Shown here in pieces: positions 1 to 64,000 of a stretch of DNA of 64,000 nucleotides (the stretch's first letter is position 1; every line of letters begins with the position of its first letter). The DNA lies in the NCBI RefSeq assembly GCF_036373705.1, contig NC_089851.1, forward strand, positions 53,823,312 to 53,887,311, given 5' to 3'. Made by a program: the position numbers and the translations under genes. This stretch comes from Amia ocellicauda. Lineage: Eukaryota; Chordata; Actinopteri; Amiiformes; Amiidae. The notes beneath the pieces were generated by a model, which worked only from the letters and a program-made list of their open reading frames with translations, was not told the origin of the DNA and did not search any database.

Positions 1-1650
1 GGGCAAGCGTGTAACTGCTTGGGGCAGACCGGGAGACCTACGCTCACTGACTGATAGCATGGACTGTAGCGCTGAAGTGTCTTTCCAGAATGGTAACCGT
101 ATCCCCAGTGAGACAGCACTGAGAGCATGGTTCAGCAGGCCCGCAAACAACTGAAAAGAATGCCTCTCCTTTGGTGCAGCTCAGGTGTACAGGTTCAACA
201 AAGGTCTCCATAACAAGCCGGCAAACCACATTTCGTCCTCCTCCTTTTTTAACAACACACTACATGTCCTCCTCCTCCTCAACAACAACAACAACAACAA
301 CAACAACAACGAACTTGTAAAAAACACATTTTCTTTAAAGAAAACAAAACACACAGATGACAGTCTGATTTCCCAGCAGCTATACAGTTAACAGTATCTG
401 AGGTCGATAGCCCTCCCTTGTGCAGAGGAGCCCAGAAGCCAGCCTTCAAGAGCAAACACTTCGGTGACTGCAAAGCGGGGCCAAGTGGGCTCATCCTGGA
501 GTTGAACCCAGGGCCTCTCACACCCTCAGCAAGAATCAAACCCCTAGACCAACAAGCCAAGTTAACGGACAGTGTCGCAGTTTCTGCTGGGCAAGCGTGT
601 AACTGCTTGGGGCAGACCGGGAGACCTACGCTCACTGACTGATAGCATGGACTGTAGCGCTGACGTGTCTTTCCAGAATGGTAACGCCATCCCCAGTGAG
701 ACAGCACTGAGAGCATGGTTCAGCAGGCCCGCAAACAACTGAAAAGAATGCCTCTCCTTTGGTGCAGCTCAGGAGTACACGTTCAGCAAAGGTCTCCATA
801 ACAAGCCGGCAAACCACATTTCGTCCTCCTCCTCCTCAACAACACACTACATGTCCTCCTCCTCCTCCTCAACAACAACAACAACAACAACAACGAACTT
901 GTAAAAAACACATTTTCTTTAAAGAAAACAAAACACACAGATGACAGTCTGATTTCCCATCAGCTATACAGGCAACAGTATCTGAGGTCGATAGCCCTCC
1001 CTTGTGCAGAGGAGCCCAGAAGCCAGCCTTCAAGAGCAAACGAACAAACACTTCGGTGACTGCAAAGTGGGGCCAAGTGGGCTCGTCCTGGAGTTGAACC
1101 CAGGGCCTCTCACACCCTCAGCAAGAATCATACCCCTAGACCAACGAGCCAAGTTAACGGAGGGTGTCGCAGTTTCTGCTGGGCAAGCGCGTAACTGCTT
1201 TGGGGCAGACCGGGAGACCTACGCTCACTGACTGATAGCATGGACTGTAGCGCTGACGTGTCTTTCCAGAATGGTAACGCCATCCCCAGTGAGACAGCAC
1301 TGAGAGCATGGTTCAGCAGGCCCGCAAACAACTGAAAAGAATGCCTCTCCTTTGGTGCAGCTCAGGAGTACACGTTCAGCAAAGGTCTCCATAACAAGCC
1401 GGCAAACCACATTTCGTCCTCCTCCTCCTCAACAACACACTACATGTCCTCCTCAACAACAACAACGAACTTGTAAAATACACATTTTCTTTAAAGAAAA
1501 CAAAACACACAGATGACAGTCTGATTTCCCATCAGCTACACAGCCAACAGTATCTGAGGTTGAAAGACCTCCCTGGTGCAGAGGAGCCCAGAAGCCAAGC
1601 ATCGAGAGAGAGCAAACGAATGCTTCAGAGAATGCAAAGCAGGGCCAAGC

Positions 1651-1722
1651 GGGCTCGTACGGGAGTTGAACCCGGGACCTCTCGCACCCAAAGCGAGAAT
1701 CATACCCCTAGACCAACGAGCC
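1651..1722 (-). tRNA. tRNA-Pro (anticodon UGG), near-intact class B copy
   Basis: The cloverleaf is complete: acceptor GGCTCGT pairs with ACGAGCC, the anticodon stem CTCGC pairs with GCGAG, and the loop TTTGGGT gives anticodon UGG with U33 present. Unlike its sister copies it has one substitution in the 3' arm of the T-stem (plus-strand gtacggg instead of gtccggg), which leaves one mismatched pair at the base of that stem. Internal promoter boxes A and B are otherwise intact. It may be expressed at lower efficiency or be an early pseudogene. Confidence 0.8.
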
Positions 1723-3995
1723 AAGTTATCTGACAGTGTCGCAGTTTCTGCTGGGCAAGCGCGTAACTGCTTTGGGGCAGACCGGGAGACCTACGCTCAC
1801 TGACTGATAGCATGGACTGTAGCGCTGACGTGTCTTTCCAGAATGGTAACGCCATCCCCAGTGAGACAGCACTGAGAGCATTGTTCAGCAGGCCCGCAAA
1901 CAACTGAAAAGAATGCCTCTCCTTTGGTGCAGCTCAGGAGTACACGTTCAGCAAAGGTCTCCATAACAAGCCGGCAAACCACATTTCGTCCTCCTCCTCC
2001 TCAACAACACACTACATGTCCTCCTCCTCCTCCTCAACAACAACAACAACAACGAACTTGTAAAAAACACATTTTCTTTAAAGAAAACAAAACACACAGA
2101 TGACAGTCTGATTTCCCATCAGCTATACAGGCAACAGTATCTGAGGTCGATAGCCCTCCCTTGTGCAGAGGAGCCCAGAAGCCAGCCTTCAAGAGCAAAC
2201 GAACAAACACTTCGGTGACTGCAAAGTGGGGCCAAGTGGGCTCATCCTGGAGTTGAACCCAGGGCCTCTCACACCCTCAGCAAGAATCATACCCCTAGAC
2301 CAACGAGCCAAGTTAACGGAGGGTGTCGCAGTTTCTGCTGGGCAAGCGCGTAACTGCTTTGGGGCAGACCGGGAGACCTACGCTCACTGACTGATAGCAT
2401 GGACTGTAGCGCTGACGTGTCTTTCCAGAATGGTAACGCCATCCCCAGTGAGACAGCACTGAGAGCATTGTTCAGCAGGCCCGCAAACAACTGAAAAGAA
2501 TGCCTCTCCTTTGGTGCAGCTCAGGAGTACACGTTCAGCAAAGGTCTCCATAACAAGCCGGCAAACCACATTTCGTCCTCCTCCTCCTCAACAACACACT
2601 ACATGTCCTCCTCCTCCTCCTCAACAACAACAACAACAACAACGAACTTGTAAAAAACACATTTTCTTTAAAGAAAACAAAACACACAGATGACAGTCTG
2701 ATTTCCCATCAGCTATACAGGCAACAGTATCTGAGGTCGATAGCCCTCCCTTGTGCAGAGGAGCCCAGAAGCCAGCCTTCAAGAGCAAACAAACAAACAC
2801 TTCGGTGACTGCAAAGTGGGGCCAAGTGGGCTCATCCTGGAGTTGAACCCAGGGCCTCTCACACCCTCAGCAAGAATCATACCCCTAGACCAACGAGCCA
2901 AGTTAACGGAGGGTGTCGCAGTTTCTGCTGGGCAAGCGCGTAACTGCTTTGGGGCAGACCGGGAGACCTACGCTCACTGACTGATAGCATGGACTGTTGC
3001 GCTGAAGTGTCTTTCCAGAATGGTAACGCCATCCCCAGTGAGACAGCACTGAGAGCATTGTTCAGCAGGCCCGCAAACAACTGAAAAGAATGCCTCTCCT
3101 TTGGTGCAGCTCAGGAGTACACGTTCAGCAAAGGTCTCCATAACAAGCCGGCAAACCACATTTCGTCCTCCTCCTCCTCAACAACACACTACATGTCCTC
3201 CTCCTCCTCCTCAACAACAACAACAACAACAACGAACTTGTAAAAAACACATTTTCTTTAAAGAAAACAAAACACACAGATGACAGTCTGATTTCCCATC
3301 AGCTATACAGGCAACAGTATCTGAGGTCGATAGCCCTCCCTTGTGCAGAGGAGCCCAGAAGCCAGCCTTCAAGAGCAAACGAACAAACACTTCGGTGACT
3401 GCAAAGTGGGGCCAAGTGGGCTCATCCTGGAGTTGAACCCAGGGCCTCTCACACCCTCAGCAAGAATCATACCCCTAGACCAACGAGCCAAGTTAACGGA
3501 GGGTGTCGCAGTTTCTGCTGGGCAAGCGCGTAACTGCTTTGGGGCAGACCGGGAGACCTACGCTCACTGACTGATAGCATGGACTGTTGCGCTGAAGTGT
3601 CTTTCCAGAATGGTAACGCCATCCCCAGTGAGACAGCACTGAGAGCATGGTTCAGCAGGCCCGCAAACAACTGAAAAGAATGCCTCTCCTTTGGTGCAGC
3701 TCAGGAGTACACGTTCAGCAAAGGTCTCCATAACAAGCCGGCAAACCACATTTCGTCCTCCTCCTCCTCAACAACACACTACATGTCCTCCTCCTCCTCA
3801 ACAACAACAACGAACTTGTAAAATACACATTTTCTTTAAAGAAAACAAAACACACAGATGACAGTCTGATTTCCCATCAGCTACACAGCCAACAGTATCT
3901 GAGGTTGAAAGACCTCCCTGGTGCAGAGGAGCCCAGAAGCCAAGCATCGAGAGAGAGCAAACGAATGCTTCAGAGAATGCAAAGCAGGGCCAAGC

Positions 3996-4067
3996 GGGCT
4001 CGTCCGGGAGTTGAACCCGGGACCTCTCGCACCCAAAGCGAGAATCATACCCCTAGACCAACGAGCC
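3996..4067 (-). tRNA. tRNA-Pro (anticodon UGG), intact reference copy of class B
   Basis: This tRNA decodes CCN proline codons. All stems pair: acceptor GGCTCGT/ACGAGCC, anticodon CTCGC/GCGAG and T-stem CCGGG/CCCGG. The anticodon loop is TTTGGGT, with U33 and anticodon UGG. Box A (TGGTCTAGGGG) and box B (GGTTCAACTCC) of the Pol III internal promoter are present. From memory, it differs from the vertebrate tRNA-Pro(UGG) consensus only at one T-loop base. No CCA is encoded, as expected in eukaryotes. On the 3' side only three-T runs occur nearby; the first run of four Ts lies about 150 nt downstream, which is unusual for a vertebrate tRNA gene. Confidence 0.93.
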
Positions 4068-5163
4068 AAGTTATCTGACAGTGTCACAGTTTCTGCTGGG
4101 CAAGCGCGTAACTGCTTTGGGGCAGACCGGGAGACCTACGCTCACTGACTGATAGCATGGACTGTAGCGCTGACGTGTCTTTCCAGAATGGTAACGCCAT
4201 CCCCAGTGAGACAGCACTGAGAGCATTGTTCAGCAGGCCCGCAAACAACTGAAAAGAATGCCTCTCCTTTGGTGCAGCTCAGGAGTACACGTTCAGCAAA
4301 GGTCTCCATAACAAGCCGGCAAACCACATTTCGTCCTCCTCCTCCTCAACAACACACTACATGTCCTCCTCCTCCTCCTCAACAACAACAACAACAACAA
4401 CGAACTTGTAAAAAACACATTTTCTTTAAAGAAAACAAAACACACAGATGACAGTCTGATTTCCCATCAGCTATACAGGCAACAGTATCTGAGGTCGATA
4501 GCCCTCCCTTGTGCAGAGGAGCCCAGAAGCCAGCCTTCAAGAGCAAACGAACAAACACTTCGGTGACTGCAAAGTGGGGCCAAGTGGGCTCATCCTGGAG
4601 TTGAACCCAGGGCCTCTCACACCCTCAGCAAGAATCATACCCCTAGACCAACGAGCCAAGTTAACGGAGGGTGTCGCAGTTTCTGCTGGGCAAGCGCGTA
4701 ACTGCTTTGGGGCAGACCGGGAGACCTACGCTCACTGACTGATAGCATGGACTGTAGCGCTGAAGTGTCTTTCCAGAACGGTAACCGTATCCCCAGTGAG
4801 ACAGCACTGAGAGCATGGTTCAGCAGGCCCGCAAACAACTGAAAAGAATGCCTCTCCTTTGGTGCAGCTCAGGAGTACACGTTCAGCAAAGGTCTCCATA
4901 ACAAGCCGGCAAACCACATTTCGTCCTCCTCCTCCTCAACAACACACTACATGTCCTCCTCCTCCTCAACAACAACAACGAACTTGTAAAATACACATTT
5001 TCTTTAAAGAAAACAAAACACACAGATGACAGTCTGATTTCCCATCAGCTACACAGCCAACAGTATCTGAGGTTGAAAGACCTCCCTGGTGCAGAGGAGC
5101 CCAGAAGCCAAGCATCGAGAGAGAGCAAACGAATGCTTCAGAGAATGCAAAGCAGGGCCAAGC

Positions 5164-5235
5164 GGGCTCGTCCGGGAGTTGAACCCGGGACCTCTCGCAC
5201 CCAAAGCGAGAATCATACCCCTAGACCAACGAGCC
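5164..5235 (-). tRNA. tRNA-Pro (anticodon UGG)
   Basis: The body is identical to the copy at 3996-4067. All stems pair, U33 is present and the anticodon is UGG. Confidence 0.93.
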
Positions 5236-6927
5236 AAGTTATCTGACAGTGTCACAGTTTCTGCTGGGCAAGCGCGTAACTGCTTTGGGGCAGACCGGGA
5301 GACCTACGCTCACTGACTGATAGCATGGACTGTAGCGCTGACGTGTCTTTCCAGAATGGTAACGCCATCCCCAGTGAGACAGCACTGAGAGCATTGTTCA
5401 GCAGGCCCGCAAACAACTGAAAAGAATGCCTCTCCTTTGGTGCAGCTCAGGAGTACACGTTCAGCAAAGGTCTCCATAACAAGCCGGCAAACCACATTTC
5501 GTCCTCCTCCTCCTCAACAACACACTACATGTCCTCCTCCTCCTCCTCAACAACAACAACAACAACAACGAACTTGTAAAAAACACATTTTCTTTAAAGA
5601 AAACAAAACACACAGATGACAGTCTGATTTCCCATCAGCTATACAGGCAACAGTATCTGAGGTCGATAGCCCTCCCTTGTGCAGAGGAGCCCAGAAGCCA
5701 GCCTTCAAGAGCAAACGAACAAACACTTCGGTGACTGCAAAGTGGGGCCAAGTGGGCTCATCCTGGAGTTGAACCCAGGGCCTCTCACACCCTCAGCAAG
5801 AATCATACCCCTAGACCAACGAGCCAAGTTAACGGAGGGTGTCGCAGTTTCTGCTGGGCAAGCGCGTAACTGCTTTGGGGCAGACCGGGAGACCTACGCT
5901 CACTGACTGATAGCATGGACTGTAGCGCTGAAGTGTCTTTCCAGAACGGTAACCGTATCCCCAGTGAGACAGCACTGAGAGCATGGTTCAGCAGGCCCGC
6001 AAACAACTGAAAAGAATGCCTCTCCTTTGGTGCAGCTCAGGAGTACACGTTCAGCAAAGGTCTCCATAACAAGCCGGCAAACCACATTTCGTCCTCCTCC
6101 TCCTCAACAACACACTACATGTCCTCCACCTCCTCCTCAACAACAACAACAACAACAACAACAACGAACTTGTAAAAAACACATTTTCTTTAAAGAAAAC
6201 AAAACACACGGATGACAGTCTGATTTCCCATCAGCTATACGGGCAACAGTATCTGAGGTCGATAGCCCTCCCTTGTGCAGAGGAGCCCAGAAGCCAGCCT
6301 TCAAGAGCAAACGAACAAACACTTCGGTGACTGCAAAGTGGGGCCAAGTGGGCTCGTCCTGGAGTTGAACCCAGGGCCTCTCACACCCTCAGCAAGAATC
6401 ATACCCCTAGACCAACGAGCCAAGTTAACGGAGGGTGTCGCAGTTTCTGCTGGGCAAGCGCGTAACTGCTTTGGGGCAGACCGGGAGACCTACGCTCACT
6501 GACTGATAGCATGGACTGTAGCGCTGAAGTGTCTTTCCAGAACGGTAACCGTATCCCCAGTGAGACAGCACTGAGAGCATGGTTCAGCAGGCCCGCAAAC
6601 AACTGAAAAGAATGCCTCTCCTTTGGTGCAGCTCAGGAGTACACGTTCAGCAAAGGTCTCCATAACAAGCCGGCAAACCACATTTCGTCCTCCTCCTCCT
6701 CAACAACACACTACATGTCCTCCTCCTCCTCAACAACAACAACGAACTTGTAAAATACACATTTTCTTTAAAGAAAACAAAACACACAGATGACAGTCTG
6801 ATTTCCCATCAGCTACACAGCCAACAGTATCTGAGGTTGAAAGACCTCCCTGGTGCAGAGGAGCCCAGAAGCCAAGCATCGAGAGAGAGCAAACGAATGC
6901 TTCAGAGAATGCAAAGCAGGGCCAAGC

Positions 6928-6999
6928 GGGCTCGTCCGGGAGTTGAACCCGGGACCTCTCGCACCCAAAGCGAGAATCATACCCCTAGACCAACGAGCC
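6928..6999 (-). tRNA. tRNA-Pro (anticodon UGG)
   Basis: An intact class B body. Its upstream spacer (7,000-7,060) carries the variant seen at the left edge of the window (goes with gtgtaactgcttgggg) rather than the common gcgtaactgctttgggg. It therefore sits just outside the 3,498-bp duplicated block that starts near 7,063. Confidence 0.93.
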
Positions 7000-8088
7000 A
7001 AGTTAACAGACAGTGTTGCAGTTTCTGCTGGGCAAGCGTGTAACTGCTTGGGGCAGACCGGGAGACCTACGCTCACTGACTGATAGCATGGACTGTAGCG
7101 CTGACGTGTCTTTCCAGAATGGTAACCGTATCCCCAGTGAGACAGCACTGAGAGCATGGTTCAGCAGGCCCGCAAACAACTGAAAAGAATGCCTCTCCTT
7201 TGGTGCAGCTCAGGTGTACAGGTTCAACAAAGGTCTCCATAACAAGCCGGCAAACCACATTTCGTCCTCCTCCTCCTCAACAACACACTACATGTCCTCC
7301 TCCTCCTCCTCAACAACAACAACAACAACAACGAACTTGTAAAAAACACATTTTCTTTAAAGAAAACAAAACACACAGATGACAGTCTGATTTCCCATCA
7401 GCTATACAGGCAACAGTATCTGAGGTCGATAGCCCTCCCTTGTGCAGAGGAGCCCAGAAGCCAGCCTTCAAGAGCAAATGAACAAACACTTCGGTGACTG
7501 CAAAGTGGGGCCAAGTGGGCTCATCCTGGAGTTGAACCCAGGGCCTCTCACACCCTCAGCAAGAATCATACCCCTAGACCAACGAGCCAAGTTAACGGAG
7601 GGTGTCGCAGTTTCTGCTGGGCAAGCGCGTAACTGCTTTGGGGCAGACCGGGAGACCTACGCTCACTGACTGATAGCATGGACTGTAGCGCTGAAGTGTC
7701 TTTCCAGAACGGTAACCGTATCCCCAGTGAGACAGCACTGAGAGCATGGTTCAGCAGGCCCGCAAACAACTGAAAAGAATGCCTCTCCTTTGGTGCAGCT
7801 CAGGAGTACACGTTCAGCAAAGGTCTCCATAACAAGCCGGCAAACCACATTTCGTCCTCCTCCTCCTCAACAACACACTACATGTCCTCCTCAACAACAA
7901 CAACGAACTTGTAAAATACACATTTTCTTTAAAGAAAACAAAACACACAGATGACAGTCTGATTTCCCATCAGCTACACAGCCAACAGTATCTGAGGTTG
8001 AAAGACCTCCCTGGTGCAGAGGAGCCCAGAAGCCAAGCATCGAGAGAGAGCAAACGAATGCTTCAGAGAATGCAAAGCAGGGCCAAGC

Positions 8089-8160
8089 GGGCTCGTCCGG
8101 GAGTTGAACCCGGGACCTCTCGCACCCAAAGCAAGAATCATACCCCTAGACCAACGAGCC
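8089..8160 (-). tRNA. tRNA-Pro (anticodon UGG), one wobble pair in anticodon stem
   Basis: Class B body with one substitution in the 5' arm of the anticodon stem (CTTGC against GCGAG), which turns a C-G pair into U-G. The fold, U33, UGG anticodon and promoter boxes are retained. Its duplicate at 11587-11658 carries the same change. Confidence 0.9.
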
Positions 8161-9256
8161 AAGTTATCTGACAGTGTGACAGTTTCTGCTGGGCAAGCGC
8201 GTAACTGCTTTGGGGCAGACCGGGAGACCTACGCTCACTGACTGATAGCATGGACTGTAGCGCTGACGTGTCTTTCCAGAATGGTAACGCCATCCCCAGT
8301 GAGACAGCACTGAGAGCATGGTTCAGCAGGCCCGCAAACAACTGAAAAGAATGCCTCTCCTTTGGTGCAGCTCAGGAGTACACGTTCAGCAAAGGTCTCC
8401 ATAACAAGCCGGCAAACCACATTTCGTCCTCCTCCTCCTCAACAACACACTACATGTCCTCCTCCTCCTCCTCAACAACAACAACAACAACAACAACAAC
8501 GAACTTGTAAAAAACACATTTTCTTTAAAGAAAACAAAACACACAGATGACAGTCTGATTTCCCATCAGCTATACGGGCAACAGTATCTGAGGTCGATAG
8601 CCCTCCCTTGTGCAGAGGAGCCCAGAAGCCAGCCTTCAAGGGCAAACGAACAAACACTTCGGTGACTGCAAAGTGGGGCCAAGTGGGCTCATCCTGGAGT
8701 TGAACCCAGGGCCTCTCACACCCTCAGCAAGAATCATACCCCTAGACCAACGAGCCAAGTTAACGGAGGGTGTCGCAGTTTCTGCTGGGCAAGCGCGTAA
8801 CTGCTTTGGGGCAGACCGGGAGACCTACGCTCACTGACTGATAGCATGGACTGTAGCGCTGAAGTGTCTTTCCAGAACGGTAACCGTATCCCCAGTGAGA
8901 CAGCACTGAGAGCATGGTTCAGCAGGCCCGCAAACAACTGAAAAGAATGCCTCTCCTTTGGTGCAGCTCAGGAGTACACGTTCAGCAAAGGTCTCCATAA
9001 CAAGCCGGCAAACCACATTTCGTCCTCCTCCTCCTCAACAACACACTACATGTCCTCCTCAACAACAACAACGAACTTGTAAAATACACATTTTCTTTAA
9101 AGAAAACAAAACACACAGATGACAGTCTGATTTCCCATCAGCTACACAGCCAACAGTATCTGAGGTTGAAAGACCTCCCTGGTGCAGAGGAGCCCAGAAG
9201 CCAAGCATCGAGAGAGAGCAAACGAATGCTTCAGAGAATGCAAAGCAGGGCCAAGC

Positions 9257-9328
9257 GGGCTCGTCCGGGAGTTGAACCCGGGACCTCTCGCACCCAAAGC
9301 AAGAATCATACCCCTAGACCAACGAGCC
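9257..9328 (-). tRNA. tRNA-Pro (anticodon UGG), one wobble pair in anticodon stem
   Basis: Same U-G wobble variant of the anticodon stem as at 8089-8160; otherwise intact. It is the counterpart of the copy at 12755-12826 in the six-unit duplication. Confidence 0.9.
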
Positions 9329-10424
9329 AAGTTATCTGACAGTGTCACAGTTTCTGCTGGGCAAGCGCGTAACTGCTTTGGGGCAGACCGGGAGACCTAC
9401 GCTCACTGACTGATAGCATGGACTGTAGCGCTGACGTGTCTTTCCAGAATGGTAACGCCATCCCCAGTGAGACAGCACTGAGAGCATTGTTCAGCAGGCC
9501 CGCAAACAACTGAAAAGAATGCCTCTCCTTTGGTGCAGCTCAGGAGTACACGTTCAGCAAAGGTCTCCATAACAAGCCGGCAAACCACATTTCGTCCTCC
9601 TCCTCCTCAACAACACACTACATGTCCTCCTCCTCCTCCTCAACAACAACAACAACAACAACGAACTTGTAAAAAACACATTTTCTTTAAAGAAAACAAA
9701 ACACACAGATGACAGTCTGATTTCCCATCAGCTATACAGGCAACAGTATCTGAGGTCGATAGCCCTCCCTTGTGCAGAGAAGCCCAGAAGCCAGCCTTCA
9801 AGAGCAAACGAACAAACACTTCGGTGACTGCAAAGTGGGGCCAAGTGGGCTCATCCTGGAGTTGAACCCAGGGCCTCTCACACCCTCAGCAAGAATCATA
9901 CCCCTAGACCAACGAGCCAAGTTAACGGAGGGTGTCGCAGTTTCTGCTGGGCAAGCGCGTAACTGCTTTGGGGCAGACCGGGAGACCTACGCTCACTGAC
10001 TGATAGCATGGACTGTAGCGCTGACGTGTCTTTCCAGAATGGTAACGCCATCCCCAGTGAGACAGCACTGAGAGCATGGTTCAGCAGGCCCGCAAACAAC
10101 TGAAAAGAATGCCTCTCCTTTGGTGCAGCTCAGGAGTACACGTTCAGCAAAGGTCTCCATAACAAGCCGGCAAACCACATTTCGTCCTCCTCCTCCTCAA
10201 CAACACACTACATGTCCTCCTCCTCCTCAACAACAACAACGAACTTGTAAAATACACATTTTCTTTAAAGAAAACAAAACACACAGATGACAGTCTGATT
10301 TCCCATCAGCTACACAGCCAACAGTATCTGAGGTTGAAAGACCTCCCTGGTGCAGAGGAGCCCAGAAGCCAAGCATCGAGAGAGAGCAAACGAATGCTTC
10401 AGAGAATGCAAAGCAGGGCCAAGC

Positions 10425-10496
10425 GGGCTCGTCCGGGAGTTGAACCCGGGACCTCTCGCACCCAAAGCGAGAATCATACCCCTAGACCAACGAGCC
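10425..10496 (-). tRNA. tRNA-Pro (anticodon UGG)
   Basis: Intact class B body without the wobble substitution. It lies at the right end of the first 3,498-bp block and matches the copy at 13923-13994 at the right end of the second. Confidence 0.93.
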
Positions 10497-11586
10497 AAGT
10501 TATCTGACAGTGTCACAGTTTCTGCTGGGCAAGCGCGTAACTGCTTTGGGGCAGACCGGGAGACCTACGCTCACTGACTGATAGCATGGACTGTAGCGCT
10601 GACGTGTCTTTCCAGAATGGTAACCGTATCCCCAGTGAGACAGCACTGAGAGCATGGTTCAGCAGGCCCGCAAACAACTGAAAAGAATGCCTCTCCTTTG
10701 GTGCAGCTCAGGTGTACAGGTTCAACAAAGGTCTCCATAACAAGCCGGCAAACCACATTTCGTCCTCCTCCTCCTCAACAACACACTACATGTCCTCCTC
10801 CTCCTCCTCAACAACAACAACAACAACAACGAACTTGTAAAAAACACATTTTCTTTAAAGAAAACAAAACACACAGATGACAGTCTGATTTCCCATCAGC
10901 TATACAGGCAACAGTATCTGAGGTCGATAGCCCTCCCTTGTGCAGAGGAGCCCAGAAGCCAGCCTTCAAGAGCAAATGAACAAACACTTCGGTGACTGCA
11001 AAGTGGGGCCAAGTGGGCTCATCCTGGTGTTGAACCCAGGGCCTCTCACACCCTCAGCAAGAATCATACCCCTAGACCAACGAGCCAAGTTAACGGAGGG
11101 TGTCGCAGTTTCTGCTGGGCAAGCGCGTAACTGCTTTGGGGCAGACCGGGAGACCTACGCTCACTGACTGATAGCATGGACTGTAGCGCTGAAGTGTCTT
11201 TCCAGAACGGTAACCGTATCCCCAGTGAGACAGCACTGAGAGCATGGTTCAGCAGGCCCGCAAACAACTGAAAAGAATGCCTCTCCTTTGGTGCAGCTCA
11301 GGAGTACACGTTCAGCAAAGGTCTCCATAACAAGCCGGCAAACCACATTTCGTCCTCCTCCTCCTCAACAACACACTACATGTCCTCCTCAACAACAACA
11401 ACGAACTTGTAAAATACACATTTTCTTTAAAGAAAACAAAACACACAGATGACAGTCTGATTTCCCATCAGCTACACAGCCAACAGTATCTGAGGTTGAA
11501 AGACCTCCCTGGTGCAGAGGAGCCCAGAAGCCAAGCATCGAGAGAGAGCAAACGAATGCTTCAGAGAATGCAAAGCAGGGCCAAGC

Positions 11587-11658
11587 GGGCTCGTCCGGGA
11601 GTTGAACCCGGGACCTCTCGCACCCAAAGCAAGAATCATACCCCTAGACCAACGAGCC
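11587..11658 (-). tRNA. tRNA-Pro (anticodon UGG), wobble variant
   Basis: Duplicate of 8089-8160, sharing its anticodon-stem U-G wobble and the neighbouring spacer variant gtgtgacag. Confidence 0.9.
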
Positions 11659-12754
11659 AAGTTATCTGACAGTGTGACAGTTTCTGCTGGGCAAGCGCGT
11701 AACTGCTTTGGGGCAGACCGGGAGACCTACGCTCACTGACTGATAGCATGGACTGTAGCGCTGACGTGTCTTTCCAGAATGGTAACGCCATCCCCAGTGA
11801 GACAGCACTGAGAGCATGGTTCAGCAGGCCCGCAAACAACTGAAAAGAATGCCTCTCCTTTGGTGCAGCTCAGGAGTACACGTTCAGCAAAGGTCTCCAT
11901 AACAAGCCGGCAAACCACATTTCGTCCTCCTCCTCCTCAACAACACACTACATGTCCTCCTCCTCCTCCTCAACAACAACAACAACAACAACAACAACGA
12001 ACTTGTAAAAAACACATTTTCTTTAAAGAAAACAAAACACACAGATGACAGTCTGATTTCCCATCAGCTATACGGGCAACAGTATCTGAGGTCGATAGCC
12101 CTCCCTTGTGCAGAGGAGCCCAGAAGCCAGCCTTCAAGGGCAAACGAACAAACACTTCGGTGACTGCAAAGTGGGGCCAAGTGGGCTCATCCTGGAGTTG
12201 AACCCAGGGCCTCTCACACCCTCAGCAAGAATCATACCCCTAGACCAACGAGCCAAGTTAACGGAGGGTGTCGCAGTTTCTGCTGGGCAAGCGCGTAACT
12301 GCTTTGGGGCAGACCGGGAGACCTACGCTCACTGACTGATAGCATGGACTGTAGCGCTGAAGTGTCTTTCCAGAACGGTAACCGTATCCCCAGTGAGACA
12401 GCACTGAGAGCATGGTTCAGCAGGCCCGCAAACAACTGAAAAGAATGCCTCTCCTTTGGTGCAGCTCAGGAGTACACGTTCAGCAAAGGTCTCCATAACA
12501 AGCCGGCAAACCACATTTCGTCCTCCTCCTCCTCAACAACACACTACATGTCCTCCTCAACAACAACAACGAACTTGTAAAATACACATTTTCTTTAAAG
12601 AAAACAAAACACACAGATGACAGTCTGATTTCCCATCAGCTACACAGCCAACAGTATCTGAGGTTGAAAGACCTCCCTGGTGCAGAGGAGCCCAGAAGCC
12701 AAGCATCGAGAGAGAGCAAACGAATGCTTCAGAGAATGCAAAGCAGGGCCAAGC

Positions 12755-12826
12755 GGGCTCGTCCGGGAGTTGAACCCGGGACCTCTCGCACCCAAAGCAA
12801 GAATCATACCCCTAGACCAACGAGCC
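12755..12826 (-). tRNA. tRNA-Pro (anticodon UGG), wobble variant
   Basis: Duplicate of 9257-9328. The full cloverleaf, U33 and UGG anticodon are retained. Confidence 0.9.
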
Positions 12827-13922
12827 AAGTTATCTGACAGTGTCACAGTTTCTGCTGGGCAAGCGCGTAACTGCTTTGGGGCAGACCGGGAGACCTACGC
12901 TCACTGACTGATAGCATGGACTGTAGCGCTGACGTGTCTTTCCAGAATGGTAACGCCATCCCCAGTGAGACAGCACTGAGAGCATTGTTCAGCAGGCCCG
13001 CAAACAACTGAAAAGAATGCCTCTCCTTTGGTGCAGCTCAGGAGTACACGTTCAGCAAAGGTCTCCATAACAAGCCGGCAAACCACATTTCGTCCTCCTC
13101 CTCCTCAACAACACACTACATGTCCTCCTCCTCCTCCTCAACAACAACAACAACAACAACGAACTTGTAAAAAACACATTTTCTTTAAAGAAAACAAAAC
13201 ACACAGATGACAGTCTGATTTCCCATCAGCTATACAGGCAACAGTATCTGAGGTCGATAGCCCTCCCTTGTGCAGAGAAGCCCAGAAGCCAGCCTTCAAG
13301 AGCAAACGAACAAACACTTCGGTGACTGCAAAGTGGGGCCAAGTGGGCTCATCCTGGAGTTGAACCCAGGGCCTCTCACACCCTCAGCAAGAATCATACC
13401 CCTAGACCAACGAGCCAAGTTAACGGAGGGTGTCGCAGTTTCTGCTGGGCAAGCGCGTAACTGCTTTGGGGCAGACCGGGAGACCTACGCTCACTGACTG
13501 ATAGCATGGACTGTAGCGCTGACGTGTCTTTCCAGAATGGTAACGCCATCCCCAGTGAGACAGCACTGAGAGCATGGTTCAGCAGGCCCGCAAACAACTG
13601 AAAAGAATGCCTCTCCTTTGGTGCAGCTCAGGAGTACACGTTCAGCAAAGGTCTCCATAACAAGCCGGCAAACCACATTTCGTCCTCCTCCTCCTCAACA
13701 ACACACTACATGTCCTCCTCCTCCTCAACAACAACAACGAACTTGTAAAATACACATTTTCTTTAAAGAAAACAAAACACACAGATGACAGTCTGATTTC
13801 CCATCAGCTACACAGCCAACAGTATCTGAGGTTGAAAGACCTCCCTGGTGCAGAGGAGCCCAGAAGCCAAGCATCGAGAGAGAGCAAACGAATGCTTCAG
13901 AGAATGCAAAGCAGGGCCAAGC

Positions 13923-13994
13923 GGGCTCGTCCGGGAGTTGAACCCGGGACCTCTCGCACCCAAAGCGAGAATCATACCCCTAGACCAACGAGCC
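13923..13994 (-). tRNA. tRNA-Pro (anticodon UGG)
   Basis: Intact class B body, identical to the reference copy. It is the last class B unit of the second 3,498-bp block. Confidence 0.93.
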
Positions 13995-15674
13995 AAGTTA
14001 TCTGACAGTGTCACAGTTTCTGCTGGGCAAGCGCGTAACTGCTTTGGGGCAGACCGGGAGACCTACGCTCACTGACTGATAGCATGGACTGTAGCGCTGA
14101 CGTGTCTTTCCAGAATGGTAACGCCATCCCCAGTGAGACAGCACTGAGAGCATTGTTCAGCAGGCCCGCAAACAACTGAAAAGAATGCCTCTCCTTTGGT
14201 GCAGCTCAGGAGTACACGTTCAGCAAAGGTCTCCATAACAAGCCGGCAAACCACATTTCGTCCTCCTCCTCCTCAACAACACACTACATGTCCTCCTCCT
14301 CCTCCTCAACAACAACAACAACAACAACAACAACGAACTTGTAAAAAACACATTTTCTTTAAAGAAAACAAAACACACAGATGACAGTCTGATTTCCCAT
14401 CAGCTATACAGGCAACAGTATCTGAGGTCGATAGCCCTCCCTTGTGCAGAGGAGCCCAGAAGCCAGCCTTCAAGAGCAAACGAACAAACACTTCGGTGAC
14501 TGCAAAGTGGGGCCAAGTGGGCTCGTCCTGGAGTTGAACCCAGGGCCTCTCACACCCTCAGCAAGAATCATACCCCTAGACCAACGAGCCAAGTTAACGG
14601 AGGGTGTCGCAGTTTCTGCTGGGCAAGCGCGTAACTGCTTTGGGGCAGACCGGGAGACCTACGCTCACTGACTGATAGCATGGACTGTAGCGCTGAAGTG
14701 TCTTTCCAGAACGGTAACCGTATCCCCAGTGAGACAGCACTGAGAGCATGGTTCAGCAGGCCCGCAAACAACTGAAAAGAATGCCTCTCCTTTGGTGCAG
14801 CTCAGGAGTACACGTTCAGCAAAGGTCTCCATAACAAGCCGGCAAACCACATTTCGTCCTCCTCCTCCTCAACAACACACTACATGTCCTCCTCCTCCTC
14901 AACAACAACAACGAACTTGTAAAATACACATTTTCTTTAAAGAAAACAAAACACACAGATGACAGTCTGATTTCCCATCAGCTATACAGGCAACAGTATC
15001 TGAGGTCGATAGCCCTCCCTTGTGCAGAGGAGCCCAGAAGCCAGCCTTCAAGAGCAAACGAACAAACACTTCGGTGACTGCAAAGTGGGGCCAAGTGGGC
15101 TCATCCTGGAGTTGAACCCAGGGCCTCTCACACCCTCAGCAAGAATCATACCCCTAGACCAACGAGCCAAGTTAACGGAGGGTGTCGCAGTTTCTGCTGG
15201 GCAAGCGCGTAACTGCTTTGGGGCAGACCGGGAGACCTACGCTCACTGACTGATAGCATGGACTGTAGCGCTGACGTGTCTTTCCAGAATGGTAACGCCA
15301 TCCCCAGTGAGACAGCACTGAGAGCATGGTTCAGCAGGCCCGCAAACAACTGAAAAGAATGCCTCTCCTTTGGTGCAGCTCAGGAGTACACGTTCAGCAA
15401 AGGTCTCCATAACAAGCCGGCAAACCACATTTCGTCCTCCGCCTCCTCAACAACACACTACATGTCCTCCTCCTCCTCAACAACAACAACGAACTTGTAA
15501 AATACACATTTTCTTTAAAGAAAACAAAACACACAGATGACAGTCTGATTTCCCATCAGCTATACAGGCAACAGTATCTGAGGTTGAAAGACCTCCCTGG
15601 TGCAGAGGAGCCCAGAAGCCAAGCATCGAGAGAGAGCAAACGAATGCTTCAGAGAATGCAAAGCAGGGCCGAGT

Positions 15675-15746
15675 GGGCTCGTCCGGGAGTTGAACCCGGG
15701 ACCTCTCGCACCCAAAGCGAGAATCATACCCCTAGACCAACGAGCC
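15675..15746 (-). tRNA. tRNA-Pro (anticodon UGG)
   Basis: The tRNA body is intact. It is followed on its 5' side by the gttaacggaggg spacer start that normally accompanies class A bodies, instead of the gttatctgacag start typical of class B. This suggests exchange between unit types within or next to the tRNA. Confidence 0.93.
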
Positions 15747-18028
15747 AAGTTAACGGAGGGTGTCGCAGTTTCTGCTGGGCAAGCGCGTAACTGCTTTGGG
15801 GCAGACCGGGAGACCTACGCTCACTGACTGATAGCATGGACTGTAGCGCTGACGTGTCTTTCCAGAATGGTAACGCCATCCCCAGTGAGACAGCACTGAG
15901 AGCATGGTTCAGCAGGCCCGCAAACAACTGAAAAGAATGCCTCTCCTTTGGTGCAGCTCAGGAGTACACGTTCAGCAAAGGTCTCCATAACAAGCCGGCA
16001 AACCACATTTCGTCCTCCGCCTCCTCAACAACACACTACATGTCCTCCTCCTCCTCCTCAACAACAACAACAACAACAACGAACTTGTAAAAAACACATT
16101 TTCTTTAAAGAAAACAAAACACACAGATGACAGTCTGATTTCCCATCAGCTATACAGGCAACAGTATCTGAGGTCGATAGCCCTCCCTTGTGCAGAGGAG
16201 CCCAGAAGCCAGCCTTCAAGAGCAAACGAACAAACACTTCGGTGACTGCAAAGTGGGGCCAAGTGGGCTCGTCCTGGAGTTGAACCCAGGGCCTCTCACA
16301 CCCTCAGCAAGAATCATACCCCTAGACCAACGAGCCAAGTTAACGGAGGGTGTCGCAGTTTCTGCTGGGCAAGCGCGTAACTGCTTTGGGGCAGACCGGG
16401 AGACCTACGCTCACTGACTGATAGCATGGACTGTAGCGCTGACGTGTCTTTCCAGAATGGTAACGCCATCCCCAGTGAGACAGCACTGAGAGCATGGTTC
16501 AGCAGGCCCGCAAACAACTGAAAAGAATGCCTCTCCTTTGGTGCAGCTCAGGAGTACACGTTCAGCAAAGGTCTCCATAACAAGCCGGCAAACCACATTT
16601 CGTCCTCCTCCTCCTCAACAACACACTACATGTCCTCCACCTCCTCCTCAACAACAACAACAACAACAACAACGAACTTGTAAAAAACACATTTTCTTTA
16701 AAGAAAACAAAACACACGGATGACAGTCTGATTTCCCATCAGCTATACAGGCAACAGTATCTGAGGTCGATAGCCCTCCCTTGTGCAGAGGAGCCCAGAA
16801 GCCAGCCTTCAAGAGCAAACGAACAAACACTTCGGTGACTGCAAAGTGGGGCCAAGTGGGCTCATCCTGGAGTTGAACCCAGGGCCTCTCACACCCTCAG
16901 CAAGAATCATACCCCTAGACCAACGAGCCAAGTTAACGGAGGGTGTCGCAGTTTCTGCTGGGCAAGCGCGTAACTGCTTTGGGGCAGACCGGGAGACCTA
17001 CGCTCACTGACTGATAGCATGGACTGTAGCGCTGAAGTGTCTTTCCAGAACGGTAACCGTATCCCCAGTGAGACAGCACTGAGAGCATGGTTCAGCAGGC
17101 CCGCAAACAACTGAAAAGAATGCCTCTCCTTTGGTGCAGCTCAGGAGTACACGTTCAGCAAAGGTCTCCATAACAAGCCGGCAAACCACATTTCGTCCTC
17201 CTCCTCCTCAACAACACACTACATGTCCTCCACCTCCTCCTCAACAACAACAACAACAACAACAACGAACTTGTAAAAAACACATTTTCTTTAAAGAAAA
17301 CAAAACACACGGATGACAGTCTGATTTCCCATCAGCTATACAGGCAACAGTATCTGAGGTCGATAGCCCTCCCTTGTGCAGAGGAGCCCAGAAGCCAGCC
17401 TTCAAGAGCAAACGAACAAACACTTCGGTGACTGCAAAGTGGGGCCAAGTGGGCTCATCCTGGAGTTGAACCCAGGGCCTCTCACACCCTCAGCAAGAAT
17501 CATACCCCTAGACCAACGAGCCAAGTTAACGGAGGGTGTCGCAGTTTCTGCTGGGCAAGCGCGTAACTGCTTTGGGGCAGACCGGGAGACCTACGCTCAC
17601 TGACTGATAGCATGGACTGTAGCGCTGAAGTGTCTTTCCAGAACGGTAACCGTATCCCCAGTGAGACAGCACTGAGAGCATGGTTCAGCAGGCCCGCAAA
17701 CAACTGAAAAGAATGCCTCTCCTTTGGTGCAGCTCAGGAGTACACGTTCAGCAAAGGTCTCCATAACAAGCCGGCAAACCACATTTCGTCCTCCTCCTCC
17801 TCAACAACACACTACATGTCCTCCTCCTCCTCAACAACAACAACGAACTTGTAAAATACACATTTTCTTTAAAGAAAACAAAACACACAGATGACAGTCT
17901 GATTTCCCATCAGCTACACAGCCAACAGTATCTGAGGTTGTAAGACCTCCCTGGTGCAGAGGAGCCCAGAAGCCAAGCATCGAGAGAGAGCAAACGAATG
18001 CTTCAGAGAATGCAAAGCAGGGCCAAGC

Positions 18029-18100
18029 GGGCTCGTCCGGGAATTGAACCCGGGACCTCTCGCACCCAAAGCGAGAATCATACCCCTAGACCAACGAGCC
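18029..18100 (-). tRNA. tRNA-Pro (anticodon UGG), T-loop variant
   Basis: The body has one T-loop substitution (TTCAATT instead of TTCAACT) at a position that varies among vertebrate tRNA-Pro genes. All stems pair and the anticodon is UGG. It is the first of two adjacent class B units. Confidence 0.9.
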
Positions 18101-18606
18101 AAGTTATCTGACAGTGTCACAGTTTCTGCTGGGCAAGCGCGTAACTGCTTTGGGGCAGACCGGGAGACCTACGCTCACTGACTGATAGCATGGACTGTAG
18201 CGCTGACGTGTCTTTCCAGAATGGTAACGCCATCCCCAGTGAGACAGCACTGAGAGCATTGTTCAGCAGGCCCGCAAACAACTGAAAAGAATGCCTCTCC
18301 TTTGGTGCAGCTCAGGAGTACACGTTCAGCAAAGGTCTCCATAACAAGCCGGCAAACCACATTTCGTCCTCCTCCTCCTCAACAACACACTACATGTCCT
18401 CCTCCTCCTCAACAACAACAACGAACTTGTAAAATACACATTTTCTTTAAAGAAAACAAAACACACAGATGACAGTCTAATTTCCCATCAGCTACACAGC
18501 CAACAGTATCTGAGGTTGAAAGACCTCCCTGGTGCAGAGGAGCCCAGAAGCCAAGCATTGAGAGAGAACAAACGAATGCTTCAGAGAATGCAAAGCAGGG
18601 CCAAGC

Positions 18607-18678
18607 GGGCTCGTCCGGGAGTTGAACCCGGGACCTCTCGCACCCAAAGCGAGAATCATACCCCTAGACCAACGAGCC
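18607..18678 (-). tRNA. tRNA-Pro (anticodon UGG), last intact UGG copy
   Basis: Intact body. Its 3' flank has the change from gagagagagc to gagagagaac (plus strand) that later marks all class B' and right-end units. It looks like a bridge between the left functional copies and the altered ones to the right. Confidence 0.92.
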
Positions 18679-20313
18679 AAGTTATCTGACAGTGTCACAG
18701 TTTCTGCTGGGCAAGCGCGTAACTGCTTTGGGGCAGACCGGGAGACCTACGCTCACTGACTGATAGCATGGACTGTAGCGCTGACGTGTCTTTCCAGAAT
18801 GGTAACGCCATCCCCAGTGAGACAGCACTGAGAGCATGGTTCAGCAGGCCCGCAAACAACTGAAAAGAATGCCTCTCCTTTGGTGCAGCTCAGGAGTACA
18901 CGTTCAGCAAAGGTCTCCATAACAAGCCGGCAAACCACATTTCGTCCTCCTCCTCCTCAACAACACACTACATGTCCTCCACCTCCTCCTCAACAACAAC
19001 AACAACAACAACAACGAACTTGTAAAAAACACATTTTCTTTAAAGAAAACAAAACACACAGATGACAGTCTGATTTCCCATCAGCTATACGGGCAACAGT
19101 ATCTGAGGTCAATAGCCCTCCCTTGTGCAGAGGAGCCCAGAAGCCAGCCTTCAAGAGCAAACGAACAAACACTTCGGTGACTGCAAAGTAGGGCCAAGTG
19201 GGCTCGTCCTGGAGTTGAACCCAGGGCCTCTCACACCCTCAGCAAGAATCATACCCCTAGACCAACGAGCCAAGTTAACGGAGGGTGTCGCAGTTTCTGC
19301 TGGGCAAGCGCGTAACTGCTTTGGGGCAGACCGGGAGACCTACGCTCACTGACTGATAGCATGGACTGTAGCGCTGAAGTGTCTTTCCAGAACGGTAACC
19401 GTATCCCCAGTGAGACAGCACTGAGAGCATGGTTCAGCAGGCCCGCAAACAACTGAAAAGAATGCCTCTCCTTTGGTGCAGCTCAGGAGTACACGTTCAG
19501 CAAAGGTCTCCATAACAAGCCGGCAAACCACATTTCGTCCTCCTCCTCCTCAACAACACACTACATGTCCTCCTCCTCCTCCTCCTCAACAACAACAACA
19601 ACAACAACAACAACGAACTTGTAAAAAACACATTTTCTTTAAAGAAAACAAAACACACAGATGACAGTCTGATTTCCCATCAGCTATACAGCCAACAGTA
19701 TCTGAGGTCGATAGCCCTCCCTTGTGCAGAGGAGCCCAGAAGCCAGCCTTCAAGAGCAAACGAACAAACACTTCGGTGACTACAAAGTGGGGCCAAGTGG
19801 GCTCGTCCTGGAGTTGAACCCAGGGCCTCTCACACCCTCAGCAAGAATCATACCCCAAGATCAACGAGCCAAGTTAACGGAGGGTGTCGCAGTTTCTGCT
19901 GGGCAAGCGCGTATCTGCTTTGGGGCAGACCGGGAGACCTACGCACACTGACTGATAGCATGGACTGTAGCGCTGAAGTGTCTTTCCAGAACGGTAACCG
20001 TATCCCCAGTGAGACAGCACTGAGAGCATGGTTCAGCAGGCCCGCAAACAACTGAAAAGAATGCCTCTCCTTTGGTGCAGCTCAGGAGTACACGTTCAGC
20101 AAAGGTCTCCATAACAAGCCGGCAAACCACATTTCGTCCTCCTCCTCCTCAACAACACACTACATGTCCTCCTCCTCCTCCTCAACAACAACAACAACAA
20201 CAACGAACTTGTAAAAAACACATTTTCTTTAAAGAAAACAAAACACACAGATGACAGTCTGATTTCCCATCAGCTATACAGGCAACAGTATCTGAGGTCG
20301 ATAGCCCTCCCTT

Positions 20314-22667
20314 GTGCAGAGGAGCCCAGAAGCCAGCCTTCAAGAGCAAACGAACAAACACTTCGGTGACTGCAAAGTGGGGCCAAGTGGGCTCGTCCTG
20401 GAGTTGAACCCAGGGCCTCTCACACCCTCAGCAAGAATCATACCCCTAGACCAACGAGCCAAGTTAACGGAGGGTGTCGCAGTTTCTGCTGGGCAAGCGC
20501 GTAACTGCTTTGGGGCAGACCGGGAGACCTACGCTCACTGACTGATAGCATGGACTGTAGCGCTGACGTGTCTTTCCAGAATGGTAACGCCATCCCCAGT
20601 GAGACAGCACTGAGAGCATGGTTCAGCAGGCCCGCAAACAACTGAAAAGAATGCCTCTCCTTTGGTGCAGCTCAGGAGTACACGTTCAGCAAAGGTCTCC
20701 ATAACAAGCCGGCAAACCACATTTCGTCCTCCTCCTCCTCAACAACACACTACATGTCCTCCACCTCCTCCTCAACAACAACAACAACAACAACAACGAA
20801 CTTGTAAAAAACACATTTTCTTTAAAGAAAACAAAACACACGGATGACAGTCTGATTTCCCATCAGCTATACAGGCAACAGTATCTGAGGTCGATAGCCC
20901 TCCCTTGTGCAGAGGAGCCCAGAAGCCAGCCTTCAAGAGCAAACGAACAAACACTTCGGTGACTGCAAAGTGGGGCCAAGTGGGCTCATCCTGGAGTTGA
21001 ACCCAGGGCCTCTCACACCCTCAGCAAGAATCATACCCCTAGACCAACGAGCCAAGTTAACGGAGGGTGTCGCAGTTTCTGCTGGGCAAGCGCGTAACTG
21101 CTTTGGGGCAGACCGGGAGACCTACGCTCACTGACTGATAGCATGGACTGTAGCGCTGAAGTGTCTTTCCAGAACGGTAACCGTATCCCCAGTGAGACAG
21201 CACTGAGAGCATGGTTCAGCAGGCCCGCAAACAACTGAAAAGAATGCCTCTCCATTGGTGCAGCTCAGGAGTACACGTTCAGCAAAGGTCTCCATAACAA
21301 GCCGGCAAACCACATTTCGTCCTCCTCCTCCTCAACAACACACTACATGTCCTCCACCTCCTCCTCAACAACAACAACAACAACAACGAACTTGTAAAAA
21401 ACACATTTTCTTTAAAGAAAACAAAACACACAGATGACAGTCTGATTTCCCATCAGCTTTACAGGCAACAGTATCTGAGGTCGATAGCCCTCCCTTGTGC
21501 AGAGGAGCCCAGAAGCCAGCCTTCAAGAGCAAACGAACAAACACTTCGGTGACTGCAAAGTGGGGCCAAGTGGGCTCGTCCTGGAGTTGAACCCAGGGCC
21601 TCTCACACCCTCAGCAAGAATCATACCCCTAGACCAACGAGCCAAGTTAACGGAGGGTGTCGCAGTTTCTGCTGGGCAAGCGCGTAACTGCTTTGGGGCA
21701 GACCGGGAGACCTACGCTCACTGACTGATAGCATGGACTGTAGCGCTGACGTGTCTTTCCAGAATGGTAACGCCATCCCCAGTGAGACAGCACTGAGAGC
21801 ATGGTTCAGCAGGCCCGCAAACAACTGAAAAGAATGCCTCTCCTTTGGTGCAGCTCAGGAGTACACGTTCAGCAAAGGTCTCCATAACAAGCCGGCAAAC
21901 CACATTTCGTCCTCCTCCTCCTCAACAACACACTACATGTCCTCCACCTCCTCCTCAACAACAACAACAACAACAACAACGAACTTGTAAAAAACACATT
22001 TTCAGTAAAGAAAACAAAACACACAGATGACAGCCCGATTTCCCATCAGCTATACGGGCAACAGTATCTGAGGTCGATAGCCCTCCCTTGTGCAGAGGAG
22101 CCCAGAAGCCAGCCTTCAAGAGCAAACGAACAAACACTTCGGTGACTGCAAAGTAGGGCCAAGTGGGCTCGTCCTGGAGTTGAACCCAGGGCCTCTCACA
22201 CCCTCAGCAAGAATCATACCCCTAGACCAACGAGCCAAGTTAACGGAGGGTGTCGCAGTTTCTGCTGGGCAAGCGCGTAACTGCTTTGGGGCAGACCGGG
22301 AGACCTACGCTCACTGACTGATAGCATGGACTGTAGCGCTGACGTGTCTTTCCAGAACGGTAACTGTATCCCCAGTGAGACAGCACTGAGAGCATGGTTC
22401 AGCAGGCCCGCAAACAACTGAAAAGAATGCCTCTCCTTTGGTGCAGCTCAGGAGTACACGTTCAGCAAAGGTCTCCATAACAAGCCGGCAAACCACATTT
22501 CGTCCTCCTCCTCCTCAACAACACACTACATGTCCTCCTCCTCCTCAACAACAACAACGAACTTGTAAAATACACATTTTCTTTAAAGAAAACAAAACAC
22601 ACAGATGACAGTCTGATTTCCCATCAGCTACACAGCCAACAGTATCTGAGGTTGAAAGACCTCCCTG
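20314..22667. repeat. Four-unit class A block, copy 1 of 3
   Basis: Four class A units with spacings 593, 590, 593 and 578 bp precede a class B' unit at 22,668. The same spacing series and private markers (acacggatgacag after unit 1, then a taca/ttaca variant) recur at 24,429-26,782 and 37,891-40,244. The three blocks are not adjacent, so this arrangement was moved by larger exchanges or conversion. Confidence 0.75.
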
Positions 22668-25600
22668 GTGCAGAGGAGCCCAGAAGCCAAGCATCAAGAG
22701 AGAACAAACGAATGCTTCAGAGAATGCAAAGCAGGGCCAAGCAGGCTCGTCTGGGAGTTGATCCCGGGACCTCTCGCACCCAAAGCGAGAATCATACCCC
22801 TAGACCAACGAGCCAAGTTATCTGACAGTGTCGCAGTTTCTGCTGGGCAAGCGCATAACTGCTTTGGGGCAGACCGGGAGACCTACGCTCACTGACTGAT
22901 AGCATGGACTGTAGCGCTGACGTGTCTTTCCAGAATGGTAACGCCATCCCCAGTGAGACAGCACTGAGAGCATTGTTCAGCAGGCCCGCAAACAACTGAA
23001 AAGAATGCCTCTCCTTTGGTGCAGCTCAGGAGTACACGTTCAGCAAAGGTCTCCATAACAAGCCGGCAAACCACATTTCGTCCTCCTCCTCCTCAACAAC
23101 ACACTACATGTCCTCCACCTCCTCCTCAACAACAACAACAACAACAACAACGAACTTGTAAAAAACACATTTTCTTTAAAGAAAACAAAACACACAGATG
23201 ACAGTCTGATTTCCCATCAGCTATACGGGCAACAGTATCTGAGGTCGATAGCCCTCCCTTGTGCAGAGAAGCCCAGAAGCCAGCCTTCAAAAGCAAACGA
23301 ACAAACACTTCGGTGACTGCAAAGTGGGGCCAAGTGGGCTCGTCCTGGAGTTGAACCCAGGGCCTCTCACACTCTCAGCAAGAATCATAACCCTAGACCA
23401 ACGAGCCAAGTTAACGGAGGGTGTCGCAGTTTCTGCTGAGCAAGCGCGTAACTGCTTTGGGGCAGACCGGGAGACCTACGCTCACTGACTGATAGCATGG
23501 ACTGTAGCGCTGAAGTGTCTTTCCAGAACGGTAACCGTATCCCCAGTGAGACAGCACTGAGAGCATGGTTCAGCAGGCCCGCAAACAACTGAAAAGAATG
23601 CCTCTCCTTTGGTGCAGCTCAGGAGTACACGTTCAGCAAAGGTCTCCATAACAAGCCGGCAAACCACATTTCGTCCTCCTCCTCCTCAACAACACACTAC
23701 ATGTCCTCCTCCTCCTCAACAACAACAACGAACTTGTAAAATACACATTTTCTTTAAAGAAAACAAAACACACAGATGACAGTCTGATTTCCCATCAGCT
23801 TTACAGGCAACAGTATCTGAGGTCGATAGCCCTCCCTTGTGCAGAGGAGCCCAGAAGCCAGCCTTCAAGAGCAAACGAACAATCACTTCGGTGACTGCAA
23901 AGTGAGGCCAAGTGGGCTCGTCCTGGAGTTGAACCCAGGGCCTCTCACACCCTCAGCAAGAATCATACCCCTAGACCAACGAGCCAAGTTAACGGAGGGT
24001 GTCGCAGTTTCTGCTGGGCAAGCGCGTAACTGCTTTGGGGCAGACCGGGAGACCTACGCTCACTGACTGATAGCATGGACTGTAGCACTGACGTGTCTTT
24101 CCAGAATGGTAACGCCATCCCCAGTGAGACAGCACTGAGAGCATGGTTCAGCAGGCCCGCAAACAACTGAAAAGAATGCCTCTCCTTTGGTGCAGCTCAG
24201 GAGTACACGTTCAGCAAAGGTCTCCATAACAAGCCGGCAAACCACATTTCGTCCTCCTCCTCCTCAACAACACACTACATGTCCTCCACCTCCTCCTCAA
24301 CAACAACAACAACAACAACGAACTTGTAAAAAACACATTTTCTTTAAAGAAAACAAAACACACAGATGACAGTCTGATTTCCCATCAGCTTTACAGGCAA
24401 CAGTATCTGAGGTCGATAGCCCTCCCTTGTGCAGAGGAGCCCAGAAGCCAGCCTTCAAGAGCAAACGAACAAACACTTCGGTGACTGCAAAGTGGGGCCA
24501 AGTGGGCTCGTCCTGGAGTTGAACCCAGGGCCTCTCACACCCTCAGCAAGAATCATACCCCTAGACCAACGAGCCAAGTTAACGGAGGGTGTCGCAGTTT
24601 CTGCTGGGCAAGCGCGTAACTGCTTTGGGGCAGACCGGGAGACCTACGCTCACTGACTGATAGCATGGACTGTAGCGCTGACGTGTCTTTCCAGAATGGT
24701 AACGCCATCCCCAGTGAGACAGCACTGAGAGCATGGTTCAGCAGGCCCGCAAACAACTGAAAAGAATGCCTCTCCTTTGGTGCAGCTCAGGAGTACACGT
24801 TCAGCAAAGGTCTCCATAACAAGCCGGCAAACCACATTTCGTCCTCCTCCTCCTCAACAACACACTACATGTCCTCCACCTCCTCCTCAACAACAACAAC
24901 AACAACAACAACGAACTTGTAAAAAACACATTTTCTTTAAAGAAAACAAAACACACGGATGACAGTCTGATTTCCCATCAGCTATACAGGCAACAGTATC
25001 TGAGGTCGATAGCCCTCCCTTGTGCAGAGGAGCCCAGAAGCCAGCCTTCAAGAGCAAACGAACAAACACTTCGGTGACTGCAAAGTGGGGCCAAGTGGGC
25101 TCATCCTGGAGTTGAACCCAGGGCCTCTCACACCCTCAGCAAGAATCATACCCCTAGACCAACGAGCCAAGTTAACAGAGGGTGTCGCAGTTTCTGCTGG
25201 GCAAGCGCGTAACTGCTTTGGGGCAGACCGGGAGACCTACGCTCACTGACTGATAGCATGGACTGTAGCGCTGAAGTGTCTTTCCAGAACGGTAACCGTA
25301 TCCCCAGTGAGACAGCACTGAGAGCATGGTTCAGCAGGCCCGCAAACAACTGAAAAGAATGCCTCTCCATTGGTGCAGCTCAGGAGTACACGTTCAGCAA
25401 AGGTCTCCATAACAAGCCGGCAAACCACATTTCGTCCTCCTCCTCCTCAACAACACACTACATGTCCTCCACCTCCTCCTCAACAACAACAACAACAACA
25501 ACGAACTTGTAAAAAACACATTTTCTTTAAAGAAAACAAAACACACAGATGACAGTCTGATTTCCCATCAGCTTTACAGGCAACAGTATCTGAGGTCGAT

Positions 25601-28600
25601 AGCCCTCCCTTGTGCAGAGGAGCCCAGAAGCCAGCCTTCAAGAGCAAACGAACAAACACTTCGGTGACTGCAAAGTGGGGCCAAGTGGGCTCGTCCTGGA
25701 GTTGAACCCAGGGCCTCTCACACCCTCAGCAAGAATCATACCCCTAGACCAACGAGCCAAGTTAACGGAGGGTGTCGCAGTTTCTGCTGGGCAAGCGCGT
25801 AACTGCTTTGGGGCAGACCGGGAGACCTACGCTCACTGACTTATAGCATGGACTGTAGCGCTGACGTGTCTTTCCAGAATGGTAACGCCATCCCCAGTGA
25901 GACAGCACTGAGAGCATGGTTCAGCAGGCCCGCAAACAACTGAAAAGAATGCCTCTCCTTTGGTGCAGCTCAGGAGTACACGTTCAGCAAAGGTCTCCAT
26001 AACAAGCCGGCAAACCACATTTCGTCCTCCTCCTCCTCAACAACACACTACATGTCCTCCACCTCCTCCTCAACAACAACAACAACAACAACAACGAACT
26101 TGTAAAAAACACATTTTCTTTAAAGAAAACAAAACACACAGATGACAGCCCGATTTCCCATCAGCTATACGGGCAACAGTATCTGAGGTCGATAGCCCTC
26201 CCTTGTGCAGAGGAGCCCAGAAGCCAGCCTTCAAGAGCAAACGAACAAACACTTCGGTGACTGCAAAGTAGGGCCAAGTGGGCTCGTCCTGGAGTTGAAC
26301 CCAGGGCCTCTCACACCCTCAGCAAGAATCATACCCCTAGACCAACGAGCCAAGTTAACGGAGGGTGTCGCAGTTTCTGCTGGGCAAGCGCGTAACTGCT
26401 TTGGGGCAGACCGGGAGACCTACGCTCACTGACTGATAGCATGGACTGTAGCGCTGACGTGTCTTTCCAGAACGGTAACCGTATCCCCAGTGAGACAGCA
26501 CTGAGAGCATGGTTCAGCAGGCCCGCAAACAACTGAAAAGAATGCCTCTCCTTTGGTGCAGCTCAGGAGTACACGTTCAGCAAAGGTCTCCATAACAAGC
26601 CGGCAAACCACATTTCGTCCTCCTCCTCCTCAACAACACACTACATGTCCTCCTCCTCCTCAACAACAACAACGAACTTGTAAAATACACATTTTCTTTA
26701 AAGAAAACAAAACACACAGATGACAGTCTGATTTCCCATCAGCTACACAGCCAACAGTATCTGAGGTTGAAAGACCTCCCTGGTGCAGAGGAGCCCAGAA
26801 GCCAAGCATCAAGAGAGAACAAACGAATGCTTCAGAGAATGCAAAGCAGGGCCAAGCAGGCTCGTCTGGGAGTTGATCCCGGGACCTCTCGCACCCAAAG
26901 CGAGAATCATACCCCTAGACCAACGAGCCAAGTTATCTGACAGTGTCGCAGTTTCTGCTGGGCAAGCGCATAACTGCTTTGGGGCAGACCGGGAGACCTA
27001 CGCTCACTGACTGATAGCATGGACTGTAGCGCTGACGTGTCTTTCCAGAATGGTAACGCCATCCCCAGTGAGACAGCACTGAGAGCATTGTTCAGCAGGC
27101 CCGCAAACAACTGAAAAGAATGCCTCTCCTTTGGTGCAGCTCAGGAGTACACGTTCAGCAAAGGTCTCCATAACAAGCCGGCAAACCACATTTCGTCCTC
27201 CTCCTCCTCAACAACACACTACATGTCCTCCACCTCCTCCTCAACAACAACAACAACAACAACAACGAACTTGTAAAAAACACATTTTCTTTAAAGAAAA
27301 CAAAACACACAGATGACAGTCTGATTTCCCATCAGCTATACGGGCAACAGTATCTGAGGTCGATAGCCCTCCCTTGTGCAGAGAAGCCCAGAAGCCAGCC
27401 TTCAAAAGCAAACGAACAAACACTTCGGTGACTGCAAAGTGGGGCCAAGTGGGCTCGTCCTGGAGTTGAACCCAGGGCCTCTCACACTCTCAGCAAGAAT
27501 CATACCCCTAGACCAACGAGCCAAGTTAACGGAGGGTGTCGCAGTTTCTGCTGAGCAAGCGCGTAACTGCTTTGGGGCAGACCGGGAGACCTACGCTCAC
27601 TGACTGATAGCATGGACTGTAGCGCTGAAGTGTCTTTCCAGAACGGTAACCGTATCCCCAGTGAGACAGCACTGAGAGCATGGTTCAGCAGGCCCGCAAA
27701 CAACTGAAAAGAATGCCTCTCCTTTGGTGCAGCTCAGGAGTACACGTTCAGCAAAGGTCTCCATAACAAGCCGGCAAACCACATTTCGTCCTCCTCCTCC
27801 TCAACAACACACTACATGTCCTCCTCCTCCTCAACAACAACAACGAACTTGTAAAATACACATTTTATTTAAAGAAAACAAAACACACAGATGACAGTCT
27901 GATTTCCCATCAGCTTTACAGGCAACAGTATCTGAGGTCGATAGCCCTCCCTTGTGCAGAGGAGCCCAGAAGCCAGCCTTCAAGAGCAAACGAACAAACA
28001 CTTCGGTGACTGCAAAGTGGGGCCAAGTGGGCTCGTCCTGGAGTTGAACCCAGGGCCTCTCACACCCTCAGCAAGAATCATACCCCTAGACCAACGAGCC
28101 AAGTTAACGGAGGGTGTCGCAGTTTCTGCTGGGCAAGCGCGTAACTGCTTTGGGGCAGACCGGGAGACCTACGCTCACTGACTGATAGCATGGACTGTAG
28201 CGCTGACGTGTCTTTCCAGAATGGTAACGCCATCCCCAGTGAGACAGCACTGAGAGCATGGTTCAGCAGGCCCGCAAACAACTGAAAAGAATGCCTCTCC
28301 TTTGGTGCAGCTCAGGAGTACACGTTCAGCAAAGGTCTCCATAACAAGCCGGCAAACCACATTTCGTCCTCCTCCTCCTCAACAACACACTACATGTCCT
28401 CCACCTCCTCCTCAACAACAACAACAACAACAACAACGAACTTGTAAAAAACACATTTTCTTTAAAGAAAACAAAACACACAGATGACAGCCCGATTTCC
28501 CATCAGCTATACGGGCAACAGTATCTGAGGTCGATAGCCCTCCCTTGTGCAGAGGAGCCCAGAAGCCAGCCTTCAAGAGCAAACGAACAAACACTTCGGT

Positions 28601-29124
28601 GACTGCAAAGTAGGGCCAAGTGGGCTCGTCCTGGAGTTGAACCCAGGGCCTCTCACACCCTCAGCAAGAATCATACCCCTAGACCAACGAGCCAAGTTAA
28701 CGGAGGGTGTCGCAGTTTCTGCTGGGCAAGCGCGTAACTGCTTTGGGGCAGACCGGGAGACCTACGCTCACTGACTGATAGCATGGACTGTAGCGCTGAC
28801 GTGTCTTTCCAGAACGGTAACCGTATCCCCAGTGAGACAGCACTGAGAGCATGGTTCAGCAGGCCCGCAAACAACTGAAAAGAATGCCTCTCCTTTGGTG
28901 CAGCTCAGGAGTACACGTTCAGCAAAGGTCTCCATAACAAGCCGGCAAACCACATTTCGTCCTCCTCCTCCTCAACAACACACTACATGTCCTCCTCCTC
29001 CTCAACAACAACAACGAACTTGTAAAATACACATTTTCTTTAAAGAAAACAAAACACACAGATGACAGTCTGATTTCCCATCAGCTACACAGCCAACAGT
29101 ATCTGAGGTTGAAAGACCTCCCTG

Positions 29125-32100
29125 GTGCAGAGGAGCCCAGAAGCCAAGCATCAAGAGAGAACAAACGAATGCTTCAGAGAATGCAAAGCAGGGCCAAGCA
29201 GGCTCGTCTGGGAGTTGATCCCGGGACCTCTCGCACCCAAAGCGAGAATCATACCCCTAGACCAACGAGCCAAGTTATCTGACAGTGTCGCAGTTTCTGC
29301 TGGGCAAGCGCATAACTGCTTTGGGGCAGACCGGGAGACCTACGCTCACTGACTGATAGCATGGACTGTAGCGCTGACGTGTCTTTCCAGAATGGTAACG
29401 CCATCCCCAGTGAGACAGCACTGAGAGCATTGTTCAGCAGGCCCGCAAACAACTGAAAAGAATGCCTCTCCTTTGGTGCAGCTCAGGAGTACACGTTCAG
29501 CAAAGGTCTCCATAACAAGCCGGCAAACCACATTTCGTCCTCCTCCTCCTCAACAACACACTACATGTCCTCCACCTCCTCCTCAACAACAACAACAACA
29601 ACAACAACGAACTTGTAAAAAACACATTTTCTTTAAAGAAAACAAAACACACAGATGACAGTCTGATTTCCCATCAGCTATACGGGCAACAGTATCTGAG
29701 GTCGATAGCCCTCCCTTGTGCAGAGAAGCCCAGAAGCCAGCCTTCAAAAGCAAACGAACAAACACTTCGGTGACTGCAAAGTGGGGCCAAGTGGGCTCGT
29801 CCTGGAGTTGAACCCAGGGCCTCTCACACTCTCAGCAAGAATCATACCCCTAGACCAACGAGCCAAGTTAACGGAGGGTGTCGCAGTTTCTGCTGAGCAA
29901 GCGCGTAACTGCTTTGGGGCAGACCGGGAGACCTACGCTCACTGACTGATAGCATGGACTGTAGCGCTGAAGTGTCTTTCCAGAACGGTAACCGTATCCC
30001 CAGTGAGACAGCACTGAGAGCATGGTTCAGCAGGCCCGCAAACAACTGAAAAGAATGCCTCTCCTTTGGTGCAGCTCAGGAGTACACGTTCAGCAAAGGT
30101 CTCCATAACAAGCCGGCAAACCACATTTCGTCCTCCTCCTCCTCAACAACACACTACATGTCCTCCTCCTCCTCAACAACAACAACGAACTTGTAAAATA
30201 CACATTTTATTTAAAGAAAACAAAACACACAGATGACAGTCTGATTTCCCATCAGCTTTACAGGCAACAGTATCTGAGGTCGATAGCCCTACCTTGTGCA
30301 GAGGAGCCCAGAAGCCAGCCTTCAAGAGCAAACGAACAAACACTTCGGTGACTGCAAAGTGGGGCCAAGTGGGCTCGTCCTGGAGTTGAACCCAGGGCCT
30401 CTCACGCCCTCAGCAAGAATCATACCCCTAGACCAACGAGCCAAGTTAACGGAGGGTGTCGCAGTTTCTGCTGGGCAAGCGCGTAACTGCTTTGGGGCAG
30501 ACCGGGAGACCTACGCTCACTGACTGATAGCATGGACTGTAGCGCTGACGTGTCTTTCCAGAATGGTAACGCCATCCCCAGTGAGACAGCACTGAGAGCA
30601 TGGTTCAGCAGGCCCGCAAACAACTGAAAAGAATGCCTCTCCTTTGGTGCAGCTCAGGAGTACACGTTCAGCAAAGGTCTCCATAACAAGCCGGCAAACC
30701 ACATTTCGTCCTCCTCCTCCTCAACAACACACTACATGTCCTCCACCTCCTCCTCAACAACAACAACAACAACAACAACGAACTTGTAAAAAACACATTT
30801 TCTTTAAAGAAAACAAAACACACAGATGACAGTCTGATTTCCCATCAGCTTTACAGGCAACAGTATCTGAGGTCGATAGCCCTCCCTTGTGCAGAGGAGC
30901 CCAGAAGCCAGCCTTCAAGAGCAAACGAACAATCACTTCGGTGACTGCAAAGTGAGGCCAAGTGGGCTCGTCCTGGAGTTGAACCCAGGGCCTCTCACAC
31001 CCTCAGCAAGAATCATACCCCTAGACCAACGAGCCAAGTTAACGGAGGGTGTCGCAGTTTCTGCTGGGCAAGCGCGTAACTGCTTTGGGGCAGACCGGGA
31101 GACCTACGCTCACTGACTGATAGCATGGACTGTAGCGCTGACGTGTCTTTCCAGAATGGTAACGCCATCCCCAGTGAGACAGCACTGAGAGCATGGTTCA
31201 GCAGGCCCGCAAACAACTGAAAAGAATGCCTCTCCTTTGGTGCAGCTCAGGAGTACACGTTCAGCAAAGGTCTCCATAACAAGCCGGCAAACCACATTTC
31301 GTCCTCCTCCTCCTCAACAACACACTACATGTCCTCCACCTCCTCCTCAACAACAACAACAACAACAACGAACTTGTAAAAAACACATTTTCTTTAAAGA
31401 AAACAAAACACACAGATGACAGTCTGATTTCCCATCAGCTTTACAGGCAACAGTATCTGAGGTCGATAGCCCTCCCTTGTGCAGAGGAGCCCAGAAGCCA
31501 GCCTTCAAGAGCAAACGAACAAACACTTCGGTGACTGCAAAGTGGGGCCAAGTGGGCTCGTCCTGGAGTTGAACCCAGGGCCTCTCACACCCTCAGCAAG
31601 AATCATACCCCTAGACCAACGAGCCAAGTTAACGGAGGGTGTCGCAGTTTCTGCTGGGCAAGCGCGTAACTGCTTTGGGGCAGACCGGGAGACCTACGCT
31701 CACTGACTGATAGCATGGACTGTAGCGCTGACGTGTCTTTCCAGAATGGTAACGCCATCCCCAGTGAGACAGCACTGAGAGCATGGTTCAGCAGGCCCGC
31801 AAACAACTGAAAAGAATGCCTCTCCTTTGGTGCAGCTCAGGAGTACACGTTCAGCAAAGGTCTCCATAACAAGCCGGCAAACCACATTTCGTCCTCCTCC
31901 TCCTCAACAACACACTACATGTCCTCCACCTCCTCCTCAACAACAACAACAACAACAACAACGAACTTGTAAAAAACACATTTTCTTTAAAGAAAACAAA
32001 ACACACAGATGACAGCCCGATTTCCCATTAGCTATACGGGCAACAGTATCTGAGGTCGATAGCCCTCCCTTGTGCAGAGGAGCCCAGAAGCCAGCCTTCA

Positions 32101-32649
32101 AGAGCAAACGAACAAACACTTCGGTGACTGCAAAGTAGGGCCAAGTGGGCTCGTCCTGGAGTTGAACCCAGGGCCTCTCACACCCTCAGCAAGAATCATA
32201 CCCCTAGACCAACGAGCCAAGTTAACGGAGGGTGTCGCAGTTTCTGCTGGGCAAGCGCGTAACTGCTTTGGGGCAGACCGGGAGACCTACGCTCACTGAC
32301 TGATAGCATGGACTGTAGCGCTGACGTGTCTTTCCAGAACGGTAACCGTATCCCCAGTGAGACAGCACTGAGAGCATGGTTCAGCAGGCCCGCAAACAAC
32401 TGAAAAGAATGCCTCTCCTTTGGTGCAGCTCAGGAGTACACGTTCAGCAAAGGTCTCCATAACAAGCCGGCAAACCACATTTCGTCCTCCTCCTCCTCAA
32501 CAACACACTACATGTCCTCCTCCTCCTCAACAACAACAACGAACTTGTAAAATACACATTTTCTTTAAAGAAAACAAAACACACAGATGACAGTCTGATT
32601 TCCCATCAGCTACACAGCCAACAGTATCTGAGGTTGAAAGACCTCCCTG
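29125..32649. repeat. 3,525-bp six-unit higher-order repeat, copy 1 of 3
   Basis: The order is one B' unit then five A units with distinct markers: an A copy with ttcaaaagc, one with ccctaccttg, one with caatcacttcgg, one plain, and one with gacagcccg. The same order and the same 3,525-bp length recur at 40,245-43,769 and 43,770-47,294, the latter two in direct tandem. A shortened version without two of the units lies at 26,783-29,124 (2,342 bp). Confidence 0.8.
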
Positions 32650-35600
32650 GTGCAGAGGAGCCCAGAAGCCAAGCATCAAGAGAGAACAAACGAATGCTTC
32701 AGAGAATGCAAAGCAGGGCCAAGCAGGCTCGTCTGGGAGTTGATCCCGGGACCTCTCGCACCCAAAGCGAGAATCATACCCCTAGACCAACGAGCCAAGT
32801 TATCTGACAGTGTCGCAGTTTCTGCTGGGCAAGCGCATAACTGCTTTGGGGCAGACCGGGAGACCTACGCTCACTGACTGATAGCATGGACTGTAGCGCT
32901 GACGTGTCTTTCCAGAATGGTAACGCCATCCCCAGTGAGACAGCACTGAGAGCATTGTTCAGCAGGCCCGCAAACAACTGAAAAGAATGCCTCTCCTTTG
33001 GTGCAGCTCAGGAGTACACGTTCAGCAAAGGTCTCCATAACAAGCCGGCAAACCACATTTCGTCCTCCTCCTCCTCAACAACACACTACATGTCCTCCTC
33101 CTCCTCCTCAACAACAACAACAACAACAACAACGAACTTGTAAAAAACACATTTTCTTTAAAGAAAACAAAACACACAGATGACAGCCCGATTTCCCATC
33201 AGCTATACGGGCAACAGTATCTGAGGTCGATAGCCCTCCCTTGTGCAGAGGAGCCCAGAAGCCAGCCTTCAAGAGCAAACGAACAAACACTTCGGTGACT
33301 GCAAAGTAGGGCCAAGTGGGCTCGTCCTGGAGTTGAACCCAGGGCCTCTCACACCCTCAGCAAGAATCATACCCCTAGACCAACGAGCCAAGTTAACGGA
33401 GGGTGTCGCAGTTTCTGCTGGGCAAGCGCGTAACTGCTTTGGGGCAGACCGGGAGACCTACGCTCACTGACTGATAGCATGGACTGTAGCGCTGACGTGT
33501 CTTTCCAGAACGGTAACCGTATCCCCAGTGAGACAGCACTGAGAGCATGGTTCAGCAGGCCCGCAAACAACTGAAAAGAATGCCTCTCCTTTGGTGCAGC
33601 TCAGGAGTACACGTTCAGCAAAGGTCTCCATAACAAGCCGGCAAACCACATTTCGTCCTCCTCCTCCTCAACAACACACTACATGTCCTCCTCCTCCTCA
33701 ACAACAACAACGAACTTGTAAAATACACATTTTCTTTAAAGAAAACAAAACACACAGATGACAGTCTGATTTCCCATCAGCTACACAGCCAACAGTATCT
33801 GAGGTTGAAAGACCTCCCTGGTGCAGAGGAGCCCAGAAGCCAAGCATCAAGAGAGAACAAACGAATGCTTCAGAGAATGCAAAGCAGGGCCAAGCAGGCT
33901 CGTCTGGGAGTTGATCCCGGGACCTCTCGCACCCAAAGCGAGAATCATACCCCTAGACCAACGAGCCAAGTTATCTGACAGTGTCGCAGTTTCTGCTGGG
34001 CAAGCGCATAACTGCTTTGGGGCAGACCGGGAGACCTACGCTCACTGACTGATAGCATGGACTGTAGCGCTGACGTGTCTTTCCAGAATGGTAACGCCAT
34101 CCCCAGTGAGACAGCACTGAGAGCATTGTTCAGCAGGCCCGCAAACAACTGAAAAGAATGCCTCTCCTTTGGTGCAGCTCAGGAGTACACGTTCAGCAAA
34201 GGTCTCCATAACAAGCCGGCAAACCACATTTCGTCCTCCTCCTCCTCAACAACACACTACATGTCCTCCTCCTCCTCCTCAACAACAACAACAACAACAA
34301 CAACGAACTTGTAAAAAACACATTTTCTTTAAAGAAAACAAAACACACAGATGACAGCCCGATTTCCCATCAGCTATACGGGCAACAGTATCTGAGGTCG
34401 ATAGCCCTCCCTTGTGCAGAGGAGCCCAGAAGCCAGCCTTCAAGAGCAAACGAACAAACACTTCGGTGACTGCAAAGTAGGGCCAAGTGGGCTCGTCCTG
34501 GAGTTGAACCCAGGGCCTCTCACACCCTCAGCAAGAATCATACCCCTAGACCAACGAGCCAAGTTAACGGAGGGTGTCGCAGTTTCTGCTGGGCAAGCGC
34601 GTAACTGCTTTGGGGCAGACCGGGAGACCTACGCTCACTGACTGATAGCATGGACTGTAGCGCTGACGTGTCTTTCCAGAACGGTAACCGTATCCCCAGT
34701 GAGACAGCACTGAGAGCATGGTTCAGCAGGCCCGCAAACAACTGAAAAGAATGCCTCTCCTTTGGTGCAGCTCAGGAGTACACGTTCAGCAAAGGTCTCC
34801 ATAACAAGCCGGCAAACCACATTTCGTCCTCCTCCTCCTCAACAACACACTACATGTCCTCCTCCTCCTCAACAACAACAACGAACTTGTAAAATACACA
34901 TTTTCTTTAAAGAAAACAAAACACACAGATGACAGTCTGATTTCCCATCAGCTACACAGCCAACAGTATCTGAGGTTGAAAGACCTCCCTGGTGCAGAGG
35001 AGCCCAGAAGCCAAGCATCAAGAGAGAACAAACGAATGCTTCAGAGAATGCAAAGCAGGGCCAAGCAGGCTCGTCTGGGAGTTGATCCCGGGACCTCTCG
35101 CACCCAAAGCGAGAATCATACCCCTAGACCAACGAGCCAAGTTATCTGACAGTGTCGCAGTTTCTGCTGGGCAAGCGCATAACTGCTTTGGGGCAGACCG
35201 GGAGACCTACGCTCACTGACTGATAGCATGGACTGTAGCGCTGACGTGTCTTTCCAGAATGGTAACGCCATCCCCAGTGAGACAGCACTGAGAGCATTGT
35301 TCAGCAGGCCCGCAAACAACTGAAAAGAATGCCTCTCCTTTGGTGCAGCTCAGGAGTACACGTTCAGCAAAGGTCTCCATAACAAGCCGGCAAACCACAT
35401 TTCGTCCTCCTCCTCCTCAACAACACACTACATGTCCTCCTCCTCCTCCTCAACAACAACAACAACAACAACAACGAACTTGTAAAAAACACATTTTCTT
35501 TAAAGAAAACAAAACACACAGATGACAGCCCGATTTCCCATCAGCTATACGGGCAACAGTATCTGAGGTCGATAGCCCTCCCTTGTGCAGAGGAGCCCAG

Positions 35601-37333
35601 AAGCCAGCCTTCAAGAGCAAACGAACAAACACTTCGGTGACTGCAAAGTAGGGCCAAGTGGGCTCGTCCTGGAGTTGAACCCAGGGCCTCTCACACCCTC
35701 AGCAAGAATCATACCCCTAGACCAACGAGCCAAGTTAACGGAGGGTGTCGCAGTTTCTGCTGGGCAAGCGCGTAACTGCTTTGGGGCAGACCGGGAGACC
35801 TACGCTCACTGACTGATAGCATGGACTGTAGCGCTGACGTGTCTTTCCAGAACGGTAACCGTATCCCCAGTGAGACAGCACTGAGAGCATGGTTCAGCAG
35901 GCCCGCAAACAACTGAAAAGAATGCCTCTCCTTTGGTGCAGCTCAGGAGTACACGTTCAGCAAAGGTCTCCATAACAAGCCGGCAAACCACATTTCGTCC
36001 TCCTCCTCCTCAACAACACACTACATGTCCTCCTCCTCCTCAACAACAACAACGAACTTGTAAAATACACATTTTCTTTAAAGAAAACAAAACACACAGA
36101 TGACAGTCTGATTTCCCATCAGCTACACAGCCAACAGTATCTGAGGTTGAAAGACCTCCCTGGTGCAGAGGAGCCCAGAAGCCAAGCATCAAGAGAGAAC
36201 AAACGAATGCTTCAGAGAATGTAAAGCAGGGCCAAGCAGGCTCGTCTGGGAGTTGATCCCGGGACCTCTCGCACCCAAAGCGAGAATCATACCCCTAGAC
36301 CAACGAGCCAAGTTATCTGACAGTGTCGCAGTTTCTGCTGGGCAAGCGCATAACTGCTTTGGGGCAGACCGGGAGACCTACGCTCACTGACTGATAGCAT
36401 GGACTGTAGCGCTGACGTGTCTTTCCAGAATGGTAACGCCATCCCCAGTGAGACAGCACTGAGAGCATTGTTCAGCAGGCCCGCAAACAACTGAAAAGAA
36501 TGCCTCTCCTTTGGTGCAGCTCAGGAGTACACGTTCAGCAAAGGTCTCCATAACAAGCCGGCAAACCACATTTCGTCCTCCTCCTCCTCAACAACACACT
36601 ACATGTCCTCCTCCTCCTCCTCAACAACAACAACAACAACAACAACGAACTTGTAAAAAACACATTTTCTTTAAAGAAAACAAAACACACAGATGACAGC
36701 CCGATTTCCCATCAGCTATACGGGCAACAGTATCTGAGGTCGATAGCCCTCCCTTGTGCAGAGGAGCCCAGAAGCCAGCCTTCAAGAGCAAACGAACAAA
36801 CACTTCGGTGACTGCAAAGTAGGGCCAAGTGGGCTCGTCCTGGAGTTGAACCCAGGGCCTCTCACACCCTCAGCAAGAATCATACCCCTAGACCAACGAG
36901 CCAAGTTAACGGAGGGTGTCGCAGTTTCTGCTGGGCAAGCGCGTAACTGCTTTGGGGCAGACCGGGAGACCTACGCTCACTGACTGATAGCATGGACTGT
37001 AGCGCTGACGTGTCTTTCCAGAACGGTAACCGTATCCCCAGTGAGACAGCACTGAGAGCATGGTTCAGCAGGCCCGCAAACAACTGAAAAGAATGCCTCT
37101 CCTTTGGTGCAGCTCAGGAGTACACGTTCAGCAAAGGTCTCCATAACAAGCCGGCAAACCACATTTCGTCCTCCTCCTCCTCAACAACACACTACATGTC
37201 CTCCTCCTCCTCAACAACAACAACGAACTTGTAAAATACACATTTTCTTTAAAGAAAACAAAACACACAGATGACAGTCTGATTTCCCATCAGCTACACA
37301 GCCAACAGTATCTGAGGTTGAAAGACCTCCCTG
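32650..37333. repeat. 1,171-bp B'-A dimer repeated four times
   Basis: Units at 32,650, 33,821, 34,992, 36,163 and 37,334 are exactly 1,171 bp apart, each dimer being one B' plus one A unit. Dimers appear almost base-identical; the one change I noticed is gaatgtaaagc for gaatgcaaagc near 36,220. The same dimer returns at 47,295-49,639 (1,171 then 1,174 bp) and, with expanded CAA tracts, at 49,640-52,637. Confidence 0.88.
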
Positions 37334-37890
37334 GTGCAGAGGAGCCCAGAAGCCAAGCATCAAGAGAGAACAAACGAATGCTTCAGAGAATGCAAAGCAG
37401 GGCCAAGCAGGCTCGTCTGGGAGTTGATCCCGGGACCTCTCGCACCCAAAGCGAGAATCATACCCCTAGACCAACGAGCCAAGTTATCTGACAGTGTCGC
37501 AGTTTCTGCTGGGCAAGCGCATAACTGCTTTGGGGCAGACCGGGAGACCTACGCTCACTGACTGATAGCATGGACTGTAGCGCTGACGTGTCTTTCCAGA
37601 ATGGTAACGCCATCCCCAGTGAGACAGCACTGAGAGCATTGTTCAGCAGGCCCGCAAACAACTGAAAAGAATGCCTCTCCTTTGGTGCAGCTCAGGAGTA
37701 CACGTTCAGCAAAGGTCTCCATAACAAGCCGGCAAACCACATTTCGTCCTCCTCCTCCTCAACAACAACAACAACAACAACGAACTTGTAAAAAACACAT
37801 TTTCTTTAAAGAAAACAAAACACACAGATGACAGTCTGATTTCCCATCAGCTATACAGGCAACAGTATCTGAGGTCGATAGCCCTCCCTT
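37334..37890. repeat. Shortened array unit (557 bp) lacking the inter-tract segment
   Basis: The spacing is 557 instead of 593 bp. Near 37,741-37,785 the first (TCC)n tract runs straight into the (CAA)n tract; the cacactacatg segment and the second TCC tract are missing, a loss of 36 bp. The two tract pairs share TCC-CAA junctions, so slippage or a short exchange between them explains the loss. Confidence 0.85.
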
Positions 37891-40244
37891 GTGCAGAGGA
37901 GCCCAGAAGCCAGCCTTCAAGAGCAAACGAACAAACACTTCGGTGACTGCAAAGTGGGGCCAAGTGGGCTCGTCCTGGAGTTGAACCCAGGGCCTCTCAC
38001 ACCCTCAGCAAGAATCATACCCCTAGACCAACGAGCCAAGTTAACGGAGGGTGTCGCAGTTTCTGCTGGGCAAGCGCGTAACTGCTTTGGGGCAGACCGG
38101 GAGACCTACGCTCACTGACTGATAGCATGGACTGTAGCGCTGACGTGTCTTTCCAGAATGGTAACGCCATCCCCAGTGAGACAGCACTGAGAGCATGGTT
38201 CAGCAGGCCCGCAAACAACTGAAAAGAATGCCTCTCCTTTGGTGCAGCTCAGGAGTACACGTTCAGCAAAGGTCTCCATAACAAGCCGGCAAACCACATT
38301 TCGTCCTCCTCCTCCTCAACAACACACTACATGTCCTCCACCTCCTCCTCAACAACAACAACAACAACAACAACGAACTTGTAAAAAACACATTTTCTTT
38401 AAAGAAAACAAAACACACGGATGACAGTCTGATTTCCCATCAGCTATACAGGCAACAGTATCTGAGGTCGATAGCCCTCCCTTGTGCAGAGGAGCCCAGA
38501 AGCCAGCCTTCAAGAGCAAACGAACAAACACTTCGGTGACTGCAAAGTGGGGCCAAGTGGGCTCACCCTGGAGTTGAACCCAGGGCCTCTCACACCCTCA
38601 GCAAGAATCATACCCCTAGACCAACGAGCCAAGTTAACGGAGGGTGTCGCAGTTTCTGCTGGGCAAGCGCGTAACTGCTTTGGGGCAGACCGGGAGACCT
38701 ACGCTCACTGACTGATAGCATGGACTGTAGCGCTGAAGTGTCTTTCCAGAACGGTAACCGTATCCCCAGTGAGACAGCACTGAGAGCATGGTTCAGCAGG
38801 CCCGCAAACAACTGAAAAGAATGCCTCTCCTTTGGTGCAGCTCAGGAGTACACGTTCAGCAAAGGTCTCCATAACAAGCCGGCAAACCACATTTCGTCCT
38901 CCTCCTCCTCAACAACACACTACATGTCCTCCACCTCCTCCTCAACAACAACAACAACAACAACGAACTTGTAAAAAACACATTTTCTTTAAAGAAAACA
39001 AAACACACAGATGACAGTCTGATTTCCCATCAGCTTTACAGGCAACAGTATCTGAGGTCGATAGCCCTCCCTTGTGCAGAGGAGCCCAGAAGCCAGCCTT
39101 CAAGAGCAAACGAACAAACACTTCGGTGACTGCAAAGTGGGGCCAAGTGGGCTCGTCCTGGAGTTGAACCCAGGGCCTCTCACACCCTCAGCAAGAATCA
39201 TACCCCTAGACCAACGAGCCAAGTTAACGGAGGGTGTCGCAGTTTCTGCTGGGCAAGCGCGTAACTGCTTTGGGGCAGACCGGGAGACCTACGCTCACTG
39301 ACTGATAGCATGGACTGTAGCGCTGACGTGTCTTTCCAGAATGGTAACGCCATCCCCAGTGAGACAGCACTGAGAGCATGGTTCAGCAGGCCCGCAAACA
39401 ACTGAAAAGAATGCCTCTCCTTTGGTGCAGCTCAGGAGTACACGTTCAGCAAAGGTCTCCATAACAAGCCGGCAAACCACATTTCGTCCTCCTCCTCCTC
39501 AACAACACACTACATGTCCTCCACCTCCTCCTCAACAACAACAACAACAACAACAACGAACTTGTAAAAAACACATTTTCTTTAAAGAAAACAAAACACA
39601 CAGATGACAGCCCGATTTCCCATCAGCTATACGGGCAACAGTATCTGAGGTCGATAGCCCTCCCTTGTGCAGAGGAGCCCAGAAGCCAGCCTTCAAGAGC
39701 AAACGAACAAACACTTCGGTGACTGCAAAGTAGGGCCAAGTGGGCTCGTCCTGGAGTTGAACCCAGGGCCTCTCACACCCTCAGCAAGAATCATACCCCT
39801 AGACCAACGAGCCAAGTTAACGGAGGGTGTCACAGTTTCTGCTGGGCAAGCGCGTAACTGCTTTGGGGCAGACCGGGAGACCTACGCTCACTGACTGATA
39901 GCATGGACTGTAGCGCTGACGTGTCTTTCCAGAACGGTAACCGTATCCCCAGTGAGACAGCACTGAGAGCATGGTTCAGCAGGCCCGCAAACAACTGAAA
40001 AGAATGCCTCTCCTTTGGTGCAGCTCAGGAGTACACGTTCAGCAAAGGTCTCCATAACAAGACGGCAAACCACATTTCGTCCTCCTCCTCCTCAACAACA
40101 CACTACATGTCCTCCTCCTCCTCAACAACAACAACGAACTTGTAAAATACACATTTTCTTTAAAGAAAACAAAACACACAGATGACAGTCTGATTTCCCA
40201 TCAGCTACACAGCCAACAGTATCTGAGGTTGAAAGACCTCCCTG

Positions 40245-43200
40245 GTGCAGAGGAGCCCAGAAGCCAAGCATCAAGAGAGAACAAACGAATGCTTCAGAGA
40301 ATGCAAAGCAGGGCCAAGCAGGCTCGTCTGGGAGTTGATCCCGGGACCTCTCGCACCCAAAGCGAGAATCATACCCCTAGACCAACGAGCCAAGTTATCT
40401 GACAGTGTCGCAGTTTCTGCTGGGCAAGCGCATAACTGCTTTGGGGCAGACCGGGAGACCTACGCTCACTGACTGATAGCATGGACTGTAGCGCTGACGT
40501 GTCTTTCCAGAATGGTAACGCCATCCCCAGTGAGACAGCACTGAGAGCATTGTTCAGCAGGCCCGCAAACAACTGAAAAGAATGCCTCTCCTTTGGTGCA
40601 GCTCAGGAGTACACGTTCAGCAAAGGTCTCCATAACAAGCCGGCAAACCACATTTCGTCCTCCTCCTCCTCAACAACACACTACATGTCCTCCACCTCCT
40701 CCTCAACAACAACAACAACAACAACAACGAACTTGTAAAAAACACATTTTCTTTAAAGAAAACAAAACACACAGATGACAGTCTGATTTCCCATCAGCTA
40801 TACGGGCAACAGTATCTGAGGTCGATAGCCCTCCCTTGTGCAGAGAAGCCCAGAAGCCAGCCTTCAAAAGCAAACGAACAAACACTTCGGTGACTGCAAA
40901 GTGGGGCCAAGTGGGCTCGTCCTGGAGTTGAACCCAGGGCCTCTCACACTCTCAGCAAGAATCATACCCCTAGACCAACGAGCCAAGTTAACGGAGGGTG
41001 TCGCAGTTTCTGCTGAGCAAGCGCGTAACTGCTTTGGGGCAGACCGGGAGACCTACGCTCACTGACTGATAGCATGGACTGTAGCGCTGAAGTGTCTTTC
41101 CAGAACGGTAACCGTATCCCCAGTGAGACAGCACTGAGAGCATGGTTCAGCAGGCCCGCAAACAACTGAAAAGAATGCCTCTCCTTTGGTGCAGCTCAGG
41201 AGTACACGTTCAGCAAAGGTCTCCATAACAAGCCGGCAAACCACATTTCGTCCTCCTCCTCCTCAACAACACACTACATGTCCTCCTCCTCCTCAACAAC
41301 AACAACGAACTTGTAAAATACACATTTTCTTTAAAGAAAACAAAACACACAGATGACAGTCTGATTTCCCATCAGCTTTACAGGCAACAGTATCTGAGGT
41401 CGATAGCCCTACCTTGTGCAGAGGAGCCCAGAAGCCAGCCTTCAAGAGCAAACGAACAAACACTTCGGTGACTGCAAAGTGGGGCCAAGTGGGCTCGTCC
41501 TGGAGTTGAACCCAGGGCCTCTCACACCCTCAGCAAGAATCATACCCCTAGACCAACGAGCCAAGTTAACGGAGGGTGTCGCAGTTTCTGCTGGGCAAGC
41601 GCGTAACTGCTTTGGGGCAGACCGGGAGACCTACGCTCACTGACTGATAGCATGGACTGTAGCGCTGACGTGTCTTTCCAGAATGGTAACGCCATCCCCA
41701 GTGAGACAGCACTGAGAGCATGGTTCAGCAGGCCCGCAAACAACTGAAAAGAATGCCTCTCCTTTGGTGCAGCTCAGGAGTACACGTTCAGCAAAGGTCT
41801 CCATAACAAGCCGGCAAACCACATTTCGTCCTCCTCCTCCTCAACAACACACTACATGTCCTCCACCTCCTCCTCAACAACAACAACAACAACAACAACG
41901 AACTTGTAAAAAACACATTTTCTTTAAAGAAAACAAAACACACAGATGACAGTCTGATTTCCCATCAGCTTTACAGGCAACAGTATCTGAGGTCGATAGC
42001 CCTCCCTTGTGCAGAGGAGCCCAGAAGCCAGCCTTCAAGAGCAAACGAACAATCACTTCGGTGACTGCAAAGTGAGGCCAAGTGGGCTCGTCCTGGAGTT
42101 GAACCCAGGGCCTCTCACACCCTCAGCAAGAATCATACCCCTAGACCAACGAGCCAAGTTAACGGAGGGTGTCGCAGTTTCTGCTGGGCAAGCGCGTAAC
42201 TGCTTTGGGGCAGACCGGGAGACCTACGCTCACTGACTGATAGCATGGACTGTAGCGCTGACGTGTCTTTCCAGAATGGTAACGCCATCCCCAGTGAGAC
42301 AGCACTGAGAGCATGGTTCAGCAGGCCCGCAAACAACTGAAAAGAATGCCTCTCCTTTGGTGCAGCTCAGGAGTACACGTTCAGCAAAGGTCTCCATAAC
42401 AAGCCGGCAAACCACATTTCGTCCTCCTCCTCCTCAACAACACACTACATGTCCTCCACCTCCTCCTCAACAACAACAACAACAACAACGAACTTGTAAA
42501 AAACACATTTTCTTTAAAGAAAACAAAACACACAGATGACAGTCTGATTTCCCATCAGCTTTACAGGCAACAGTATCTGAGGTCGATAGCCCTCCCTTGT
42601 GCAGAGGAGCCCAGAAGCCAGCCTTCAAGAGCAAACGAACAAACACTTCGGTGACTGCAAAGTGGGGCCAAGTGGGCTCGTCCTGGAGTTGAACCCAGGG
42701 CCTCTCACACCCTCAGCAAGAATCATACCCCTAGACCAACGAGCCAAGTTAACGGAGGGTGTCGCAGTTTCTGCTGGGCAAGCGCGTAACTGCTTTGGGG
42801 CAGACCGGGAGACCTACGCTCACTGACTGATAGCATGGACTGTAGCGCTGACGTGTCTTTCCAGAATGGTAACGCCATCCCCAGTGAGACAGCACTGAGA
42901 GCATGGTTCAGCAGGCCCGCAAACAACTGAAAAGAATGCCTCTCCTTTGGTGCAGCTCAGGAGTACACGTTCAGCAAAGGTCTCCATAACAAGCCGGCAA
43001 ACCACATTTCGTCCTCCTCCTCCTCAACAACACACTACATGTCCTCCACCTCCTCCTCAACAACAACAACAACAACAACAACGAACTTGTAAAAAACACA
43101 TTTTCTTTAAAGAAAACAAAACACACAGATGACAGCCCGATTTCCCATCAGCTATACGGGCAACAGTATCTGAGGTCGATAGCCCTCCCTTGTGCAGAGG

Positions 43201-46200
43201 AGCCCAGAAGCCAGCCTTCAAGAGCAAACGAACAAACACTTCGGTGACTGCAAAGTAGGGCCAAGTGGGCTCGTCCTGGAGTTGAACCCAGGGCCTCTCA
43301 CACCCTCAGCAAGAATCATACCCCTAGACCAACGAGCCAAGTTAACGGAGGGTGTCGCAGTTTCTGCTGGGCAAGCGCGTAACTGCTTTGGGGCAGACCG
43401 GGAGACCTACGCTCACTGACTGATAGCATGGACTGTAGCGCTGACGTGTCTTTCCAGAACGGTAACCGTATCCCCAGTGAGACAGCACTGAGAGCATGGT
43501 TCAGCAGGCCCGCAAACAACTGAAAAGAATGCCTCTCCTTTGGTGCAGCTCAGGAGTACACGTTCAGCAAAGGTCTCCATAACAAGCCGGCAAACCACAT
43601 TTCGTCCTCCTCCTCCTCAACAACACACTACATGTCCTCCTCCTCCTCAACAACAACAACGAACTTGTAAAATACACATTTTCTTTAAAGAAAACAAAAC
43701 ACACAGATGACAGTCTGATTTCCCATCAGCTACACAGCCAACAGTATCTGAGGTTGAAAGACCTCCCTGGTGCAGAGGAGCCCAGAAGCCAAGCATCAAG
43801 AGAGAACAAACGAATGCTTCAGAGAATGCAAAGCAGGGCCAAGCAGGCTCGTCTGGGAGTTGATCCCGGGACCTCTCGCACCCAAAGCGAGAATCATACC
43901 CCTAGACCAACGAGCCAAGTTATCTGACAGTGTCGCAGTTTCTGCTGGGCAAGCGCATAACTGCTTTGGGGCAGACCGGGAGACCTACGCTCACTGACTG
44001 ATAGCATGGACTGTAGCGCTGACGTGTCTTTCCAGAATGGTAACGCCATCCCCAGTGAGACAGCACTGAGAGCATTGTTCAGCAGGCCCGCAAACAACTG
44101 AAAAGAATGCCTCTCCTTTGGTGCAGCTCAGGAGTACACGTTCAGCAAAGGTCTCCATAACAAGCCGGCAAACCACATTTCGTCCTCCTCCTCCTCAACA
44201 ACACACTACATGTCCTCCACCTCCTCCTCAACAACAACAACAACAACAACAACGAACTTGTAAAAAACACATTTTCTTTAAAGAAAACAAAACACACAGA
44301 TGACAGTCTGATTTCCCATCAGCTATACGGGCAACAGTATCTGAGGTCGATAGCCCTCCCTTGTGCAGAGAAGCCCAGAAGCCAGCCTTCAAAAGCAAAC
44401 GAACAAACACTTCGGTGACTGCAAAGTGGGGCCAAGTGGGCTCGTCCTGGAGTTGAACCCAGGGCCTCTCACACTCTCAGCAAGAATCATACCCCTAGAC
44501 CAACGAGCCAAGTTAACGGAGGGTGTCGCAGTTTCTGCTGAGCAAGCGCGTAACTGCTTTGGGGCAGACCGGGAGACCTACGCTCACTGACTGATAGCAT
44601 GGACTGTAGCGCTGAAGTGTCTTTCCAGAACGGTAACCGTATCCCCAGTGAGACAGCACTGAGAGCATGGTTCAGCAGGCCCGCAAACAACTGAAAAGAA
44701 TGCCTCTCCTTTGGTGCAGCTCAGGAGTACACGTTCAGCAAAGGTCTCCATAACAAGCCGGCAAACCACATTTCGTCCTCCTCCTCCTCAACAACACACT
44801 ACATGTCCTCCTCCTCCTCAACAACAACAACGAACTTGTAAAATACACATTTTCTTTAAAGAAAACAAAACACACAGATGACAGTCTGATTTCCCATCAG
44901 CTTTACAGGCAACAGTATCTGAGGTCGATAGCCCTACCTTGTGCAGAGGAGCCCAGAAGCCAGCCTTCAAGAGCAAACGAACAAACACTTCGGTGACTGC
45001 AAAGTGGGGCCAAGTGGGCTCGTCCTGGAGTTGAACCCAGGGCCTCTCACACCCTCAGCAAGAATCATACCCCTAGACCAACGAGCCAAGTTAACGGAGG
45101 GTGTCGCAGTTTCTGCTGGGCAAGCGCGTAACTGCTTTGGGGCAGACCGGGAGACCTACGCTCACTGACTGATAGCATGGACTGTAGCGCTGACGTGTCT
45201 TTCCAGAATGGTAACGCCATCCCCAGTGAGACAGCACTGAGAGCATGGTTCAGCAGGCCCGCAAACAACTGAAAAGAATGCCTCTCCTTTGGTGCAGCTC
45301 AGGAGTACACGTTCAGCAAAGGTCTCCATAACAAGCCGGCAAACCACATTTCGTCCTCCTCCTCCTCAACAACACACTACATGTCCTCCACCTCCTCCTC
45401 AACAACAACAACAACAACAACAACGAACTTGTAAAAAACACATTTTCTTTAAAGAAAACAAAACACACAGATGACAGTCTGATTTCCCATCAGCTTTACA
45501 GGCAACAGTATCTGAGGTCGATAGCCCTCCCTTGTGCAGAGGAGCCCAGAAGCCAGCCTTCAAGAGCAAACGAACAATCACTTCGGTGACTGCAAAGTGA
45601 GGCCAAGTGGGCTCGTCCTGGAGTTGAACCCAGGGCCTCTCACACCCTCAGCAAGAATCATACCCCTAGACCAACGAGCCAAGTTAACGGAGGGTGTCGC
45701 AGTTTCTGCTGGGCAAGCGCGTAACTGCTTTGGGGCAGACCGGGAGACCTACGCTCACTGACTGATAGCATGGACTGTAGCGCTGACGTGTCTTTCCAGA
45801 ATGGTAACGCCATCCCCAGTGAGACAGCACTGAGAGCATGGTTCAGCAGGCCCGCAAACAACTGAAAAGAATGCCTCTCCTTTGGTGCAGCTCAGGAGTA
45901 CACGTTCAGCAAAGGTCTCCATAACAAGCCGGCAAACCACATTTCGTCCTCCTCCTCCTCAACAACACACTACATGTCCTCCACCTCCTCCTCAACAACA
46001 ACAACAACAACAACGAACTTGTAAAAAACACATTTTCTTTAAAGAAAACAAAACACACAGATGACAGTCTGATTTCCCATCAGCTTTACAGGCAACAGTA
46101 TCTGAGGTCGATAGCCCTCCCTTGTGCAGAGGAGCCCAGAAGCCAGCCTTCAAGAGCAAACGAACAAACACTTCGGTGACTGCAAAGTGGGGCCAAGTGG

Positions 46201-47294
46201 GCTCGTCCTGGAGTTGAACCCAGGGCCTCTCACACCCTCAGCAAGAATCATACCCCTAGACCAACGAGCCAAGTTAACGGAGGGTGTCGCAGTTTCTGCT
46301 GGGCAAGCGCGTAACTGCTTTGGGGCAGACCGGGAGACCTACGCTCACTGACTGATAGCATGGACTGTAGCGCTGACGTGTCTTTCCAGAATGGTAACGC
46401 CATCCCCAGTGAGACAGCACTGAGAGCATGGTTCAGCAGGCCCGCAAACAACTGAAAAGAATGCCTCTCCTTTGGTGCAGCTCAGGAGTACACGTTCAGC
46501 AAAGGTCTCCATAACAAGCCGGCAAACCACATTTCGTCCTCCTCCTCCTCAACAACACACTACATGTCCTCCACCTCCTCCTCAACAACAACAACAACAA
46601 CAACAACGAACTTGTAAAAAACACATTTTCTTTAAAGAAAACAAAACACACAGATGACAGCCCGATTTCCCATCAGCTATACGGGCAACAGTATCTGAGG
46701 TCGATAGCCCTCCCTTGTGCAGAGGAGCCCAGAAGCCAGCCTTCAAGAGCAAACGAACAAACACTTCGGTGACTGCAAAGTAGGGCCAAGTGGGCTCGTC
46801 CTGGAGTTGAACCCAGGGCCTCTCACACCCTCAGCAAGAATCATACCCCTAGACCAACGAGCCAAGTTAACGGAGGGTGTCGCAGTTTCTGCTGGGCAAG
46901 CGCGTAACTGCTTTGGGGCAGACCGGGAGACCTACGCTCACTGACTGATAGCATGGACTGTAGCGCTGACGTGTCTTTCCAGAACGGTAACCGTATCCCC
47001 AGTGAGACAGCACTGAGAGCATGGTTCAGCAGGCCCGCAAACAACTGAAAAGAATGCCTCTCCTTTGGTGCAGCTCAGGAGTACACGTTCAGCAAAGGTC
47101 TCCATAACAAGCCGGCAAACCACATTTCGTCCTCCTCCTCCTCAACAACACACTACATGTCCTCCTCCTCCTCAACAACAACAACGAACTTGTAAAATAC
47201 ACATTTTCTTTAAAGAAAACAAAACACACAGATGACAGTCTGATTTCCCATCAGCTACACAGCCAACAGTATCTGAGGTTGAAAGACCTCCCTG
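40245..47294. repeat. 3,525-bp six-unit higher-order repeat, copies 2 and 3 in tandem
   Basis: Units start at 40,245 and 43,770 with identical internal spacings (593, 578, 593, 590, 593, 578) and the same marker order as the block at 29,125. One private change (gtgtcacag near 39,832) lies just before copy 2. Confidence 0.82.
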
Positions 47295-50098
47295 GTGCAG
47301 AGGAGCCCAGAAGCCAAGCATCAAGAGAGAACAAACGAATGCTTCAGAGAATGCAAAGCAGGGCCAAGCAGGCTCGTCTGGGAGTTGATCCCGGGACCTC
47401 TCGCACCCAAAGCGAGAATCATACCCCTAGACCAACGAGCCAAGTTATCTGACAGTGTCGCAGTTTCTGCTGGGCAAGCGCATAACTGCTTTGGGGCAGA
47501 CCGGGAGACCTACGCTCACTGACTGATAGCATGGACTGTAGCGCTGACGTGTCTTTCCAGAATGGTAACGCCATCCCCAGTGAGACAGCACTGAGAGCAT
47601 TGTTCAGCAGGCCCGCAAACAACTGAAAAGAATGCCTCTCCTTTGGTGCAGCTCAGGAGTACACGTTCAGCAAAGGTCTCCATAACAAGCCGGCAAACCA
47701 CATTTCGTCCTCCTCCTCCTCAACAACACACTACATGTCCTCCTCCTCCTCCTCAACAACAACAACAACAACAACAACGAACTTGTAAAAAACACATTTT
47801 CTTTAAAGAAAACAAAACACACAGATGACAGCCCGATTTCCCATCAGCTATACGGGCAACAGTATCTGAGGTCGATAGCCCTCCCTTGTGCAGAGGAGCC
47901 CAGAAGCCAGCCTTCAAGAGCAAACGAACAAACACTTCGGTGACTGCAAAGTAGGGCCAAGTGGGCTCGTCCTGGAGTTGAACCCAGGGCCTCTCACACC
48001 CTCAGCAAGAATCATACCCCTAGACCAACGAGCCAAGTTAACGGAGGGTGTCGCAGTTTCTGCTGGGCAAGCGCGTAACTGCTTTGGGGCAGACCGGGAG
48101 ACCTACGCTCACTGACTGATAGCATGGACTGTAGCGCTGACGTGTCTTTCCAGAACGGTAACCGTATCCCCAGTGAGACAGCACTGAGAGCATGGTTCAG
48201 CAGGCCCGCAAACAACTGAAAAGAATGCCTCTCCTTTGGTGCAGCTCAGGAGTACACGTTCAGCAAAGGTCTCCATAACAAGCCGGCAAACCACATTTCG
48301 TCCTCCTCCTCCTCAACAACACACTACATGTCCTCCTCCTCCTCAACAACAACAACGAACTTGTAAAATACACATTTTCTTTAAAGAAAACAAAACACAC
48401 AGATGACAGTCTGATTTCCCATCAGCTACACAGCCAACAGTATCTGAGGTTGAAAGACCTCCCTGGTGCAGAGGAGCCCAGAAGCCAAGCATCAAGAGAG
48501 AACAAACGAATGCTTCAGAGAATGCAAAGCAGGGCCAAGCAGGCTCGTCTGGGAGTTGATCCCGGGACCTCTCGCACCCAAAGCGAGAATCATACCCCTA
48601 GACCAACGAGCCAAGTTATCTGACAGTGTCGCAGTTTCTGCTGGGCAAGCGCATAACTGCTTTGGGGCAGACCGGGAGACCTACGCTCACTGACTGATAG
48701 CATGGACTGTAGCGCTGACGTGTCTTTCCAGAATGGTAACGCCATCCCCAGTGAGACAGCACTGAGAGCATTGTTCAGCAGGCCCGCAAACAACTGAAAA
48801 GAATGCCTCTCCTTTGGTGCAGCTCAGGAGTACACGTTCAGCAAAGGTCTCCATAACAAGCCGGCAAACCACATTTCGTCCTCCTCCTCCTCAACAACAC
48901 ACTACATGTCCTCCTCCTCCTCCTCAACAACAACAACAACAACAACAACAACGAACTTGTAAAAAACACATTTTCTTTAAAGAAAACAAAACACACAGAT
49001 GACAGCCCGATTTCCCATCAGCTATACGGGCAACAGTATCTGAGGTCGATAGCCCTCCCTTGTGCAGAGGAGCCCAGAAGCCAGCCTTCAAGAGCAAACG
49101 AACAAACACTTCGGTGACTGCAAAGTAGGGCCAAGTGGGCTCGTCCTGGAGTTGAACCCAGGGCCTCTCACACCCTCAGCAAGAATCATACCCCTAGACC
49201 AACGAGCCAAGTTAACGGAGGGTGTCGCAGTTTCTGCTGGGCAAGCGCGTAACTGCTTTGGGGCAGACCGGGAGACCTACGCTCACTGACTGATAGCATG
49301 GACTGTAGCGCTGACGTGTCTTTCCAGAACGGTAACCGTATCCCCAGTGAGACAGCACTGAGAGCATGGTTCAGCAGGCCCGCAAACAACTGAAAAGAAT
49401 GCCTCTCCTTTGGTGCAGCTCAGGAGTACACGTTCAGCAAAGGTCTCCATAACAAGCCGGCAAACCACATTTCGTCCTCCTCCTCCTCAACAACACACTA
49501 CATGTCCTCCTCCTCCTCAACAACAACAACGAACTTGTAAAATACACATTTTCTTTAAAGAAAACAAAACACACAGATGACAATCTGATTTCCCATCAGC
49601 TACACAGCCAACAGTATCTGAGGTTGAAAGACCTCCCTGGTGCAGAGGAGCCCAGAAGCCAAGCATCAAGAGAGAACAAACGAATGCTTCAGAGAATGCA
49701 AAGCAGGGCCAAGCAGGCTCGTCTGGGAGTTGATCCCGGGACCTCTCGCACCCAAAGCGAGAACCATACCCCTAGACCAACGAGCCAAGTTATCTGACAG
49801 TGTCGCAGTTTCTGCTGGGCAAGCGCATAACTGCTTTGGGGCAGACCGGGAGACCTACGCTCACTGACTGATAGCATGGACTGTAGCGCTGACGTGTCTT
49901 TCCAGAATGGTAACGCCATCCCCAGTGAGACAGCACTGAGAGCATTGTTCAGCAGGCCCGCAAACAACTGAAAAGAATGCCTCTCCTTTGGTGCAGCTCA
50001 GGAGTACACGTTCAGCAAAGGTCTCCATAACAAGCCGGCAAACCACATTTCGTCCTCCTCCTCCTCAACAACACACTACATGTCCTCCTCCTCCTCCT

Positions 50099-50099
50099 C

Positions 50100-50170
<71 letters not shown>
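50099..50170. repeat. Expanded (CAA)24 microsatellite in an array unit
   Basis: 24 uninterrupted CAA triplets, where most class A units have 7-9 and most class B units about 3-4. It sits between the second TCC tract and the conserved cgaacttg. The expansion lengthens this dimer to 1,219 bp. Confidence 0.97.
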
Positions 50171-51895
50171 CGAACTTGTAAAAAACACATTTTCTTTAAA
50201 GAAAACAAAACACACAGATGACAGCCCGATTTCCCATCAGCTATACGGGCAACAGTATCTGAGGTCGATAGCCCTCCCTTGTGCAGAGGAGCCCAGAAGC
50301 CAGCCTTCAAGAGCAAACGAACAAACACTTCGGTGACTGCAAAGTAGGGCCAAGTGGGCTCGTCCTGGAGTTGAACCCAGGGCCTCTCACACCCTCAGCA
50401 AGAATCATACCCCTAGACCAACGAGCCAAGTTAACGGAGGGTGTCGCAGTTTCTGCTGGGCAAGCGCGTAACTGCTTTGGGGCAGACCGGGAGACCTACG
50501 CTCACTGACTGATAGCATGGACTGTAGCGCTGACGTGTCTTTCCAGAACGGTAACCGTATCCCCAGTGAGACAGCACTGAGAGCATGGTTCAGCAGGCCC
50601 GCAAACAACTGAAAAGAATGCCTCTCCTTTGGTGCAGCTCAGGAGTACACGTTCAGCAAAGGTCTCCATAACAAGCCGGCAAACCACATTTCGTCCTCCT
50701 CCTCCTCAACAACACACTACATGTCCTCCTCCTCCTCAACAACAACAACGAACTTGTAAAATACACATTTTCTTTAAAGAAAACAAAACACACAGATGAC
50801 AATCTGATTTCCCATCAGCTACACAGCCAACAGTATCTGAGGTTGAAAGACCTCCCTGGTGCAGAGGAGCCCAGAAGCCAAGCATCAAGAGAGAACAAAC
50901 GAATGCTTCAGAGAATGCAAAGCAGGGCCAAGCAGGCTCGTCTGGGAGTTGATCCCGGGACCTCTCGCACCCAAAGCGAGAATCATACCCCTAGACCAAC
51001 GAGCCAAGTTATCTGACAGTGTCGCAGTTTCTGCTGGGCAAGCGCATAACTGCTTTGGGGCAGACCGGGAGACCTACGCTCACTGACTGATAGCATGGAC
51101 TGTAGCGCTGACGTGTCTTTCCAGAATGGTAACGCCATCCCCAGTGAGACAGCACTGAGAGCATTGTTCAGCAGGCCCGCAAACAACTGAAAAGAATGCC
51201 TCTCCTTTGGTGCAGCTCAGGAGTACACGTTCAGCAAAGGTCTCCATAACAAGCCGGCAAACCACATTTCGTCCTCCTCCTCCTCAACAACACACTACAT
51301 GTCCTCCTCCTCCTCAACAACAACAACGAACTTGTAAAATACACATTTTCTTTAAAGAAAACAAAACACACAGATGACAGTCTGATTTCCCATCAGCTAC
51401 ACAGCCAACAGTATCTGAGGTTGAAAGACCTCCCTGGTGCAGAGGAGCCCAGAAGCCAAGCATCAAGAGAGAACAAACGAATGCTTCAGAGAATGCAAAG
51501 CAGGGCCAAGCAGGCTCGTCTGGGAGTTGATCCCGGGACCTCTCGCACCCAAAGCGAGAATCATACCCCTAGACCAACGAGCCAAGTTATCTGACAGTGT
51601 CGCAGTTTCTGCTGGGCAAGCGCATAACTGCTTTGGGGCAGACCGGGAGACCTACGCTCACTGACTGATAGCATGGACTGTAGCGCTGACGTGTCTTTCC
51701 AGAATGGTAACGCCATCCCCAGTGAGACAGCACTGAGAGCATTGTTCAGCAGGCCCGCAAACAACTGAAAAGAATGCCTCTCCTTTGGTGCAGCTCAGGA
51801 GTACACGTTCAGCAAAGGTCTCCATAACAAGCCGGCAAACCACATTTCGTCCTCCTCCTCCTCAACAACACACTACATGTCCTCCTCCTCCTCCT

Positions 51896-51896
51896 C

Positions 51897-51949
<53 letters not shown>
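51896..51949. repeat. Expanded (CAA)18 microsatellite in an array unit
   Basis: 18 CAA triplets at the same unit position as the 24-copy tract 1.8 kb to the left. The two expanded units are separated by two B' units in direct succession. Confidence 0.97.
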
Positions 51950-54485
51950 CGAACTTGTAAAAAACACATTTTCTTTAAAGAAAACAAAACACACAGATGA
52001 CAGCCCGATTTCCCATCAGCTATACGGGCAACAGTATCTGAGGTCGATAGCCCTCCCTTGTGCAGAGGAGCCCAGAAGCCAGCCTTCAAGAGCAAACGAA
52101 CAAACACTTCGGTGACTGCAAAGTAGGGCCAAGTGGGCTCGTCCTGGAGTTGAACCCAGGGCCTCTCACACCCTCAGCAAGAATCATACCCCTAGACCAA
52201 CGAGCCAAGTTAACGGAGGGTGTCGCAGTTTCTGCTGGGCAAGCGCGTAACTGCTTTGGGGCAGACCGGGAGACCTACGCTCACTGACTGATAGCATGGA
52301 CTGTAGCGCTGACGTGTCTTTCCAGAACGGTAACCGTATCCCCAGTGAGACAGCACTGAGAGCATGGTTCAGCAGGCCCGCAAACAACTGAAAAGAATGC
52401 CTCTCCTTTGGTGCAGCTCAGGAGTACACGTTCAGCAAAGGTCTCCATAACAAGCCGGCAAACCACATTTCGTCCTCCTCCTCCTCAACAACACACTACA
52501 TGTCCTCCTCCTCCTCAACAACAACAACGAACTTGTAAAATACACATTTTCTTTAAAGAAAACAAAACACACAGATGACAGTCTGATTTCCCATCAGCTA
52601 CACAGCCAACAGTATCTGAGGTTGAAAGACCTCCCTGGTGCAGAGGAGCCCAGAAGCCAAGCATCAAGAGAGAACAAACGAATGCTTCAGAGAATGCAAA
52701 GCAGGGCCAAGCAGGCTCGTCTGGGAGTTGATCCCGGGACCTCTCGCACCCAAAGCGAGAATCATACCCCTAGACCAACGAGCCAAGTTATCTGACAGTG
52801 TCGCAGTTTCTGCTGGGCAAGCGCATAACTGCTTTGGGGCAGACCGGGAGACCTACGCTCACTGACTGATAGCATGGACTGTAGCGCTGACGTGTCTTTC
52901 CAGAATGGTAACGCCATCCCCAGTGAGACAGCACTGAGAGCATTGTTCAGCAGGCCCGCAAACAACTGAAAAGAATGCCTCTCCTTTGGTGCAGCTCAGG
53001 AGTACACGTTCAGCAAAGGTCTACATAACAAGCCGGCAAACCACATTTCGTCCTCCTCCTCCTCAACAACACACTACATGTCCTCCTCCTCCTCCTCAAC
53101 AACAACAACAACAACAACAACAACAACGAACTTGTAAAAAACACATTTTCTTTAAAGAAAACAAAACACACAGATGACAGTCTGATTTCCCATCAGCTTT
53201 ACAGGCAACAGTATCTGAGGTCGATAGCCCTCCCTTGTGCAGAGGAGCCCAGAAGCCAGCCTTCAAGAGCAAACGAACAAACACTTCGGTGACTGCAAAG
53301 AGGGGCCAAGTGGGCTCGTCCTGGAGTTGAACCCAGGGCCTCTCACACCCTCAGCAAGAATCATAACCCTAGACCAACGAGCCTAGTTAACGGAGGGTGT
53401 CGCAGTTTCTGCTGGGCAAGCGCGTAACTGCTTTGGGGCAGACCGGGAGACCTACGCTCACTGACTGATAGCATGGACTGTAGCGCTGACGTGTCTTTCC
53501 AGAATGGTAACGCCATCCCCAGTGAGACAGCACTGAGAGCATGGTTCAGCAGGCCCGCAAACAACTGAAAAGAATGCCTCTCCTTTGGTGCAGCTCAGGA
53601 GTACACGTTCAGCAAAGGTCTCCATAACAAGCCGGCAAACCACATTTCGTCCTCCTCCTCCTCAACAACACACTACATGTCCTCCACCTCCTCCTCAACA
53701 ACAACAACAACAACAACAACAACGAACTTGTAAAAAACACATTCTCTTTAAAGAAAACAAAACACACAGATGACAGCCTGATTTCCCATCAGCTATACGG
53801 GCAACAGTATCTGAGGTCGATAGCCCTCCCTTGTGCAGAGGAGCCCAGAAGCCAGCCTTCAAGAGCAAACGAACAAACACTTCGGTGACTGCAAAGTGGG
53901 GCCAAGTGGGCTCGTCCTGGAGTTGAACCCAGGGCCTCTCACACCCTCAGCAAGAATCATACCCCTAGACCAACGAGCCTAGTTAACGGAGGGTGTTGCA
54001 GTTTCTGCTGGGCAAGCGCGTAACTGCTTTGGGGCAGACCGGGAGACCTACGCTCACTGACTGATAGCATGGACTGTAGCGCTGACGTGTCTTTCCAGAA
54101 TGGTAACGCCATCCCCAGTGAGACAGCACTGAGAGCATGGTTCAGCAGGCCCGCAAACAACTGAAAAGAATGCCTCTCCTTTGGTGCAGCTCAGGAGTAC
54201 ACGTTCAGCAAAGGTCTCCATAACAAGCCGGCAAACCACATTTCGTCCTCCTCCTCCTCAACAACACACTACATGTCCTCCTCCTCCTCAACAACAACAA
54301 CGAACTTGTAAAATACACATTTTCTTTAAAGAAAACAAAACACACAGATGACAGTCTGATTTCCCATCAGCTACACAGCCAACAGTATCTGAGGTTGAAA
54401 GACCTCCCTGGTGCAGAGGAGCCCAGAAGCCAAGCATCGAGAGAGAACAAACGAATGCTTCAGAGAATGCAAAGCGGGGCCAAGC

Positions 54486-54557
54486 GGGCTCGTCCGGGAG
54501 CTGAACCCGGGACCTCTCGCACCCTAAACGAGAATCATACCCCTAGACCAACGAGCC
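54486..54557 (-). tRNA. tRNA-Pro-like (anticodon AGG), weakened copy
   Basis: The anticodon loop is TTAGGGT, giving AGG with U33 present. One anticodon-stem pair is a U-G wobble (CTCGT/GCGAG). The T-loop reads TTCAGCT, which replaces the conserved A58. The T-stem and acceptor are intact. It is the leftmost of three AGG copies near the array end and may be less stable than the next two. Confidence 0.75.
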
Positions 54558-55067
54558 AAGTTAACGGAGGGTGTCGCAGTTTCTGCTGGGCAAGCGCGTA
54601 ACTGCTTTGGGGCAGACCGGGAGACCTACGCTCACTGACTGATAGCATGGACTGTAGCGCTGAAGTGTCTTTCCAGAACGGTAACCGTATCCCCAGTGAG
54701 ACAGCACTGAGAGCATGGTTCAGCAGGCCCGCAAACAACTGAAAAGAATGCCTCTCCTTTGGTGCAGCTCAGGAGTACACGTTCAGCAAAGGTCTCCATA
54801 ACAAGCCGGCAAACCACATTTCGTCCTCCTCCTCCTCAACAACACACTACATGTCCTCCTCCTCAACAACAACGAACTTGTAAAATACACATTTTCTTTA
54901 AAGAAAACAAAACACACAGATAACAGTCTGATTTCCCATCAGCTACACAGCCAACAGTATCTGAGGTTGAAAGACCTCCCTGGTGCAGAGGAGCCCAGAA
55001 GCCAAGCATCGAGAGAGAACAAACGAATGCTTCAGAGAATGCAAAGCGGGGCCAAGCGGGCTCGTCC

Positions 55068-55139
55068 GGGAGTTGAACCCGGGACCTCTCGCACCCTAAG
55101 CGAGAATCATACCCCTAGACCAACGAGCCAAGTTAACGG
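55068..55139 (-). tRNA. tRNA-Pro (anticodon AGG)
   Basis: Complete cloverleaf: acceptor GGCTCGT/ACGAGCC, anticodon stem CTCGC/GCGAG, loop TTAGGGT with U33 and anticodon AGG, T-stem CCGGG/CCCGG, and intact boxes A and B. AGG (read with inosine 34 after deamination) is the usual major proline isoacceptor of eukaryotes. It differs from the UGG class B body at the wobble base 34. The unit has a class B spacer. Confidence 0.93.
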
Positions 55140-55635
55140 AGGGTGTTGCAGTTTCTGCTGGGCAAGCGCGTAACTGCTTTGGGGCAGACCGGGAGACCTA
55201 CGCTCACTGACTGATAGCATGGACTGTAGCGCTGAAGTGTCTTTCCAGAACGGTAACCGTATCCCCAGTGAGACAGCACTGAGAGCATGGTTCAGCAGGC
55301 CCGCAAACAACTGAAAAGAATGCCTCTCCTTTGGTGCAGCTCAGGAGTACACGTTCAGCAAAGGTCTCCATAACAAGCCGGCAAACCACATTTCGTCCTC
55401 CTCCTCCTCAACAACACACTACATGTCCTCCTCCTCCTCAACAACAACAACGAACTTGTAAAATACACATTTTCTTTAAAGAAAACAAAACACACAGATG
55501 ACAGTCTGATTTCCCATCAGCTACACAGCCAACAGTATCTGAGGTTGAAAGACCTCCCTGGTGCAGAGGAGCCCAGAAGCCAAGCATCGAGAGAGAACAA
55601 ACGAATGCTTCAGAGAATGCAAAGCGGGGCCAAGC

Positions 55636-55707
55636 GGGCTCGTCCGGGAGTTGAACCCGGGACCTCTCGCACCCTAAGCGAGAATCATACCCCTAGACCA
55701 ACGAGCC
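55636..55707 (-). tRNA. tRNA-Pro (anticodon AGG)
   Basis: Same intact body as at 55068-55139. It is the last intact tRNA gene before the array edge. Confidence 0.93.
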
Positions 55708-56213
55708 AAGTTAACGGAGGGTGTCGCAGTTTCTGCTGGGCAAGCGCGTAACTGCTTTGGGGCAGACCGGGAGACCTACGCTCACTGACTGATAGCATGG
55801 ACTGTAGCGCTGAAGTGTCTTTCCAGAACGGTAACCGTATCCCCAGTGAGACAGCACTGAGAGCATGGTTCAGCAGGCCCGCAAACAACTGAAAAGAATG
55901 CCTCTCCTTTGGTGCAGCTCAGGAGTACACGTTCAGCAAAGGTCTCCATAACAAGCCGGCAAACCACATTTCGTCCTCCTCCTCCTCAACAACACACTAC
56001 ATGTCCTCCTCCTCCTCAACAACAACAACGAACTTGTAAAATACACATTTTCTTTAAAGAAAACAAAACACACAGATGACAGTCTGATTTCCCATCAGCT
56101 ACACAGCCAACAGTATGTGAGGTTGAAAGACCTCCCTGGTGCAGAGGAGCCCAGAAGCCAAGCATCGAGAGAGAACAAACGAATGCTTCAGAGAATGCAA
56201 AGCGGGGCCAAGC

Positions 56214-56285
56214 GGGCTCGTCCTGGAGTTGAACCCAGGGCCTCTCACACCCTCAGCAAGAATCATACCCCTAGACCAACGAGCC
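56214..56285 (-). pseudogene. Hybrid terminal unit: class A tRNA body in class B flank
   Basis: The 3' flank of this last tRNA (56,120-56,213) is class B type, as in the AGG units to its left, but the tRNA body itself has the class A anticodon loop (TGAGGGT) and shifted T-stem. The crossover lies within a few bases of the start of the T-stem, near 56,220. The spacer beyond it (56,286-56,345) is clearly diverged from all other units. This unit may be an old edge copy spared from homogenisation, or the product of a conversion event. Confidence 0.8.
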
Positions 56286-56712
56286 AAGCTAATAGGCAAT
56301 ATTGCATGTTCTCCTGGGCAAGCACATAACTGCTTGAGGCAGACCCTCACCTGATCACCACATGTGGTTACACTTTAAGAAGGGGTGAGTTTAAGGTCAT
56401 CGGTAACATCACAAAGGTTGGCAGCATTTTACATGAATATGTAAAGTTAAAAACACACACTACATGTAAATAAGCCATACTACTTGTTTAGTGTATGTAA
56501 GCTCGTTCTGTAATCATACATCATCCATACTAGTATTTAATAATTGAATTAACTATACACAAACTACTTGGTCAATTCACTCTTGTTACCGTGTAATTAC
56601 AGTGCAAGTAAATTGTAATAATTGTAGCGTTGTATATTGGGCCATATTTTACATGTAACTATATATTTCATATTTGTCCAATTAATGTACATTTGTTTTT
56701 TTTGTTTTTTAG
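56286..56712. other. Array edge and AT-rich flank, no gene seen
   Basis: From 56,286 to 56,345 the unit spacer is still recognisable (ctgggcaagc, aactgctt, ggcagacc) but heavily changed, then similarity stops. The remainder is AT-rich unique-looking DNA with no open frame of note. It ends in a strong pyrimidine run (56,691-56,710, nearly all T) followed by AG at 56,711-56,712, a good splice-acceptor-like string. Confidence 0.7.
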
Positions 56713-56784
56713 CTGGTACCAAAACATTGGACTCTGGAACTAAAAGGTCGGAAATTGGAAGAACTATTAATGACAAATGAATGA
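56713..56784 (+). other. Possible short terminal exon (unidentified)
   Basis: Directly after the pyrimidine tract and AG lies a 23-codon frame ending in TGA, starting LVPKHWTLELKGRK and rich in charged residues. Exon status rests only on the acceptor-like context and amino-acid composition; I recognise no family. It may be chance or a decayed exon of a host gene upstream of the window's array. Confidence 0.2.
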
Positions 56785-56856
56785 CCGCTGATACAAGTAA
56801 ATAGTGTTTCCTCAAATCTAAAGTGAGACCTTTTTGAATGAATCTGTAATACATGC

Positions 56857-57376
56857 CCTAAACAGAATGAGAACATGGATCCATCATGCCTTGTTACCAC
56901 TGTGCAGGCTGGTGGTGGTGGTGTAATGGTGTGGGGGATGTTTTCTTGGCACACTTTATGCCCCTTAGTGCCAATTGGGCATCGTTTAAATGCCACGGCC
57001 TACCTGAGCATTGTTTCTGACCATGTCCATCCCTTTATGACCACCATGTACCCATCCTCTGATGGCTACTTCCAGCAGGATAATGCACCATGTCACAAAG
57101 GTCGAATCATTTCAAATTGGTTTCTTGAACATGACAATGAGTTCACTGTACTAAACTGGCCCCCACAGTCACCAGATCTCAACCCAATAGAGCATCTTTG
57201 GGATGTGGTGGAACGGGAGCTTCGTGCCCTGGATGTGCATCCCACAAATCTCCATCAATTGCAAGATGCTATCCTATCAATATGGGCCAACATTTCTAAA
57301 GAATGCTTTCAGCACCTTGTTGAATCAATGCCACGTAGAATTAAGGCAGTTCTGAAGGCAAAAGGGGGTCAAACAC
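56857..57376 (+). mobile_element. Tc1/mariner (Tc1-like) transposase, C-terminal half
   Basis: An open frame begins about 56,857, with the first in-frame ATG at 56,875. It shows the C-terminal part of a fish Tc1-like DDE transposase: GGGGVMVWGMFSW near the start, the second catalytic aspartate in YFQQDNAPCHKG, the third acidic residue region in SPDLNPIEHLWDVVE, and the family ending HLVESMPRRIKAVLKAKGG. Family members are about 340 residues; the N-terminal DNA-binding domain and first catalytic aspartate are missing, and no terminal inverted repeat is seen on either side. Past KGGQTPS the frame runs on into unrelated AT-rich sequence to a stop at 57,516. The remaining frame is unbroken, so the truncated copy is fairly young or has been retained. 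It cannot be an active transposase. Confidence 0.92.
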
Positions 57377-57937
57377 CAAGTGAGTACCAAGTGAAATCTA
57401 TTAAAGTATTGAAGTATCCCAATGTTTTAAGTTACACTTCATGTATACATGTGTTTGGAAGTTTATCCAAATATATTCTACCAGTATATTTAGAATGCAA
57501 CATTTTTGCAGTCTAATATATTCACAGTATACAATACATGCAATATGAGATTGTTGTGTATTTAGCAGTATACTAAATGTATATTATAAGGGGACATATA
57601 TGTATGCATTTTTATATATTTAGTATAAAATACATGTGTAGATGTTACAGTATATTTGCATATAATTATAGATATATTAAAAACAAGTTTACATATAATT
57701 CTGAATATACTTAAGTTATATTAAGCAATATTTGTATTGTATAATATAGTGTATTTGACCATATTTCTGTATCAAGTGACAGTGCAATTGATATTTAAAA
57801 GAATATTTTCACCATATATTATAAAATGGTATGCACATTTATAAAACATATTAATACATTAAAATACATTTCATATTTCAGAATAATATATATTTTTAAA
57901 TATTTTATTTTTGTAAGGGTATCTTCCATAAATGCAG
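57377..57937. other. AT-rich spacer, no gene seen
   Basis: Very AT-rich sequence with many near-repeats of tatatt/atatat and scattered tacatg words. I see no coding signal, tRNA or recognisable transposon. The first part (to 57,516) is only a run-on of the transposase frame. Confidence 0.6.
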
Positions 57938-58117
57938 TTTTACCAAACAAAGGAAAACCAGGAAAGGTTGGTGGAGGAGATTACGCAGTTTTGGCAGCCC
58001 ATTCTGAAACCCACTGCAGAATATATTCTGGCAGGAGGTCTGATTAAAATACTGGAAAATCTTCAATCAAAGTCAAGAAATGTGTCAAAAGGCTTCCAGT
58101 TTCCTTTCCTGCCATGA
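57938..58117 (+). other. Possible coding exon with stop (unidentified protein)
   Basis: After an AG at 57,936-57,937 a 59-codon frame runs to TGA at 58,115-58,117. It begins FYQTKENQERLVEEITQFW and contains ILAGGLIKILENLQSK. GC content rises sharply against its AT-rich surroundings and the composition looks protein-like (amphipathic, many E/K/L). An in-frame stop lies just before the only ATG (57,932), which fits a spliced 3' terminal exon better than a separate small gene. The acceptor context is weak. I do not recognise a family. Confidence 0.35.
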
Positions 58118-58164
58118 GAAGTATGCTGATTTCAGAACCTCTATGAAATAGATTCCTTATTTTT

Positions 58165-58440
58165 CAAAAAATAAGTAATGGTTATTTTTTTCATTGTTTC
58201 CTCAATATATTAATAATAAACTGTTTTATTTTTTTCTGCAAAATAAGTAAAGTTTACTTATTTATTTCTGGTTCCTGTTTTTTTTTTTTTTAAATAAGTA
58301 ATGGTTATTTATTTTTATCTTTCTTGTTTATTACTTTTTCTGTGAATTCTGATTCTAGTAGTATGAAGAAATAAGTAATAGTTACTCATTCCTTATTTCT
58401 GTTTCCCTGTTTTTTCACAAAATAAGTAATGGTTATTTCA
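58165..58440. repeat. Five imperfect copies of an aaataagtaatggttattt motif
   Basis: The motif recurs near 58,169, 58,241, 58,292, 58,368 and 58,419, separated by T-rich segments with ttatttctg and cctgttttt. Spacings alternate around 72-76 and 51 bp, so it looks like a decayed two-part minisatellite. Two more related copies lie 1.4 kb away at 59,786 and 59,826. Confidence 0.75.
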
Positions 58441-58522
58441 AAAATCCCTGTTTACAAATGTAAGGACTTATAGGACAACAGCATTACATACAGATAGATA
58501 ACATACATTAGTTATTATGGTA

Positions 58523-59107
58523 ACAAGTGTCCATTATAAACAATCTATTAACAAATTATTGATTATGTTATTGTTATATGATTATTACAAATTATAAATA
58601 TATTAGACATTTTTATTTAAACATTTTTGCTATACTATGTAGTTTGCATGTTCTCCCCGTGTCCACGTGGGTTTCCTCCCACCGTCCAAAGACATGTGGG
58701 TTAGGTTAATTGGCTTCTCTAAATTGCCCTGTATGTGGGTGTGTCTGCGTGTGTGTGTGTGTGTGTGTGTGTTGCCCAGCGATGGACTGGGGTCCCGTCC
58801 TGGGTGTATTCCTGCCTTGTGCCCTTTGCCTGCCGGGATCAGTGCTCGGCGACCTTCGCCAGGATAACTGGTTTCAAAAATGGATGGATAATAGCAGCAA
58901 TTAACTGGCATGGCAGTTAATGATAATAGATTGATATCGATGTGCAAATGTCATGTTATTATACCCTTTATTAAATATGTTATTAAATACCTTAAAACAT
59001 ATTATAGCAAAAAAGTTTAAAAATGTCTAATATATTTATAATTTGTAAAATTAATCATATAATAATAACATAACATGTTAATAGATTGTTTATAATGGAC
59101 ACTTAAA
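58523..59107. mobile_element. Foldback (palindromic) element with ~112-bp arms
   Basis: Arm 58,523-58,637 and arm 58,996-59,107 are inverted repeats of each other with scattered mismatches. Both include the word for gtgtccattataaacaatct, then caaattataaatatattag, then ttttgctata, read inwards. No transposase is present. This is what a non-autonomous foldback or MITE-type DNA element looks like. The loop now contains a SINE fragment. Confidence 0.75.
58640..58893 (+). mobile_element. V-SINE-like retroposon, 5'-truncated
   Basis: Matches the remembered body and tail of fish V-SINE-type retroposons: gcatgttctccccgtgt, gtgggtttcctccca, gtccaaagacatg, ttaattggcttctctaaatt, then gcgatggactggggtcccgt and an ATGG-type tail (atggatggata). 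The tRNA-derived head is missing. It contains a (GT)n run at about 58,750-58,771. It lies inside the loop of the foldback element, so it inserted later. The exact subfamily was not determined. Confidence 0.8.
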
Positions 59108-59785
59108 ATAAAGCATTACCATTATTCTTAATACATGGATACAAGATAATCAACAACATGGGAGGGCTTGAGAATCTGCTATGGCTTTGTGCAAGGAAAT
59201 TTGGCACTGAATAAATGTTGGCTACAGCAAACATGCGCTGCTGTACAGGCTGACAGAGACACTGTGATGCATTTCTTCAATGAGTGATGCTTACTTAATC
59301 TTTATTTCCATTTCCCAGTTTAAGGACACTTATCTCTACAGCATTACTTCAGTAGTTCACGCAGCCCCCTATAGAAGTCAGCGGAAGATGTAGTGATTGA
59401 AGTAATGGAGGTATCTTGGCCTGTACACACTTGGCAGAGGGAACGACAGCCTGGCCATGGAACACCTACCCCCAGCTCCATCTTGAGATTAGCGAGAGGC
59501 AGCAGTGATGCAGCGCTATGGAGCCTACAGCGCAGGGAAGGGACTTAATGCGTGGTATCTCTGATGTAGTGCTTGTGTGTTTTTCAGGTCTTTTCTATAA
59601 TGTGCTTTCTGTATTGTCATAAACCCCTGGCACTTTTTGTCACTGTTACTCTATATTGTTTTGCATTACATTCATAAAGAAAATAAAACGAAAAATCTCT
59701 AATAGTGTGTGTCTCAATGGTTGTGTTTGTTCATACATCGATAAAAAACGTTTGGAAATACTATGAAAAGTAAAATGTAGATAAC
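59108..59785. other. Unclassified single-copy-like stretch with AATAAA signal
   Basis: Mixed-composition sequence with no long open frame on either strand. A small inverted repeat (cattacttcagt at 59,342 against gaagtaatgg near 59,401) could form a stem. The segment from about 59,560 to 59,700 is T-rich and ends with AATAAA at about 59,681, like the end of a 3' UTR on the plus strand. No upstream coding exon is evident, so I only note the resemblance. Confidence 0.4.
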
Positions 59786-59875
59786 AAATAAGTAATCATA
59801 AGTTATTTCTGTGTCCTATTCTGTAAAAAATAAGAAATGATTAGTCCTACTTATTAAGTGGTCACTGAACAGTGT

Positions 59876-60180
59876 GCTCTCTGTCAAAAGCCAGCTTTTG
59901 GGCTCCTCTGCACAAGAGGGCTTTTGACCTCAGATGCTGTTGCCTGTGCAGCTGAAGGGAAATCAGACTGTCATCTGTGTGTTTTTCTATAAAACAAATG
60001 TGTATTATGCAAGTTTGTTGTGGTTGTTGAGGAGGAGGAGGAGGAGGAGGAGGACGACATGTAGTGTGTTGTTGAGGAGGAGAACTTTGTGAAGCCACTT
60101 GTTCAGTTGGCCCGTTGGTCTAGGAGTATGATTCTCACTTAGTGTGCGAGAGGTCCTGTGTTCAACTCCTGAACGAGCCC
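59876..60180 (+). repeat. Dispersed, inverted and diverged unit of the tRNA-Pro array family
   Basis: On the plus strand, thus opposite to the array, it carries the same blocks in the same order as an array unit: ttttgggctcctctgcac, cctcagatgctgttgcc, aaatcagactgtcatctgtgt, a gtt tract, a (GGA)n tract, gacatgtagtgtgttgtt, a second GGA tract, then a tRNA-Pro-like body. The ~330-bp spacer that precedes the tRNA in array units is absent; only about 30 unrelated bases separate GGA tract and tRNA. It is either an old relic from before that spacer was gained or a deletion derivative. Confidence 0.85.
60109..60180 (+). pseudogene. tRNA-Pro pseudogene (dispersed copy)
   Basis: A 72-nt body with a recognisable acceptor (GGCCCGT/ACGAGCC, one mismatch). 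The anticodon-stem mismatch is CTCAC/GCGAG and the loop is TTAGTGT, so the anticodon letters have drifted from AGG to AGU. T-stem pairing is also imperfect. U33 is kept, so it descends from a normal AGG-type tRNA-Pro and not from class A of the array. Confidence 0.82.
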
Positions 60181-60246
60181 TAGGGCATGAAGCCGTCTGG
60201 TTTCGTGGCTGGTGACGGTAGTCTTCTTGGGGTTGCTTTCCTCTAC

Positions 60247-60893
60247 CTGCTTTCGCATTATTGTTGATCTGCACTGTGAAGTGCTGTTAAATGAGTTTTG
60301 AATCATTTGGCTGAATCTGAGCAGATAACATAGCCCTAAACATTTCAGAATTCATCCTGCTGCTTTTGTCAAAAGTCAACCAGTTCTCTTGACAGCCATA
60401 CATGCCCTTACCATAACACTACCTTCACCATGTTTCACAGATGAGGTGGTATGCTTCAGATCATGAGCAGTTCCTTCCCTTCTCCATACTCTTCTCTTCC
60501 CATCATTCTGGTACAAGTTGATCTTTGTCTCATCTGTACATAAGATGTTGTTCCAGAACTGTACAGGGTTCTTTAGATGTTTTTTGCCAAACTCTAATAT
60601 GGTCTTCCCATTTCCTGTTTAAATACAGAGGGTTTACCACAAGATGTACTCTGGTGAAGTGTTCTCTTGATTGTTGACATTGACACAGATACGCCTACCT
60701 CCTGGAGGGTATTCTTGATCTAGCCAACTGTTGTGAAGGGGTTTTCCTCACCAGGGAAAAAATTCTGTCATCCACCACAGTTGTTTTCCGTGGTGTTCCT
60801 GGCCTTTTGGTGTTCCTGCGCTCACCAGTACGTTCTTATTAGTGGATTTGGCCACACCTAATGTTTTTGCTCTCTGATTGGTTTGTTTTGATA
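60247..60893 (-). mobile_element. Tc1-like transposase, N-terminal and middle part, reversed
   Basis: Read on the minus strand from 60,893 down, fragments in several frames match a fish Tc1-like transposase. They include a helix-turn-helix stretch (residues like KTLGVAKST), TTVVDDR, NPFTTV, TLQEVGVSVS, STIKR, then FWNNILCTDETKINLYQNDG with the first catalytic aspartate, HTTSSVKHGEGSVM, and a decayed second catalytic block near 60,260. Several frameshifts and small deletions break it, so it is a dead copy. The left terminal repeat is not seen. It abuts the C-terminal part at about 60,893, which points the other way. Confidence 0.85.
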
Positions 60894-61737
60894 TCTAAGG
60901 CAAAACACCCCAAGAACAAGCAGGATCTAAAGACAGCTGTAGTGCAGGCCTGGCATAGCATCACCAGGGAAGAAACCCAGCATCTGGTGATGTCTATGGG
61001 TTCCAGACTTCAGGCAGTCATTGACTGCAAAGGATTTGCAACTGATAGGGAGAAATTTTACTCCCTCAATAAACAGGCGGACAAGGAATACTCAGGACCC
61101 GATTTAACTGAAATAATACCAAAATAGTTTATTCAGCTACAACTAAGTGCTCTGGAGATGGTCAGTCAGCAAGACACATCTAAGGTTTTTCTAAAGAACA
61201 TGCTATCATATACAAGATGACTCCCTTTGGTTGCTGGGCAACTGGATGACGTCAATGATGTACCCCAAACTTGATCACAGACTTCTCCTTTGTCTTCTGT
61301 TTTCTCTATAGCCTTGGATGAAAATGTTTTTCTAAAAATCAGCTACACAGAACTACTGCACCTGTCCTCTGCGGAGCAATACACAAAGCTTAAATTCATA
61401 CATGGGTTACACAATCTTACTGCAACAATGGTGCAAATATATTTGGCATTCGGACAGGCCACTGTCCCGCATCACAACCAAGTATTGAAACTCACAATTT
61501 AATTAATGATTATGTTAGTTTGTCCAAATACTTTTGAGCCCCTAAAATTGGGGGGACCACATAAAAATTGGTTTAATTCCTACACCATTCACCCGATTTG
61601 GATGTAACTACCCTCCAATTAAAGATGAAAGTCTACACTTAAAGCACATCTTGATTGTTTCCTTTCCAATCCATTGTGATGGTGTACAGAGCCAAATTGA
61701 CAATTGGGTCTGTCCAAATATTTATGGACCGGACTGT
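60894..61737 (+). mobile_element. Tc1-like transposase C-terminus with right terminal inverted repeat, interrupted
   Basis: From 60,894 the plus strand encodes KAKHPKNKQDLKTAVVQAW, then a block ending LVMSMGSRLQAVIDCKGFAT, the family's C-terminus. The element is cut at about 61,042 by a 436-bp insert and resumes at about 61,479 (caagtattgaaac), running through a typical 3' untranslated part to the terminal repeat (61,703-61,736; ends tatggaccggactg, next to TA). It belongs to the same family as the reversed part to its left but lacks everything between the second catalytic block and KAKHP. Confidence 0.88.
61043..61478 (+). other. 436-bp exon-like insert inside the Tc1 copy
   Basis: The insert is bounded by CAAC on both sides (61,039-61,042 and 61,475-61,478), which may be a short target duplication. 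It contains a frame fused to the transposase tail (DREKFYSLNKQADKEYSG...) ending at a stop at 61,125-61,127. After a pyrimidine-rich stretch and tatag at 61,308-61,312 comes an open stretch encoding DENVFLKISYTELLHLSSAE and onwards to about 61,478. The layout stop / pyrimidine tract / AG / open frame looks like captured host gene sequence with an intron. No family recognised; it could also be an unknown transposon. Confidence 0.4.
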
Positions 61738-61742
61738 ATACC

Positions 61743-62206
61743 TGTAACGAAGGACTGCCATGGCGGGGAACCCAGGTGCGGAGTGAGAGGTGGTCAGAAA
61801 CAGGCTGTGGTCAATGCCGGCAAACCGTAATGTCCAGGGAAATCCACAAGTCCTGGTCGATAAGACAAGCAGGGGGTCAATGATCAGGCAAACAGGCTGG
61901 TAGGGAGAATACGGGAATTGGTGGAGGAACACGTGGAGGTTGTAAACAATCAATAACAAAAGGATACAAGACTTAGCAGTGAATTAAAGTCACAGAGGGG
62001 TTTATATGTGTAGCAGAGAGGAGCAGAGGACGGTGAAGGAGGGTGCTGGTCCAATGGGAGTTCGAGGATGATAGAACAAGTGCACATGGTGCCGAGGAAT
62101 GTTAAGTGGCTGATTGCTGGGGAATGTGAGGGTTTAGAATTCCGGTGATGCTGACCTCTGCAGGGGAGCTTGTGAATTGCGGGATGTGTGGGATACAACA
62201 GTGACA
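61743..62206 (-). mobile_element. Solo LTR of an LTR retrotransposon (probably Ty3/Gypsy type)
   Basis: The 464-bp segment starts TGTAACG and ends GTGACA on the plus strand (TG...CA termini). It is flanked by a perfect 5-bp direct repeat ATACC at 61,738-61,742 and 62,207-62,211. Read on the minus strand there is a TATA-box-like catataaa at about 62,001-62,008, giving a U3 of about 200 bp and R-U5 to the left. No internal region remains, so it is a solo LTR left by recombination. The intact target duplication suggests it is not ancient, but a solo LTR cannot be dated alone. It inserted directly beside the end of the Tc1 copy and is therefore younger than it. The Gypsy assignment rests on general resemblance. 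Confidence 0.82.
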
Positions 62207-62345
62207 ATACCACTTGTTATTGTGTGTTTGAGTTTACTTGCATGGATTGTCTATTCATGTCAATATTAAAATTCCAAAGCATAACATTTATTCACAACAT
62301 GCTTTAGTGTTAAATGTTTGATATGGCAGCACATATAAAGGTGTA

Positions 62346-62906
62346 TACAGCTCTGGAAAAAATTAAGAGACCAGTGCACAATTATCAGTTTCTCTGGTTT
62401 TACTATTTATAGGTATATGTTTTGGTAAAATGAACATTTTTGTTTTATTCTATAAACTGCTGAAAACATTTTTCCCAAATTCCAAATAAAAATATTGTCA
62501 TTTAGAGCATTTATTTGCAGAAATTTACAACTGGACAAAATTACAAAAAAGATGCAGTGTTGTCAGACCTCAAATAATGCAAAGAAAATAAGTTCATATT
62601 AATTTTTAAACAACATAATACTAATGTTTTAACTTACAAAGTGTTCAGAAATTAATATTTGGTGATTTTCAATCAAAGCATTCATGCGTCTTGGCATGCT
62701 CTCCACCAGTCTTTCACATCGCTGTTGGGTGACTTTATGCCACTCCTGGCGCACAAATTCAAGCAACTCGGCTTTGATTGATGGCTTGTGACCATCCATC
62801 TTCCATCCATCACATTCCAGAGGTTTTCAATGGGGTTCAGGTCTGGAGATTGGGCTGGCCATAACAGGGTCTTGATCTGGTGGTCCTCCATCCACACCTT
62901 GATTGA
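62346..62906 (-). mobile_element. Tc1-like element, 3' part with terminal repeat (third Tc1 family)
   Basis: It starts at TA plus the terminal repeat cagctctggaaaaaattaag (62,348 onward), a well-known fish Tc1-like terminus. On the minus strand from 62,897 the transposase reads HQIKTLLWPAQSPDLNPIEN with the third catalytic region. A small insertion or duplication around 62,800-62,815 then shifts the frame. The rest of the C-terminus (motifs like QQRCERLVESMPRR in other members) is recognisable in a different frame. The N-terminal two thirds and other terminus are missing: the element stops where a SINE head begins at about 62,907. Confidence 0.88.
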
Positions 62907-63040
62907 CCTGGCAGTGTGGTGGCATGGTGGTTAGCACTGCTGCCTCACCGGTACAGGGGTCTGGGGTTTGAGTCCTGGCTTGGGGGCTTGTCTGTGTGGA
63001 GTTCACATGATCTACCTCTGTGTGGGTTTCCTATGGGCAC
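62907..63040 (+). mobile_element. V-SINE-like head (tRNA-derived) fragment
   Basis: ggcatggtggttagcactgc resembles box A of a tRNA-derived SINE head and ggggtttgagtcctggct box B; then tgtgtggagtt and tgtgggtttcct of the V-SINE-type core follow. The copy breaks off after about 130 bp and lacks the body and tail seen at 58,640-58,893. The core is more diverged than in that copy. Confidence 0.75.
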
Positions 63041-63221
63041 TTCAGTTACCAGTTCTGTGAGAAGAGTGCAAATCTAAACAAACAAGAAGGTTCTTGAGTT
63101 TCAACTTCACTGCTGCAACTGGTCTGTAATTCTGTGAGGCAAGAATGATAAAAATAAAATCTGTAACCTTTGTAAGGTATGCATATTCCATGTTTTTACT
63201 GGTAATGGATTTTATGTAATT
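63041..63221. other. Short spacer, nothing recognised
   Basis: Mixed to AT-rich sequence between the SINE head and the LINE fragment; no open frame, RNA gene or known repeat seen. Confidence 0.5.
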
Positions 63222-63690
63222 ACAGTCACTGACTCCCTCAGCTGTGCTTGGGTGGCCTTCTTCTCCTCAGTCCTCATCCTCCTCAATCTCTCTGCAGAAT
63301 TTGACACTGTCGATCACTCCATCCTCCTCTCCTGCCTCGCTGACCTTGGAATCTCTGAACTGCTCTCACCTGGTTCTACTCCTACCTCAGCGACGGGACC
63401 TACCAAGTGACATGGCGAGGTTCCTCATCCACGCCCCAACCTCTCCTCACAGGTGTAACCCAAGGCTCCATTCTGGGTCCCCTCTTGTCCTCTCTCTACA
63501 CTCACTCCCTGGGCCCCCTCATTGCATCCCATGGTTTCTCTTACCATTTTTACACAGATGATGCCCAGATCTTCCTGTCTTTTCCCTCCTCCGACATTCT
63601 CATCCCCTCTTGCATCTCTTCCTGCTTGTCTGCTATCTCTGCCTGGATGCACTCACACCACCTCAAGCTCAACCTCTCCAAATCTTTTTT
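63222..63690 (+). mobile_element. L2/Rex-type LINE reverse transcriptase fragment
   Basis: Translation gives reverse transcriptase blocks in order: LNLSAEFDTVDHSILLS (domain A, catalytic aspartate), then after a frameshift near 63,360-63,390 SYLSDGTYQVTWRG, GVTQGSILGPLL (domain B), and SYHFYTDDAQIFLSFP (domain C, with YTDD where YADD is usual), finishing HSHHLKLNLSKS. Only about 150 of the ~900 residues of an L2/CR1-like ORF2 protein remain, and both ends are missing. The copy is dead. Placement in the L2/Rex1/CR1 group follows from the wording of these motifs; the exact family is uncertain. Confidence 0.88.
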
Positions 63691-63777
63691 ACATTCCGTT
63701 AATTCCTTTAGAAATCAGGATAAATTGGGTAAAACCAGAAAAGCATCTAATTAATTCTCATTCAGGAGTCAACATAA

Positions 63778-63961
63778 AAAACAGAAAAGAAACAGAAAAC
63801 CATCCTGAGGTTCTGTGACACCGAAGAAGGTTTCCTACTGTTCACAGAGAAAGGGGAGCAATTGCTTGCCCCAGTGGAGGACCTTCTACGGCAGATGGGA
63901 TTGAAGACTGTGGAGGAGATCGAACAGCTTCTCCCTGTAGTAGCAGACATAACTATCCAAA
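63778..63961 (+). other. Possible internal coding exon (unidentified protein)
   Basis: An open frame from 63,778 encodes KKQKTILRFCDTEEGFLLF followed by an acidic amphipathic stretch with LLAPVEDLLRQMGLKTVEEI and LLPVVADI. It is followed at 63,962 by GTAAAA, an acceptable splice donor. Upstream, cag at 63,782-63,784 or 63,792-63,794 could be an acceptor; a better one (ttctcattcag ending at 63,765) would place a stop in this frame. GC content and codon usage look coding against the A-rich surroundings. I do not recognise the protein. It may belong with the possible exon at 57,938-58,117, but nothing links them directly. Confidence 0.4.
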
Positions 63962-64000
63962 GTAAAAAAAAAATGCAATCAATCTATTGCAATTAGCAAT

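Follow-up and report, generated by a model that had tools for sequence, protein, structure and literature searches.

In the excerpts cited here, repeated tRNA genes are described in several settings. The long arm of zebrafish chromosome 4 is rich in tRNA and 5S repeats (PMC11417395), and large teleost clusters comprise fifty and more tRNA genes in parallel orientation (PMC2888827). The human 1q23.3 locus is a variable tandem repeat with tRNA genes, in which 9-43 units of 7.3 kb bind CTCF and are proposed to act as a boundary (PMC4041453). In Entamoeba, nearly all tRNA genes are arranged in tandem units, with short tandem repeats between the genes (PMC2652664), and the SINE-derived satellites of reptiles are tandem repeats that arose from Pol III gene-related sequence (PMC10702118).

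The locus analyzed here shares its tandem arrangement with several of these systems, and like the zebrafish arm it has 5S-like copies nearby and non-array genes elsewhere. The copies of the window (the whole stretch of 64,000 nucleotides analyzed) are mostly damaged and the intact ones have no near T4. For the teleost clusters, the excerpt of PMC2888827 describes neither satellite-like nesting nor a dominant subtype that is defective. Unlike in Entamoeba, complete tRNA-Pro genes lie outside the array, and unlike in the reptile satellites, the body is still close to a tRNA gene. Among the titles and abstract openings searched, no description of such an array or of a U33G tRNA-Pro satellite was found. 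The preliminary description had called the array uncommon, which the reported teleost clusters require us to temper. We consider that the array represents a family of tRNA-Pro genes that has come under satellite dynamics and is made up mostly of dead copies, with a probability of roughly three in four. The features on which this reading draws are as follows.

1..56285, minus strand: tandem array with a unit length of 557-641 bp and 96 bodies derived from tRNA-Pro (64 U33G, 29 TGG, 3 AGG)
1080..1150, minus strand: example of the most frequent type B body, with U33G and a G.A mismatch in the T-stem; the exact 71-nt sequence occurs in 38 of 96 bodies
3997..18678, minus strand: stretch with 11 intact TGG bodies among defective ones, starting at 3997, 5165, 6929, 8090, 9258, 10426, 11588, 12756, 13924, 15676 and 18608
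22744..52784, minus strand: stretch with 16 TGG bodies (T54A, C.A mismatch in the T-stem) among type B bodies
39814..46863, minus strand: two consecutive copies of a 3,525-bp six-unit higher-order repeat
55059..55129, minus strand: intact AGG body close to the right edge
55637..55707, minus strand: intact AGG body close to the right edge
56287..56345, minus strand: diverged unit remnant of 59 bp at the right array edge
56346..64000, no strand: right flank, which recurs with about 99% identity beside further arrays on this contig
59845..60180, plus strand: decayed inverted unit (spacer part 59845-60083, body 60109-60180), also present in loci L018 and L020

Each unit consists of one tRNA-Pro body and a spacer of about 510 bp, and the bodies of the window lie between 488 and 56285. 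CAA runs form short tandem repeats between them. As the preliminary description had stated, there are about 96 units in one orientation, they are very similar (mean pairwise identity 0.959, minimum 0.913 for 95 units), and the right edge lies at 56345. The commonest unit lengths are 578 (33 of 95), 593 (26 of 95) and 590 bp (16 of 95). The array also extends beyond the window, as had been proposed: its left end is located about 13.7 kb outside, at about C2:53809592, so that the whole array measures about 70 kb with 120 bodies, head to tail. ARAGORN made 96 calls, which correspond to 95 array bodies and the plus-strand copy at 60109; the array body at 19800 was missed.

The claim of a single tRNA-Pro isotype did not hold, although the large one-orientation array did. 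G at position 33 was found in 64 of the 96 bodies (type B), always with the T-stem mismatch, and CGG bodies are additionally present in the array part left of the window. U33 together with an NGG anticodon was observed in 32 bodies and was missing from 64. The combination of T54A and the C.A mismatch was confined to TGG bodies (16/96), and the B box was damaged in 16 copies. Only 13 of 96 bodies were intact by all the marks used (U33, paired stems, A and B boxes), and the other 83 lacked one or more of the marks expected in a sound gene for tRNA-Pro; the gathering score of the Rfam tRNA model was reached by 31. In a wider sample, 62 of 228 bodies were intact, and intact AGG copies were commoner in some other arrays (10/15 in L026, 8/15 in L021). 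The array is no single-isotype working cluster.

ARAGORN labelled the 64 type B bodies as tRNA-Leu (GAG), setting the anticodon one base before its place in the Pro copies. A long variable arm is a mark of tRNA-Leu. The type B body is 71 nt long with a variable region of 5 nt and has no such arm, and the Pro register gives a fully paired anticodon stem, so we rejected the Leu label. The cloverleaf energy was about -26.8 kcal/mol for types A and T, -23.8 for type t, and -16.3 and -14.5 for two type B bodies. The minimum-energy fold was the cloverleaf in none of the types tested, and this measure thus does not separate the body types.

We compared the diversity of body and spacer. Spacer windows no more diverse than the body made up 50% in U33G units, 89% in TGG units and 62% in AGG units. 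In U33G units, mean spacer diversity (0.0246) was higher than body diversity (0.0141), and the median spacer window equalled the body; the excess of spacer over body diversity had the same direction within the window alone. The A and B boxes of the type B consensus were unchanged (0 of 22 positions, versus 6 of 49 elsewhere), a difference that was not significant (p 0.17). Selection on the body or the boxes, sought through these comparisons, was not clearly found. The CpG observed/expected ratio was 0.525 in the array and 0.290 in the flank, which is not expected from heavy methylation alone.

The termination signals differed between array and non-array genes. Among the 228 sampled bodies, none of the 62 intact ones had TTTT within 60 nt downstream, and only 6 of the 166 others did; the first TTTT lay at 147 nt for 58 of the 63 type B units. 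In contrast, all five complete non-array tRNA-Pro genes found had a T4 or T5 that began 3-6 nt downstream. Since most of the copies examined look broken and have no normal stop signal, the array behaves more like satellite DNA than like a working gene cluster. A distant terminator is compatible with tRNA output, as terminators are read through on many yeast tRNA genes and human ones at least 50 nt away are cited in the excerpt of PMC4937561.

Similarity was found at several levels, namely the dimer, the six-unit repeat, a near-perfect 11,035-bp duplication of 19 units, and the copies of the array-flank junction. From 40063, 4,156 bp were identical at an offset of 3,525 bp. Some units were chimeric by diagnostic patterns, and the edge units were diverged. 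Being head to tail, homogenized and organized in higher-order repeats, the array shows the arrangement expected of satellite DNA. Of the two readings first suggested for it, capture by satellite dynamics was well supported by the higher-order repeats, the 11-kb duplication, the chimeric units and the diverged edges, and further by the damage in most copies and a tRNA body without clear extra conservation, whereas the boundary role found no support.

Exact signatures in the 988-Mb genome numbered 903 for U33G and 349 for AGG, and pattern matches indicated nearly two thousand tRNA-Pro copies (1,956); when the patterns were reversed as controls, none of the three had any match. The junction between array and flank occurs at least 40 times, 36 of these on one contig at 51.3-60.1 Mb. 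In 13 sampled 10-kb stretches of this block, we observed tRNA-Pro, tRNA-Thr, tRNA-Asn and one Ala-like tRNA, as well as two 5S-like copies (44.6 bits). Our best reading is that the array sits in a mosaic block that also holds tRNA-Thr, tRNA-Asn and 5S-like copies, and that by analogy would resemble the zebrafish chromosome 4 long arm. Single exact-pattern searches of viral_contigs and genome_contigs, which are viral, bacterial and archaeal collections of little bearing here, gave 0 matches.

Several observations count against a dead array: the intact bodies in window and sample, the 349 AGG signatures, the unchanged type B boxes, the spacer diversity of U33G units, terminators compatible with tRNA output, and the CpG ratio. 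Intact copies might supply maternal tRNA-Pro to the oocyte, with non-array genes acting later and types B and t as dead weight. According to the excerpt of PMC11417395, the isodecoders present in zebrafish eggs derive from repeated copies, whereas those of late stages derive from genes that are scattered. Here position 59 is C in intact array bodies and A in complete non-array genes, so the two would be distinguishable isodecoders, and L026 and L021 are richer in intact AGG copies. However, so few window copies are intact, and a near T4 is absent from all 62 intact copies but present in all four tRNA-Asn copies observed in this block, that we regard an egg-type supply as unlikely. U33G units could yield Pol III transcripts of about 220 nt that are not tRNAs and have their own function. 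Their signatures outnumber those of AGG, the boxes of the type B consensus are unchanged and the first TTTT mostly lies at 147 nt, but box retention was not significant and the body shows no clear extra conservation, which makes this highly improbable. A locus of both classes, with intact C59 copies as an egg-specific isodecoder beside such non-tRNA RNAs, is very unlikely.

A role of the array in dividing chromatin domains, through bound TFIIIC or other factors, is scarcely credible: the human tandem repeat with CTCF, a proposed boundary, offers a precedent in the excerpt of PMC4041453 and the type B consensus retains its A and B boxes, yet a region that holds 40 or more such junctions matches no single border, and the B box is damaged in 16 copies. 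Misassembly is disfavoured as the source of the array's existence, and we give an artefactual array or copy number very little credence. The near-identical 11-kb duplication and the flank copies, 98-100% identical, would fit it, but the window contains no N, 61 of 95 units are distinct, and the longest exact repeat is 4,156 bp in the window or 4,280 bp once the array part to its left is included. Long reads are usually longer than exact repeats of about 4 kb. The copy number itself is uncertain, because 4 of the 40 junctions lie on other contigs with small-numbered coordinates (C52, C58 and C135).

Under capture by satellite dynamics, a tRNA-Pro body with its spacer would have been amplified head to tail, the unit family would have divided into old subtypes (B versus A/T), and unequal exchange would homogenize units at several scales. 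In most units, a Pol III transcript would read through until about 220 nt after the start of the body, mature tRNA output of the array would be little or none, and complete non-array genes on C7 and C25 would provide tRNA-Pro. The steps by which a tRNA family enters satellite behaviour may be visible together at this locus: copies that are still intact, one lineage without U33, another whose damaged B box has been propagated by exchange, the absence of terminators, and complete genes retained elsewhere. Gene counts from genomes of this kind would overstate tRNA-Pro supply, and the C59/A59 difference could serve as a marker for asking whether eggs other than those of zebrafish are supplied by repeated tRNA genes. 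A search for further RNA genes in the unit, with Rfam on 52700-64000 (E up to 1), returned three matches to tRNA and, outside the array, a weak one to a scaRNA.

The window, G000:C2:53823312-53887311, belongs to a genome of 988 Mb in 385 contigs. A search tolerating up to 12 substitutions located 96 copies of a 71-nt tRNA-Pro-derived sequence (the body) in the window, 96/96 on the minus strand, between 488 and 56285. With its spacer of about 510 bp, each body forms a unit of 557-641 bp, and the 95 complete units share a mean pairwise identity of 0.959. The array described in the preliminary description is thus real, and its continuation beyond the window was borne out on the left: together with two adjacent left stretches, the array starts near C2:53809592 (C2 being the window's contig) and holds 120 bodies, a copy number that depends on the assembly. 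Its right end lies in the window:

56287-56345: diverged 59-bp remnant

Most bodies are damaged. Numbering positions ourselves by the usual convention, we classified the 120 bodies as 79 U33G, 34 TGG, 4 CGG and 3 AGG. The U33G body, termed type B, accounts for 64/96 bodies in the window; it shows six fixed differences from the AGG body, including U33G, and its T stem contains a G.A mismatch. T54A, a B-box change, occurs together with a C.A mismatch in 16 TGG copies of the window. U33, paired stems and unchanged A and B boxes are combined in 13/96 window bodies, a count that ignores a D-stem U.U present in 96/96, and 19/120 bodies of the whole array are intact by all marks. The gathering score of the Rfam tRNA model was reached by 31/96 bodies. 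When two type B bodies were scored in a laxer short-stretch search, one obtained 30.3 bits (threshold 29) and the other did not appear among the hits. Type B therefore lies at the margin of this model.

The first TTTT downstream of the body lies at 147 nt in 90/95 window units and at 45 nt in 5/95. The whole array, its flank and nine further body-bearing loci (11 loci given) supplied an extended sample of 228 bodies, three decayed inverted copies among them; in this sample, TTTT occurred within 60 nt in 0/62 intact and 6/166 other bodies. As a control, an exact pattern with A59, in place of the C59 of intact array bodies, gave six matches outside arrays, one on contig C7 and a group of five spanning about 48 kb of contig C25:

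G000:C25 1227663-1275875: tRNA-Pro group of five matches, four complete and one without its 5' half

In all five complete genes (2 TGG, 3 AGG), the sixth match being without a normal 5' half, a T4 or T5 starts at 3-6 nt; this control is small (n=5), its three AGG genes are not independent because their flanks are very similar, and the exact pattern may overlook other genes. For other tRNA copies in the array's block, the distance to T4 is 4 nt in tRNA-Asn (4/4) and 53-58 nt in the six tRNA-Thr copies of the sampled stretches L016 and L017; in stretch L010, two Thr copies and one Ala-like copy show T4 at 200 nt or lack it within 300 nt. The absence of a near T4 is therefore not peculiar to Pro in this block. 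The leftmost body of L010 (6615-6686) is followed after 13-14 nt by TTTT in place of the TTT of other units; this T4 is either what remains of a lost terminator or was gained by chance.

We compared body and spacer in an alignment of 120 U33G, 40 TGG and 39 AGG units. The proportion of 71-column spacer windows no more diverse than the body was 50%, 89% and 62%, respectively; in U33G units, mean diversity was higher in the spacer (0.0246) than in the body (0.0141). Type B and the other units differ in consensus at 7/71 body and 27/504 spacer positions, 22 of the 27 lying within about 110 bp past the body. Retention of the A and B boxes in type B, tested against other body positions, was not significant (p 0.17). 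CpG sites are enriched for C-to-T and G-to-A changes in type B (12/38 vs 14/265 elsewhere) and in the other units (11/48 vs 8/250), and observed/expected CpG is higher in the array (0.525) than in the flank (0.290).

The array is built of nested repeats: a dimer with an offset of 1,171 bp, exact over 3,021 bp; a six-unit higher-order repeat with an offset of 3,525 bp, exact over 4,156 bp; and, at the left end, 19 units duplicated at an 11,035-bp offset with identity of 0.999-1.000 per 1-kb window. Among 95 units 61 are distinct, and some are chimeric, with B and non-B diagnostic sites together. CAA is repeated 24 times at 50099-50171 and 18 times at 51896-51950, each run lying in a single unit; other listed units have 8-10 copies.

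The right flank (56346-64000) recurs in other sampled stretches, L003 being the position of the window itself. L018 and L020 match it over 6.6 kb with ~99% identity; in L021, L027 and L028 the matches are 1.1-2.1 kb long with 99.0-99.9% identity, and in L005 922 bp are identical (100%). Array-flank junctions with 98-100% identity to a 414-bp probe occur in at least 40 places (40/40 scored candidates; the first look had 135). Of these, 36 lie on C2 at 51.33-60.14 Mb in both orientations, and four on contigs C52, C58 and C135. For 22 plus-orientation junctions at 51.3-55.3 Mb the median interval is ~92 kb, with 18/21 intervals at 47-166 kb and three at 598-855 kb. Exact genome matches numbered 1,956 for a 27-nt 5' half common to most copies and the complete non-array genes, 903 for the U33G signature and 349 for the AGG anticodon plus T-arm signature, all on C2 among the matches listed; reversed-pattern controls gave 0 each.

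Taken together, the best reading of the array is a tRNA-Pro gene family that expanded in satellite-like fashion and whose copies in the window are mostly dead as tRNA. The earlier suggestion of a tRNA gene captured by satellite dynamics is well supported by the nested repeats, chimeric units and recurring flanks. Three features stand out: a damaged lineage predominates, sound copies also lack near terminators, and the nesting is satellite-like. A rival worth testing is that the intact C59 copies supply egg-type tRNA; PMC11417395 describes, in zebrafish, egg isodecoders arising from repeats and later ones from scattered genes. Since PMC4937561 reports common read-through tRNA transcripts as surveillance targets in yeast and cites distant tRNA terminators in human, the missing T4 would lower array tRNA output without excluding it. 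For a chromatin boundary, also proposed earlier, we found nothing specific in favour; a 7.3-kb human tRNA tandem repeat with CTCF is described in PMC4041453.

Beyond satellite-like expansion of the tRNA-Pro unit, the block, as sampled in part, is a mosaic, since 9/20 stretches contain no such unit. In L016 and L017, tRNA-Thr and tRNA-Asn lie within a 142-bp satellite; a related stretch is present in L010, on the left side of the array. The features are:

L016 1-7406 and L017 1-6257: ~142-bp tandem repeat adjoining the tRNA-Thr/tRNA-Asn copies
L014 1961-2079 and L019 5625-5743: 5S rRNA-like copies, 44.6 bits each, just above the Rfam gathering score of 38
Window 56842-57516 (+) and 62682-62930 (-): stop-free DDE_3 matches (Tc1/mariner-type transposase piece), right flank
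Window 63359-63754 (+): RVT_1 (reverse transcriptase domain) match

A shorter unit of ~410 bp, covering only 25-441 of the 578-bp query, was seen at G000:C2 54.15-54.41 Mb (L025-L027).
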